Shown: one piece after another, positions 1 to 64,000 of the stretch
Position numbering within the stretch: position 1 is the stretch's first letter
How the letters are laid out: each line of letters begins with the position of its first letter
From: Thuidium tamariscinum
Taxonomy: Eukaryota; Streptophyta; Bryopsida; Hypnales; Thuidiaceae
Assembly (NCBI GenBank): GCA_947034885.2
Contig: OX344758.2
Coordinates: 10,666,501 to 10,730,500, forward strand
Direction: 5' to 3'
Length of the DNA: 64,000 nucleotides
The notes under the pieces: generated by a model
Databases searched by the model: none
Seen by the model: the letters and a program-made list of their open reading frames with translations, nothing else
What the model was told of the DNA's origin: nothing
Made by a program: the position numbers and the translations under genes

Positions 1-1
1 A

Positions 2-94
2 TTGAACTTGGATATCACAGGTGTCGAGATTTGCTTTGAGCTGCTGCAGTGCTCGCGGGCAGTATGGCCTCCTCCGCTAGCTGTTTTTGAATGA
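2..94 (+). CDS. possible 3'-terminal coding fragment, cut by window edge
   Basis: One frame is open from the first base to a TGA at 92-94. It reads LDITGVEICFELLQC followed by a segment with AVWPPPLAVFE. With a two-residue offset this weakly resembles the core of MOZART1/GIP1, a small gamma-tubulin-complex protein whose conserved core is LDxxTLSxCvxLcexGvNPEALA. The key N, E and A of NPEAL are not matched, and only 30 codons are visible. It may be a diverged terminal exon, a decayed copy or chance. It lies in the G+C-rich edge of the window, which is where exons would be expected here. Confidence 0.18.
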   Translation: MNLDITGVEICFELLQCSRAVWPPPLAVFE

Positions 95-1657
95 TACATA
101 CACTTACACTTGTTCGAACTTCTTACAGAATAAAACCGATTGATAAGTAGTTACCGACCTCCCTCGGGGCCACCGTCTCATGCAACGTATAGAAGGGAAC
201 GGACAGTTCAACCGCTCTGCTATGGATACAAGGTAGATATTATTTACTGAATCAGAATTCAGTCGCCATGTTGCAAAGGACTGGAAGAATGAACACTTGA
301 AGCATGGTTGATAGAAAGAAAGAATCAAGCAAAGGCCATGTCAAGGGAAGGGAAGGGAGAGAGTTGCGAGAGCAAGGAACTGGAGAGAAGAGGGAGGCAA
401 TGCCCAGCGACGGAAACACGGTTGGACGGACGCCGAGGTCTGTTGCTGCCACTGTATTGCTGTGCCTCCCGCCCTCTCTCGGACAGTCCGAAGAAAAGGA
501 AAGAGAGAGAAGCTCCGCAGTTGGGTCCGACTGAATCCCCTCTCTCTCTCGTTTTCTCCCTCTCGACACGGCAAAACACCCTACGTCGCCACCGAGTCCA
601 GCTCGACCAAAACTCCTCTACCCTAACCCGCGTCTCCCCTCACCCTAATACACCCCTGATCGACCACACCAGAGACACGCCGCTCTCGCCACGTATTAAC
701 TAGTATCGAGCTCCCACTTCACCACGCTACTGCCGCCACGCTAAGCAGGACACCAAAGACCCCACTTTGAACACTGTAAGTCAGTCGAGTGAACGAGATG
801 TTCAATCGCTATTGTCAACGTTGAGCGCGGTCAGCTCGCTCGCCCACCACACGCAAACCATCAGCACACCAGAAGAAAATGAATAATATAAGAATACAAA
901 ACGCAAACCAATACCCAGCGCTCCAGTCCTCTCAACCTCAGCTCGCCAGCTACACGGAAGCCCCCGCACCGCTACCTCGCAACCCAGCAAGTCACAACTG
1001 GTGAGAGCAGGACCGCAACTGCACAGTCCCAATCATCAACCTCCTGATCTATCGACACAGCAGGCTCGACAACTAACTCGATCAGTCTTCTTCGAGAACT
1101 GCGAAAGCTGATACTACCACTTCGTGAAGTTGGCCAAGACGAGGAGGGGGAGCCCCAGCCGAGCAGAAGGGGAAGGCAAGAGAGAGAGGGGGGACTGGCC
1201 GGGCGAGTGAAGGATATGGCGCATTGAATGCAGGCGCGCAAAGGGGGACTGCAAGCACCCAAGGCGAGAAAAGAAAGCAGCAGTGGCAGCAGGTGAGCTC
1301 ATCAATGCAGCTGCGCACTCCGGCGAGGGATGAAAATTAGTGGAGGGGTGTAAATAGCCTTCAGGTCCCAGGGACTGGAGGAAAAGGGCCCCTTTGGAGG
1401 CTCCCCATTTGGTGCACGCTTCCCTAGTTCCCCCCGTTTCTTTTGTTGAGTTTTTTAACTTCATTCGAGACAAATCGGGGGCTTTTCATTTTCCACTGCT
1501 GTTTCTGGCTGGTCTCCTCTGCTGCTGCTGCCTGACACTTCGACGGGGGCAGAAGGCTCTGCTGCTTCCTGTCAGTCCTGGTTTGGACTCGCACTCCCGG
1601 CCCGGTGCGGTTCTTCATCATCGTCACTCACTCGCCCGTCTTGGATTGTCGAAAAAG
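95..1657 (+). promoter_or_regulatory. G+C-rich, 5'UTR/promoter-like tract
   Basis: This stretch is near 50% G+C, in sharp contrast to the A+T-rich DNA after 1700. It holds a CT-rich run (537-563) typical of plant 5'UTRs, a strong splice-donor-like GTAAGT at 776-781 and a weak TATA-like TGTAAATAG near 1349. The open frames here (for example 308-703 on plus and 252-569 on minus) overlap one another on both strands, are rich in Arg/Ser/Pro and match no family I know, so I do not call them genes. The best reading is the promoter and noncoding leader of a plus-strand gene. Confidence 0.35.
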
Positions 1658-1702
1658 ATGAGCTCAAAAATTTTGGCATTTGCGGGGGTAGCTTTGGAAT
1701 AA
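1658..1702 (+). CDS. possible first coding exon (MSSKILAFAG...)
   Basis: An ATG in a good plant context (AAAAAGATGAGC) opens MSSKILAFAGVALE and stops after 14 codons. A candidate splice donor follows the tenth codon (GGG then GTAGCT, about 1687/1688), exactly where the G+C-rich tract ends and the A+T-rich, MITE-laden DNA begins. If real, this is exon 1 of a gene whose first intron is very long. An alternative ATG at 1394 gives a 102-residue frame through the same region with a hydrophobic, Cys-rich middle. No downstream exon could be tied to either, so both remain speculative. Confidence 0.15.
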   Translation: MSSKILAFAGVALE

Positions 1703-1801
1703 TTGTTTCCTTTTGGTGGTTTTTGTTTCTCCTAAAAGTAGAATACAGATTGGTAATGCAATGGTTCCCATTTGTTCTTAAAAATAAATAAATAAAAAAT
1801 A

Positions 1802-1891
1802 CTCCTTCTATCCCACTAAAAGCTTTCCAAATTTTTCTTGCAAAGATTGTAAATCAGCCTAATTAGGAAGCTTTTAGTGGGACAAAGGGAG
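1802..1891. mobile_element. Stowaway MITE (Tc1/mariner), 90 bp
   Basis: Terminal inverted repeats run CTCCTTCTATCCCACTAAAA at the left and match the reverse complement of the right end (TTTTAGTGGGACAAAGGGAG). Both ends abut TA, the family's target dinucleotide (1800-1801 and 1892-1893). The near-CTCCCTCCGTCCC terminus, the length and the extended hairpin are diagnostic of plant Stowaway elements. It is non-autonomous and has no coding capacity. Confidence 0.9.
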
Positions 1892-2259
1892 TAGAAAACA
1901 AGTTGTTGTTCTAGGTTGTCCATGCACGTTTGTATATTGCTATGGTTAGTTTGTTTTTTATCTGATTTGCAGAATTGATTTTGGTAGAAAGAAGGTCAAA
2001 TTACACAACTGAAAGTTTAATGTTCACCATAAGTGTAACCCATCACCACAATCAAGTTAAAAGTAAAAAATATTTCCTAAAATCTCTAAGTGATAAGAAT
2101 TTCAAAATTCAATAACTTTCTCACTGCAAGTCCATACACCACTAAATAAAGCCCGTGTACCCCTAATTGCAGAGAGCTTGCCAATAGTACAAAGATTGTA
2201 ACTAACTGACAAAAGATTCTAAAAATCTTATTGTAATAAACAAAATAAAACAAACAATC
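1892..2259. other. A+T-rich spacer, nothing recognised
   Basis: Spacer between the Stowaway MITE and the first family A element. No open frame, repeat pair or motif is supported. Confidence 0.6.
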
Positions 2260-2263
2260 TTAA

Positions 2264-3173
2264 CCCCTAAAGGACCAACATGCCTTTTTTGGCAACATAG
2301 CGATTTGGGGCAAGTACGTGTGGCTAGAGGTTTCCATATTTTGGAACCAAACTTTAATAGAAGGTGTGGACGATGAGTATCTTCAAAGCCCAATAATTTT
2401 GTGACTTTTGACTACATGGTTGAAAAGTTATCGCATAAAATGTTGTTTGTTTCTCAACTCGGGCAATTTGGGCAGATAAAAAAAAATCACTTTGGAAATA
2501 AAAATTTGAAATTGGTTTTATAGATTTATATATACATGAAAAGCTTTGAATGATTCCATTTGGATTAATGAATCAAAAGTTATGAAGAATTTTAGTTTGT
2601 GGGTAGTTATGGATTCTCTTCTCTAAAATAAACTTTGAAGTCCTTTATTTTATTCAATTTTCAATATTTTTGAACAAAAATAAAAAAATTGGGTGTAGGT
2701 TGTTTATTACAACATTTGAACCATTGGGATTGGCATTTTTCAATTCAATAAATAAATTGTACCATTTTTGTATTTTGATCATTCTCTACTTCTTTCTACT
2801 TACTACTTTTTTGTACATGTTGTACAATTCCAAATGATATGAAAATTTTCAAGCATGTGGACAACTTGAATTGGAGAATGAATCCAAAGATTTGCAACCA
2901 TTTTGGACATTTTTTCATACAAATGTGGCCTTTTGAAGTGCAACTGCTCGGATTTTCGCAATGGAAAAAAAATGATTTTTGTAACTTCAAACACTAATAT
3001 CTTGCAATCTACATGGTGGAAATTTCTGAAGTTTCTCTATATCTTCCCAAACTAGTGCACTAAAAGATCCTACAATTACATATATAAAAAAAAATTGTAA
3101 AATTTGATAGTTGTCATAGAAATGACAGTTTTGGAGCAGTTTTGGTGGAAACATAGTTGATGTCCTTTAGGGG
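2264..3173 (+). mobile_element. Family A TTAA-flanked element, copy 1 (910 bp)
   Basis: Inverted ends CCCCTAAAGGAC and GTCCTTTAGGGG are directly bounded by TTAA on both sides (2260-2263 and 3174-3177). No longer direct repeat lies outside the TTAA, so TTAA is the likely target duplication. CCC termini with TTAA targets are the hallmark of piggyBac-type transposons. The interior is A+T-rich and has no transposase, so the copy is non-autonomous. It is the best-preserved representative and shares its interior with copies at 34,970, 53,616 and 57,141. The piggyBac assignment is inferred from the ends only. Confidence 0.8.
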
Positions 3174-3429
3174 TTAAAGGTGTGGATTCCTATTGAGATC
3201 TATTGACTATAGTCATATAGATTTTTTAATTATTAAATATAATTGTAAGACCAAAGTGTCTAAACTTGGTGAAATTATAGATTTGTGTGAAGACATAAAG
3301 AGTATTGAACACAAAATATAGATATTATCCAAAGGTTTGAAAATGATATATAAATAAGAAAAGTTATAGAGTCTATATAAAAGAATATGATGGATTGTGA
3401 AAAGTTCTGGAACAAAAATCCCAAAAAGT

Positions 3430-3637
3430 GTCAAGAAATCTAAATTAATTTAATATATTATTGTTTTTCAAAAAATAGATTTCAAAAATATTATTATTAT
3501 TATTATTATTATAAAATATGATTTTCTGAAGTGGCAATCTCCCAACCATGTCAAACTGCCGATGTAGAAGGTTACTACAACCTAAGAATTTCAGATAACT
3601 CACAATCTTCTAATGCCCTCAAATCTCTCCTAATACA
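3430..3637 (-). mobile_element. Family C MITE, degraded copy with (TTA)n tract
   Basis: The right end, around 3592-3637, is the reverse complement of the family C left end (ATTTGAGGGCATTAG type, compare 41,411). Its middle has GAAGTGGCAATCTCCCAACC, matching the family's conserved GTGGCA core. A (TTA)7 microsatellite (3489-3512) sits where copy 24,743-25,026 has only ATTATTATC. The other terminus is not recognisable. Confidence 0.5.
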
Positions 3638-3912
3638 ATATTTTGTATTTTAGTGAAGGTCTTCATATTCCAAAACTTCATAATATTCAAATTCTTAGAG
3701 TCAAATGTATAATGAAAAAATAAAAAAATAAAAAATTGAAGTCAATCAAAATAGAACTCTTTAGAAACAAAATTTTGAATTAAAAAATATTGGAGCAACA
3801 ACATAATTGACATAACTAACATTATTTTGATTATTCTTTAATATGAATCTATATTACCACTACAAAATTCATTTTATGCTCTTTAGTATCTAAATCTGAG
3901 GTCTCATTTTAA

Positions 3913-4133
3913 CCCTGAAACGTCTCAATTATTTTTTGAATTTTTGCACATTTTTGCTTATAGCTTTGTACAGATATATCGTTCACCAGAATTTGATGAA
4001 TTTGGTCATTAAAGAAGGTTGTCTTTTCTAGATTCAAGTGTTCAATTTGATAAATGAGAAGTTAATTGGATGAAACAGTGCCTTGAAGCCCTCTATTCAT
4101 CGTGCAAAATATGGACGTCAGAGCGCTTCAGGG
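3913..4133. mobile_element. Family B TTAA-flanked MITE, copy 1 (221 bp)
   Basis: Ends CCCTGAAACGTC and GCGCTTCAGGG are inverted and bounded by TTAA (3909-3912, 4134-4137). Its termini match the larger element at 51,181-51,897. There is no coding capacity. Like family A it has CCC ends and a TTAA target, so the same kind of transposase probably moved both families. Confidence 0.75.
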
Positions 4134-4137
4134 TTAA

Positions 4138-7100
4138 CCAACTAATGACTAGCTATAATACTATTTTCTTGTTATTTGAGTGATAACTTTGTAAGCTATT
4201 ACCTTAATTCACAAATTAATTTTAGGATTTTAAAGAAAAATTGTAGGAGTTTGTGAATTAGTAATTAGGAGGAAGAGGAATTTACTTACAATAATGGATT
4301 TGTGAGGTTTGAGACAAGGAATAGTGAGAATTTGAGGGCAATGTTTTGGAATTTAATTAAATCAATTACAAAATATATAATGAATGCCATAGGGATTTTT
4401 ATAGGGGCAATTGGAATTTTAAAGGCTTAAAGGATTAAGTAGGAAATGGACAATTGGAAAAATGAGGTAAATGGGAGAATTGGTAGAAAAGGGGATCAAA
4501 ATTTTGAAACAAAGAATTAGCATCAAAGAGTGAATTGAAAATAGAAAGTACAAATAGAAAAATCATGAAGCTAATTAGGAAATATTTAGGAAAATACTAG
4601 GACACCAACATAGTACAAGATGGTTTAATGTAGAGAGAAATACAATAATTTAGGGGTGGAATACAAATTTAGGGTAGGGATGAATTAATACTTAGATGAA
4701 TGTTAGAATGCCAGGGAAGCAATAGAATTGAGGGCCTTGAGGCTTTATAAGCAAAGCTTAGTGCTATCCAATTCATTTGAAGATTTAATGGCCTAACAAA
4801 AAGAGGATTCGTTGGTGGCCAAGATTATTGAAAGTAAAAATTACTTTTGTAATATCTTAAATTTTTTCCAATGCTTAAAGAATTAACTTTTTTTGTATAT
4901 AATGATTATTTTTTTAAATCTCATTATTATTTTAAATACTAATTCATTTCACAAAAAATCAATTACATAATTTTTATGACAATAATTATTGGTATCTTAT
5001 CCTATTCAACTTACAAAAATCATAATGATGCCTAAATTGTTTGGCCTATATGTATACTTTTAAGTTTGAATTGCCAATTCATATTTTCTAATGCTTTGTT
5101 GATTTATCAATCCCTTATTTATTGAATATTAGAGCACTTCTACTACATGTTTTTTTTAATATGTGGAATATATCCCTTATTATTTTCTTAAATTTAGGTT
5201 AATTATTAATTTTTTTTAAAGATAATAACATGTACCATTTATGTTTTATCTTTTGTATTACATTTTTTTAATTCATGTGTATGTTATTCAAATAAGTATG
5301 AGTATAGATATACCTTTCTTAAATTTGCATTTAATTTTTGAAAATATGTGGATAAATATGAAATTTTATTATTTCAATTTATTCAAAATCTATAATCAAA
5401 GATATTAGTGTTTTTTTTTAAAGTAAGGCAATTACCTTTTTTTCTTTAGTTTTAATTACCAAACTAGAAGCATAGTATGAATATATTTGTATATTCAAAT
5501 AAACATATGCTATAGAAATTCAATTTATATATTTTAAATGAACTCAATTGATATTATATTATCCACTTGTGAAAATATTCAAAATTCTTTCCATATAAAT
5601 TGCATTGTTTATATTTATGGAGTATTTTTTTTTAATAATCTCATAGGAGGAAGCAATTCTTTCACCTTCTTTACACCATTTGTAGTTGTGGTATTCAATC
5701 AACCATTGCTTTAATCAAATTAATAGCATTCTACTAAACAATATTAGAAGAAATAGGTTTATTTTAAAAGTGAATTTTTTTTCATTGAGGCTTTATTGGA
5801 TGCTATAATATTTTAGAATACTATTATTTAAAATATATGTGATATATTATTTTCAACAACCATCTATTCTATCATTCAAGGTAATTAAAGTTAGACAATC
5901 CATCATAGACATTTTATGAATTTAAGACACTTCAAAAAGGGCTTATTGCAATCATGTATCTAAAATAAAATCATCATTAGTAAATAATTGATATTTTAGC
6001 TACAATGAAATAAATGGTGGCTACAATCAAACTTCTAATTGGCAATGATGAGTAAATTAGTAAAACACAATGAAATCTTTGTCTTTGAAGAGGAAAATAT
6101 CACAAATTAAAGTGACCATGTCAAGGCATTGATGTTGTATCCACATTAGGTAGAGATTGTAGCCATTTTAGAACAAAACACAATTATTACACATACATTT
6201 AAAGTTGGTTTTGGAAAGTGAGATAATTCTTGTGGATCAATAGGACAATATACTTCAACATTCTTAAAATATTCATTCATTTTTTGAAAATTTTCAATGT
6301 CAATCAATATTGCCTATTTATACAGTTTCTCACTATATGATTTTTGAAAAAAAGAAAAGAAACTTTTCCAAAAGTCAAGGCATTCATTTTGCCTACAATA
6401 GAGTCATCTTCTTTAATTCCTAAAGGAATAAACCCTACTTCAACAACAAATGCAATTTCATGTAAACTCTTTTGATCTCAATTTTTCAAGTGATTTTTAG
6501 AATCTTTTGTATATTAAAATCTATGAGCATCTAGTGAATATTATATTTATTTAAATTGGAGCCTAATTACAGGAACAATGCCTTCTTAACTATGAAGTTC
6601 ATGAGTCTAGCAAATAAAATCAAAATCAAAATCAAATTAATTAATATAGAGCTTTGTTCCCAATACAAATACATTTTATGTCTATATTAAAATCTTTTAT
6701 TCATTGAATTTGGATCAATGTTGCTAAGGTTACAAAGAATCTTGCTCACAACTAATTAAAAAAAATTCTAAATACAAAAAATATAAAATTTGAGAATCCA
6801 ATTTTGATAATATTTTGAATTATAATGTTTACCAACACAACAATAACATACTATAAAAGGTAGTGACATATTAACAAAAAAGAAGGAAGTGGTTAGGGGT
6901 GTATTACCTCTGAGGCATGAAGTTTGATCTTGATCCTAAAAAGCCAAAAATAGTAACCAATTTCTTCATGTTGCATAAACACAAGTTTTAGTTCCAATAC
7001 TAGTTCAATGTTCATTCAACAAAAGGATTCAAATGTTCTCAATGTAACCATAATGACGACCAATTAAAGTTGCATCATTTGGTATTTAAATGTCTAAAAG

Positions 7101-9504
7101 AGAGTTTGGCAAGTCTTCCACAATTTAAATTTTAATGTTTTATTCAATATGAAAAGCAAAAGCTTTGCAAGCCATAAAAAATGCATAATTAAGCTAAAAT
7201 ATAAATTATAATTTTTTTCACAGAAAACATGTTTTGTCTTTATAAAAAGAATCAATTTGTCCTACTTAGATTAGTAATTAAAAAAAAAGTTACATAGCAT
7301 CTTATTTATTTATCTTATCTTTGTTAGACCCTCCAATCAATTCTTTACTACAAAACATTAGAGAATCAAAATCTACAAAGCTAAAAATTAAGTTGAGAGG
7401 ATTTAAATTTACACATTGAAATAAACTATCTACATCAACATTTCATGCTAAGTATCTAATTACAACTAGAAAATCAAATTTAACAAATGGTAAAAATAGA
7501 AATATCTCGTCAAAATCAATAAATTTGCTACATAAAAAATATAAAGTTCCTAAAATCTTGGCACTAGCAAATGCTTCAAATAGGAATGTCCTTCAAAATT
7601 TTGTGTTTCCACCATGTAAAATTATTTTTTAAGAAAAAAATATTACTAAACATTTTGCATCTATTCTAGAATTATTTTTGCCAATTCCATTAGCTGGTAT
7701 AGCAATGTGATTTGGAAAAAGAGGTAAAATACTAAATGTCAATAATTCATAATCTACAAGGTCTAAAAGTTTTGAACTTTTCTCTTTACATTCTCATACT
7801 AATCTATAAGAAGATTATAAAGTTTAATATACAAAAGCAATAAATATTTGAGGTATTTTCTTTTTGTAATAGAGATGAGAGTTTTGGAAGGAGGTTCATG
7901 ATAAATTACAATTTATAAAATTTAGGTGTTAAAGTTTCAAAAGTATGAATTTATAAATTTTTTTATAGATGCTTAACAAATAATGCTGTATTTGAAACAA
8001 TTTTTTGTAATTTATAAATGATTAACTTTGATGTTTAATCATTTATTAGATATTATTGGTTTAAATTTATTTATATTTAATACTTTTGATTTCAAGTTAT
8101 TGTAAGAACATTGTTTTTTCCTAAAAAATTTGATTTCTTTAGGATTTAATTCATATTGAAGATTATTTTAAAATTCAAAGCCCACAGAAAAAACATATTT
8201 AAATAGATGAGAAAAGAGCATTGCTCTAACATTGCTAGTTTTGGCTAATAATCAAACCAAATTCAAATTAAAAATTAAAAAATTTAAATTCTTGAAATCT
8301 AAAAATTTACCTAATAAATTTTTTATCTTGTGAAATAATCAATTTAAGTAATAATAATTAAAAAAAGTATAGATTGTTGATTTAAAAATTTTATAGTTAT
8401 AAATCTTATATGATTTCGTAAGAATATTTGTATATTTGTATATATTTGAAAATCAAATGTATCAAATAAGGAAATATGTAATATTTTGATTTTTGATTTT
8501 TGATTAAATAGAATGATAATCTTTACTACTATATTTTTTTATCTCCTTTCAAATTACCAATAAAATGAATTAGAATATTGGGCCAACTCTACTAGTTCAA
8601 TTCCACCTTAGATAAGGTTAGCAATTTTGTTATTCCATTCATCTTGTATTTTCTTCTACTTTGTAAATTTTTGAAGAATGAAAATCAAATTTATTTTTTT
8701 GAATATTTTTCTAATACTAAATTTTAATTAAGAGGCACCAAGTCTATTAACCTAGTACAATAAGGTACAAAACAAACTTATTATTTCACTTTATGAACTA
8801 ATATATTGCAATCTATTTATTTGAATTTTCTAAGGAAAATTTTACAAATTGTAATACTAGTTTAGTGCAAGATCCAATAGTTGAATATGCAAAAAAATTC
8901 ATTTTTTAACATTTTTCTTTGTGCATTGGAATATGAAGTTGTAGAATTGTATTGTGGATGAAACATTGTCAAGATTCACTCATTTTTTTTTGTCTTAGAA
9001 ATAATACATTGCAAGTCAAAGAATCTAGATGCCACATTGAGATAAGGTAGATGATTAAAAATACTATACAATTGGCTCAAATTGGAGTACAATATGTACA
9101 TACAAGTGTGTGTATTGACAATTTGTGGAAATGTTGCCTTTGAAATATTTAGAAATGATCCTCATTGAAGTAGGTATGCTTACTATTGACAAAATATCAA
9201 TTGCATTTCTATATATAGGTCAAGTGTTGGAATGTGGAGCAATTGTTAATAGAATGTATTACAAAAGCAAATTAATGGCAATCTTCACCATTCACATGTT
9301 TGTAAGATGTTAAAATTACTACAAGTTTTAATGCAACCTTACATGGTTTTCATCCTCACAATGTAACAATACACAAATACATTTTGTACCCAAAATTACA
9401 TGTATTAAACAAAAAATAATGTTTTACAATGTCTTGTAGAAATTTTTAAAAATCTTTAGACTTGTCCTTAGATAAAATTAAATTTCATTAGTTTTATTTG
9501 CCTT
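4138..9504. other. A+T-rich desert, nothing recognised
   Basis: About 5.4 kb of strongly A+T-rich DNA with many short poly-A/T runs. Open frames are all under 60 codons, no terminal-repeat pair stood out, and I see no protein signature. It probably consists of old, decayed transposon sequence. Confidence 0.55.
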
Positions 9505-9750
9505 TCATCTATTATACATAGGTGGATGGAAATTAGCTAAATACATGCAACTTCATTTGTTTGCTTGCCTTTCTTTAGTTGTAAGTAGATGGATGGAAAT
9601 TGGGGACTACTCTAAGATACATCAAAATTCTTATTTGCCTTTGCTCTTCATTAGTTTTGAGTGGGTAGATGGGAATTATGGACTACATTTAGATACACAA
9701 AATTATCATTTGTTTTTGCCTTTCATTAGTTTTGAGTGTATAGATGGGAA
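9505..9750 (+). repeat. Tandem repeat, ~75-bp unit, about 3-4 units
   Basis: The segment TTCATTAGTTTTGAGTG...AGATGGGAATT recurs with spacings of 76 and 75 bp, with an older first unit 67 bp upstream. Because 75 is a multiple of three, the open frame 9545-9808 (87 codons) shows a 25-residue repeat (LPLLFISFEWVDGN / LPFISFECIDGN). The frame is more likely a by-product of the repeat than a gene, since it lies in an A+T desert and matches no family. Confidence 0.6.
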
Positions 9751-9836
9751 TTCATTTAATTTTGATAATGAAAGGATTGTTGAAGTTTTCAAAGATGCGA
9801 AGATGTGAATCAAAGTTCAAATTTGAAGAAGAATTT

Positions 9837-10757
9837 CACCTATAAAGGACCATTGATTCCTTAAGGGACCAAATGCATTTTGGGCAAGTTCCTATGACCT
9901 CAATTTTTGATGAAACTTCTTGAAACTTTCTTGTAAGATAGAAAAACTTGTTATTAGCTTTTTGGAAATACAACTTTTATTTCAATCGATGCCTAGGAGC
10001 AAAAGTTATGCCATTTCAAACATAATTTTAATGTCATTGAGCAAAAAATAAAGCAAAAAAAGAAATCCACAAAAAATTAAAATTAAAATTTTAGATTTTT
10101 TCCTAGAGATCACATTTTTGTCTATATGTGAAACTTTGATTCATTCCATTTGGATTATTTAGTGATGTAAAAGTTTTGAACAATCTTGTTTTCTAGGCAA
10201 TTGAACTCTTTTATGAAAAAATAACTTATAGGATTCAATTCTAAATGCAATATTCACAGAAAAAATTGTTTGACAAGGTTAAATTTTTTTATTGAAACAA
10301 TCCCACCATTGGTATAATTGTGTTTCAATTCCATCTTGGAGCTATTAGTAATGATTTATCTTTTTTTCCAATCTTAGACCTACTTCTGTTTACAATTTTT
10401 TAAAGAATGATAATTAGTTTGTTTTTTTAAATTAAATTTTTTTAACTCAATTATTTAGCACAAAAAAATATAGATTCAAAGCCCATAGTACAAAAATATT
10501 CTACAAATGGCAATCAAAGTCATCTAATATTTTAGGTGAGTGTTAAATTATTTTTTTCAACTTCAAGTATTAATATCTTCTAATTAATCTATATAGTCAA
10601 ACTTCATGAAATTTTTTCCACATGATTAGAGACTAGTAAAGTGAAAGATCATCGGTTAGATTCTAAGAAAAAAAATTATTTTGTTTTCTAAGGTGAACAT
10701 AGCCTAAGTGATAGTTTTGAGAGGATTTTGACAGAAAATGGCCTTGGTCCCTTAGGA
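9837..10757 (+). mobile_element. Family A element, copy 2 (worn, ~920 bp)
   Basis: It aligns with copy 3 (38,214) from end to end. Shared blocks include AAAGGACCATTG at the left, a 'TCAATCGATGCCTAGGAGC' stretch near 9982 (TCAATCGGTGCCTGAGAAC in copy 3), and GGTCCCTTAGGA at the right. Both termini and the TTAA flanks have mutated, so its boundaries are approximate and it is an older insertion. Copies 2 and 3 form a subfamily distinct from copies 1, 4, 6 and 7. Confidence 0.65.
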
Positions 10758-13700
10758 AATACTAGTAACCTTCAAACAAAAATCATTAATTAAGATATAT
10801 AGATCATATCCATTTGGTCATGTTTACCTTTACACTAATTAATATTTATCGATAAATACTGAAACTAAGAATTCATGATTCTTTCTAAAATTGCTAAATG
10901 TTGAAGGTAGAAGGTTTTGCAGTATTTTTTAAATGCCTTAATAATCCAAAGTTTTGATATTAGTCATTTAAAAGATCAATTACTTTATTTAGTTCTTAAA
11001 GTCATTTAATGACATTAATTCTCAAAATTTATTATATATATTAGAAAGATAAAATGAGGATCAGCTAAGAAATCTAGATAGATGAAAAAACAATCTCTGT
11101 TTGTGCAATGCATGCTTAAATTCTTTCACCTTCTAAATTTTGAATTCAATCTTAAAACTTAATGAAATAAAAATATATATTGTCTTATAGCATTCTTCAA
11201 TTTGTAGGTGGGTTTATGAAAACTAATTTCAATAATTGATCAAAGAATTTTTTGAAATATTTCCTTGCTTTTTCATTATTTATGAGTAAATAGGAATAGA
11301 AATGGAATCGTTGTAATTATTCATATATATAATAAAATCAAAATCTTTTATAGCCTTTCATTGCTTCCTAAAGTAATCATTGTGTGTTTGTCTTAGAACT
11401 ATAGAATGACCTTTTGTGCACACATTAGTTTATGTATTTCATGAAATTGGAATGAAAACAAGATAACTTGGTGATTTTGTCTATTTTATTTTATATTTTC
11501 ATATTATCAATATGATTGTGTAAAGATAGTTTTAAAGAAGGAAATAGAAAGAAGATTGTATGCATGACCCATATTTTGGCCTTTTCATTCCCTGTGCTAT
11601 AGTGAATTTAAAAAAAATCTTCTATGTTGTAGAATTAATAAGATGATAAAATCTACTATAATACAACACACCTTCACATTCCCAAAATATCATACACCAA
11701 TTTAGGTAAATTCATACTGCAATTATTTTCCTTATATATTTGCAAATGAATCTTGCAAATGGAGTAGAAAATATTGAGATATGTTGTTTGGTGACATAAA
11801 GGCATACAAGAATTAATTTCAATTATCTATTGGTATAACATTTTTTTGAATTAGAATTTGGTTGTGCGAGTTGAATAAGGTACAATTTGATTGAACATCT
11901 TTGTTTTGAAATCATTATCAGGAACATTAAATGATAATACAACTAGCATATTAGGAAGGAATATAGATATTGAAAGACTTTAATTTGTATTGCTTACTCA
12001 ATAATTATGAATTATGGCCTTTAAGCTTAAAAGCCTGAGCCCCATAAGCCTAAGAGACTGTACACCTATGGTTTAAATGTTGATATTATAAAAATCTTTT
12101 ATGATTGTATTGTAATTATATTATAGATACCAATATTATAAATATTGATGTTATAAGCACCTTTGATGATTGTAGGATATCTACTTATATATATACTCAA
12201 GACTCTTATGCTTGCATTTTCATGCTCACATACTAGGATTGACTTTTGTGGTTGCATTAAAAAATCATTACAATGCACAACACTTTCAATCTACCATTAT
12301 GCTATTTTTCATGGATATAACATAGCTATGGGATCATATAGAATTTAATATAGTAATACAAGTGCCATAATTTACCAATTAATTAATAGGAGATTACAAT
12401 ATGTTCATGAAATTCAATTTGTACCCCACCTATACTTGTATCTTTTTGGAACCTATTGTTTTTGCAATCAATGTAGAATATTGAGATTCTATTCCACATA
12501 AATATTTGTATATGGACATTAATATATTTTACATTTGGATGTATTCATATATCATATACCTTATATCTTTATGTCTATATATTTGGTATATGTATAAGTA
12601 TTTTATATATTGTATTATGCAAATATTATATTTGAAATCCATGGCAGAGATTCAATCATAAATAATTTTTTGTGCAATCCAAGTTGATGGGGTTGTATAG
12701 AGAGGATAACACTTTAGGATTATGCAAAGTATCTTACTACAATTAGGAATAATTTGCTAAGAAGTTGAATCAAGTCTTCCAATCCCAAAATCTTTAGATC
12801 TTTAAATAGCTTCCTGTTGGCTTATCTTATAATGGTTATAAATAAATTCAAAGGTCAAAGTACGTGATAAGAAATCATAGGTTTTGGACAAGTAAAATGG
12901 GATGGGCAAACCACAAGTTGAACTATTCAAAAGATTGACTCTTAAACTTCAAATCCATGATAACCAACAAAACCGTGTCTCTCCAATAGGAATGACAAAA
13001 AAAAAAGACCATATGGATGATCAATCTCACTTTGTTGCCACAAATACAAAACAAGGTTATTATTTGATACCCACATAACCCTGAACAATGTTTACAATAT
13101 AGAAATGAAAACAACAAGCATTCAAAACCAGTCAACAATAACAATAAAAAGACAACAAATCTCCAAAACTAGCAAGTAATAACAAGCCGCAAGCCACAAG
13201 CTATAATACATGAGTCTTCAATCTTCAAGTCTTTAAAAGAATCGCAAATCTAAATCCATTTTCACTATATTCTTCTCAAATTAAAAAAAACAATAGACAT
13301 TCTTTTACTTCACTACTTGTAATTTTTGCAATTTTTCATCAAACTAAGGAATTTATAGCTTTTCAAAAAGTTAACAAGGTCTCCTACCTTCACTAAGAAT
13401 TTCACTTGCAATTGATTTATCAAGAAAAAATTATAAGTTGATAAGGTTTTGATTTCCACAAAGTTTCAGTTGCTTTAAGTGATGAATCTTTAAAAAGCTA
13501 ACAATTTTTTTCTAATGCTCCTAAATTTCAAAGAGATAAATAGAAAATACAAACTATAGTGGTTGCTTGAATCTTTGCTCTTCTTTGTAGGGTGGTAGTA
13601 GACCCCCCCCCCCCCTCACATACTTATAACTTTTTGCTTTCAATTCCAAATTAGACAAATAAAATAAAATAAATTTTTTTTGTAATGGCAATGACCACAG

Positions 13701-14399
13701 AAACAAATCCACAAATTTTCATTTCAAAATTTTCGCTTGAATATTAGGCCTTTCAAATCCAATACACATACACTTCATAAATACATGACATTCCCTTCAA
13801 TCCCAAAACTCTCGACTAAAAGGGAGGAAGAAGACGTCTACGTACCTTTTGGACCGGTAAGGTAGGTGGAATTAGCCTATATATACATCATATAGGCCTT
13901 CAAACATCCATTGGCCCAAGGATTACACCCGAAGGTAAGTTTCTATTGATTTTTCAAGGCCAAAGAAACCTCTAAGGTCAAAATAAGGAGGTGAACTACT
14001 TGTATTTCTAGGATTGCTAAAATATGAGCGTTGAGCAATGAGTAGAGGCATTTGAGCAGGAAATTTTTTATTATTTATATTTTCTAGATTTCATAATTAC
14101 CATTAATTCTATGCTTAGAAATGAAGTTTTAGAAAAACAAAAAAATTGGATGTAAGCCACTTATTTCATTGATTGCTTTGGATGGATTAAGATGATGATG
14201 AAAGAATCTAGACAAAAGTTGGTGGATGAAAAAAAATCAAACCTTGAATTTTTCAAACTAAATGAAGTAAAATGTGTCATAAATTTTAAAGACTAATAAA
14301 GTGCATTCATTTATTTGAATGGAAGTGATGTAAATTGTTTGAATCCAAAGATTTTTCTATGGCATCAAGAGTTTATCTAATGAAAACCCTAAAAATGAA
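10758..14399. other. A+T-rich spacer with a C13 run and a short hairpin
   Basis: No gene or element is recognised. Two local oddities are a run of 13 C at 13,603-13,615 and a short hairpin GCCTATATATACATCATATAGGC-type at 13,874-13,897 within slightly more G+C-rich DNA (13,800-13,960). The hairpin includes a TATATATA tract, but no transcript can be tied to it. Confidence 0.5.
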
Positions 14400-16270
14400 G
14401 CCTTTGAGAGTCATTTTTCTAAAGAAATGGCTCCTTGAATCTAAGGTTTGAATGAAGCTTTCTATAGCACCATTGCACCAAGACTCTATTTAATGACAAT
14501 TATGACATGCTAGAAAAAATTCAAGAAGAGTCCCTTAATACTAAAAAAAAGCCTCCTTTGATCCAAAGACCCTTCTATGGAACCAAGACTCTATGTAATG
14601 ACATTTTAAGAAAAGAAAAGAAGAGTCCTTTACAACTAAAGAGGGCTTCTTGAACCTAATGAAGAGCCTTCTTTGGATGTGGAAGAAGGGCTCTTCAAAT
14701 TGAAGGAGCCTTCTTTAGAAGAACCTTTAGACACCAAACAAGGGCTCCTTGGATCCAAGGAGCCTTCTTGGACAAAGCCTTTTGGCACTAAAAAAGGCTC
14801 ATTGGATTCAAGGAGCCTTCTTTGGAGAATCCTTTGCACGAGGAAAGGGCTCCTCAAAATTCAAGGAGCCTTCATTGAATTCTGAAAAGCCTTCATTGGG
14901 TTCCAAGGAGCCTTCTTTAGAAGAGCCTTCTGGCACCAAAAAGGGCTCTTTGAAATTCCAAAAGCAGGTTCCATAGAGCCTTCCTTGGAAGAATCCTATA
15001 GCACCAAAGAAAGGCTCATCGGACCAGAGGAGCCTTCTTTGGAGAGTCCTTTGACAACCAAAAAAAGACTCTTCAAATTCGAAGAGCCTCTTTGGAAAGT
15101 TCTTTGGCACCAAGAATGGGCTCTTGGAATCCAAGGAGTCTTTTTGGGGTTTTGAGGAACCTTCATTCGGTTCCAAGGAGCCTTCCTTGGAAAAGCCCTA
15201 TGGCACCAAAGAAAGGCTCTTTGGCTCCATTTTTAGACAAAGCTCTTTGGCACCAATACAAGCTCTTTACATTTGAAGAGCCTTTCGGAACAAAGCTCCT
15301 TGGCACCAAGAAAGGCTCCTTAGATTTGAGGTGCCTCTTTAGAGAGTCCTTTTGTTGTTTTGCACCAAAAATGGGCTCCTCAGAATCCAAGGAACCTTCC
15401 TTGGATTTTGAGGAGCTTTCATTGGGTTCCAAGGAGCCTTTTTTGGAAGAGCCTTGTGGCACCAAGGAAAGGCTCCTCGAATCCAAAGAGCCTTTTTGGA
15501 CAAACCTCTTTGGCACCAATGGTACCAATATAAGCTCATTGGATCTAAAGAGCCTTTTGGATGAAGCCCTTTGACACCAAGAGAGGCTCCTCAGATTCGA
15601 GGAACCTCTTTGGAGAGTCCTTTGGTAGTTTGGCACCAAGAATGGGCTCCTTGGAATCCAAGAAGCCTTCCTTGGATTTTGAGGAGCCTTCCTTGGGTTC
15701 CAAGGAGCCTTCTTTGGGTTTTGAGGGGCCTTCCTTGGAAGAGCCTTTTAGCACCAAAGAAAGGCTCCTCAGATTCGAGGAGTCTTCTTTAGAGAGTCCT
15801 TTGGCACCAAAAATAGGCTCTTCGGAATGCAAGGAGCCTTTCTTGGGTTCCAAGGAGCCTTCTCTAGAAGAACCCTATAGCACTAAGGAAGGGCTCTTTT
15901 GATCTGAAGAGCCTTCTTGGACAAAATAATTTGGCTTCAAGAACCGTTCTTTGGATTCAAAAAACCTTGTTTGGAGAGTCTTGGACACCAAAAAAGGGCT
16001 CCATGGAATTCAAAGAGCCTTCATTGGATTCTAAGGAGCTTTTTTTGAAAGAGCTCTTTGGCACCAATGAAGGGCTCTTCAAATTCAAGGAGTCTTTATT
16101 GGTCTTAATGGAGGCTTTCTTGAAGAGCGTTTTGGCATTTAAAAGGACTTTTTGAAGTGAAGGACCAATCTTTGGGTTTGGAAAACCTTCATGAGGTTCT
16201 GCGAAGCTATCTCAGGAAGATCCTTTTGGCACCAAGGAAGGCTCTTCAAATTCAAGGAGCCTTTGTCCTA
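14400..16270. repeat. 21-bp-periodic minisatellite open on both strands, main block
   Basis: The block is built from GGCTCCTTGGA / TCCAAGGAGCC motifs interspersed with TGGCACCAA. In its cleanest part (about 15,660-15,760) GGAGCCTT recurs exactly every 21 bp, giving a seven-residue repeat such as KEPSLGS. Because the period is a multiple of three, long frames stay open on both strands: 15,092-15,574 (+, 160 codons) and 15,163-15,639 (-, 158 codons) overlap, and there are others. Adjacent motifs are near-palindromes, so single strands could fold into many short stems. The left 250 bp are degraded. I favour a noncoding minisatellite; a translated low-complexity protein is not excluded. Confidence 0.75.
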
Positions 16271-16537
16271 GGGAGATCACTCCTTGTAATTTTAAGTGTA
16301 GACATGCATGAACAAGATATTTAACATGGGGCTATTTACCTTCATTATAGTAATTAAGATGATGGTGTTTTTACATATAAAGATACCAAGGGCATATTTT
16401 TAATATCCTATGATTTTTTATAAACTCGTTCATATTGTTTTTATAGTTGGGCTATCTTATATACAAAACCAACATGTCTAATTGTTTCATACCTATAAAC
16501 AATAAACACTATCAAATTAGTGTCATGCATGTACATT

Positions 16538-16568
<31 letters not shown>

Positions 16569-16642
16569 GTATGTATGTATGTATACTACTTGTATTGTAG
16601 TACAATTTCAATTGACAAATAAAAGTGTGAAATGCAACATTA
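16271..16642. repeat. Spacer with TA/GTAT microsatellite
   Basis: Unremarkable A+T-rich DNA containing a (TA)n(TATG)n microsatellite at about 16,537-16,585. The 75-codon frame 16,447-16,674 runs through it and reads MYMYIYIYMYVCM there, so it is an artefact. Confidence 0.7.
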
Positions 16643-16780
16643 CACCTCTAGAAAACAAGGCCCGAATTAACTAAAATTTGATGTTCGAATCAACTCAAAA
16701 ATGTATGAATTAACATAACTGTGCTTAAATTGTCCAAATCAACTAAGTTTTTGTTGATCCAAGTGTATTTTCTAGTAGTG
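16643..16780. mobile_element. CACTA-type MITE, 138 bp
   Basis: The left end CACCTCTAGAAAACAAGG and the reverse complement of the right end (CACTACTAGAAAATACACTT) are similar, and the right end closes with AGTAGTG, typical of plant CACTA elements. Subterminal repeats of the type GAATTAAC/GAATCAAC occur several times inside, as expected for a transposase-binding region. The three flanking bases are TTA at the left and CTA at the right, compatible with a mutated 3-bp target duplication. Confidence 0.6.
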
Positions 16781-17609
16781 CTAGTTTTAAATATTTAAAA
16801 ATTCTATACCATGTATTCTAAACAACATGATATGGTGAACAACAAACAATATTAGAACCCACATCATAAAAACATTAAACATAATTATAATGCTGAAACT
16901 AAGAAAAACACCAATACTAGCAATATAACATCAATGACATGAGAAATTAACACTCTAAAAATAGTATAGATTAACACCTATTTAAATATGACCTCTATTG
17001 TAACATAGAGACCATATATATTTCATCTCTCTCTTTCTCTTTCTCTCTCTCTATATATATATATATTCATTTGCAATGGTTTGAGTTTAGAATCAATGGT
17101 GCAAGACAACAAGGCCAATGTTCTTAGCAACCCTAGCCACACAGAAGTGACATATCCAAACCCTACAACAATTTCTTAACATGTACTTTGTGTAGACACA
17201 AATCGTGATAGTGCAACCTCAATGTAAATTTACAGCTCGACTCTTTTATCTTGGAACAATAGATTCTTACATGTTGTTCCATAGTTGGCATACTTATAGA
17301 AAGATTTGTATATATAGGCTACAATTATTTATTAGATTGTGTAGGTTTTATCATTCACTTAAAAAAATTGTCTACATTTATACTCATTGTATTATAAAAA
17401 ATTTGTATGGACCCTATTTATAAAGGCTAATTTATTAATAAAAATTCCTACTAAATGATATTTTTAAAGAGCCTAATTTATATATAATAGGATATATAGC
17501 ATTTCAAGGACCCTATAGTAGCCCTAGGTACATATTATATAAAATATATCCCCTTTAATTAAATAGACCCTATCTTTTAACTCACATAGTTTTTTAAAAA
17601 CCACAAGTA
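16781..17609. repeat. Spacer with CT/TA microsatellite
   Basis: A (CT)n(TA)n tract lies at about 17,023-17,068. Nothing else is recognised; the 72-codon frame 17,205-17,423 has no familiar feature. Confidence 0.5.
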
Positions 17610-17935
17610 ATCTCCCTGGGGGCTTTGTTGGGTTCAAAGAAGCCTTCATTGGGAAAGTTTTTTGGAACTAGAAAAGGTTCCTTGTATTAAGGAGGCTTTC
17701 TTAGGTTCTAAAAAGCCTTCATTTAAAAAGTCTTTTGACACCAAGATACGTCTCCTCAAATTCAAGGAGCCTCCATTGGAAGAGCTATTTGGCACCAAAA
17801 AAAAGCTCTTTGAATCCAATGAGCCTTCTTTGATGAGTTTGATGGAGCCTTTGTTGGATTTTAAAAGCCTTCCTTGAGAAAAATGTGGCACGAAGGAAGG
17901 ACTCTTGAGATCTTGGGAGCCTTCTATGACACCAA
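17610..17935. repeat. 21-bp-type minisatellite, second block
   Basis: The same motifs as the main block recur (AAGGAGCCT, TTTGGCACCAA, GGCTCTTTGAATCCAA), again open on both strands (17,662-17,877 plus; 17,646-18,023 minus). It is more diverged than the main block. The 1.3 kb between the two blocks, with microsatellites and the CACTA MITE, lacks the motif, so the array was probably split or seeded twice. Confidence 0.65.
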
Positions 17936-19484
17936 GAACTTTAGTGTTGTTGTTCAAAGATGTGTATATTCTCAACATAATTAATAAACCAACATCTTTA
18001 ATGAGGCAAAAGTCATATTTCAAATAGATTCTTGAGGATGTGGTGAAAAGAAAGTTGAACTCACTATATGGAGGAAAGCCTCTTTGGAGGTGGTGGAAAA
18101 AAAATTTGGTCTACAATGTCAATGTTCGAAGATGGAAGGTTTTGAAATACCAAAAAATGATTACTAAGTGACTTTAGAATTTATTGTTAATTACATTTCT
18201 CTAGATGATCCTTAACAATATTTTTCTATTCCAAAGAGCTCTGAACTGCATCAAACAATGTAGGATTAGTTGTTACATCTTTCCAAATGAACCTTGAAGG
18301 AGCTATTCAATTTTGACAAGCACTAAACTAGCCTAAAAATAGTTAGCAAACTTTTATAGTGAATAGTGCAAATTTTAATGATTTTTATAAACTTTTGTTT
18401 TTAGAATTAAAAAAAATGCACTCCATTCTCTAAGATATGTATTATACTATTATACTACTATGATGTGAAAATGAAACCTTTTTTGGATGGATGATGAATG
18501 GATGACATGGATGAATTTCATTACAAGTATGTGGATGAATGGATGTTCCTTCATACAACATTGATTATTTTAAATAAAAAATTTGCAAAGATCTTTTTGT
18601 AATTTTTTCTTTCTTTGGTTTTTGATGTTTCTATTTTTGGGTTTGACAATACTATTTATTACTTTGACATATCTTTATATAGTCAAAATCCTTGTAGTAA
18701 GCGCTCAAACTAATTACTCATTGTTCTATGCTCATTGCTTGTTGCTCCCTCTAACATCGTTGCCTCTATTTCTCCTAACTTTCAATTTTTAACTTACAAA
18801 TAGAGTACAAAAACTTGAATTAGCTATAAAATCTCAACCTCAACCAAATGGAGGCAAAAAACTAAAATTGTTGAAAAACACTTCTCCATCTATAGGAGCT
18901 TGAGGATGCGCTTGACAGTGTTTGGAATGTAATCTATATGTTTGGCCTTCGTTAAAGGATATACTAACCCTTTCAACCAATGCTCATGACTAGCACTTCT
19001 CTTTATTGGCCTATCCATACAATAGTATTAATTTTCGTTCAAGCCCTTGAAACTCCCTTCAAATGTTACTATTTGAATGCCCAGTTCAACACATGCAACG
19101 TGAGCTAGAATCACTAAAGTACAAGCAATTTAGGCAATGTATAACAATTGAAATGTGAGTCACATGAAGGTGTGCTAAAATTAGTTGGGGGAACCCAATT
19201 TGGACCATTTGGAGCTTTAATTTGCACATTTGAGGTGGATTTTGTTGTAGACATGATCCTACTCAATTCCACAGCTCAATTAAATGATGGGAGATGGTTA
19301 GGAGGGTGTTTTGGTAGAAGTGAACAAGAATTATCTATCCCAAATTAGTGTCATCTAGGCACAAATTTGTCAAATCACTTCGTAGGAGTTTATTGCTTGG
19401 AGGCATTTTAAATTAGAGGTCCTACACACTCCTCCTCAACCCAACTTTGGAGATGAATTTTGCCTTACAATGAATTTCACTCAC
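17936..19484. other. A+T-rich spacer, nothing recognised
   Basis: Short frames only, such as 18,583-18,792 (hydrophobic, 69 codons) and 19,148-19,348 (66 codons). Neither carries a family signature or supporting context. Confidence 0.5.
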
Positions 19485-19741
19485 ACTAGTGGTTAGAGCT
19501 CCTATGATGTTTCATGCTTGAAGTGTTATCTTTGTGCATTTCATCATTGTTTATATAGCTCATTGTATATAATCTAGTGGTTTGAACTTCTAAGATGTTT
19601 TTATAATTGTAGTGTCATCTTTGTACAACTCATCATTGTTTACAAAGCTCATTCTATATAATCTGATGGTTTGAGCTTCTATAATATTTTCACATTGAAG
19701 GTGTTAACTTTGCACACCTCATCATTGTTTATATAGCTCAT
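19485..19741 (+). repeat. Tandem repeat, 89-bp unit, three units
   Basis: The phrase CATCATTGTTTATATAGCTC recurs at 19,542, 19,631 (two mismatches) and 19,720, spaced exactly 89 bp. Each unit begins with CTAGTGGTTTGAGCTTCT-like sequence. The units are diverged, so this is an old local duplication. No function is evident. Confidence 0.8.
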
Positions 19742-20472
19742 TTATTATTATTATTTTTCATTTCATGTAGCTTTTAGGTATAGGATTAACTTATATAAGG
19801 TTTGGCAGAGTTGCCTTTAGATGATTCAACATTGTATAAGTTATCTTCCTCTAAACCCTAAATCTTATTTTGTCAATTCATAACTGTTGTCGCAACCTTG
19901 TCCAATTGTTTCTCCAATTGTTGTCTTCTTACATTGACTTCGGTTTTGTATACATGAATTTGCACTTCTTTAATTTGTTTTTTTGGATTTGACCTAACAT
20001 TGTCATATTGCTCATCTAATGTTGGTCGCTGTCAAGGTTTGAAGTACCAGTTGAAGGTTAATGGGTTCATTATTGTTGAAGGAGCATTTTTTTTTGTGAT
20101 GAACATATCTCTCACTTAAATTTTTGGATTAAGCTACCATCTGAAGTTTCACTTTGTGTTGTGTTCAAGTAACCTTCCAAGGTCTTGAATTTAGAGTTTG
20201 ATATAGAATATATGTAAATTATGTCAACTTTTGCATTGGCACTAGCATTTTTTCTATTTGGTTGAAAAATAGGAATTATAGTTTATTACCTTATAGATTT
20301 TCATTAAAAAAAATTCATTCTTATTCTATTGTAAAAAGTTCATTGTTACAATCTACGTACTTGAATTTGTAGGAAATTGTTTGTTACATGGGACTTGATT
20401 GCATGACTTTGAATAAAGTTAAGATGAAGTGGTTCCTAGATAAGAAGATCTATGTGCAATTCAAAGAGAACA
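19742..20472. other. A+T-rich spacer, nothing recognised
   Basis: No supported feature lies between the 89-bp repeat and the CACTA-like end. Confidence 0.5.
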
Positions 20473-20650
20473 CACTAAGAAACTAATAATTTAAAATTTA
20501 AAAAAAAGTTAACAAATTTTTGTCGAAATTAACAAAGAAAATAACAAAATTTTGTCATTTTACTATCCACATTAAGATGTTTCCATTGACAAAGCAATTG
20601 ATAGTTTTTTGTTAGTTTTTGTCATTTAGGACAAGAAAACCCTTGTAGTG
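20473..20650 (+). mobile_element. CACTA-like 3' end or short derivative
   Basis: The right edge reads GACAAGAAAACCCTTGTAGTG, which inverted is CACTACAAGGGTTTTCTTGTC, a typical CACTA terminus. Inside are several AACAAAnTTTTGTC-type subterminal repeats, both direct and inverted. The left edge begins CACTAAGAAAC but does not otherwise match the right end, and no 3-bp target duplication is seen. The left boundary may therefore be wrong and the piece may be only a 3' remnant. Confidence 0.4.
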
Positions 20651-20840
20651 AATGCTTCCAAAACCTCATTTCATTTATCATACAAAGCCAATACACATAA
20701 AAATTGGATACAAAAATTACAATTCAAAATGGTATTCTCAAAATTGGCCACCTTCAAGTTAAGCCCTCCAAACAAACGAGCCATACAACTTAAATTTTTT
20801 TTGAAAAGAAGGACACTTAACCATTTGCCAAAAAAAAAAA
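20651..20840 (+). repeat. Dispersed repeat family G, copy 1
   Basis: It aligns over about 180 bp with 47,726-47,905 through blocks such as TTCATTTATCATACAAAGCC / TTCATCTATCATTCAAAGCC and ATTGGCCACCTTCAA / ATTGGCCTCCTTCAA. The frame 20,648-20,902 overlaps it but has no counterpart in the other copy. The class of element is unknown. It begins directly after the CACTA-like end. Confidence 0.6.
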
Positions 20841-23800
20841 GCCATGGGGCTCATGCAAGTATGTTAATACTCATGCCTATCTTAAGAATTGATTATTCTT
20901 GATGGCTCTTGCATTCAATGTCAATGTTTTGGTGCTCTTGGTTCACCCCTAAGTGAACAAAAACCTCTGCCAGCAAATCATTACAAGAGATTTGAGGGCA
21001 AAGGAGGGATGTTTCAAAGTTGTTCCCTTGCATGTTCTATGATCCATGATATGTTTGATAATCATTTTGATGTGCAATTTTTTTGAAATCATTTTGACAT
21101 GTGGAAGAAAGACTTTAGGATGTAAAGTGACTACATACCTTCTAAATTTGTTAAAAAACTCACCAAAAATCACACATTTGACCATTTTTTCATCAATTTA
21201 ATGGAAAAAATCATCCATAAGCCCATGAAGTTTGTTGTTGTTTATGAATTGTTTGTGAGGTTCACATTTCAAGTTTTTTACAAATACAATTGCAAAAGTC
21301 ACATATTGACCTTAATATACCTTAGAAGTTAATGCCCCTAAAACACCTTTAAGTTGCTAAAGGTTAATACATGCAATTATATCCTTGCAATTCAGTTGAT
21401 ACTTTGGTATGGAAAAACTAGGCCTATCACAAAGGAATTCAACCAAAAAATAATCATAAATCAAGATTAATAGGTATATACTCCATTTCTATAATTTCTT
21501 TGATAGCCATACATTAGATGTTTTGATTATTTGATGGCCATATTGGATCATTTGTATCAAAACTAAAACAAATTTTCTACTATGAATTTAAACTTCACTA
21601 AGACATCTCAAATTTTCAAATTCTAATTGTAACATGGGAATCAACAATTTTGTTATAAGTCTTTTATGACACTTTAATAAAACAATAGAATATTTTGAAA
21701 TTCTTTGAAAGGACTTTTAATAGATTTAAAGAGTAACAATTCATTAGGAAGGGCTATTTTTTATGATAGATACATATTTCAAAAAAAAATTAATTTTGGA
21801 TGTTAAATGTTTTTTTAACTCATGTAAACCAAGTCATTAGACTTTTATTCCTTAAAAGAGATAGTCAAATTTTACACTCTATATTTGTATGTTAGAATGA
21901 TTTCATAGAAATAAAATCGGTAGTGATTCTTTAAATTCAATTTAAAATTTGATTTCATCTTTCCATCTTCACACCTTGCAATAACAGAATAAGAAGAAAA
22001 AGAATTATGTCAAGTTTGAAGATGTAACAAATTTAAAAGTAGTTCCTATCTCTTAGCCTTCAATTTTGTAGATTTGAATAAAAATGAACCTTTGAATGAC
22101 ATTTTTAAGTTTGGAAAACAATCCAAAGATAAGCTTGGGAATCATTAGTTTGAACATTATAATATAGGCTAGATTGGAAAAAATAAATTGGCTGAAAATT
22201 TGTATAGGAAACAAGCAAGGGAACAAACCAACATTTTGTTTTGAAAAAAACCCACAAATGATTGCAAGGTTTGAATCTATTCCATGACTAGTAATATTAG
22301 TGCCTCTAGCCTCAAACATAAAAGTTAGACAAGTCCATTGATTTTAATCATCAAAAATAGTTCAAAAATTCAATGCTAACAATTTTTGTAACATTAAAAA
22401 TAAATAAAACATAATAGGGAACTTAGTAAAGATGAAGATTCTTTACATGTGATGTGTGCTACAAAAAAGTGTTTAAAATATCAATTTTAATGTAATTCTA
22501 CATTGGCTCAATCGATGATATTCAATACAACCTATTAATCAATTGAAAAAAAATCCAAATTATTGATAATTGGTAGATAAAGACTTTTGTACGTTGAATG
22601 ATAGGTTATTTTGTGATTTCATTTTTTGATGATTGTATACTAATGATATTGAATTCATTTGAAAACAAAAGTGGATATTTACAACTTCTAAACCTTTTAC
22701 ACCTTAAAGGTTTTTTCCAATGACCAAGTGCTTGCATGGGTGCTTAGAATTCAAATCCAAGGGTAAGAATTTATTCACTTATCCATTGTAAGGTTTTTCT
22801 TAGAGAAAGTTTCTTTTGTTTGAAATTTGCCAACACTACATCAATAAATTGAAAGTTAACTTGAGGCATGGCCCCTTTATTCAATTGCATGTATATATAT
22901 AACACAATAGGGATGCAATATGACTTCTATCACCTAAATTTTGTGTAAAGAAGATATGTAAAATTCCTTTAAGCTTTTGTCTATAGAAAGATTATTGTGA
23001 AAGATCCAGCTACACATGTCTTTTAAATGTCAAGTCATTTTTTTGAGGTTCAATTGTGTAGCTCTTTGATCAAACTCCTTTATGTATGGTCATATGGACT
23101 AGACCCTCATGCTCAATTGCTACTTTGCATAGTGCTATTGGCTATTGCATAGACGTTCCTACAAAAGGATTTTTGTAAAAAAGATCTTTGACAACTAAGG
23201 ATGATTGTGCCTTGCTTTCTATACTAAAACTCCTGACTAGCTCTTGATGTGACATGAAGAAGAAATTTTCACTACTGTACTAGATCCACATTTTTTCTTA
23301 AATCAACTTACCTCATTGGAGCTATAATTGAAGAGTATTAGAATTCTAGGATTGTAGAGATCTTTTCTTACATTGCTTATACAATTAGGTTCCAATTCTC
23401 TCCTTGTGTTGATTGTAAAAGATGACTTTGCATTGGAAGCACTTATTGTTGATTTTTGAGATACATAATAATTTTTCTTATATCCTTATATTATATATAG
23501 GCTACATCATAGATCAATGCTTAATTAATAAAATTAGAGTATTAGACCCTACTACTTTTCATTATTGTTGAAGATGCATGAATGTAATGTTTCTTGGATA
23601 GGATGTATTGGGTGGAATCTAGAGAGAGATTATATTATAATATATTTGAAGGTGATGTTTTAATTTTTTTAAATTTTTTATGAAGTGCCAAAGTGGTGGT
23701 ATTGAATGACAACAACACTCCAAAGTTAAACATTCATCCTCATTTTGAATTAAAAATATTCTATTTGGACAAAATTCAAATCCATAATTTTCCTTTCATC

Positions 23801-24742
23801 TATTATGTTGCTATTTCATCCAATAAATTTTTATGATTTGGATTTTTTTGGCTATTTCATTCAATTTTTTCTTGTTTATGTTCTAAAGGCTTGGTGCAAG
23901 GTCTAGTACTTTGGTGCAATTTGACAACAAATCACGAGGGAAAAAACACTAATTTGGCACACTAATCCTAAAATGTTGAATCACATATACAAGTAATATT
24001 ATAGAAAGCCTTTTTTTGGCTTTTGAGCACTTAGTGTTGGAATTGAGGTCATTTCCATAGCCCATAAAAGATTCATTCTTTCAATTTCACTCATTGAATC
24101 AAAATAAGTGGCAAAATTGGTAGTTTATTAGTTGATTCATAGTTATTTACATAAAGCCAATAATAACTTAAAAGGTTGTTGTGGACTTACGGTAAAGAAG
24201 TATACACTTGTGGTTTATAAAACTCTCTCTCTCTTTCAAAGTAATGAACTTTTTTTACATTATATACATCAAAGACAATGAAGACATACATACACCTAGA
24301 AAGGGCAAAGGTCACTTGACACCATTAAATAATGTTTTGTGATTTAACAAGTCTACAAAATGTCATGGAGGCTATAGAGGTACATGCATTCTTCTCACTA
24401 ATAGACTAGCAATGCACCTACCTCCCATACTTAATCAGTTTTTCAACAAAAAAAATCTATAGTGTACTTTTGCAAGATGTGTATGATTTAGAGAATTTTT
24501 TGGGGAATGTGTGTAAGACAACTTGGAAGAGTGCACAATGCTAAATAGTTTGCATGGTCTCATATACAATTTCAATTGTATAGGCATAAGATTATTCTAG
24601 AGTGTGTTTTCAACAATTGTATCAAGGAAGTCAACCACCCTTGTTTGAAAATGAATCAATCCCAAGAGTCCCTACTTGTTGAAGATCTTCAAACCCACTA
24701 CTACATTCTCTTCTTTTCTAGATAAAAGATGATTTGATGATT
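20841..24742. other. A+T-rich spacer, nothing firm
   Basis: No gene or complete element is recognised. A short stretch at about 20,978-21,006 (CATTACAAGAGATTTGAGGG) resembles a family C terminus, but without a partner end. Confidence 0.5.
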
Positions 24743-25026
24743 CATAAGAGGTTTTTTCAGGGTATTGAGAGCCTGTTTCAGCCTTGTTCCCCTTCTATGA
24801 ACTAGCCACTGCTGGTCAAAATTAAAAAATATTTAAAAAATATATTTTTTAAATATTTAAAAAATGATTTTTTTTTAAATTAATAATTTTTTTTAATTTA
24901 ATAAAATATTATTATCTGATGTGGCAGTCTCTGTGCCACATCAGATCTGCTACTGGGACTATTTCCAGCGAGTTTCCACAGTCCGAGAACTCGCAGTCTT
25001 CCAACATGGTGAGAAAACCTCTTATG
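24743..25026 (-). mobile_element. Family C MITE, 284 bp, TA-flanked
   Basis: Inverted ends CATAAGAGGTTTTTTCA and TGAGAAAACCTCTTATG are symmetrical around TA, which is probably the target dinucleotide. An A+T-rich middle with an ATATTTAAAAAATAT palindrome is followed by GATGTGGCAGTCTCTGTGCC and CACATC, the family's conserved hairpin. The central sequence is related to the copies at 36,770, 41,411, 59,617 and 63,271, although the outer ends differ. No coding capacity. Confidence 0.75.
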
Positions 25027-25427
25027 CTATAAACTTTGAGAAGGGGGTATTAGAGCAAGCCTTTTGAGTCTTTAAAAATCATTAGAGAATCCTTAAGGGC
25101 TTCAATATTGTGGTCAATAAGGTTGTTGCAATTACCCTTGTATTTTGTCTTCTCTTCAACTTCTATGAGATTCATGGCAAGATCATTTCTATTTTCATAG
25201 ATAGAGGGTAGAGACATGGTCATTTTATACGATTATTGAGGTCTCATAAGTTGCCAAGAGACAATCTTGCAACAAAAGTAGTTGGAGAACAAATGTAAGA
25301 AACCTTATTTACTAAGAGTCTCACTCAAATCCTAGCCTTATGATTTTGTAATGTAAAAAGCCACAAACACATTGCTAAGTGGTAGACTAGAGATTTATTG
25401 TATGGTTGCCCGTAGCCATTATAATTT
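25027..25427. other. Spacer, nothing recognised
   Basis: No feature between two MITEs, apart from the 9-bp target duplication copy at 25,419-25,427. Confidence 0.6.
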
Positions 25428-25665
25428 GGGCAGGGAGAATTGACCCCCTCGCTCGGCCACTTGGGTAAAACGCTATAATTTTTTATTTTTCACACAAATT
25501 TTTTTTTGCAAATTTTGAATTCATATTTGCGATCAGAGACCGCAAATTAGCTAGGGGGTCACAAAAGTAGGGGTGATCACGACCCGAATTAGGGGGCTTT
25601 TTGTTTTGATTGCACCTCTGGTAAAACATGGTAAGGTTGAGCGAGGGGGCCAATCCACCCAGATC
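25428..25665. mobile_element. Mutator-like MITE, 238 bp, perfect 9-bp TSD
   Basis: TTATAATTT is directly repeated at 25,419-25,427 and 25,666-25,674, immediately outside matching ends GGGCAGGGAGAATTGACC and, inverted from the right, GATCTGGGTGGATTGGCC. The match continues into CCCCCTCGCTC on both sides, so the terminal inverted repeat is at least 28 bp. A 9-bp duplication with a G-rich terminus points to the Mutator (MULE) superfamily. It is more G+C-rich than its surroundings and noncoding. Confidence 0.8.
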
Positions 25666-25674
25666 TTATAATTT

Positions 25675-27985
25675 TATATATAGTCCTTTGAACTTCACTA
25701 TTATGTATTTCACCTTCACATTATTTTTTTAAACTTAAATGATATGATATATTCATGATTGACATTCATTCTAGGAAAATGGTAAGTAAAAATCAATACT
25801 TATAAATAAAATTGATATATTGCAAAAATTAAAACATTAAATCAATGAATGAATACAAAAACATGCACTATTTTTTCCAATTGCACCATTTGATTCTTTG
25901 ATTTTTTTGGCAAAATTAGTCCAAAAAATTGCCATATTTGTGAAGATTCCATGTCATTTGTTTGGGGCATTAGTGACATTTTGTAATGTAATGGCATGAG
26001 TTTGAAGATATATGAGTTCTTCATTGTTGTCTACTTCTTACTCTAGTGGATCCTTAGATCTTTCCCAAAGATCTTTTCTGTTGTCCACCCTTTAGAATGC
26101 CATTGGCCTTGGCCATGCTACAAAAAATCTTAGAGCATTTGCTATGCAACAACGGTATATGGCGCAATATCAATAAAGCTAACTTTTGAACGGTAAACAA
26201 TTGGAACTTGAAAATTGTCTCATTGGAAGTGCATTAGAAAAACTTGGAGAAGGTAAAAAAAATTCAAGATTAGACATTGAACAAATACTTCAAAATCAAG
26301 GTAAAAGTTTGAAATTTTACCATTCACAATTACCAAAGAAAAATTTAGCATAAAAAGGCCATTCTTCTTCTAAAAGGAAAATAGTGCTCCCAAGCTTTCA
26401 ATTCTACCCTTCATCAATTGTACCTAAGAATGGATGGGTGATTGCAAGAAATACTTGTCCTTTTTTTGTCCCCTTGACCTCCAATAGGTAGTTTTTTGCT
26501 CATAACTTTTGCATATTTTGTTTGTTTGACTTGAAATTTGGAATTAAGGTTCACTTAAAATGTTTAGATGTTGAGAAATTTTTTCAATTTAAAAAAAATT
26601 AGTTTACTGTTTTTAAACTTCCCCCGATTGGGTATCTACCTTAGCCATTTTGGAGGTTTGTAGTCCTACTTTTGACTCAAAAATCCGAATTTGAAGCCAC
26701 AAATTGGACAAGTTGGAGGTCTACTAACATTTCAAGGATTGGCAATGAGTTTTTATGAAAATAGTAACATGTCTATTGTGTACATGGGACCAAAGTGACC
26801 TTCCTTTGCATGAAGACTATGAAGAGGGAAAAATTTCTTAAAGGAATTTTTTTGTTGCAATGTGAGCACAATTTTGTTTAGAAAAATAGATTCTTTTAAA
26901 ATAGTTTTCTAAATTTTTTTTCAATTACTAAAAATGAAAAGGTCTCCAGATCCCTTTTCTGCTATTCTCTACTCCCAGTGGCATGAGTAGTACTTCATAG
27001 CACTTTGCAATACTACATAGTACTAAATTGATGGCCCAAATTTACAAGTGCCCAAAATCAATGGTTGACATTGATAGGTGTAGTGCAGACATGTAATACT
27101 GGCAGGATCATGCAAGACTGCCACTTGTCCGCCAAAAAACTGGATTTTTGAGACAAAAACATGAAGTATTTCTTACAATGACCTAGGTAGTGAATTGTGA
27201 CCATTCTCTAGAGGGTGAAGATGGAAAAATTTATGTAGGACAAAAAAAAGTAGAAGAGCCTCCATCCAAAGCAATGAACTCTAATGACCAAGGTTTCACT
27301 CCGCTCATGCAAAAAAAAAAAGAGATATATTGGTACAAATTAAAACTCTATAAGGCATTGATGTGGTTTAAGAAGTAGAGACAATTGAAAGGCCTTGACT
27401 TATAGGATGGATTTTATAATTTTGGTGGTTGTTTAATAGTTCAATTACAAACAACCCTCCAATAAAATCATAGGGAAAAATGAGGGCAAGGTAAAAATAA
27501 TAGGTGACGGTATATAAAAGACTAGTACAAATGTAGAAATATGATACCAATGGATGAAAGCAAAACATCAACATGGTCTTTATGAAGAGGCAACAACTCT
27601 TATAATGTTTTTTCCTTGAATTTTAGCAAATTAATTCATAATCATTAAAAACTTGGCTTGAATTCATTTTTTTTCTATCACCTTAGACATATGACAAGAT
27701 CAACTACTCTTCATGCAACTTGCATTGACTGTTTTTGTGAGGTCATATAGGTAGACACTACTTCCAAGTAGTACATAATTCAAATATTACACAATATAAT
27801 ACATAATAAATACAAATTAATAATATTTGATTATTTAAAAATTATTATTATTAACTCATTTGATGCCAAAATAAACAAGGATTTTCTAAAATTAGAATTC
27901 ATACAAGAATTAAAAAAATCAATGTTCATTAAATGATCCAATGAAATTGCATTTGGAGTCTTTCTAGGGTATTGTAGAAGTGTGA
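25675..27985. other. A+T-rich spacer, nothing recognised
   Basis: Short frames only. A less A+T-rich part at 26,930-27,170 has no recognisable coding content. Confidence 0.5.
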
Positions 27986-28200
27986 AAATGTGACTAAGGT
28001 AAGAGGCTCAAAAAGCGATCATTTAAGTGCTGATGTGCCTTTTTTATGTATCTCCTAAGATGAAAATATTTTTAGTTTATTTTTCAGTCAAAGAAAAATA
28101 GATGAGGAATCCAACACAAGTCATTTCATATTTTTTTGAAGCATTATTGAATTAGTTATGAATTTTCAAACACAATCTGGTATAAGTCCCTATTTGTGAT
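27986..28200 (+). repeat. Dispersed repeat family L, copy 1
   Basis: It shares a colinear series of blocks with 39,361-39,565: CATTTAAGTGCTGA / CATTTAAGGGCTGA, then TTTCATATTTTTTTGAAGC / TTTCATATTTTTTGGAGC, then GAATTAGTTATGA in both. Termini and class are unknown. Confidence 0.5.
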
Positions 28201-28894
28201 CATAGGCCATTGGAAACCCATCCATGCATAGTTTGAAAAAAAAAATCTTGTTCAAAAACTAGCATTATAACATGTATAAAGCAATAGAAATGGTTTCTAA
28301 AAGTGTCCCTCTCAAAATCTGAAATGAATGCTTGAATTAATCATTATTTCAAATTTTCAATACTTGTAAGAATGTAGTTGAATAACAAATTCTTATTTTG
28401 AATTAAATTAGTAAAACACCTAGCCACTTAGTTAGCAATGAACCTAGTGTGGCTCTTAAACCATCCATTCAAGAAGTAAAAACAAATCTTATCAAGGTCC
28501 ATTGTAATTTTGCTACAATTCAAGTGTCCATTTTACAGCTCCTATTGGACAGTTGAAAATGCCTACTCAATTTTAGAGCCTTCTCCTATGATACAAGCCA
28601 AAAGATGAGGGAGAAGAAATTCCTTGTTGAGAAATGGTTGACAAGTGAGGGAGTTTTTAATAGTAGATATTTTGAATAATGTAAATTTAAGAAGACCCAC
28701 TAAATTGTTGAGACTCCTTTTTATTATTTGTGATTTTAATGGAAGCATAGAGAGAACACGTAATACATTCACATTTAAAAAACAATTAGGCAATATGTTC
28801 CTTGAATCATGAATTCTTTTGTATTCATATTAGGACTTTTCTACAATTATTAGGCTTTAAAGTCTTGGCTCTTATTGTATGCAATATTGCAATG
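28201..28894. other. Spacer, nothing recognised
   Basis: The 76-codon minus frame at 28,563-28,793 has no recognisable family signature. Confidence 0.5.
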
Positions 28895-28896
28895 TA

Positions 28897-30297
28897 CAGT
28901 GGGGTACCAATCAAAATGTCGTTTTTGAATTCGCAGTGAGAAAAATTTCAGTACTTCCAACTTTGAAAGCCTACCCAGAGCTCAAAAATTGGTATTTTAC
29001 CACAAAATTTTTACCACAAAATTATCTTTAAGTTAATTATATGTATGAAAATTTTCAAGGCCAAAAGATTCACCTAAAAAAGGTTATTCAAAATCTACCA
29101 ATATGGGTAGTGGTGAGAAACATTTCACTACTTTCAACTTTGACACCTTCTTAAGGATTGACTTTTTTTTTCTTTTGCCATGAAATTTTTGTCATAAAAC
29201 AATCTCTATGTTTTTAATATGTATAAAAAATTTCAAGGTAAAAAGAGTTTTTTTTAAGAAGATATTTGAAATCTCCCAACATGTGTAGTTGTGAGAAAAT
29301 TTCACTATTGCCAACTTTGACACCCTCCCAAGGGTTGAAAAATTGGTTTCTTACCATGAATTTTTTTTTGGTGAAGTCACCTCTATGTTGATAATATATG
29401 ATACAAATTTCAAGTTCAAATGGATTACCAAAGAAAATATATACAAAATCTCCCAACATGTGCAGTTGTGAGAAAATTTTCACTATTGCCGACTTTGACA
29501 CCCTCCCAAGGGCTGAAAATTTGTCTATTTAACATGAATTTTTTTGAATAAGATCAAATTTATGTTGATAATATATGTTCAAAATTTCAAGTTCAAAACA
29601 CTTACCCAAAAAAATTTATTCAAAATCTCTCAACATGTGTAGTTGTGAGGTTAAGTTTCTACATTCGTGTCAGACTTTGCTCCACAAAATAACACTATAC
29701 GAAGGGCTCAAAAACTCCTCCTCACAACTGCACATGTTGGGAGATTTTGTATATATTTTCTTTGGTAATCCATTTGAACTTGAAATTTGTATCACATATT
29801 ATCAACATAGAGGTGACTTCACCAAAAAAAAATTCATGGTAAGAAACCAATTTTTCAACCCTTGGGAGGGTGTCAAAGTTGGCAATAGTGAAAATTTTCT
29901 CACAACTACACATGTTGGGAGATTTCAAATATCTTCTTAAAAAAAACTCTTTTTACCTTGAAATTTTTTATACATATTAAAAACATAGAGATTGTTTTAT
30001 GACAAAAATTTCATGGCAAAAGAAAAAAAAAGTCAATCCTTAAGAAGGTGTCAAAGTTGAAAGTAGTGAAATGTTTCTCACCACTACCCATATTGGTAGA
30101 TTTTGAATAACCTTTTTTAGGTGAATCTTTTGGCCTTGAAAATTTTCATACATATAATTAACTTAAAGATGATGCTGTGGTAAACATTTTGTGGTAAAAT
30201 ACCAATTTTTGAGCTCTAGGTAGGCTTTCAAAGTTGGAAGTACTGAAATTTTTCTCACTGCAAATTCAAAAACGACATTTTGATTGGTACCCCACTG
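28897..30297. mobile_element. 1.4-kb fold-back element with ~576-bp inverted arms
   Basis: The left arm (28,897-29,472) and right arm (29,721-30,297) are near-perfect reverse complements around a 248-bp spacer. The ends are CAGTGGGGTACCAATCAAAA and its complement, flanked by TA (28,895-28,896 and 30,298-30,299), which suggests a Tc1/mariner-like origin. Each arm consists of about three diverged units of roughly 175 bp, each opening GTGAGAAA...TTTCACTA and closing CCCAACATGTG, and a fourth unit lies in the spacer. Mirror-image frames on both strands (29,214-29,501 minus; 29,575-29,940 plus) encode the same peptide because of the inversion and are not genes. Transcripts would fold into a long hairpin, a good small-RNA substrate. 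Confidence 0.85.
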
Positions 30298-30299
30298 TA

Positions 30300-33200
30300 C
30301 ATAGGAGATGTAGACACAATCTTAGGGGATTTATGTCCTCCCTCTTTCTACAAATTGAAGATAAACAAGTTGGATTGTTTCTATTTGGCATCATTTGTAT
30401 TGTTTTGAGCTACTATATGTCTTAGTATTAAGGATGGAAAATATGTAGGAGTCAAGCTTAATTTTGTACTTGTGATATATTGATATATTGCTTTAATTGT
30501 GTTGTCTTTTTGCAAACATCTATAAATTTACTAAAAAGAACATTTTCCTTGTTGCCAATTCACTTCAAAAGAAAAAACCAAACCTATTGTGATTGATTGT
30601 CATTATAGAACTACACATTGTAGCATATGTATTTGTATAATTGCTAAATTTTTTTAATGAGATCTTTATTGAATTTCATATTTTTTGGCATATAAAAGTA
30701 ACGTTAATGTGAACAAATGTATGGATCATATTGAAGATTATATCTAAGCTATATATGTTGACATACAAATAATATATTGATATGCCTCACCCAAATTTAG
30801 GCGTGCTTAGAGAATTTTTTCTAATGGAATTACTTCATCTATTAGATTTCTATTTCTAAATATTATTTGTATCCATTTTTTAATAGCATGTGACAAAGGC
30901 TTGTTGTTAGTATGAATCAAATATTTTGAAATTGGCATTGTAAACACCATATTTTTGTATTGTAGAAAAAATTGCCCATTGTATAAAGAAAGAAGGAGTT
31001 TGTAGCAATCAATTAAAATGCATTTACAAATGTAAGTGACAAAATGTACCACAAGTCATCCAATTGAGATTGCATTCATGAAATGTACAATGACTAAAAG
31101 CATTTCTAGTGGTGCACTTTAATATAAGTACACCAAAGCTCTTTTGGTGTCTAGTAGTCTAATAGTAGGCATGCTTGTTCACTGCAATCCTATAATCATC
31201 CAACAAATCTCCATATCTAGAGGCTAGAGCTATAACAATTTGGCAGATTGCCCAAACTTTGGACTAAAATGTACTCATAAAGTTTAATTTTAAGAGTGCA
31301 ACTTACTCTTTAGCTACTCTTATTTCAAAAACAACAACAAATCATCTCTTTTTTGCCAATACAATGCCAAAGTCAAATTAGTCCACCATTGCAAATTGAA
31401 GTGTCTTGATTGATTTTTCAAGGGACTTGGGTTGAAAATAGCAAAGTTGCAAATAGTGGGACGACTCCAAACTCCAAGGCATATTGAACTATTTGTTAGG
31501 GTAGTGTAGCATGTCCTTATAAAGGTACTCTAAAGTGTTGTTTTCTAACTACCAACATTGTACTAGTGAAAGAAGTAGGCAGGCTTTCCATTGTCTATGA
31601 AGCTACCTCAACTAACAAAGTTCGATACAAATTCATTGCAACCTCAACAATCCTCTTCCCCTCTGCTGGCTCATTGTTTTTCTAAATTAACCGTCATGTA
31701 TATAGTATGTAGTACCTATGAAATTTAGGAGAGGTCACCAAAACTACATATAATTAATTTATAAGTTTTTTCCAATTTTTGTAGGTATGTGCCAATTAGA
31801 CAATTTACCCCCTTAAAGACCATGCATTCAAATTTCAAACAATGAATGAATGCAAATACATCCCAAGCATACAAAAATGCATTTTTTTATCCATCAATTT
31901 TTTGAAAGTCTTGTATTAGTTCTTTAACAATTGAATAGTAAAGATATTGAAGACTTTGCTTTTAAAAACAATCCATAATTCAAAGGCAACTAGTAGGTCT
32001 TGCAAGCCTCAAAATTTTATTTATTTATTTAGCTTAAAACATAATCCTTCAAAATTGACAAATTATAAAAATCTTCAAAAATCACTATGATTAGAACTTA
32101 GCATTTAAAATTTAACGGAAAAATTCTTTAAAAAATCACAAACAATTTATCTACATTTGAATTTAAAAGAATTTTCAGTTTTTTGCTTCAAATTTTATTT
32201 AAAACCTTGATTTGAAAACTAGTTTATTTAACCACATAGATGTAATCATATTTTACAAGTATAGTAAGAAATTCACCATTGAAAATTTATTCCAAGTTAC
32301 ATTTTATAATGCCTACTCATAATTTTGAAAATATATATTACCCTTAGTTCTCAAGGGCTTAAAGTCACTATTGTGAGTAATGAATTGCATTCATGTGTAA
32401 AGAGGCATTTGCTAATAGATAGACCAAAATTAGTTAGAAAATAACATCTAAAATGACAATGGTGACTTTTGGCCCAAAGAAGATGGAAATCACATTCTCA
32501 AAGGATTGATCACTATAAGAGGAAGGGGTGTTTTATGTATAATCCTAGTTGTATAGTTTTACAAATAAAGATCCTAAAAAAAGTGTTTTTCAAAATTTTA
32601 TACTGTAAATACATGTCTTTTCAACAAAATTTCAATCAAAGCACACCTTCTATGTCATTGTTTATAAGACTATACTAGGACTATACATAAAATATTCCTT
32701 CCTCTTGAAGTGAATTAAGCCAACAAAATTCATACTAGAATATGAATAAAATTATTATCAACATTTATATACAAAATAATAAGGAAAATCATTGACTTAC
32801 ATATTGAGAATACCAATTTAAATTAGTACTCATAAAGGTTTGCATATCTAATTACTATCTATGTATTGGAAAGATGGCACCCACCTCTTGGTTTTCCATT
32901 AGTTGTCCCCCTCTCTCTCAAAAATCATAGGTTGTTGATTTTTTTTTAAATACATCCCTTCCAAAATGTTGTTGATTTCTCAAAAAATCACAAGCTATTG
33001 ATCTTTGTGAGATTTAATTTGAGCTGTCCAAATACAAATTCAGAATATGGATATGGATATTGTATGAATATAAAATATGGATATAGTACCAAAACTTTGA
33101 TATGGTATAAATATTGAATAGTAAATATGGGTACAAATATAGATATGGGAGTAGATAAGGATACATGATACAAGAATTTGACTTGTCCCATATTGATTGT

Positions 33201-33338
33201 CAAGTTAATTAAATTCTTAAAATTACAAATAGAGGGGAGGGAATTAATTTTAATTAATTAATTTCCTTGAAACCCAAGGGGATGTGTCATGGGGATTTAT
33301 TATTTTTGTTAAAAATAATTGGGTGCATTGTAACACAA
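30300..33338. other. A+T-rich spacer, nothing recognised
   Basis: No supported gene or element. A stretch of ATGGATATGG-type simple sequence lies at about 33,040-33,180 and recurs loosely near 60,790-60,860. Confidence 0.5.
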
Positions 33339-33391
33339 TTTGTCTTTTAGGTGGATACCTCAACTATCCACTATCCACCCAAAAGACAAGC
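33339..33391. repeat. Short perfect-looking hairpin
   Basis: TTGTCTTTTAGGTGGATA is followed after about 14 bases by TATCCACCCAAAAGACAAG, giving an 18-bp stem with one mismatch. It may be the relic of a small inverted-repeat element or a local inversion; no target duplication is evident. Confidence 0.6.
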
Positions 33392-34965
33392 TATTATATT
33401 GATAAAGATTTGCATATCTGGTTAACATCATTAAAAAAGGATTAGACTAGCAAATGAATTTTGTAACATGTATGTGCACTTTTCAAAGACAAATTGAATT
33501 AAATTAGAGAAAACAAATTCACACTTTAATATGTATAATGATCTATAAGTGTAACTTCATTTAAACATTGGTATTGCAAAGGCAATAAAAGTGACTTCAA
33601 GAAATAAAAGATATAAAAAAAAAATTTCAAACTTTCTTCTACATCATTACAATATCAATCCATTAAGAATTTCTTAAGGTAAAAAAATAAGGTTCTACAT
33701 GTGAACAACAAAATTAGGATGCTTTTACAAGTTGCCCCTAACTTTGAACTCCAAGTAACTTAGAGTGAGAAAATTAATCTACCTTCTATGATACTAATGT
33801 AGTCACAACAATAATCTCTAGGACATTAATACTTAAAACTCTGAAAGCTTCAGAGCCAACAATGTATTTCTACTAAGCTTTTGCTAGGATTAAATGAAGA
33901 GGTTCACTCTAAAAATTGTTGTTTATCTATTGCTTAATTTTAACATCCTAAAAAAGTGATTGGTTAGAGATGCATCTACAAGGATTGAATCAAGGATTTC
34001 TTCTTTACCAACTTAGATTATACACTAAAGCATTTGAGCATCTCAAAATGTTCTTAAGAGTTTATGACATAAAAGAAGCAACTCCAATACTATTGGTGTA
34101 GTATGCTAAAGGCATATATGATATTTGTTGTAAAGAATTGCTTCTAAAGCTTTTCAATTAATGAAAACACAACCTTACAATTTTGTTGTTGTCTAGGCTA
34201 TTCAATTTCAAGTAGCCTCTTTTGAAAGATAATGATTGAATAAATTATCTAAGGATTAAAAAAAATCAAAATAGTAAGAATATAGACTCAAGCATTTTGA
34301 TTGTTTGAAAGTTCTTTCAAAAACTTTGACAATACAAATTGTAATATCTTAGTGTTTCAAGCTTAGTAGAAAAGTTGTATTATTTGAAATTTCCTTATTG
34401 AGTTAATAAAGTTTGAATTGTCTTTGAATGAGATTTTTGCACTAAATATAGTTTTGAATTTTTTGACAATTGCATATTATATCATGTTATATACATATAT
34501 GGCAAATTTTGGAAGTTCATGTGGAAAGGTGAACAAGTGGCCCTAGTTGTCCCAATTGCAAGTGGGGGGGGGGGGGGAGAGTATAAGTTCTAATTTGTAC
34601 ACCTAATCAATTTTTATTTTTGTTCTCCAAAAGGTGATATATGCCCACACTTTACGTTGAATTTTACAAACATCTATTTGAAAGTGGTTTCATATACATG
34701 AGCCTACCTTAAGTATTGTATGTACTTTAAATGGACACTTAGATTATAAGTCAACTCTAGTTTTGCTCATAATTTTAAGTGCATCAATAAAAGGGATAAT
34801 GGTTTCAAAATTCCAAACCTTCCTCTATAGTGGATGAATGTAAAACCTACTTCTATTCTTCTATTGGTTAATTTTCCAATTGGTGAGTTTTCTATTTTCG
34901 AGTCTCTTAAAATAAATCTTAGGTATTCATGTATATTTCTAGTATTACTAATATAGTAAGTTACT
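33392..34965. other. A+T-rich spacer with G14 run
   Basis: A run of 14 G at 34,564-34,577 stands out. Nothing else is recognised. Confidence 0.5.
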
Positions 34966-34969
34966 CTAA

Positions 34970-35877
34970 CTCCTAAAGGACCAACTTATTAAATTTGGCA
35001 ATGTGGTGATTTTGGGTAGGTACGTGCGATGAGAGATTTCCATATTTTGGGCCCAAATTTTAATGGAAGGTCAAAATGAAGAATGCCTTTCATGTATACT
35101 AAAAATCAAGACATTTGGAAATATAAATCAAAAGTTATGGCCTAATATGTTGTTGTTGATTGAAAATGGGTAGTTCAAGCAAATTGAAAAAATAGATTTT
35201 CTTCAAAACAAAAAGATGAAATTGATTTTCTTCATTTATGTATGCGTGGAAAGCTTTAAATCATTCCATTTTGATCAATAATTCAAAAGTTATGAGGATT
35301 TTTTGTTTGCAAACAGTTATGGATTCTCTACTCTAAAATAAACCTTGAAGTCCTTTATTTTATTCAATTTTAAAAAATTTAAAAATTTAGGATGTAGATT
35401 TTTTATTACAACATTTCAACCATTAAAATTGGCATTTTTCAATTCCATAAATAATTTCTTAACAATTTTGTATTTTGTATTATTTGCTATTGTTTTTTGC
35501 TTACTATTTTTTCCTATATGTTGTACAATTCCAAATAATTTGAAATTTCTTAGCCAAATATCCTACTTGGCCTAAACAATGAAACTAAAGAAACATAAGT
35601 GTTTTGGACCATTTTTAATATGATTGTTGCCTTCTAAAATGCAATTGCCCTATTTTTCATAGGATGAAAAAAATTATTTTTGAGCATTCAAACACTAATG
35701 TCTTGCAATCTATATGGTGGAAAACTCTGAAATTTTTTCCCATGTTCTCTAACCAATTTACTAAAGATCCTACAGTTACAAATTTGGAATTTTTTTTTAA
35801 TAAAGAATTGGTATTGATACTAGAAATGGCAATTTTAGATCGTTTTTAGAATAAACATACTCAAAGAACTTAAGGGG
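34970..35877 (+). mobile_element. Family A element, copy 4 (908 bp)
   Basis: The left end CTCCTAAAGGACCAAC is preceded by CTAA (a one-base change from TTAA), and the right end TTAAGGGG is followed by intact TTAA (35,878-35,881). The interior is colinear with copy 1, for example GATTTCCATATTTTGGGCCC near 35,035 and TATGGATTCTCT near 35,318. No transposase frame. Confidence 0.8.
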
Positions 35878-35881
35878 TTAA

Positions 35882-36769
35882 TTTGCCAATGAAGCAAAAA
35901 CAAAAGTATTTAATTTTTTCCCTTTGGATTTTTTTTCCTCTTTTTAATGGTGATCGCTCTTTCTAAAACCAACCAACCAAAGGTATGTATATTAATTACC
36001 ATCATTCTAATTTTTCTAGAGTCACACTATTTTCAAATTAGTGCAACCTATGAACTCCTAAATGCCCAAGGCAACAAAATTTAGTGTTTGCAAAACTTTG
36101 AAGTAATTTAGTAAAACCTAACCAAGTTGCTATTTTTAGTAGTTTATATTTTTGGGAAGTTTTTTTTGAGGTCTAGTTTCATTGTCAAAAATTCGATTTG
36201 GGAAATGAATGATAGTGATTTTTCTATTCAAGATTTTGTGCAAGGGTACCCATTGCTATCTTGACTTTCTATAGTGTTGAGAGCTCTTGAAAATGAGCCT
36301 CAAATACACTAGATCTTGGAGAAAAAATTACATTCAAAATTCATCTACAAAAATTGTAGAGTAGATTTTGAGAAGCCATAAATTGATTGGCGTTATGCAT
36401 GTTAGGCCATTTAACCTCATATTTTATTGGTCACCAACTTTTTAGATTCGACTTGCAAAAAGAGGATAAAAAGACTTCACATCAATTTTGTAGTTTTAAC
36501 ACCCTCATGGTCAAACAATATAATCTTTCTTCTTCTTCTTTTGAACAAATGGACAAATTATAATCTTTCATTTCATAAGTGCTATTGTTGTGTTTCTTTT
36601 CCTATGTGATCTTTAACATGTTTAGTTTGAATTTGTACAGTAATGATTCCAAAAGAATTGATACAACTTATCAAAATGTTGGCATTTTGTTCAATGTAGA
36701 GCAAACTCCAAGAAGCTCAAGACAGGCCTTGGGCATTTGGGGATTAATTTAGGGGTTAATATAGCATAC
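35882..36769. other. Spacer, nothing recognised
   Basis: TTTAGGGGTTAA at about 36,749-36,760 resembles a family A right end, but the sequence before it is unrelated to the family. Confidence 0.5.
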
Positions 36770-36893
36770 CCAGTAAGGGATTTTTGAAGCCATTGGAAAA
36801 TTGTGGGTTCCTAGACTGCGGGAACGCAGTTTCTGCAGCGTGAACATGAATCTCATGTGGTCGAGAGAGTGCCACGTCATTAATTTTCACAAG
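36770..36893 (+). mobile_element. Family C MITE, truncated copy
   Basis: It carries the family's ACTGCGGGAACGCAGTTTCTGC block (36,816 onward) and the GTGGTCGAGAGAGTGCCACGTC hairpin, both shared closely with the copy at 41,411. The expected right half and its terminus are missing. The left terminus is worn. Confidence 0.65.
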
Positions 36894-37321
36894 CAACTGA
36901 AAAAAGTGAGGTGGGTGAGTATTTGTTCTACTTTTTTTCCTTTTTTTTCCCTTCACAGCAGTTCTAACTTATAATAATGTTCTCACTTCTAAGCTTCAGC
37001 TGCGTTGATCATAACTCATTGAGTCATTAGAGCATTCGACATTTAATAACAGTCTCATTTTTGCACAAATGATCCGCCAGAATTGAATAAACTCGGCTTT
37101 AATAGTTCTGACTGCTCACTCCTGAAGTCCTAATCATGTCAGACGAAAATATATCCCCATTTCAGTCAATCCAGTGCTAATTTACAACATTTTCTCTTCT
37201 AATTGGATTGTGCATATCAAATTAGGATCGTAAATTAAAAATAGATAAATTAGGATTATAATTCTCAAAATCTCAAGCTTCATTTGTTCGGGATCTGGGG
37301 GGCACTGGATAAAAATATATA
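36894..37321. other. Spacer, nothing recognised
   Basis: Slightly richer in G+C than average, but with no supported feature. Confidence 0.5.
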
Positions 37322-37390
37322 ATATTTATACACACACACACTATAACTATAACTATATATATAGTTATAGTGTGTGTGTATATATATATA
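37322..37390. repeat. Palindromic AC/GT-TA microsatellite
   Basis: TATACACACACACACTATAA is mirrored by TTATAGTGTGTGTGTATATA around a centre of CTATATATATAG, giving a long hairpin of simple sequence. Such tracts are prone to cruciform formation and length change. Confidence 0.85.
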
Positions 37391-38209
37391 TTCAATTGGG
37401 ACCAAAATAGAGCTTCATTACTTGAATGCTGCTAATACTTTAGTTACTCTTAATTATTTTATGTTTCTTCATTCTATTAATGAAAGTATGAGTGTAAATC
37501 AACTCCTGCGACTGACTGAGGTCTTCTTCTTCGTCTCTGGAGTCAGGAATATTTTCCATTCGCTTTCTGTCGTTCTGTCTCTTTTTTAGTGATTGTTTAG
37601 TGATAAATCAAGAGATAACCTCATCCTACCAGCTAAAATTGCTTGCCCTGCCCTAAATTTAGTAGAGGCATAAAATACTAAATTTAAGAGATGATTTATG
37701 AACTTGCAAAGATTCTTCAGATCATCAATAGTTATTTGTAGTATACAATAATATATGTGTTCCACGATCTCGCCAATTCTTATATTCCCCTCCGTCACGC
37801 AGCAATAACTTAACGTACATCCATTAGATTAAAAAGGGGGTCATAGCTTAATTCTTGTATAATTCTGAGTTTCTGACTGAAACTGAGTGCAGAATTATAT
37901 GTTAATTACCGAAGTAAGTAAATTACTATGAACTGTTTATGATTTGCTCAGTTATGGAGTGTTATATTGTACTGTACCGGACCTGACCTTTGACAATCAA
38001 TGCTTCGTACGCTCTGTCAATTCTTAAATTATGTACACGACTTAGGGGAATTACTGTGGGTTTTATTACCAGAAGCCATCAATTGAAGACCTATTTTCAA
38101 CCAAACTGTGGCTAGCAATCTCACTGTTTTATTTGCGCGGTCACTTGCCAGGCCACTTGTGGCTGGTTGTTCCTTTTGTTATTGGCAATGAAATTGCGAT
38201 TCATTCATT
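37391..38209. other. Spacer, nothing recognised
   Basis: The frames at 37,374-37,589 (plus) and 37,586-37,798 (minus) have no recognisable signature. The DNA is somewhat less A+T-rich than average. Confidence 0.45.
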
Positions 38210-38213
38210 TTAA

Positions 38214-39113
38214 CCCCTAAAGGACCATTGTCCCTTCGAGGGACAAATGTGATTTCGGGCAGGTACCTATGGGTTGAATTTTTGTCCTGATGTTTTGAAA
38301 CTTTTTTTTAGAGATAGAAAAACTGAATATCTTCGTTGGGATATTATTATTTTTTCAATCGGTGCCTGAGAACAAAAGTTATGTCCAAATAAGCTCAAAA
38401 CAGGGGATGGCAGGCAGTTTGGGCAGCAAAGAAAACTTTGAAAATTTATTTTTTTTGAATTTTTTTCCTTATAGATTATATTTTTGTCTATTTAGGAAGC
38501 TTTGATTCATTTCATTTGGATTTGTTATGAGAAAGTTATGGACATTCTTGTTTTTTGGGCAATTAGAGCATCTTCTTGAAAAAAATAACTTGTAGGATTC
38601 ATTTCTGAATGCAATTTCTGCAATTTTTCAAATTTTTTTTCATGGTTTATTTTACTTGCTAGAATAATCTTACCATTAGGATTAGTGCATTTTAATTCCA
38701 TCTAAAAGATATTAATATTTTAGATTTTCCTTCTACTTAACAATTTCTTTAAGTATGAAAATTATTTTTTTTGAATTATTTTTTTAGATTCTCAATTCAA
38801 TTCTGCACTATACAAATTTAAAGCTCAAAACTTTTTAGTGAAAATTTTTTAAGTTAAAAATGTTCAAAGTCAAAAAATCCAGTCCCGCAATGTATTGAAA
38901 AACTTGTTTTTTCCTACTTTAAACGCAAATATCTTACAATCTATGGGGTCAAAAAATTTGAAATTTTTTCCACATTTTTTTATACTAATGAGGTGTAAGA
39001 TCTTGTAGTTAGATGTGGAAAAAACAACAACTTAAATGTTTTTTTACTCTTTGCTATGAAAATGGTAATTTTCAATGTTTTTGGGCAGAAAACAAGGCTT
39101 AGTCTTTTAGGGA
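38214..39113 (+). mobile_element. Family A element, copy 3 (900 bp)
   Basis: The left end CCCCTAAAGGACCATTG is preceded by TTAA (38,210-38,213); the right end GTCTTTTAGGGA is followed by TTAA (39,114-39,117). The interior matches copy 2 better than copy 1, defining a second subfamily. No transposase frame. Confidence 0.8.
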
Positions 39114-39149
39114 TTAAACAAACAAACAAAAACTAGCAATATAATTATC

Positions 39150-39328
39150 TCAACAGTGTAGGGTGTGGAATATTCAACACCCCAACAATGTTTCATTAGT
39201 AACTACTAAAGTAAGTGGACATTTGGAGGATGGAGAGGTTATTGGATGTGGAATATGCCACACCATTCACTGTAAAGAGAAGGTAGAGGCACAACATGCT
39301 ATTGAATGTTATGTTTTACGCCTTTATT
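39150..39328 (+). mobile_element. Family H TIR element, partial copy
   Basis: It aligns with the complete element at 52,036-52,234 through GGGTGTGGAATATTCAACAC, GTTTCATTAGTAACTACTAAAG-type and GGTGTGGAATATGCCACACC-type blocks, and ends ACAACATGCTATTGAATGTTA. The left terminus is not recognisable. Confidence 0.65.
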
Positions 39329-39360
39329 GGCTCTGAATTGAAGGGGAGGATGATGTGTAT

Positions 39361-39565
39361 AGAGAGAAGCTAAGTTAAGGGAGAAGGTTCATAAAGCACC
39401 CATTTAAGGGCTGAAACTGAAGTTTTGGAGAAGTAAAACTTCTTGAATTATTTTTTAGTAAATTTTCCTTGAAAGATAAGTAGAATTGGAATCTAATTCA
39501 AATTGTTTCATATTTTTTGGAGCTTTGCAGAATTAGTTATGATTTTTTGAAGTCAAAATGGTACA
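39361..39565 (+). repeat. Dispersed repeat family L, copy 2
   Basis: Colinear with 27,986-28,200, as described for that copy. It lies just after the partial family H element. Confidence 0.5.
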
Positions 39566-41408
39566 TGGCTCTAAAACTTGCCCCCCCCTCAATCATACAT
39601 TGTTTGTACATTTTTGTAAAAATGAAAAAAAAATCATGTACAAGTAGTATACATTTGGAAAGGTAGGCAGTTTTTGAGTGTGAGTGGTTTTCAAGCCTCC
39701 TTCCTTACACATTAGGGGAGATTTGAGGCCTCCAAAGGGCCGTTTCAAGCTTGATTCTAAAATTGCTAGCTATTGCCAGACCAACAATTATAAGAAAAGA
39801 AATGGTTCTAAAATAGAATTCAACAATAAAAGGGAATTGGTTTTGAATGTCATCATGAATTAGAAAAATGGAAGAGGAGGGTTATTATGAAAGAATTTAC
39901 ATGTTGGTTCTTGACAATGGTACGATGGAGTCTTTTGTAGGAGAGGTACATTAATATTTATACTTGTTTCTAATTTTCTTTTAATTTCCTATGTTAAAGT
40001 TTTTGTTGAAAAATTTAGTCTTTAGATATGAATCTTAGAATTATATTTATAATTTTGAATAGTATAGTTAGTTGTCAAAGGTTTCTAAAAATACATTATA
40101 TTGAAAAAAATCACCAAAAAATAAGAAAGTTAGAAGTGGATGAAATTTGAATATTAATTTGAATGAAAAGTTAAAGAGAATCCAAGAAGGAGAATTTTAA
40201 GAATTTAGGTAGGATTTAGAATGATTAGGTCAACCTAAGAGTTTAATTCCTCATTTGAATCAAAAGTAATTGATGGATGAAGTTTAGTTTGCAAAACTTT
40301 TATACAAATTTCATCCATTTATAACTTTTCCATTAAAAAAAAAAGAATTTAAGCATCTTATCTTAATGAAAAGGCAAAGTCTTCCTTCTCACATAAAAAT
40401 TTAAAAACCCTAAAAATAATAATTCTAGAATAGGAAATTATTTGAAATAGAATAAATTTGAAGATAATTAAAAAGAATATTTAAATAATATCTAAGAAAT
40501 AATTTGAATTAGAAATCAATTAGGAAAACTTTTGAGGTTTTCAAAACCTAATTTTATTTTTAAAATAGATTAATTTGAGTAGAAAAAGGTTGGATGAAGT
40601 TTGGCTTTGATTTGGTGAATTTCTTGGGTTTTTAGTCAAATTAGGTTTAGTCTTAGAAGTATCCAATTAACATAGTTACGAGCATAATTAAGAACTCAAC
40701 TCTAATATTTGAAGATTTTTTTGTTAGTTTTTATTATTCTAATTTGATAGGTAGATTTGTAGGTTATTTCAGAGGTTGATATTTCATCCGTTGATATCTT
40801 TCCTAGGAAAGTCAAAATTCAGGTTGTTTTGCCATTTTAAAAAGGAAAAATTGAATTCTATAAACTAAATTTGATAGAATTCTAGATTAGATTAGAATCT
40901 AGGTTGCTTTTTAATTAAAAGAGATATCAAAGCATTAAAACTTTTAACTAAAAAAGTTTGATTCAAAACTAGTTTAAATTGATCAAGTTAACATAAATTA
41001 GGTGTCCATTGCTTGGAATGTGCTTATTTAAATCACCCTAACATTTATTTCATCAATTGCCATTAGTTATTGTGAGTTAAGATTCTACCTAAAGGATGGA
41101 GTTAGAATTGCCCACATTGTCGTTCTGAGGAATCTATATAGCTAGAGAGAAAAAGCTTTTTCCATCGCCTCTCAATAATTTATCTTGAGAAAATTGAAGC
41201 CATTAACGACGAATTTTGTCAAAACAGTGAAATGCCATTAATTTGGCAGTTTTATAGTTCAGACCGTTGTCATGCTACAAATGCAGACAGTATGTAAAAA
41301 TATGTAAATCTATATACTTTAGGTAGATTTTGACATTTGTAATGTAACAAATAAGATGACGTCATTTGAGATGGCTTCAAGGTGATGCCTTCTCTTTGCT
41401 ATTACAGA
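39566..41408. other. A+T-rich spacer, nothing recognised
   Basis: No open frame of note and no terminal-repeat pair. Confidence 0.5.
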
Positions 41409-41689
41409 CATTAGATGAAATTTGAGGGCATTAGGAGATTGCGGGTTCCCAAACTGCGGGAACGCAGTTTCTGCACTGTGAAATCGAATCCTACGTGGTC
41501 GGAACACTGTCACGTAATAAATAAATAAATTTCAAATTTTTTTTGGACTTATTTTTATATTTCAGGACCCCAAATTTTTATTTATTTATTTATTGATAAA
41601 ATTCGGCCTGACAGTGGTCAGCAACATTGGGAGCCGTTTCGGGAACAGACTCAAAATGGCCCTGTAATGCCCTCAGATTTCATTTAATG
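41409..41689 (+). mobile_element. Family C MITE, complete (281 bp)
   Basis: The ends CATTAGATGAAATTTGAGGG and, inverted from the right, CATTAAATGAAATCTGAGGG match over about 25 bp and are symmetrical around TA. Inside are ACTGCGGGAACGCAGTTTCTGC, ACGTGGTCGGAACACTGTCACG and, near the right end, GGGAGCCGTTTCGGGAACAG, all shared with other copies. Confidence 0.8.
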
Positions 41690-42719
41690 CAACTATAAAG
41701 AGAAGGATTCGCTCGAGAGTTTATCACATTTGATTTAAATTTTCTTTGTTGTTCACTTAGATTATACTATATCGAATTGGAGTTTTTTTTTTAGTTCTAA
41801 GATGAAGAATCTCAACCGGAGCGTGAGTTTGAATTTTCTTTATCGCAACTGCCGGATTAACCACAATTGCCACTGGGTTCTTCATTTCTACATAGGTGGC
41901 CAAAAGACAAAGCTAGATCATCGCAACCACCAAAACGATGGCACAACAATCTTCAACGTGACACTCGAGCATTGGTGATTCTGTTGCAGGTTGGATGCAT
42001 TGAGTCCTACAACCATGAAGTTACATTTGAAAGTTGTTTTGAAGGTTTAAACGACGAGTAATATTATGGCATGGTGAGGCTTATCGAAAGGAGTCATAAT
42101 TACGAATGATGGTTAGAGGGGCCAATTAATCCTTTAATTAAGGTGGATCGTGTCGATTATGTTGCTGTTACCGTCAAATGCATCCTCAAGTTCTTATAGA
42201 TGGAGTGATATCTTGATTGAACCTCTAATTTTTTACCTCTAATAGATGTATGTTGAATTTTAGTTCTTCATTCCATACTTCGAGTGATTTTCTATAATAA
42301 TTTTGTATTTGTGAAGGAGTTGGAGGAAAATATTCAAATGGTTTGCCTTCTAGGTGAACTTGAAGTGAATTTCTTTCAAAGATAAAGATAAGGAGATAGT
42401 TGTGAAGCCAAATAAGTGCTCAATTATTGTTAAAGGAATTTGGAAAGTGAGTTAGGGGCTGACTCTACTTGTTTGTGTGGTTAAAGTGAAGATAAAGTGG
42501 AGAAAAAAGTGGATACTATTTTTCTTCTCTCTCGTTGTGAGTTCAAGAGGAACCTGAATGTTTGAAGACCCATTGTGTTGTGAGTTTGAAGAAATTTGAA
42601 ATGAAAATTGAATGACTTGTGTATCATGGTGTGTAGTTTGAAAATTGATCTTATTTGCTTGATTTGGAGTTGTGAGCTGAGAATTGTGCTTGTTTGAGTG
42701 GAGGGAGGTCTGTTGCCTT
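41690..42719. other. Unassigned region with weak open frames
   Basis: Base composition is less A+T-rich than average. Frames such as 41,867-42,061 (plus, 64 codons) and 42,452-42,751 (minus, 99 codons) are not recognised and have no conserved motif I can see. Confidence 0.4.
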
Positions 42720-43020
42720 TCATGAGAGAGGCTGAGACTTCGACTGGCCATAAAAGATGGACAATTTTTTGGTTTGCAATGAAATTTGGAGGAGGTATAG
42801 AAAATTGAGTTAGCTTTCTAGGAAGATATAATTCATTCTATTTGAAGCTTGTATGAGTGAGTTGTGAATATAAAAGTGAAGGAGGGTATGTTGTTTTTCT
42901 TTTCTTAAGGCCAAAACTTTGGATGGCCATAGAAGTTGGACAGAGTTTTATAATCACTTGAAATTTGAAGGAGAAGTAGAAGTTTGTGTTAGATTTTCAA
43001 AAAAATATCACTTAGGTCAT
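42720..43020 (+). repeat. Old tandem duplication, ~180-bp unit, two units
   Basis: GACTGGCCATAAAAGATGGA...GAAATTTGGAGGAGG...AAGATATAATTCATT is followed about 180 bp later by GATGGCCATAGAAGTTGGAC...GAAATTTGAAGGAGA...AAATATCACTTAGGT. The copies are well diverged. Confidence 0.55.
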
Positions 43021-43583
43021 TTGGATTTGTGAAGCAACGGTGACACTCTCCCAAAGTTCAGCTTGGGAATTGGAATTGCGGTTGGAGGAGTTTTGAAGAC
43101 TTGTGTGTTTGTGTTTGTAGCTTATGACTTTGTAATATTTGTTGTTGCGGGTGGCTTGGGTAAAATCAACGCTAGCCTCATTTTGTGTCGTGGACGACAA
43201 AGTAGGGTTAATTGCCTACATAGTCGAATCTGGGTGACGAAGTGGGGTTAATGGCCCACATAGTCAAGATTTTCTTGTCTTCATGATGAATCTTCTTTCT
43301 TAAAGCTGGTCACCATGAGTTTGAAAGTTTAAGAGCCAATCTATCGGACGGCTCAGCCCGTAGTCTGGTCGTCCCGTTTTACCCGTCCGAGGACTTGTTT
43401 CTTATCACACCCCCTTACCCTTGACCCTTTAGAACACATACAGGATAGGCCAACGGAAGATCAAATAAAGAATCAAGCAAAGACTCGAGTTTCAAGACAT
43501 TCTTGTTGATACTCAACAACTTATAGCCAAACATCCCGTGTGTTCCCTGAGTGCGTTCTTTTCAACACGATACCGCGTAGTCT
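43021..43583. other. Unassigned, G+C-richer spacer
   Basis: This part is closer to 45% G+C, with a near-repeat GAAGTGGGGTTAATGGCCCAC / CAAAGTAGGGTTAATTGCCTA (about 43,195-43,262). No gene is recognised. Confidence 0.4.
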
Positions 43584-43862
43584 GAAATCTAAATATGTCA
43601 TAGATTTTTTAAATTTATATGTGTCATAGATGTTTGAAATCTATACCCATCTAAGATGTTTCAGACTGCACGCTTTGAAATTTGAATATGTCATAGATTT
43701 TGGAAATATATACATGTTATAGATGTGTGAAATCTATTTTAGTCCAAGATGTTTTAGACTGTGCAATGTGAAATCTAAATACGTCATAGATTTTGGAAAT
43801 CTACACAAATCTTAGATGTCTAAAAATCTATACATGTCCTAGATGTTAGCTATTAGTTCAGA
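43584..43862 (+). repeat. Tandem repeat, 93-bp unit, three units
   Basis: GAAATCTAAATATGTCATAG begins units at 43,584, 43,677 and 43,770, an exact 93-bp spacing. Each unit contains several ATAGATGT-type sub-repeats and closes with TTTCAGACTGCACG-like sequence. GTCTGA words lie at both edges of the array. Confidence 0.8.
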
Positions 43863-45447
43863 CCACACAGTCTGAAAAATAGCATAGTGAATATTGCCAA
43901 TTTATCGAAATTCACCATGTTACCAATTGCTTTGTAAAAAATGGTATCGTATGGGCTAAGGAATGAAGTAAGATATAATAAAAATAAACTTAAAAGGTTG
44001 ATATCTTGATTTATTCGGCAATGAAAGTAGCAATGACCATGTAGTTGTGGAGGTATCCTATTTTTTACACTAGAATTGAAGAATCAAAAGTGTTGTTTTG
44101 TAATACCTTCTCGGGTTGGATAAATAAGTTGGGCTTTGTTTTAGTGAAAATTATCTTGCAAATGCTTACCTAGTAAAGGTAGTTATGGCTCTTTCAAAGG
44201 CTAAACTTCTTTGGTGATTGATCATGTGGTGGCTTAGGGTTCACTTTTCGGTGGCCTTTGGCAAATGAATATTTTTTTACAACATAGTCTTTCCCATGAC
44301 GATTTTTCTACTCTGGAGGTGAATAATCAAGTGTGAAGAATAATTCACGAGCAAACTTTTTCATCTTACAACTATGCGGTTTCCCCCATCTGGTGATGAT
44401 TTCACTAATAATGGAAACTCAGGCTCTTCAACTTGGGAAGGGGTGTCACACTTTCCCCACATTGGTGTTGATTTTATTGTTTTTTTTCTTGAGGATAAAC
44501 ATTTCATTCTCTGGAAAAGTTTGGCTTTGTAAAAAAGCTGAGACTATACTTAGTATTGCAACGGATGGGTTTAACATCTAGTAGGGAGGATGAATTTGTA
44601 GATTTGGATTTGACTTAGCATTGGGGGTTGAAAAGCCATTTGGGAGTCCGCTTGCCTTTGTGTGTTGGTTTACTTTGTTTAAATCTAGTTCCTTGTTGCA
44701 AATTTTGGGATGTGTAATAGTAGGTGTTGTACTGTTGTCATGGCACTTCCGAAACACTCCATTTTCCATGAGAAAGTCCATGCGGCATGGGGTGAGGGAC
44801 CATGAGTTGAAAGTAGAGCTGAAATTCTTGGAGAATTTTGAATGTCGTTTCTTCTCCTTTGGAAGTGAAGAAACAACACTTGTTTCTAACTTTCTCGAAG
44901 AAACTTTTATCTTGTACTCCCTTTATTTTATACTCTTGTTTTATTGCATGAGTCACTTGTGTAGTAAGATTTATGTGTTGCATTTGATTGGCCCTTAATT
45001 TTATGCAAAAATGAACTAATTTCCAAGTTTTGATTGTATACACTCAATCTACCAAAAGGGATGTCATGCCTCTTTTATGTGCAATAAGTTGCCATTGGTT
45101 CTACTAGCTTTTTTCTCAGCGATTTCTTTGACTTTAGAGAAATCTGTTTTTAAAAGGAGTTGTATCGACCTCTAATGAGGCTAGTGATTGATGGGGGAAG
45201 TTGGATTGTGTTTCCATTGTTGGTGAGATCTCTAGGGTTGAGCGAGTAATCTAGAGTTTCTTCTAGTAGATGATTAGTTATGTTGAAATTTTTTATCCTA
45301 CTAATGATAATATTCAAAGCAGTGGTCAATTGAATAGTGTGTCATTCTAGACTACATCTTTGTATGAATGAAGTCATTTCTATAGCTACACATGTGAGAT
45401 GAAACAAAATACTAATTCAAGTGAGAAACTAAATAAGATGATAAACT
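43863..45447. other. Unassigned region with weak open frames
   Basis: Overlapping frames at 44,578-44,998 on both strands (up to 125 codons) are not recognised. The minus-strand frame has a Pro/Asn-rich tail (PNLQIHPPY). No LTR pair, primer-binding site or polymerase motif is seen. Confidence 0.4.
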
Positions 45448-47407
45448 ACGTTGTCGTGATGTAAATGCGTACACTGTTTTAAATGTATGTGTATTTTATA
45501 TTTAAAATATATTTTAAAATTTAAATTCTAGAATCTATATTTAGATTTGAAGTTCAACACTAAATTGTCAAACTAGAGAATTTTTATGGAATTATGAGAT
45601 CTGGAGTTCTGACTTTTTTCTTAGTTTTAGTTAGAGTTTAATATTTAATTTTAATTTGATACTCTATTTATATGTTAAAAAGTTAAAGTTAGGAGTTAGA
45701 AATAGTTTATCTCTTAGTTTGACCTTTGAGTTTCATTGGCTTTGATGTAAGAACTCGAACTTTTGTTTTTGTTCTTGTTCTTTTTCAATGGCCAATAGGT
45801 GTTTAGAGGTTTATTTTAGGCATCTCTCATTTAATTTAGGGTCATATAGGGTTGGTAGGCATCTTCTTTTTCATTGTGAAGTTTATTTTGTAGAGTTTTT
45901 TTGTAGAGTGCGAGTTTTTTGTGTATATGGAGAAGCATGTTGAAGAGAAAAGGTCGAATTTTGGATTGATGTAGCTCATTGAGTATGAATTATTGAGTAA
46001 TGAAAATTTGACATCATATTTCTTATGTTTAGAGCTTTTCAAAGAGTGTTTGTCAAATTTTGTCACAGCTAGACACCCTATGTATTCCCTATGTGCTTCT
46101 CTCTATCTAACATTTGATGTTTCCACTAAGATAGAGAGGAGCGCGTATAGGGAACACACAAACTCATAGAGTGTCTAGCTGTGACTAAATTTGATAAAAA
46201 TATGGGATTTACAAATAATAACCTTTTCTAAGACTAATAGAGTCTTTAAAAACTCACAAAAATTCTATAAAGCTAATATCACAATTTAATCACCCACAAA
46301 ATTTTATCTTATTCTAAAATACTTTCAAAAAGTTGTGAAAGGTAGAGTCTTAGCATTCTCAAGTAAAAATATATAAAACACCTCAAACTTTGGTACTACA
46401 TGACTTTGCATTACATCTCTATTTCACACAAATAAACTCAATTAAAAAAGTTAAAATAATGATCTAGTACCTCTCAAAGTTTTAGCTTTAACAATGAAAC
46501 TAACCAAAAGCTATAAGCATCGAAGACACATCCTCCCTCCTTCAAGTTCAATCTTTATTATAGACTTTAGCAACCCATAACTTCTTGCTGCATACTCCAA
46601 ATGACAAGTATGATATCTTCTTAGAAAGATATAAACAAGAAAATACACCCTCTAAATCTCAAATAAAAAACAAAAAACAAAACAAAAATTATAGTTTGTT
46701 GAAACCTTTGACTTCTCAATATATATTCTTAGGTCTTCACAATTTCAAATCTCAATAACTTTTGACTCTCAACTTCAAATTCAACTTGCAAACACTCTTT
46801 GAAAATCTCTAAATACAAGAAATGTGATGTCAAATTTTCATTACTCAATAATTCATACTCAATGAGCTACATCAATCCAAAATTCGACCTTTTCTCTTCA
46901 ACATGCTTCTCCATACACACAAAAAACTCGCACTCCACAAAAAACTCTACAAAAAAAACTTCACAATGAAAAAGAAGATGCCTACCAACCTTATATGACC
47001 CTAAATTAAATGAGAGATGCCTAAAATGAACCTCTAAACACCTATTGGCCATTGAAAAAGAACAAGAACAAAAGTTCAAGTTCTTATGTCAAAGCCAATG
47101 AAATTCAAAGGTCAAACTAAGACATAAACTATTTCTAACTCTTGACTTTAACTTTTTAACATATAAATAGAGTATCAAACTAAAATTAGATATTAAACTC
47201 TAACTAAAACTAAATAGAGGTAAAAACTAAAGTCAAAGAAGAGTCAGAATTCTAGATCTTATAACTCCATAAAAATTCTCCAGTTTGACAATTTAGTGTC
47301 GAACTTCAAATCTAAATATAGATTTAAAACTTAAATTTTAAAATTTATTTTAAATATAAAATACGCATACATTTAAAACAGTGTACGCATTTACATTACA
47401 ACAATGT
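45448..47407. mobile_element. 1.96-kb element with ~600-bp terminal inverted arms
   Basis: The left arm (45,448-46,052) and right arm (46,789-47,407) are reverse complements at roughly 90-95% identity by eye, sharing for example ATGTAAATGCGTACACTG at the outer ends and TTTTTCAATGGCCAATAGGT inside. The unpaired centre (about 46,053-46,788) holds no open frame of note. Long terminal inverted repeats suggest a Mutator-like non-autonomous element, but no 9-bp target duplication is visible, so the superfamily is open. The mirror frames at 45,842-46,066 and 46,867-47,079 follow from the inversion. Confidence 0.75.
46054..46193. mobile_element. 140-bp hairpin MITE nested beside the left arm
   Basis: AAATTTTGTCACAGCTAGAC is mirrored by GTCTAGCTGTGACTAAATTT, and pairing continues inward (CTATG, TTCCCTAT, CTCTCTATCT). 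It sits exactly where the left arm of the surrounding element stops matching the right arm, so it probably inserted at or defines that boundary. No clear target duplication. Confidence 0.65.
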
Positions 47408-47725
47408 GAAGAGGTTAGGGACTGATTGGAAATGCTAACAAGTTAGCCAAATAGTTTTGAGTAGTTAGATTTTATAACTAAAACTTCCAATCGTACATCA
47501 AATCATATACAAAACTAGTCAAATAACTACTTCAGAATTGGAGACAATAGTGATATGGTGACAACAGAAGATTTGCAAGACATTGATATCAAAAGCCAAA
47601 TTGCAATCCACATTATGCTTCTCAAGGGATTTTTAGGCAATTAAATGCCCAATTTCCTAAAAAAAAGTGGACAAATGTGTTAAAAAATGCTAGACTATAA
47701 TCATGATCTTCTACATTATTGCCAA
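47408..47725. other. Spacer, nothing firm
   Basis: TTAGGGACTGATTGGAAATG at about 47,414 and AAACTTCCAATC at about 47,482 hint at a small hAT-like element, but a second end was not established. Confidence 0.4.
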
Positions 47726-47905
47726 AATACTTCTAGAATCTCATTTCATCTATCATTCAAAGCCAATGCATATCAAAAATTACATATTCAAAATTGAATA
47801 CTTAGAATTGGCCTCCTTCAAATAAAATCTGCCAATTAAGGAGCTAGATGAATTAAAACCTTCTTGAAAGAAAGGCCATATAACCATTTGTCTCAGAACC
47901 AAATA
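47726..47905 (+). repeat. Dispersed repeat family G, copy 2
   Basis: Aligns with 20,651-20,840 as described there. Its class is unknown. Confidence 0.6.
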
Positions 47906-48170
47906 GAACCTTTCGTGCCTCTAGAAGGCTACCTCATGATTTTCAAGTTCTTAGCCTTATTTTGGAAGGGGGGGACAAATTTGAAATGATTGTTAAAGGA
48001 TTAAATTGATTATACAACTCATTGTTAATCTTGGCTAGACACTATGAATCTAAAAGGTCTCATAGATGATTTCAATGTTAACTATAGAATGAAAGAATGC
48101 CCCTATTGGTTCAATAATTGGTATTATTATAACTGCCTTGGTCATAGAGACTACTATCTTCTAGATTCAA

Positions 48171-48731
48171 CCCCTAAAGAACCACACGACCATTGAACGT
48201 ACACAAGAATTCTCATGTTGGTTCCTACAAAGTCATTTTTGGTCAGATTTATCTTGAAATTCGAACACAACGTCAAAACATGTACCCCCTTCATAAAAAT
48301 CTAATTTTTTTTCAATTAGGTGCCCGGATCAAAAGTTATGCTGCCTTGAATTTTCTAAGCAGCTCGAGCAGCATTTGCAAAACTCCTTCATTACTTTTGA
48401 AATTTGGCAAGTTTGTAATTTATATGATGTAAGATGCAAATGTAAGAAAAAATAACCATGCGTAGTGTAAAAATCTCATTCCAAAACAAGTTAAAGATTG
48501 TTGTCCCTATTGGCAAGGTCAAAAAAAACTTTTTCATCTAACTTTGAATGTTATAATCTTTTAATCCATGTGGTCAAAGTTTCTGAAGTTTCTTCCACAC
48601 ATTCCTACAGTAGTCTAGTTCAAATTTGTATGTTTGAATCTTTAAAAACAACTTAAATTTTTTTTCCACTGTCCTAAAAAGTGGTAATTTTTCACAATTT
48701 CTGTCCTAAATGTGCCTCTGTCCTTTAGGAG
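48171..48731 (+). mobile_element. Family A element, copy 5 (561 bp, short)
   Basis: The left end CCCCTAAAGAACCAC is preceded by TCAA (a one-base change from TTAA); the right end GTCCTTTAGGAG is followed by TTAA (48,732-48,735). Shared interior blocks include AGGTGCCCGGATCAAAAGTTATG and, near the right end, TTTTAATCCATGTGGTCAAA. About 350 bp of the usual interior is absent. The 79-codon frame 48,193-48,432 is not conserved in other copies. Confidence 0.75.
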
Positions 48732-48735
48732 TTAA

Positions 48736-49719
48736 CTTTCAAACAATGCTCCTGCTATTCTTTGGCAATAAACGACAAAGAATCTTTCTATGTAGGATAG
48801 GAGTGCAATTGTTTATCTTTTGAATTTTGTGCAAAAAAGAGAGATCATGCACAATAGTTTGACCTCCAATGTGCACTTAAATTTATTTGTTTTAAATGTA
48901 GAAGATGATGTCATGCAATGCTAAAAGGGATGATATCCATGGTCACCAGCCAAACATTCAACATTGAAGGGCTAATTTCATTTTCATTCCAATCTTGATC
49001 ATTTCCATATTGAGAATTGACCAAATATCAACTTCATGTCCTGATCTTTCAAATTTTTTTTCTAATTTTGCTTTAGTCAAGTAGAGAATGTCATTGTGCA
49101 ATGCACTCCAAATTCAGTACAGTTCTCTTGATTGTTCCCCGAATTTTCTGTCCTTCATGTTGAGAGTTTGATTGCAACCTCATCTGCATGGATCAATTGT
49201 GTCTGTGGACATCAATTGAAGGCTTCTTTGTCATCAGTTCCCACTGATTGAAAGTTGCTGCAATTTAAAAACAGAGAGAGGAAGAATGTCTGAAATAGAT
49301 CCTGGTTTGAAAAACAAGTTTGACACGACTAAGGTCAAAACACCCATTTCCGCATGTGTTCTTTGTAGTGGACTGTAGATTCACCTGAATGCGTACTAGA
49401 CTTCCCTTAATGTGTTTGCCATATGTATGATTGTAATTTGTTGACACAACTAAAGGACACATAGGAAAATTTGTTTGACTGAGTGCTGATTTTCTCAGGG
49501 TTTAGTTTCAGGGGCACATATAGGATGGTTCTACATGTCTAGGGAGCCAACACTTTGAAAATTTGTAGAAATTACTTATTATATCTGAAAAATCTTTTTT
49601 TTTTTGAATATTCATGATTTTCACTCGCTAATACTAGAAAAATATCATTTTTTAGAAAACATTGCCTTCAACTATGCTGAATTCCTTATTTGGACGGTTT
49701 TGGGTGCTTCCACTGTAAG
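48736..49719. other. Spacer, nothing recognised
   Basis: Base composition drifts toward the G+C-richer island that follows. The minus frame 49,265-49,462 (65 codons) is not recognised. Confidence 0.45.
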
Positions 49720-50007
49720 ATGTCAATGGAGGATCTGAAGATGTGCAAAACGGAAGAGGCAAGAAGGCCGCCTGAGCCACCTGTAGTAGGGAAGCTGCAC
49801 CCGCACCTGCACCCACACCAAGAAGAATGACCAAGGTTGAAGAAAACTGGTTGTTATCATGTTGTCTTGGCTGGGATGGCGGTCTTGAGCAGCATTAGCA
49901 CGTTCATGTACTACAGATCGATCCATGTGCAACTGATCCAAGGAAATAATCCATCAATGTTGCAGGATTCTGTTTATGTCACCACTGGTAATGCGCCTGC
50001 TGATTGA
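49720..50007 (+). pseudogene. Pseudogene-like frame with one internal stop, single membrane span
   Basis: One frame runs for 95 codons broken by a single TGA (49,828-49,830). It reads MSMEDLKMCKTEEARRPPEP...HPHQEE, stop, PRLKKTGCYHVVLAGMAVLS...TTGNAPAD, then TGA. The product would have an acidic/Pro-His-rich N-terminus, a basic RLKK, one hydrophobic span (about VVLAGMAVLSSISTFMYY) and a short polar tail, like a small single-pass membrane protein. The DNA is near 50% G+C inside an A+T-rich region, which supports former or present coding use. I cannot name the family. Overlapping minus frames (49,652-49,834; 49,723-49,941) are alternatives. It could be a decayed host gene or a chance frame. Confidence 0.3.
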
Positions 50008-50029
50008 CATTCATTTTGTTGCATAAATC

Positions 50030-50880
50030 AGATTGCACTTTGTTAGGGTTCCATGAGAAATTAGGGTTTCAATGGCCGTGCTTGATTGATAGAAGGACAG
50101 TGAGATCGTTATTTTGGGATGCTTTGTTTCTTTTATCTTTGAACCTTTTGATGTTGAGTTTCAGTAATTTCAAAATATTTACAACATTGCCATGAATGAG
50201 TGAGTATCTAATTCTAATTTCTCAATGTCTAATTTCACCATGAATGTAGACATAATTCTAATTTCTCAATGTCTTTTCGATTTGTTAAAAAGGAATGAAT
50301 CTTCTTTCTGGTTCTACGAAGAAATTAGGGCCATGGTTGACGAGTCTTGACGTAAATACAGTGAGATTGTGATCTTGACATTCTCTTTTTCTTTTAGAAA
50401 TGAGAGTGACTTCCAATCTGGTGCAGATGATGAAGCTGACATATTATTTCGGAAAATTTAGTCGTTTGAACACTACAGTAGATATTAGGTTCCAGTAATT
50501 TTAAAATTTTCATAACATTGTCATGTATGAGTGAGACAGTACATAATTCTAATTTATTAGCCTATCCTTTCTAAAAGAACAAAAGATTTCCCATGTTGAC
50601 GTTTTATACAAATCAGATTTATCTCATGTTATGTTCCATGAAGAAATTAGGGTTTTGAAGGCCATGCCTATCAAGTCAATCTTGACACAAGTCCAGTATA
50701 GTGAGATCATCATCTTGAGATGCTCTTTTCCCGATTCTAAATGACATTGGCTTCCAATCTACTTTTTTTATATTTCTTCAGGAAGCCATTGTTTAGACAC
50801 CAGATATTAGGTTTCAATCATTGCAAAAATTGCAAAACATTGTCATGACTAAAAGATGGCCTCCTAATTGTGATTCAACA
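50030..50880 (+). repeat. Diverged tandem triplication, ~320-bp unit
   Basis: Three units each contain TTCCATGAAGAAATTAGGGT-like, AGTGAGATCGT...TTGGGATGCT-like, AGATATTAGGTTCCAGTAAT-like and ACATTGTCATGAATGAGTGA-like blocks in the same order. The anchors AGAAATTAGGG lie near 50,056, 50,320 and 50,643, and the GAGTGAG anchors near 50,199 and 50,528, with the equivalent point of unit three near 50,850. The frame 50,004-50,195 falls in the first unit and is not conserved in the others. Confidence 0.65.
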
Positions 50881-50956
50881 CTGTTGCCGACAGCTTGGGA
50901 TTGATGATCATGATTTGCAAGAGTATTTCTTTTTTAATAGGTCTTAGATTGGCAAC

Positions 50957-51148
50957 ATGTTCTTGGAGTCCAAATTAGGCATCAACCAGTCGTTCAGTGA
51001 TTTAGTTCTGCAACAAGATTTTAAAGATGAGATAGAGTTTTATATGATCTGCGTGGAATCTTTCTGTGTCTGGTCTTCGAGGCGATTGTTGATCTTTTCA
51101 AGTTGTAATTGCCAAGGCATGTGGATGGATTTTTGCCTTCTAAAATGA
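50957..51148 (+). CDS. Weak 63-codon open frame, unrecognised
   Basis: The frame starts MFLESKLGINQSFSDLVLQQ, continues with an acidic helix-like DFKDEIEFYMICVE and ends in a Cys/Trp-rich tail. It is preceded by a pyrimidine run ending in AATAG, an acceptor-like context at about 50,940, but an in-frame TAG lies between that site and the ATG. The base composition is mildly G+C-enriched. It matches no family I know and may be a lone exon or chance. Confidence 0.15.
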   Translation: MFLESKLGINQSFSDLVLQQDFKDEIEFYMICVESFCVWSSRRLLIFSSCNCQGMWMDFCLLK

Positions 51149-51180
51149 GGAAGTAATATTTTGGTGAACTTGGATTTTAA

Positions 51181-51897
51181 CCCTGAAACGCCGGGCCTAT
51201 GACCACTGATTTCAGGCCGCACTCTCTGCCACTCAGTTTGTTGCCATTTTGTAATCAGATGCATATGAAAATTTTTATTTTTATTTTTCAGAGATGAAAC
51301 TGCATGTCCTCTGTACTTCACAGAAATTTCAAATTTTTTTGAGGAAAATTGTATTTTCTGAAATTTTTTGAAGGAAAAATGAAGGAAGCATCATATCAAA
51401 TAGAAAATAACCTCAAAAAATCTGAAAATTTCACCATGTGCGAACATTACAGTGAAAATCATCATGGTGTAAACTAATTTACCGTGTACATCTATAATCA
51501 GAAAGTAATGGACATTAAAAATACAGCCAAAGAGCAAAATGCAATAAAATTTTCATTTTTACAAATTTTCAATTGGAGTAGAAACTGGAGGAGAGGACCT
51601 TCATTTCATTAGTTGGGCTCTAACTCAGAAAATGTCATTTTCAAGGAGAAATTTCAGATTTTGTCAATTTCTCAAAATACACTAAAATGGCAAATTTTGT
51701 CATCCATTTTCTCTAATTACTTCACAACTACATAAAAACAAACATTAGTTAGACTAAAAACTCAATTGGAGACTCTTTACAACTCAACATGAAAGGTCAC
51801 TAAAATAAAATGAAGAAAAAAAACTACTGTTCATGTCCTCTTGTGCCCCTGTGAAGCCTGCCGAACGCCAAAAATTGGCGCCGGCGGCGCTTAGGGG
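51181..51897. mobile_element. Family B TTAA-flanked element, copy 2 (717 bp)
   Basis: The left end CCCTGAAACGCCGGGC and right end GGCGCTTAGGGG are inverted and bounded by TTAA (51,177-51,180 and 51,898-51,901). The left terminus equals that of the 221-bp copy at 3913. Both ends are G+C-rich (CGCCGGGCC, GCGCCGGCGGCGC) while the interior is A+T-rich, as in many MITEs. No transposase frame. Confidence 0.75.
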
Positions 51898-51901
51898 TTA
51901 A

Positions 51902-52035
51902 TTTGGTTAGAATTGATACAACAGATATACAATAGAACTGGAATCGATCCAAGTAACAACTCTTGGATTCATGAAATAGTACAAGTCAACTATTTGAATT
52001 CTGGTTCTAATAACAAATGTTGAAGATTTTGTATA
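51902..52035. other. Spacer between family B and family H elements
   Basis: Nothing recognised. Confidence 0.5.
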
Positions 52036-52234
52036 TGCCATAACATTCAGTAGCATTGGTTGGCACTGCCTTTGGAGGGTGTAGAATATTCAAAAACTCC
52101 AACAGTGTTTCATCAGTAACTACTAAAGGAAGTTGACAGGTGAAAGATGGAGAGGTTGCTGGGGTGTGGAATATGCCACACCCTTCCCTGTAGAAGGAAG
52201 GCTGTGCCACAACATGCTACTGAATGTTATGGCA
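52036..52234. mobile_element. Family H MITE, complete, 199 bp
   Basis: The ends TGCCATAACATTCAGTAGCA (left) and its exact reverse complement (right) extend to about 35 bp with few mismatches. GTGTGGAATATGCCACAC-like inner palindromes follow. TGTA occurs just outside both ends (52,030 and 52,236) and may be the target duplication. The superfamily is not certain. The minus frame 52,007-52,210 is an artefact of the element. Confidence 0.75.
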
Positions 52235-53611
52235 ATGTACTTATTTCAATTTTCTGTTGAAACACTTAGGTTCTTTTCTTTGTTTTAGAGGAAACAATTG
52301 ATATCCTATGCAAAGATTCTTTTGTTATAGATATAACTTCTAACTTTATTTTTTCATTATAAATCCAGGTATAAATTAGTATTGAAACTATTACTTTCTT
52401 CTTCATGAAATTTGAAAGTGAGAAAAATTGTAAGCAAGAAGGGCCAACAATTTAACTCCAACATATATGCACAAAATAAAAGTAAATTTTGGTGCAAAAC
52501 TTGAATTGAGAGCTTATGTCAATGTATGTTGCCAAACAAAGAAGAAAACTAGGCTTGTGGAATCTTAAGCAAGTGTCTCTAAGCAAGTTCATCAAAATAA
52601 CATTTTGGAAAATTTGTTTCTTTCTTTCATCAAACGTTGTAGTCAAGAACACTCTACAACATTGCAACGGCCAAAAATTTGCAATTGTCAACACAAAAGA
52701 GAGAAAAACACCAACACGACCTTGTTCGAGAGCAATTCCCTACCATTCCCTCAATGAATGTTTTTGAGGCAGAATTGGCAGTTGTTGCTCATTTTAGATT
52801 TTGAACTTCTTCTAAAAATGCTTGGATCGGTGGAGCTAGACTACTGTAACATTAAGGTATATCAAGATTGAGAATTGCATTTGCAATAAGCTTCAATCTA
52901 ATTTGGCAATAGTTTTTAAAAACATCTAGAGAAGATTAGAACAAACATAAAAAAGAAACTAGATTTGTATCACTAGCAAAAATTGTGGATCAAAATCTTC
53001 TAAAGCAGCACAACAATATCAATTCATGTCCAAATCAAGCTATCTACTAGCAAAAACATAGACCTTGTAGGCTATAAAAAGATGTGTGAGAAGACCCTAT
53101 ATGACAAATTTGACTAGTTGAGGATTTGATACAACAAAATTTGTTGATTTGGGCATTGTTTTCAATTAGTGTTTGTCATTATAGAGACCTTATCACATCC
53201 TTCCAAGTCAATGAATCATCTATGTTAAAAAAAATCTATGGAGTATAGACATATAGACCATAGTTTGTGGGGCCAAAAAGAAAAACTAGATCTCTAAAGT
53301 GAAAAATGTAGACATCCAATCAAGGGTGGGGTAAAACAAGCATTTTAACATAAAACAAGGCAAGGATTTATTGTAATTACTATCTTTTTAGGAATCTAAG
53401 TAGGTCACATAAAAATGTTTTTTTTTTCAATCTAGTAATATTTTGTCCTACATTATGATGTGCATGTATATAATTTAAACACCTTAGTTATCCAAAATTA
53501 ATTAAAAGTGAATGGTGGCACAAAGGCTATACTTTTGCATGTTCATCCACATTTTTAATGGACCTAATGTACATCCAATTATCTCTACATGCTCATTCAC
53601 ATTGAAGTACA
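52235..53611. other. A+T-rich spacer, nothing recognised
   Basis: The frames at 52,452-52,694 (minus) and 52,516-52,767 (plus) shadow each other and are not recognised. Confidence 0.45.
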
Positions 53612-53615
53612 TTAA

Positions 53616-55619
53616 CCCCTAAAGGACCAAATTGCCTTTTTTGGCAACATAGTGATTTCAGGCAGTTCATTGCAGATGGAGTTTTTTGATTTTGTTTTTT
53701 TTAATTCTTACACAACATGTGCCCAAGGAGTAGCTTTAAGGTCCAAAAAATTTCATAACTTTTGACTACATGGTTAAAAAGTTATGACATGATATGTTCT
53801 CTACTCGGCGGGCAACCCGGTCAAAAAAAAACTTCTTTAAAAATTACTTTTTTGAAAAATTTAAATTTAAAATTGGTTTCTTTGATTTTTATCTAAGTAT
53901 AAAGCTGTGAATCATTCCATTTTGATTAATAAGTCAAAAGTTATGAGGATTTTTAGTTTGAAGTAGTTTCGGCTAGTTATAGAATCTCTACACTACAAAA
54001 AGTTCGAAATTCTTTATTTAATTCAATTTTTAATATTTTGGAAAAAAATAAAAACATTGGGTGTATATTGTTTAACACACCATTACAACCATTGGGATTC
54101 TCTTCTTTTAACTCTATAAATAAATTGTTAATAATTTAGTATTTTGGCTCATTTTCTACTTCTTTCTACTTACTATTTTTTCCTATATGTTGTACAATTC
54201 CAAATGATCTGAAAATTTTCAAGAATGTAGCCAACTTCAATTGAAAAATGAATCGAAAGAGTTGCAATCATTTTGGACATTTTTCCACACAAATATGGTC
54301 TTCTGAAGGGCAGCTACCCGGATTTCCGCAGTGGTAAAAAAATGATTATGTCAACTCCAAATACTCTACTCTCTTTTTAAGTTTAGTAGAAGTTGGCATA
54401 CAAGTTCTTAGTGAAGTTTCCTTAGAAATATTTAAAATTAAGAAAAGAATATAGAAGTCTCACAATAAGAAACAAGTTAAGTGATAATTTACCCACTTCT
54501 TAACTATCTCACTGTTAGATATTTAATAGTGCCTTCCAAGCTAATCAATGTTCAATTTAATTTATTTCATGTTTATATTTTTTTATGTTTATTTATTTAT
54601 CTATTTTCAGATGAAAAGCACAAATGCACCTCAAGTTAATACAATGAGAAGGGATGAGGGATGAGAGCTCCTATCATTGTGAAAAAAGAGGGCAGCTGAC
54701 CTCCTTTCACTTGAATAGGCGTCACAACTTCGTATTGAGGCCAAATGGAGTGTAACTTGACTTTTTGGATTCCTCACTTACACTTATAGATCCTCACCAA
54801 TTTTCAACCTAATATTTATAAGGAGTTAAAAGATGTGGAGGAGAAATGAAGGCTAAGAAAAGAAGGCATCTACACTACAACCCGTAGTAGGAGTCTAAAC
54901 TTCTAGCCTTCAAACACTCACAACTTTCTCTCATTAACTCCAAATGAACTAAATTAAATCATTTCAGAAACTAGAAAGCAATATTTACCTCTTCCAAAAA
55001 GTTTCATTTAAAAAGAGTCAATACATAAGAAGTTATGCCCGGTCAAAGTTTCGGCCAATGATACTCATTGGCAGTTGATCTCTTCCTATTAAAACTTCAA
55101 TAACTTCTACAATACCTATTCAAATCAGATGGATCTTAGCTTTTTAGAGAGCTAAAAACATAATGCTTCTACCCTCCAAGTTTCAATTTCTATTAAAGAT
55201 CTCCCTAAAAACTACAGATGAGAGAAATTAGAGGAATGGTGGAAGAAATCTCTCACTTCCTAACCTCAACTTCTACTATCTTTAAACCACTTTGAAATGA
55301 AGATGAAGAGGAGGAAGGGTGTAAGATGTAAGAAAGAAGGAGGTGAATTGAAGGCCAAAGTCAAGGCGGGAATTTGGAGTCAAGGCTTAAAGAAAAAGAA
55401 AAGGATGGTCAATAAGAAAAGATGAAATTTTTTTGTCAATTCAAACACTAATATCTTGCAATCTACATGGCAGAAATTGCTGAAATTTTTTCCACATCTT
55501 TTTAAACTTATGCTCTAAAAGATCCTACAGTTACTTTTGTTCAAAAAAATTTGGTAGTTGTCTAAAAATGACAATTTTGAAGCGATTTTGGTGAAAATAT
55601 AGTCAAAAACCTTCAGGGG
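53616..55619 (+). mobile_element. Family A element, copy 6, split by an insertion
   Basis: The left end CCCCTAAAGGACC is preceded by TTAA (53,612-53,615); the right end CCTTCAGGGG is followed by TTAA (55,620-55,623). The left 740 bp and the last 180 bp align with copy 1, and together they equal a normal ~0.93-kb element. The extra ~1.07 kb between them is foreign (see 54,366-55,433). No transposase frame. Confidence 0.8.
54366..55433. mobile_element. ~1.07-kb insertion inside family A copy 6, class unknown
   Basis: Comparison with copy 1 shows continuity broken at TTCAAACACTAATATC. Imperfect direct repeats flank the extra DNA: TGTCAACTCCAAATACT (54,349-54,365) and TGTCAATTCAAACACT (55,434-55,449), a possible target duplication of about 16 bp. 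The insert is less A+T-rich than the host element, has a GGCAGCTGACCTCC stretch and a purine-rich right part, and shows no long open frame, poly(A) tail or matching terminal repeats. Confidence 0.55.
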
Positions 55620-55623
55620 TTAA

Positions 55624-57136
55624 ATATAAAAATTTAAAATTATACACATATTTAATTTTTTTGGTTCTTAAATTTTCTATTAAAAATATTTTAATATCCA
55701 AAATTGAATCATTTTATTCCTAGTATAAATGCATAAACAACTTAGTATTTATATACATTGTAAAAATATAAAGAATTTAATATTTATATTCTATAATTTA
55801 ATTTATATATATAAAGAACAAAATATCTTTTAAATAAATGAATTTAATTGAGGATTTATAATTAGACAATTCAAAAAAATTGAATTGTATTACAACTACA
55901 AGTATAATCAAATTGAGACTTTTAGTAATCAATGATTTAAATTATAGATTTTCAAAGAAAAAGTTATGTAAAGCTCTCACTATAAATTGAATTACCATGA
56001 TTCCATTGCAATATATTATGGCCTCTATTTATTGAAACAAAAATTATGCAACCCTTTAAATGTTGATTAGGAGTTTCAAATTTTTTTATCTATCTTGAAA
56101 TATCAAATATAGTCACAAATGAATTTCTATAGATCATGAATAATTTAAGTTATTATGATCAACTATTGTATAAAAATATTTATTTTCTAAATGAAAATTT
56201 AAAATTTTATTATTTCTATTAAAGCTACATATCTTAATTTATTAAATTAATGATTATTATAATAAATACTATACAAAATTCTTGAGCATTAAAAAACATG
56301 CCTCCAACATCCTTTATAAATAAAAATTACCATCTAAATATTTATGTATTTATGACCTCACAAAATGTTTTAAAAGTTAAATTTGTTAAATATAAAGTCT
56401 CTATCACAATTTTTGTTATTTTGAATTATAAATGTAAAAAATGACAATTTAGTTTTAAAAAGATTGTGGTTAATTTTCTCAATAAATTTTCATTTTAATT
56501 GAAAAATGATTTGTTAGTGTGTAAAAAATATAAGTATTAAAAACACTAATAAAATGATTATTGATTTAAAAAATATGTCATTATGTTTTCAATAATATTC
56601 CATTTGTAGGATTAAATTAATTACTGCACTATTTTTTTGTTGATAAAATTTCAAAATTAATTTTGATATTTTGATTGCAAAATTTAATTACTATAAATTT
56701 AATTAATTCATTATTATAAAGTTGTTGTATCTTAGAAGTGGGTTAGTAAAAATCATAACCGATTAGAAATCTTAAAACTAAGATTATTGAAATTTTTTGA
56801 AAATATGAAATTGAAATTTTTTTACATCTCAAGATCTCTTAATCGTGATTTTTAGATATCAAAGTTTGTAAATTTGTAAAATCATCATTAATAAATTAAC
56901 AACAATCTAAAAGTTGAAAAATATAAATTTTAATTTTATGAAACTTTAGGTGATTCAATTGAATATTTATTAATTGAATTTATTAAATCTATAAGTTGAT
57001 ATTTTTTAAATTATTTTCTTAGTAAATTGAAATTAAATTGTCTTTACTTCTAAATTTGTATTGTTTACCAAATTACAAGTGCTACAATTAAATTTTAAGG
57101 GATCAAAATTAAATTAGTTGATGATAGATGGATGTA
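55624..57136. other. Extremely A+T-rich spacer
   Basis: About 1.5 kb of near 80% A+T DNA without open frames or repeat pairs; nothing recognised. Confidence 0.6.
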
Positions 57137-57140
57137 TTAA

Positions 57141-57750
57141 CTCCTAAATGTTTTCTTGCTACATTTTTACCAAAAACACTTCAAAACTACCATTTCTAAT
57201 TGAAGTACTAAATTTTAGAAAAAGAAAACATTTTTTTCACACATGTAATTGTAGGATCTTGTAGTAAGTTAGTTTGAAAAGATTTGGAAAAAATTTCAGA
57301 ATTTTTCTCCTTGTAGATTGCAAGATGTTAGGGTTTGAATCAACACAAACAAATTCTTTAGTCCTATTAAAAATCATGCAATTGGACTTTACAAGGTCAC
57401 AGTTGTATGAAAAAAGTTTGAATTGTTGGTTACTCTTTGAATTTATTCTTCAAGGGAAGTTGGCTACATGCTCAATAAATTTCAAATCAATTGGAATTGT
57501 ACAACATCTAGGAAAAAATTAGTGAGTAGAAAGAAGTAGAAAATGATTCAAAATACTAAATTGTAAGAAATTTATTTATGGAATTGAAAAATGCCAATCC
57601 CAATGGTTAAAATGTTATAATAAACAATCTACACCCATTTTTAAAATTTTTTCCAAAAATATTAAAAATTGAGTTAGATAAAGGATCTCAAACTTTTTGT
57701 AGAATATATATTTAAATTATAACTACCGATAAACTACTCCCAAACTGAAT
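57141..57750 (-). mobile_element. Family A element, copy 7, truncated (~610 bp)
   Basis: This is the only copy in reverse orientation. CTCCTAAATG is preceded by TTAA (57,137-57,140); the sequence then follows the reverse complement of copy 1 (TGTAGATTGCAAGATGTTAG, ATGCCAATCCCAATGGTTAA) to about 57,750. The left third of the element and its terminus are missing. The 82-codon frame 57,274-57,522 lies inside it and is not conserved. Confidence 0.75.
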
Positions 57751-59614
57751 GGATGTAATTTATGGTCATTGATAGACAATTTGAATTTGAACAATGCTAC
57801 TTAATTTATACTGCAAGCACTAATTTAAAATAAATCTATGAATGTCAATTTTAAAAAAAATATTCTAACAACCTATAGAAGTTTGAGGCACTTAACCTTG
57901 AAATCTCAACCAAAATCTATACATAATTTCTTAAAATCAAAATCTAAGACCATTATGATTTGATAAAATTATGCTCTCAATGCTTGGTGGAAAATAGAAA
58001 ACAAATCAATGAAGAAATTTGAACAAAATGTCTTGTAATTCCAACAAATAAATGAATCATAGAAAGTGTATCACCATTATACAATCTAAAAACAAATCTC
58101 ATAAGCATCCACAATGATTTAATATTTTAAATATTCTTGTATTGCATTAAATGTAAAGTATTTTATTGAGTTGAATGTAAAGGAATGTGGTGTTAAATGC
58201 AAATGGTCTTTTCACCAATTATTTCTTTATAGTAGTGCAAAAATTACCATTTTAGTGCATAAATCTACATTTATACCCATTTTTATCCACTTAGTAATGT
58301 TCAAGGTCTTTCTTGAACTCCTTAAAAGTGTACTTGAACAAATACAAATAAAATCTCAACCTAATTTTGTGATGGATGAGACACACAAAATACACATATC
58401 AATGTTATTTCTATTGAAAGATAGGAAATTTTCTATAGAATTAGGATTGGAAATGTGAAAGTGATTCAAAGTCTTTCAATCTTCTATTCATTCATTTACA
58501 TAGCAAATCTAAAATTACAATTATAATATAAATATAACATAAAAGATAATCACATTTATGACTATAATCAATTTATTTCCATCTCAAGAGATTTTAAATA
58601 AATTTGTAATATGATTTCCTATAGATTCAACGTTCTCGAGGCTCATTTCTAAGAGCTCTTAAGACAACAATATCAAATTTTGCAAAAGATTTGCCTTGTA
58701 CAAAATTTTGAATAGAAAAAACATAATTTACCAAAAAAAAATGATAAAAAAAGGCTTGAATTATGTTTCACTTAGATAAAAAATAGAAATAGAAATTGAT
58801 GAAAAAAAATTAATAAAAAAATTATTTGCATAAATAAATGTAGAATCTTTGCTATTAATTAGTTAAATTCAAAATCTTTAAAGACCAATACAAATTACAA
58901 GATGATAACCTCTTTGTCATTAGTGAGTAGTCATTGTTCACTTCATTGACATGGCTTCTCCTTCACTCCTTCACTCCTTCACTCCTTCCTACTTTATAAC
59001 TAAATGAAGTATCTAGATTCATGAGAAGAAGGGGTGGTCTTTCACCAATGACTAATGTGAAAGCATGGTGCTTGTAGTAAGCAATGATGCTAGTGCTTGA
59101 GTAGAGAGATGTGAGGCTATGAGTCTTGAATCTAGTTTAAGGTATGTACCTACAACCATTTGAAGGTGTTTCCAATATATATATCTATAATATAGATACA
59201 CTATATCATGAAAAGAGTCTATAAGATAAGTACCTATAATATAAACACCTACAATAATAGAAGGTGTCATTTATATAGACTCCTTGGCTCATGGACTTAT
59301 TGTTTAGAACCATGCTCACCTGCTAACACTTCCATTGCATAAGTTCCATTTTTACACTAGCTTGATGCTAATATGGGTATTTAGTAATACATTTTGACAC
59401 TATCTATAGGTATCCAAAGACCATACTTCTTCTAATAAATATGCTTCACCTAAGCTACTCTAAAATTGAAGATTCTAGTGCAAAGAGCTAAGATAAAGAA
59501 TTATTTTCTTGCAAATTCAACTATAAGATCTTGTATTGGACTTGTATAAGAATGTGTGGAAATCCTTTAGAAATCTTCAACTACATAGATATTAGATAAA
59601 GTGGTAGATGGACC
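57751..59614. other. A+T-rich spacer with a short CTTCACTC repeat
   Basis: CACTCCTTCACTCCTTCACT at about 58,964-58,986 is a short tandem repeat. The 95-codon frame 58,171-58,458 has no recognised signature. Confidence 0.5.
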
Positions 59615-59916
59615 ATTAGAAGGGATTTGAGGGCAAAAAAAGACTAGGAATTCCCATTCTGCAGGAATGCAGAAACTGCCACAAGAGCGCAAAAACGAAG
59701 ACAATTGACGTAGTCAAGAGTGTTGCTACATCATTGACTTTTTTTTTAAATTAAAAAAAAATTGGACTTTTTTTGTATTTAAGAACTAACATTTTTTAAT
59801 TTTTAATTTTTAATTTTTCTAAATTATTGGCCTAATAGTCGCTAGTAGTATTAGGAATGTTTCGGGAATAGGCCTAAAACGGGCTTCTTTTGCCCTCAAT
59901 CAAATCCCTTTTAATG
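59615..59916 (+). mobile_element. Family C MITE, complete (~302 bp)
   Basis: The left end CATTAGAAGGGATTTGAGGG and the inverted right end CATTAAAAGGGATTTGATTG match, symmetrical around TA (59,617-59,618 and 59,912-59,913). Internally it has TTCTGCAGGAATGCAGAAAC, GACGTAGTCAAGAGTGTTGC and, to the right, GTTTCGGGAATAGGCC, each equivalent to blocks in other copies. Confidence 0.8.
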
Positions 59917-61249
59917 AATCCTTAACTATGCATTGGTTGTAAGGAACAATTGAAGAGGACAAAGTTTTGGCACCTATATAGTAACAAAAATTTAAACTTA
60001 TTTAAGGCATCAAGCACTAAAAATTGCAATGCAAAACTAATTACAACTACAATCTGCTTCCAACAATATCTCTCTTTTAGGAAAATTTCTCATCTCTAAA
60101 ACCAAAACTTGATTTGTGTGATTATGGACCCAATACACACATCATATTCAATAACACTTTCTGCATGAATCATTTACACAAATATTTAAAACTAAACTCA
60201 TGTGGCTATGTCAAAGATATAAAGACAAAAAGACAAAACACTTGTTTGTTCAATCATCATTACTATATATGATCACCTATCCAGTCACATTATTTCTTAC
60301 TTTCTCACTACACACTCCTATTTTTTATCAATTGCCTTTTATATCTACATACTTTACTCTCCATGCAATTGAAACAAAATATGTTGTTCTTTGGTTCTAC
60401 TTACACTTACTAATGGCATAAAAATGGACTTGCTCATATGGTTATAGCATACATAATCTAATTGAAAATTAGAATTTTTTGCTCAATTTTTTAGATTATA
60501 AAATATTTTACATACAAAAATGATTGCAATCCATACATTCCTCTTTTGAAATATAAATCACCATTGCAAGCATTCTTATATATTTGTAGATAGACTAAAT
60601 TCCATATACTTTATCAACACACATCACAAACATTCAACTATCCACTGAAAAGATGGCTCTACCTCTACTAGAACTCTTTCTTGGAAAAATAAGATATGTG
60701 AATTTGAGAATAATAAGAAAAAAATCCCTTTTCTTGCCATCGATTTGGTTGGGAGTGAAAATAGTAGCCATTGATTTGGCCGTTGATTGGAATATGAAAT
60801 AGAGATACTAAATACAAATATGGAATATAGAAAGTGAAATATGGATATGGTATGGAATCTTGGAGGGATCACTCTTTGTATATTTGGGTACCTACCTTGC
60901 GGTGAGGGGGTATTTTTTTAGGGGGCTATTTACCTCTTCTGAAGAAATAAAAAGACCCCTATAATGATATAATTTGAAAAAATTGCCTATATCATGGCAC
61001 TCTATATTACTTATACTAAAGAGATGGTTCAAATTTTTTGCATTCTATTTTCCTTATAAGGAAAAATAAATAAATTGATAAGCAAAGTGAAAGTTGTTGC
61101 TTGGGAGAATAAATGCCATATATACATGTGAGTATTTGAACAATTGGATTTTCCACTTCGTAAAAAATAATTTTATTGTTTTTGACCCCCTAGATTTTGG
61201 ATGAAGGTACATAGGTTTGTGATTTTTTTGGTCTCCTTTATTTTTTGGA
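59917..61249. other. A+T-rich spacer, nothing recognised
   Basis: Short frames on both strands have no family signature. ATGGATATGG-like simple sequence occurs at about 60,790-60,860. Confidence 0.5.
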
Positions 61250-61512
61250 TTGGACACTTTGTTTAAGTGTAATGCTATTTTGGTCTTTGTTTTCATTTCT
61301 ATTCCCTATTTTTTTTCTTTGACACTTTGGATGGGTTTAATGCTATTTTTTTTTTCATTTCTACTTCCTATTTTTTTTTCTTTGACACTTTCTTTGAATT
61401 TTAAGCTATTTTGGGTTTTGGTTTCATTTCTATTCTCTATTTTTTTTGACACTTTCTTTGATTTTTAAGCTATTTTGGGTTTTGTTTTCATTTCTACTCC
61501 CTATTTTGTTTT
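61250..61512 (+). repeat. Tandem repeat, 62-69-bp unit, four units
   Basis: GTTTCATTTCTATTCCCTAT-like sequence recurs with TTTGACACTTT and AAGCTATTTTGGGTTTT blocks. The TTTCATTTCT anchors are near 61,291, 61,353, 61,422 and 61,486. The unequal spacing reflects T-run length changes. The hydrophobic frame 61,250-61,468 is a by-product. Confidence 0.7.
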
Positions 61513-61764
61513 CTTACTACGAGTTCTTTTAGGATTAATTTGCAAATTTTTTTCAAATCCCTATTGTTTTTCCTTATACTCTTTTTTGGGATTGATTTTC
61601 TTCTCATTTGACACCCTATCCAAACAACCTATTGTTTCATTTGGTAATGACACTTTTGGTATTTAAAAAGCATAATTTTTTAAGCTTTGGAGTCACAAGC
61701 ATTGCAAAGAGAATTGCAAACACCAAATTCAATTTTAACTTAGTGATTCCATACCCGATTCCAT

Positions 61765-61985
61765 ATTCACTTTCACCTTGTAAGACTTGGTTTAGTGAGA
61801 AACGCGGAACAAGAATTCACAAACTTGGTTCCTAAACAAACAATGTAATAGAATTCCACAAATATGCAAGACTGCATGTTCCATGTTCACTTTGACCTTG
61901 TAAGACTTGGCTCGTTGTGAAACAAGGGATAAGAATTTAGACTTGGTTCTTGGACAAAGAAGATAAATGAATTTTGCAAAAATAG
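61765..61985 (+). repeat. Tandem duplication, 120-bp unit, two units
   Basis: CACTTTCACCTTGTAAGACTTGG at 61,769 and CACTTTGACCTTGTAAGACTTGG at 61,889 open two units that continue with GAAAC...AAGAATT...ACTTGGTTC. The copies are moderately diverged. Confidence 0.75.
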
Positions 61986-63270
61986 CTAGACACGACAGGG
62001 GGGGGACACTTCCCGCATTTTAGCAACCCATGTGCGGTGGAATGTAGGGTGGATTTAATTCATTTTGGGTAATATTTATAAGTATATATAAAAAAAAATT
62101 ACATATAAAGTAGGAGACATGAAAAGTGGCAAGTCCATTATAAATAATGTAGGTAGCCAAAAAATATGGTCCATTAATTTTTAGGTACATGTAATTTAGG
62201 GGCGAAAGAATTGGATCCAAGGAATTGTATTTAGTAGAGTCTATTTACATTACATTAGAATTACAATATAATACTATGTTAAACTTATAATATAGTACTT
62301 GTACGTTAGAGTTAAATGATGAAACTCCAAATCAGTGGATGAAGGTGCGATTTCACAAACTTAGAGTTTTGGAATAGCCGTTGGGTGGCGAATGGTAGAT
62401 TGAATGGGGTTTTTCCAAATGTGCAAGTGTATATTAGAAATGCAGCAAGCGAGGCAACAAGGTATTGCTATTGTAGTTTTTCATTTGTTGGTAGGCATTT
62501 CTTCTTGTCTGCATTTTGACATTGAGGCACATTTTCAATACTTTGCACATTTAGTACTTTCATTGACTTCTACTTTGTGTTTTTGAACACATTCTTCATA
62601 TGGCTTCTAATTGTTGAGCGTGTATGGTTAAGAAGCAAAATGGGAGGACTTGGCAACATGTTGAGAGAACATCTCAAGTTCTTCTTAAAATTAGAAAATA
62701 AGACTTATGACAAACTATCGAAGCTAGAAGAAACTCATGTGCATAGTTGACCATGTAGATGATTCTCACACCTAATATAGCAAACAAACTTCAAAACATC
62801 CTCCATTGTTCCGCCATTTGCCAAAAGATGCGGATTTTGGTTAAAAATACCGCAAGGAAAACGAAACACCGCTAACTTCTTTGTGTGTAGGTTTGCCTGA
62901 TTGAATTTTGGCGCCCTAACACCTCCACACAGTACCTGCACACGGAACCTGATGTTGAACATATAGCAAGAAATTGAAGAAAATAACTACAAATATCGGA
63001 GATACAAAGAGATGAAGTTGAGGCCATAGCAATTAGAAAATACTGCCTCATCTATCCCGGTTTTGTGCAAAGGTTCTCTCGAGAAAGCATAGACATGCTA
63101 TGGCTACACTGGCGGAAACAAAATTGAAGCATAACTTCAAGAAGGAAAGATGGACAAAGAGTGATTGGGAATTCATGGCGGGAGAGGGGGGGGGGGGCTC
63201 ACCAACAACCACAAATCCAACGAAGGACAAATCCATCTGGGACCTCGTGACTCCGACTGCACGAGAACCA
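61986..63270. other. Transition to G+C-richer DNA, possible gene edge
   Basis: From about 62,700 the DNA is close to 45% G+C. The minus frame 62,735-62,962 (75 codons, reading MFNIRFRVQVLCGG and later NGGTMEDVLKFVCYIR) is the best open frame, but I cannot assign it; a CAGGTACTG donor-like site lies within it. The plus frame 62,404-62,586 is also unassigned. A G12 run occupies 63,186-63,197. Confidence 0.3.
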
Positions 63271-63548
63271 CATTAGAGGAGATTCGAGGGCAACGAGAGA
63301 CTATGAGTTCCCGAAGCTGTGAACGCAGGAATTTGCCGCAGGAATGTGGAACTATCATGTGCTGACGTGGTCGAGAGTGTGCCACATCACCGATTTTTTT
63401 TTGAATTTTTTTTTTTGAATTTTTTTTGCATTTCAGGACGAATTTTTTTTTTTTTTTTTGAAAAAAAGAAAAAATTAATTACTGATCGGGAACAATTCGG
63501 GGAACAGGGCTTTCGCAGGCTCCTGTTGCCTTCGAATCTCCTCTAATG
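63271..63548 (+). mobile_element. Family C MITE, complete (~278 bp), best-preserved ends
   Basis: The left end CATTAGAGGAGATTCGAGGG and the inverted right end CATTAGAGGAGATTCGAAGG match over 23 bp with one mismatch, symmetrical around TA. Inside are CTGACGTGGTCGAGAGTGTG and CCACATCA (the conserved hairpin), homopolymer T runs in the middle and GGGAACAATTCGGGGAACAG near the right. The frames crossing it (63,173-63,385 minus; 63,319-63,546 plus) are artefacts. Confidence 0.85.
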
Positions 63549-64000
63549 CTTACAATGGAGAATTACTAGCCAGAAAACTGAGTACCTTGGTCCTTGGGAG
63601 CACCAATCACTCAATCACTTCAAATGCGAGCCTAGACAAAAGAACAAAAATATCCCATAAGTGCGGCAAGGTGCAATCAATACAGATAGATACAAAAACC
63701 ATGATGGGACAGAGAGGAAATATAGCGCAAGCTAGTGGCGGTCTGGGAAATACCTGCTCTTGCCAGCACTTACAACTAGCCAGAGAACAAATGCAAATGA
63801 ACGCATGGAACAATTGCAAATATGAAGAAAGGGCAATTCTCTGCAGGCTAAATTAGGTTATTGCGCCCACATTTGGTGAGATTTCAGATTCAATAGAATC
63901 AGAGGGGGATCTTAGAAACCCAAGATTGACATTTCGATGGGATACTTGCCACTCAACTTTTCCCCTCCTCAATTAATCAACCCTAATTTGGAAGAAAAAA
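63549..64000. other. G+C-richer edge with overlapping unassigned frames
   Basis: The frames 63,587-63,856 (plus, 89 codons) and 63,607-63,819 (minus, 70 codons) overlap almost fully, so at most one is real. The plus frame has a Gln/Met/Asn-rich tail (LAREQMQMNAWNNC); neither is recognised. This may belong to a gene continuing beyond the window. Confidence 0.25.

Follow-up and report, generated by a model that had tools for sequence, protein, structure and literature searches.

TTAA-flanked MITEs of probable piggyBac origin, and piggyBac transposase genes, in the genome of an apparent moss

Transposons of the piggyBac superfamily (e.g. T. ni piggyBac, PDB 6x67, and piggyBat, 9c0f) have a TTAA target that is duplicated on insertion, CCC-type ends and a DDE_Tnp_1_7 domain with IDE, DN and GVDxxDQ motifs. 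They move by hairpin excision and footprint-free repair. The elements described here resembled them in target, duplication, ends, domain and motifs, and differed from known piggyBac in that the host appears to be a moss. Six coding elements with both apparent ends read were 4.0-5.9 kb long, whereas T. ni piggyBac measures 2,472 bp (excerpt of PMC10140906). As with the coral CMITEs (excerpt of PMC2872659), non-coding TTAA-flanked derivatives occurred here in the same genome as piggyBac-like autonomous elements, but the coral is an animal host and here the homology between MITE ends and a coding element was seen by direct alignment. The same excerpt puts MITEs in general usually under 500 bp, compared with ~924 bp here. 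Plant Tourist (PIF/Harbinger) and Stowaway (Tc1/mariner) MITEs are likewise high-copy, non-coding and bounded by terminal inverted repeats, but have 3-bp TTA/TAA or 2-bp TA duplications (part of PMC10004981) and different transposases, in contrast to the 4-bp TTAA found here.

An angiosperm "PiggyBac" MITE class bears the same superfamily name and, in the part of PMC10004981 that deals with it, was grouped by internal sequence, terminal repeat and target, whereas coding elements with homology to the MITE ends were found here. The sequence-only reading of this DNA had held piggyBac to be rare or unreported in land plants. Seldom reported it is, but "unreported" was too strong, because excerpts of reviews (including PMC10004981) list PiggyBac among plant superfamilies and part of a fern repeat table contains a PiggyBac row; other papers, as excerpted, name plants or plant superfamilies generally for piggyBac (including PMC10004981 and PMC10140906). 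Among the matches listed in the openly licensed literature there was no paper on piggyBac elements in a moss; the moss paper ranked first in two of the listings has the word "piggybacking" with an unrelated meaning. The finding places a familiar transposon superfamily in a lineage where it was not expected.

The window (the whole 64,000-nucleotide stretch analysed) contained seven MITE copies (Table 1), all with left positions as first reported. The earlier counts of flanks were also reproduced: with worn copy 2 set aside, TTAA adjoined four of six left ends (2264, 38214, 53616 and 57141; CTAA at 34970 and TCAA at 48171) and five of five right ends (after 3173, 35877, 39113, 48731 and 55619). 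Copy 1 aligned end to end with 924-bp copies, its best other genomic copy among the matches listed having 93% identity, and copy 2 was ~73% identical to complete type-A copies over 912-914 bp. An interruption by ~1.06 kb of other DNA takes copy 6 as far as 55,619. The additional element at 36055..36742 was 80% identical over 690 bp to an element at L075:6299-6935. Five more worn pieces were also present. None of the 8 window ORFs scanned with Pfam (of 18 listed) gave a match, and an Rfam scan of the window found nothing at gathering scores.

Table 1. MITE copies and related features of the window
Feature	Positions	Strand	Remarks
MITE copy 1, type B	2264..3173	+	910 bp, CCCCTAAAGGACC...TGTCCTTTAGGGG
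TTAA target duplications of copy 1	left 2260..2263, right 3174..3177		sequence read
MITE copy 2, worn, type A	9837..10758	+	flanks no longer TTAA
MITE copy 3, type B	34970..35877	+	left CTAA, right TTAA (35878-35881)
Additional TTAA element, CCCCTAAATGCCC-ended family	36055..36742	-	flanks TGAA and (A)TTAA
MITE copy 4, type A (subfamily of L005)	38214..39113	+	TTAA both sides; 86% to L005 copy
MITE copy 5, internally shortened	48171..48731	+	561 bp; left TCAA, right TTAA
MITE copy 6, type B, two pieces	53616..55619	+	53616-54365 + 55430-55619; TTAA both sides
MITE copy 7, type B, truncated near 57,736	57141..57736	-	one terminus only, TTAA abutting CTCCTAAATG

With up to 3 mismatches, the end motif occurred 22 times in the window, compared with 6.75 +/- 2.74 times in shuffled sequences, none of which (0/100) reached 22. 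Genome-wide, 5,353 exact occurrences of CCCCTAAAGGACC were found, compared with 3 of a reversed-pattern control, and TTAA preceded 4,780 of them (89.3%; 0 for the control). The outer base was T in 4,780/4,898 termini with TAA (97.6%; window background, 35%). CCCCTAAAGGACC was present at both ends of the MITEs as short terminal inverted repeats starting with CCC. CCCC ends and TTAA were common to the genomic copies collected, and the MITEs number in the thousands in this genome. The checks that had been proposed favoured the first interpretation on the whole. The first interpretation of the window copies, as piggyBac-like MITEs, agreed with these ends and with the transposases and end homology described below: they are very probably non-autonomous piggyBac-superfamily MITEs in a moss nuclear genome, derived from internally deleted piggyBac elements.

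At least 116 strong piggyBac (DDE_Tnp_1_7, PF13843) matches were found, since all 116 candidates that were scored, out of 659 at first look, exceeded the cut-off (best, 5.7e-80). They sat on contigs C1-C10 (C1-C9 being 25-54 Mb) and fell into at least 14 groups, with open frames around the domain of up to 1,214 codons, stop to stop. By a simple pattern search of 30 transposase loci, the GVDxxDQ motif was present in 30, the first-Asp motif in 29 and the DN motif in 26. Autonomous elements that were read started with CCCC or CCCT. Exact CCCCTAAAGGACC was the element's own end at none of the 30 loci, 25 of which reach only 1.5 kb past the domain and five further.

One coding element, L077, was 5.1 kb long, flanked by TTAA, and contained a 774-codon stop-to-stop open frame. 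Its predicted transposase matched PF13843 (2.1e-79) and the structures of piggyBac (PDB 6x67, 9e-33) and piggyBat (2.1e-22). Asp 268, 346, 447 and 450 of the 6x67 chain, which are the catalytic residues, all aligned to Asp in it, and these residues are conserved. Relatives of the L077 transposase at 60-67% lie at C7:17,557,740 and C2:5,660,472. The L077 tips, CCCCTAAATGCCC, were related but not identical to CCCCTAAAGGACC. L077 and type-A MITEs shared both ends, over ~140-200 and 300 bp, at ~60-75% identity only; for example, a CCCCTAAAGTCCC-tipped MITE matched it at positions 1-203 (71%, E 5e-29) and 625-925 (75%, E 4e-56), with E-values calculated for one 8.5-kb stretch. Worn copy 2 matched it by both ends, and the first 135 bp of copy 4 were 67% identical to an L077 end (E 4e-13). 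Among 24 distinct candidate elements, 11 matched both L077 ends, 11 the right only, one the left only (a false pairing, over 33 bp) and one neither. Type-B copies, including that at 2264, matched at one end only. The middle (~205-620) of each of four MITEs compared gave no match to L077. Given this end homology (both ends in type A, one in type B), the MITEs have the appearance of piggyBac derivatives with internal deletions. The proposal that the same genome would hold a piggyBac transposase with matching terminal repeats was therefore borne out in part: such transposases are present, one of them inside MITE-homologous ends, but its tips are related rather than identical.

A separate, 5,088-bp piggyBac family, in which an open frame spans 1,023 codons, was represented by 11 copies that were 99.9-100% identical over ~3.98 kb. 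TTAA was found at the sequenced end of all 11 and at both ends of the two checked in this respect. From this near-identity we infer that piggyBac moved recently in this genome and is presumably active there. One copy (at L022) lay exactly at a TTAA adjoining a MITE end.

Might the transposase genes be contaminants or belong to an unrelated invader, with the MITEs stemming from a different, unseen autonomous family? The lack of an exact cognate transposase among the 30 loci would fit this, but the 116 matches are spread over C1-C10, including C4, which carries LEAFY, one member of the 5,088-bp family adjoins a MITE exactly at its TTAA, and the end homology extends over 140-300 bp; we consider this origin highly improbable. 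Derivation of the MITEs from piggyBac elements was also compatible with their relationships to one another. Types A and B aligned in one orientation (score ~140-170, compared with 14-24 reversed), and alignment over their whole length connects type B with type A. Complete MITEs were ~924 bp across divergent subfamilies, a constancy weakened by the fact that only copies of 900-930 bp were compared. Two subfamilies had been claimed; more than two were found.

TTAA is a true 4-bp target duplication. Since TTAA is palindromic, canonical copies (18/28 rows) cannot separate direct from inverted repeats. Exact termini at variant sites comprised 49 with TTAT and 52 with ATAA flanks; four pairs of these faced each other 300-1,500 bp apart, and the flanks were direct repeats in 4/4 and inverted in none. 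For empty sites, relatives of 19 joined-flank sites were sought, the best 40 of 3,514 candidates being scored. Of the 28 element rows, nine did not enter the query: pairings that were false or uncertain, both rows for the worn copy of the window, and two copies whose locus gave only short flanks. Within those best 40, relatives spanned the junction at 2/19 sites: one at L063 and twelve at L005. The L063 relative, the empty paralogue L080, was 98% identical to the joined flanks and had a single TTAA, compatible with either precise excision or a pre-insertion duplicate. At L005 the filled copy had TTAA on both sides, and 12/12 empty relatives read CTAA or CTAG, which we read as a one-base variant in the copy that was struck. 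Of the other 17 sites, none with a junction-spanning relative, 11 gave both halves of their own flanks, four gave one half and two (L066 and window copy 2264) had no row; L058 was touched by a weak 87-bp match (84%) that did not span the junction. As only the best 40 of 3,514 candidates were scored, missing relatives mean little. Empty sites without TTAA had been named in advance as evidence against TTAA as the target; taken literally, those at L005 are such sites, whereas the L063 site kept exactly one TTAA. With the direct variant repeats, the latter upholds the original claim that TTAA itself is the target.

That TTAA is instead part of the element's inverted repeat, the real target being something else or plain TA, could draw on the palindrome in canonical copies and on the CTAA or CTAG of the L005 relatives. 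The direct 4-bp repeats and the empty site at L063 led us to reject it, and the outer T, at 97.6% compared with 35%, also opposes it; we give it almost no credence. A PIF/Harbinger (Tourist-like) origin, with TTA/TAA as a 3-bp target and the outer base within the element, is just as hard to credit. Tourist elements are plant MITEs with TTA/TAA duplications (PMC10004981, in part), and at a palindromic TTAA site TTAACCCC has several possible parsings, but the four variant copies had 4-bp direct repeats, TTAA occurred once at the empty site, and homologous ends bound an element that encodes a piggyBac transposase. The 2-bp TA duplication of Tc1/mariner Stowaway elements was likewise at odds with the outer T bias and the 4-bp variant duplications. 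Sola3-type elements duplicate TTAA too, a target of the same length and sequence, but the transposase between the homologous ends matches PF13843 (2.1e-79) and the piggyBac and piggyBat structures (9e-33 and 2.1e-22), making Sola3 a vanishingly improbable source.

On the piggyBac reading, the ends, the 4-bp duplication, one empty site, the homology of MITE ends to a coding element and the conserved catalytic residues of its transposase are observed directly. The MITEs (~924 bp when complete) would be piggyBac elements that lost internal sequence, and elements of the parental kind still exist on contig C7. Their CCCCTAAA... ends would be recognised by a piggyBac transposase produced from another locus, which would excise the MITEs at TTAA and reinsert them at a different TTAA, with duplication of these 4 bp. 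Hairpin excision, footprint-free repair and mobilisation of the MITEs in trans would follow by analogy with known piggyBac, and the pairing of a given transposase with a given MITE subfamily may be inferred in the same way.

Thousands of piggyBac MITEs together with near-identical autonomous copies in a moss provide direct evidence in the case of a land plant. On balance we lean towards a land plant hosting a diverse, still mobile native piggyBac system from which several MITE families were bred. It may be the first naturally active one known in land plants, and a plant-adapted tool for footprint-free gene transfer might be developed from it. The moss genome offers transposases native to plants, where the present tool is borrowed from insects. 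When and by which route piggyBac entered bryophytes also becomes testable. The LEAFY gene on C4 has Asp at the moss-type position, which suggests a moss host.

The window (C10:10,666,501-10,730,500) lies in a genome of 363 Mb in 19 contigs. A sequence-only reading had described seven TTAA-bounded, CCCC-ended copies in it as piggyBac-like MITEs, and every one was found at its given position. Flanks were likewise as described, TTAA adjoining four of six left ends (the others CTAA and TCAA) and five of five right ends, with worn copy 2 excluded. When the window was compared with 23 candidate elements of other loci (five rows from the window itself were excluded, and a few of the 23 are false pairings), the copy at 53,616 was seen to resume beyond an insert and reach 55,619, and an additional element and worn pieces were detected (Table). 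A 96-bp match (49407-49502) was rejected as a MITE piece because it matched a copy's flank, not the MITE. The ~1.06 kb of other DNA interrupting the 53,616 copy (54366-55429) was bordered on both sides by similar sequence, GTCAACTCCAAATACTCTA and GTCAATTCAAACACTA, resembling an old target duplication.

Table. Features of the L077 transposase element and further MITE-related sequences of the window
Feature	Position	Details
L077 stretch	C7:1,353,000-1,361,500	extension of L018
L077 left end	at 1928	TTAA, then CCCCTAAATGCCC
L077 right end	ending at 7070 (apparent)	GGGAACTTAGGGG, then TTAA; 5,135 bp between ends
L077 open frame	3483-5804	774 codons, stop to stop
Additional element of sister family	window 36,055-36,742	comparison with 23 candidate elements
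Worn MITE piece	window 6418-6843	comparison with 23 candidate elements
Worn MITE piece	window 7735-7926	comparison with 23 candidate elements
Worn MITE piece	window 8593-8972	comparison with 23 candidate elements
Worn MITE piece	window 58458-58723	comparison with 23 candidate elements
Worn MITE piece	window 59437-59590	comparison with 23 candidate elements

The terminal sequence CCCCTAAAGGACC occurred exactly 5,353 times genome-wide (2,742 + 2,611) versus 3 for its reversed control, so that no fewer than 2,677 copies have at least one perfect end. One copy of each main type served as a nucleotide query, the best 40 candidates being scored each time. The type A query detected 39 other near-complete copies at 96-97% and the type B query 39 at 91-93%. 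No copy identical to its query was among the 39 scored for either type, so brand-new MITE insertions were not seen with these two queries. Subfamilies (L005 and L048-L072, 900-930 bp filter) were ~64-71% identical with ~31-54 alignment gaps, yet lengths were mostly 915-926 bp; 14 of 18 facing pairs, drawn from the first 100 C1 places listed, were 907-926 bp. The near-constant length, in a subfamily comparison prefiltered to 900-930 bp, hints that length is constrained. The same tips also bounded two shorter TTAA elements, L007:773-1513 (741 bp, 92%) and L049:1505-2200 (696 bp, 67%), both palindromic end to end, indicating that foldback forms coexist with the 924-bp MITEs. MITEs apparently nested in or adjoining other MITEs were seen at C5:3098517-3100314, C2:7920057-7921399 and C3:23361489-23363042.

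TTAA directly preceded 4,780 of the 5,353 CCCCTAAAGGACC ends. With TAA held fixed, the outer base was T at 4,780 ends and non-T at 118, the window background for T being 35%. Since TTAA is palindromic, canonical copies cannot tell a duplicated target from element-owned sequence. Facing pairs were sought among 49 TTAT and 52 ATAA variant termini, and four were found, enclosing elements of 785-927 bp; all four were direct repeats and none inverted (chance expectation ≤0.48 pairs; probability of four or more ~0.0015). For empty sites, the flanks of 19 copies were joined and used as genome queries, with the best 40 of 3,514 candidates scored. The L063 copy had an empty paralogue on C4, 98% identical over the junction and with one TTAA only. 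These two results upheld TTAA as the target. Against it stood the L005 copy, whose twelve empty relatives (83-89%) crossed the junction without extra bases and carried CTAA (11) or CTAG (one), TTAA in none. The filled L005 copy had TTAA at both sides, and thus a one-base variant in the struck copy had probably created the TTAA. No junction-spanning relatives for the other 17 of 19 sites were among the best 40 of 3,514 candidates.

A search of the same genome for the DDE_Tnp_1_7 transposase returned PF13843 matches: 116 of 116 scored candidates, out of 659 at first look, were above cut-off (best 5.7e-80), many frames being open and others having one to three stops. Thirty fetched loci formed 14 groups at 80% identity, with a between-group median identity of 44%. 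By a simple pattern, GVDxxDQ was retained in 30, the first-Asp motif in 29 and the DN motif in 26. Eleven copies (L020-L030) were 99.9-100% identical across ~3.98 kb, with differing sequence outside; their sequenced end was TTAACCCTGAAACGCC in 11 of 11, and the far end, GGCGTTTAGGGG followed by TTAA, gave a length of 5,088 bp in both copies in which it was fetched. This family had an open frame of 1,023 codons, and one copy (L022) sat exactly at a TTAA adjoining a MITE end. Four further elements with both apparent ends read were TTAA-bounded and 4,039-5,938 bp long, with tips including CCCCTAAACGCCC, CCCCTTAGCG and CCCTAATACG.

On alignment of MITEs with transposase loci, similarity extended past the tips. 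In L077, one such locus, the frame had PF13843 as its sole Pfam match (2.1e-79); the solved structures that it matched were piggyBac 6x67 (9e-33) and piggyBat 9c0f (2.1e-22), and IDE, DN and GVDxxDQ aligned with 6x67. Its right end may be 7066 or 7078, because a second TTAA-bounded G-run lies 12 bases further out; such a run, ~12-13 bases beyond the apparent right end (L077:7066-7082), was also seen at window 36743-36759. MITE L052:21-945 (tips CCCCTAAAGTCCC) matched L077 over its first 203 bases (71%) and last 301 (75%), and CCCCTAAAGGACC-ended type-A copies (L052:1505-2427, L059 and L070) over ~140 bases (65-70%) and, on the opposite side, 258-301 (68-71%). Window copies matched similarly: 38214 over 135 bp (67%) and 283 bp (60%), copy 2 (from 9839) over 145 bp (63%) and 317 bp (61.5%), and 2264 at one end only (186 bp, 64%). 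Among 24 distinct candidate elements, 11 matched both ends, 11 (type-B copies among them) the right only, one neither and one the left only, the last a false pairing of 33 bp. Type B aligned with type A over the whole length in one orientation (~64-71% identity, many gaps). The middle portion of the four MITEs tested had no match in L077. The expected transposase partner with MITE-matching ends was thus found in homologous form (both ends for type A, one for type B), but not with exact ends: none of the 30 fetched loci, 25 reaching only 1.5 kb past the domain, had CCCCTAAAGGACC as its own end. The L077 tip plus TTAA had 1,498 exact matches genome-wide, and seven facing pairs among the first 100 places listed, enclosing ~545-650 bp, suggest a second MITE family.

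The simplest reading is that a piggyBac element would have dropped its transposase gene by internal deletion, giving a MITE precursor, and that the shortened elements would then have been multiplied in trans. In piggyBac transposition the CCC ends are nicked by a transposase dimer, which forms TTAA hairpins and frees the element; donor repair is scarless, and a new TTAA, cut with a stagger, is joined to the element ends. The data contain the substrate ends, duplication of a 4-bp target and conservation of the catalytic residues, and from this biochemistry we infer that the elements may have moved in the same way.

The LEAFY gene on C4 (PF01698 profile search, 1.6e-27) carried PKMRDYVHCYALHCLD within its DNA-binding part. 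Asp at this position is what we take to be the moss form (other land plants usually have His), and the host was therefore treated as a moss. Besides this one clear LEAFY, the SAM_LFY family had five further above-cut-off matches (C9:9824638, C1:35710485, C8:9874880, C1:42521344 and C2:21540582).

PiggyBac has been counted among plant class II superfamilies (PMC10794571), plants are mentioned in general terms for piggyBac (PMC10140906), and PiggyBac is included among angiosperm MITE superfamilies (PMC10004981). A 2008 list of five plant superfamilies is without it (PMC2528002), and a fern table row gives 1,230 PiggyBac pieces (PMC6890710). Coral piggyBac MITEs have been described (PMC2872659). 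No publication on piggyBac in a moss was found among the openly licensed literature matches listed. Thus the moss elements belong to a known superfamily, here in an unexpected host lineage.

The window also contained an imperfect tandem array (14686-15975) with periods of about 21, 42, 53 and 271. The reverse-strand frame 15163-15747 had no Pfam match; both strands were open, their frames reading like SLEPNEGSS / KEPFLVP.
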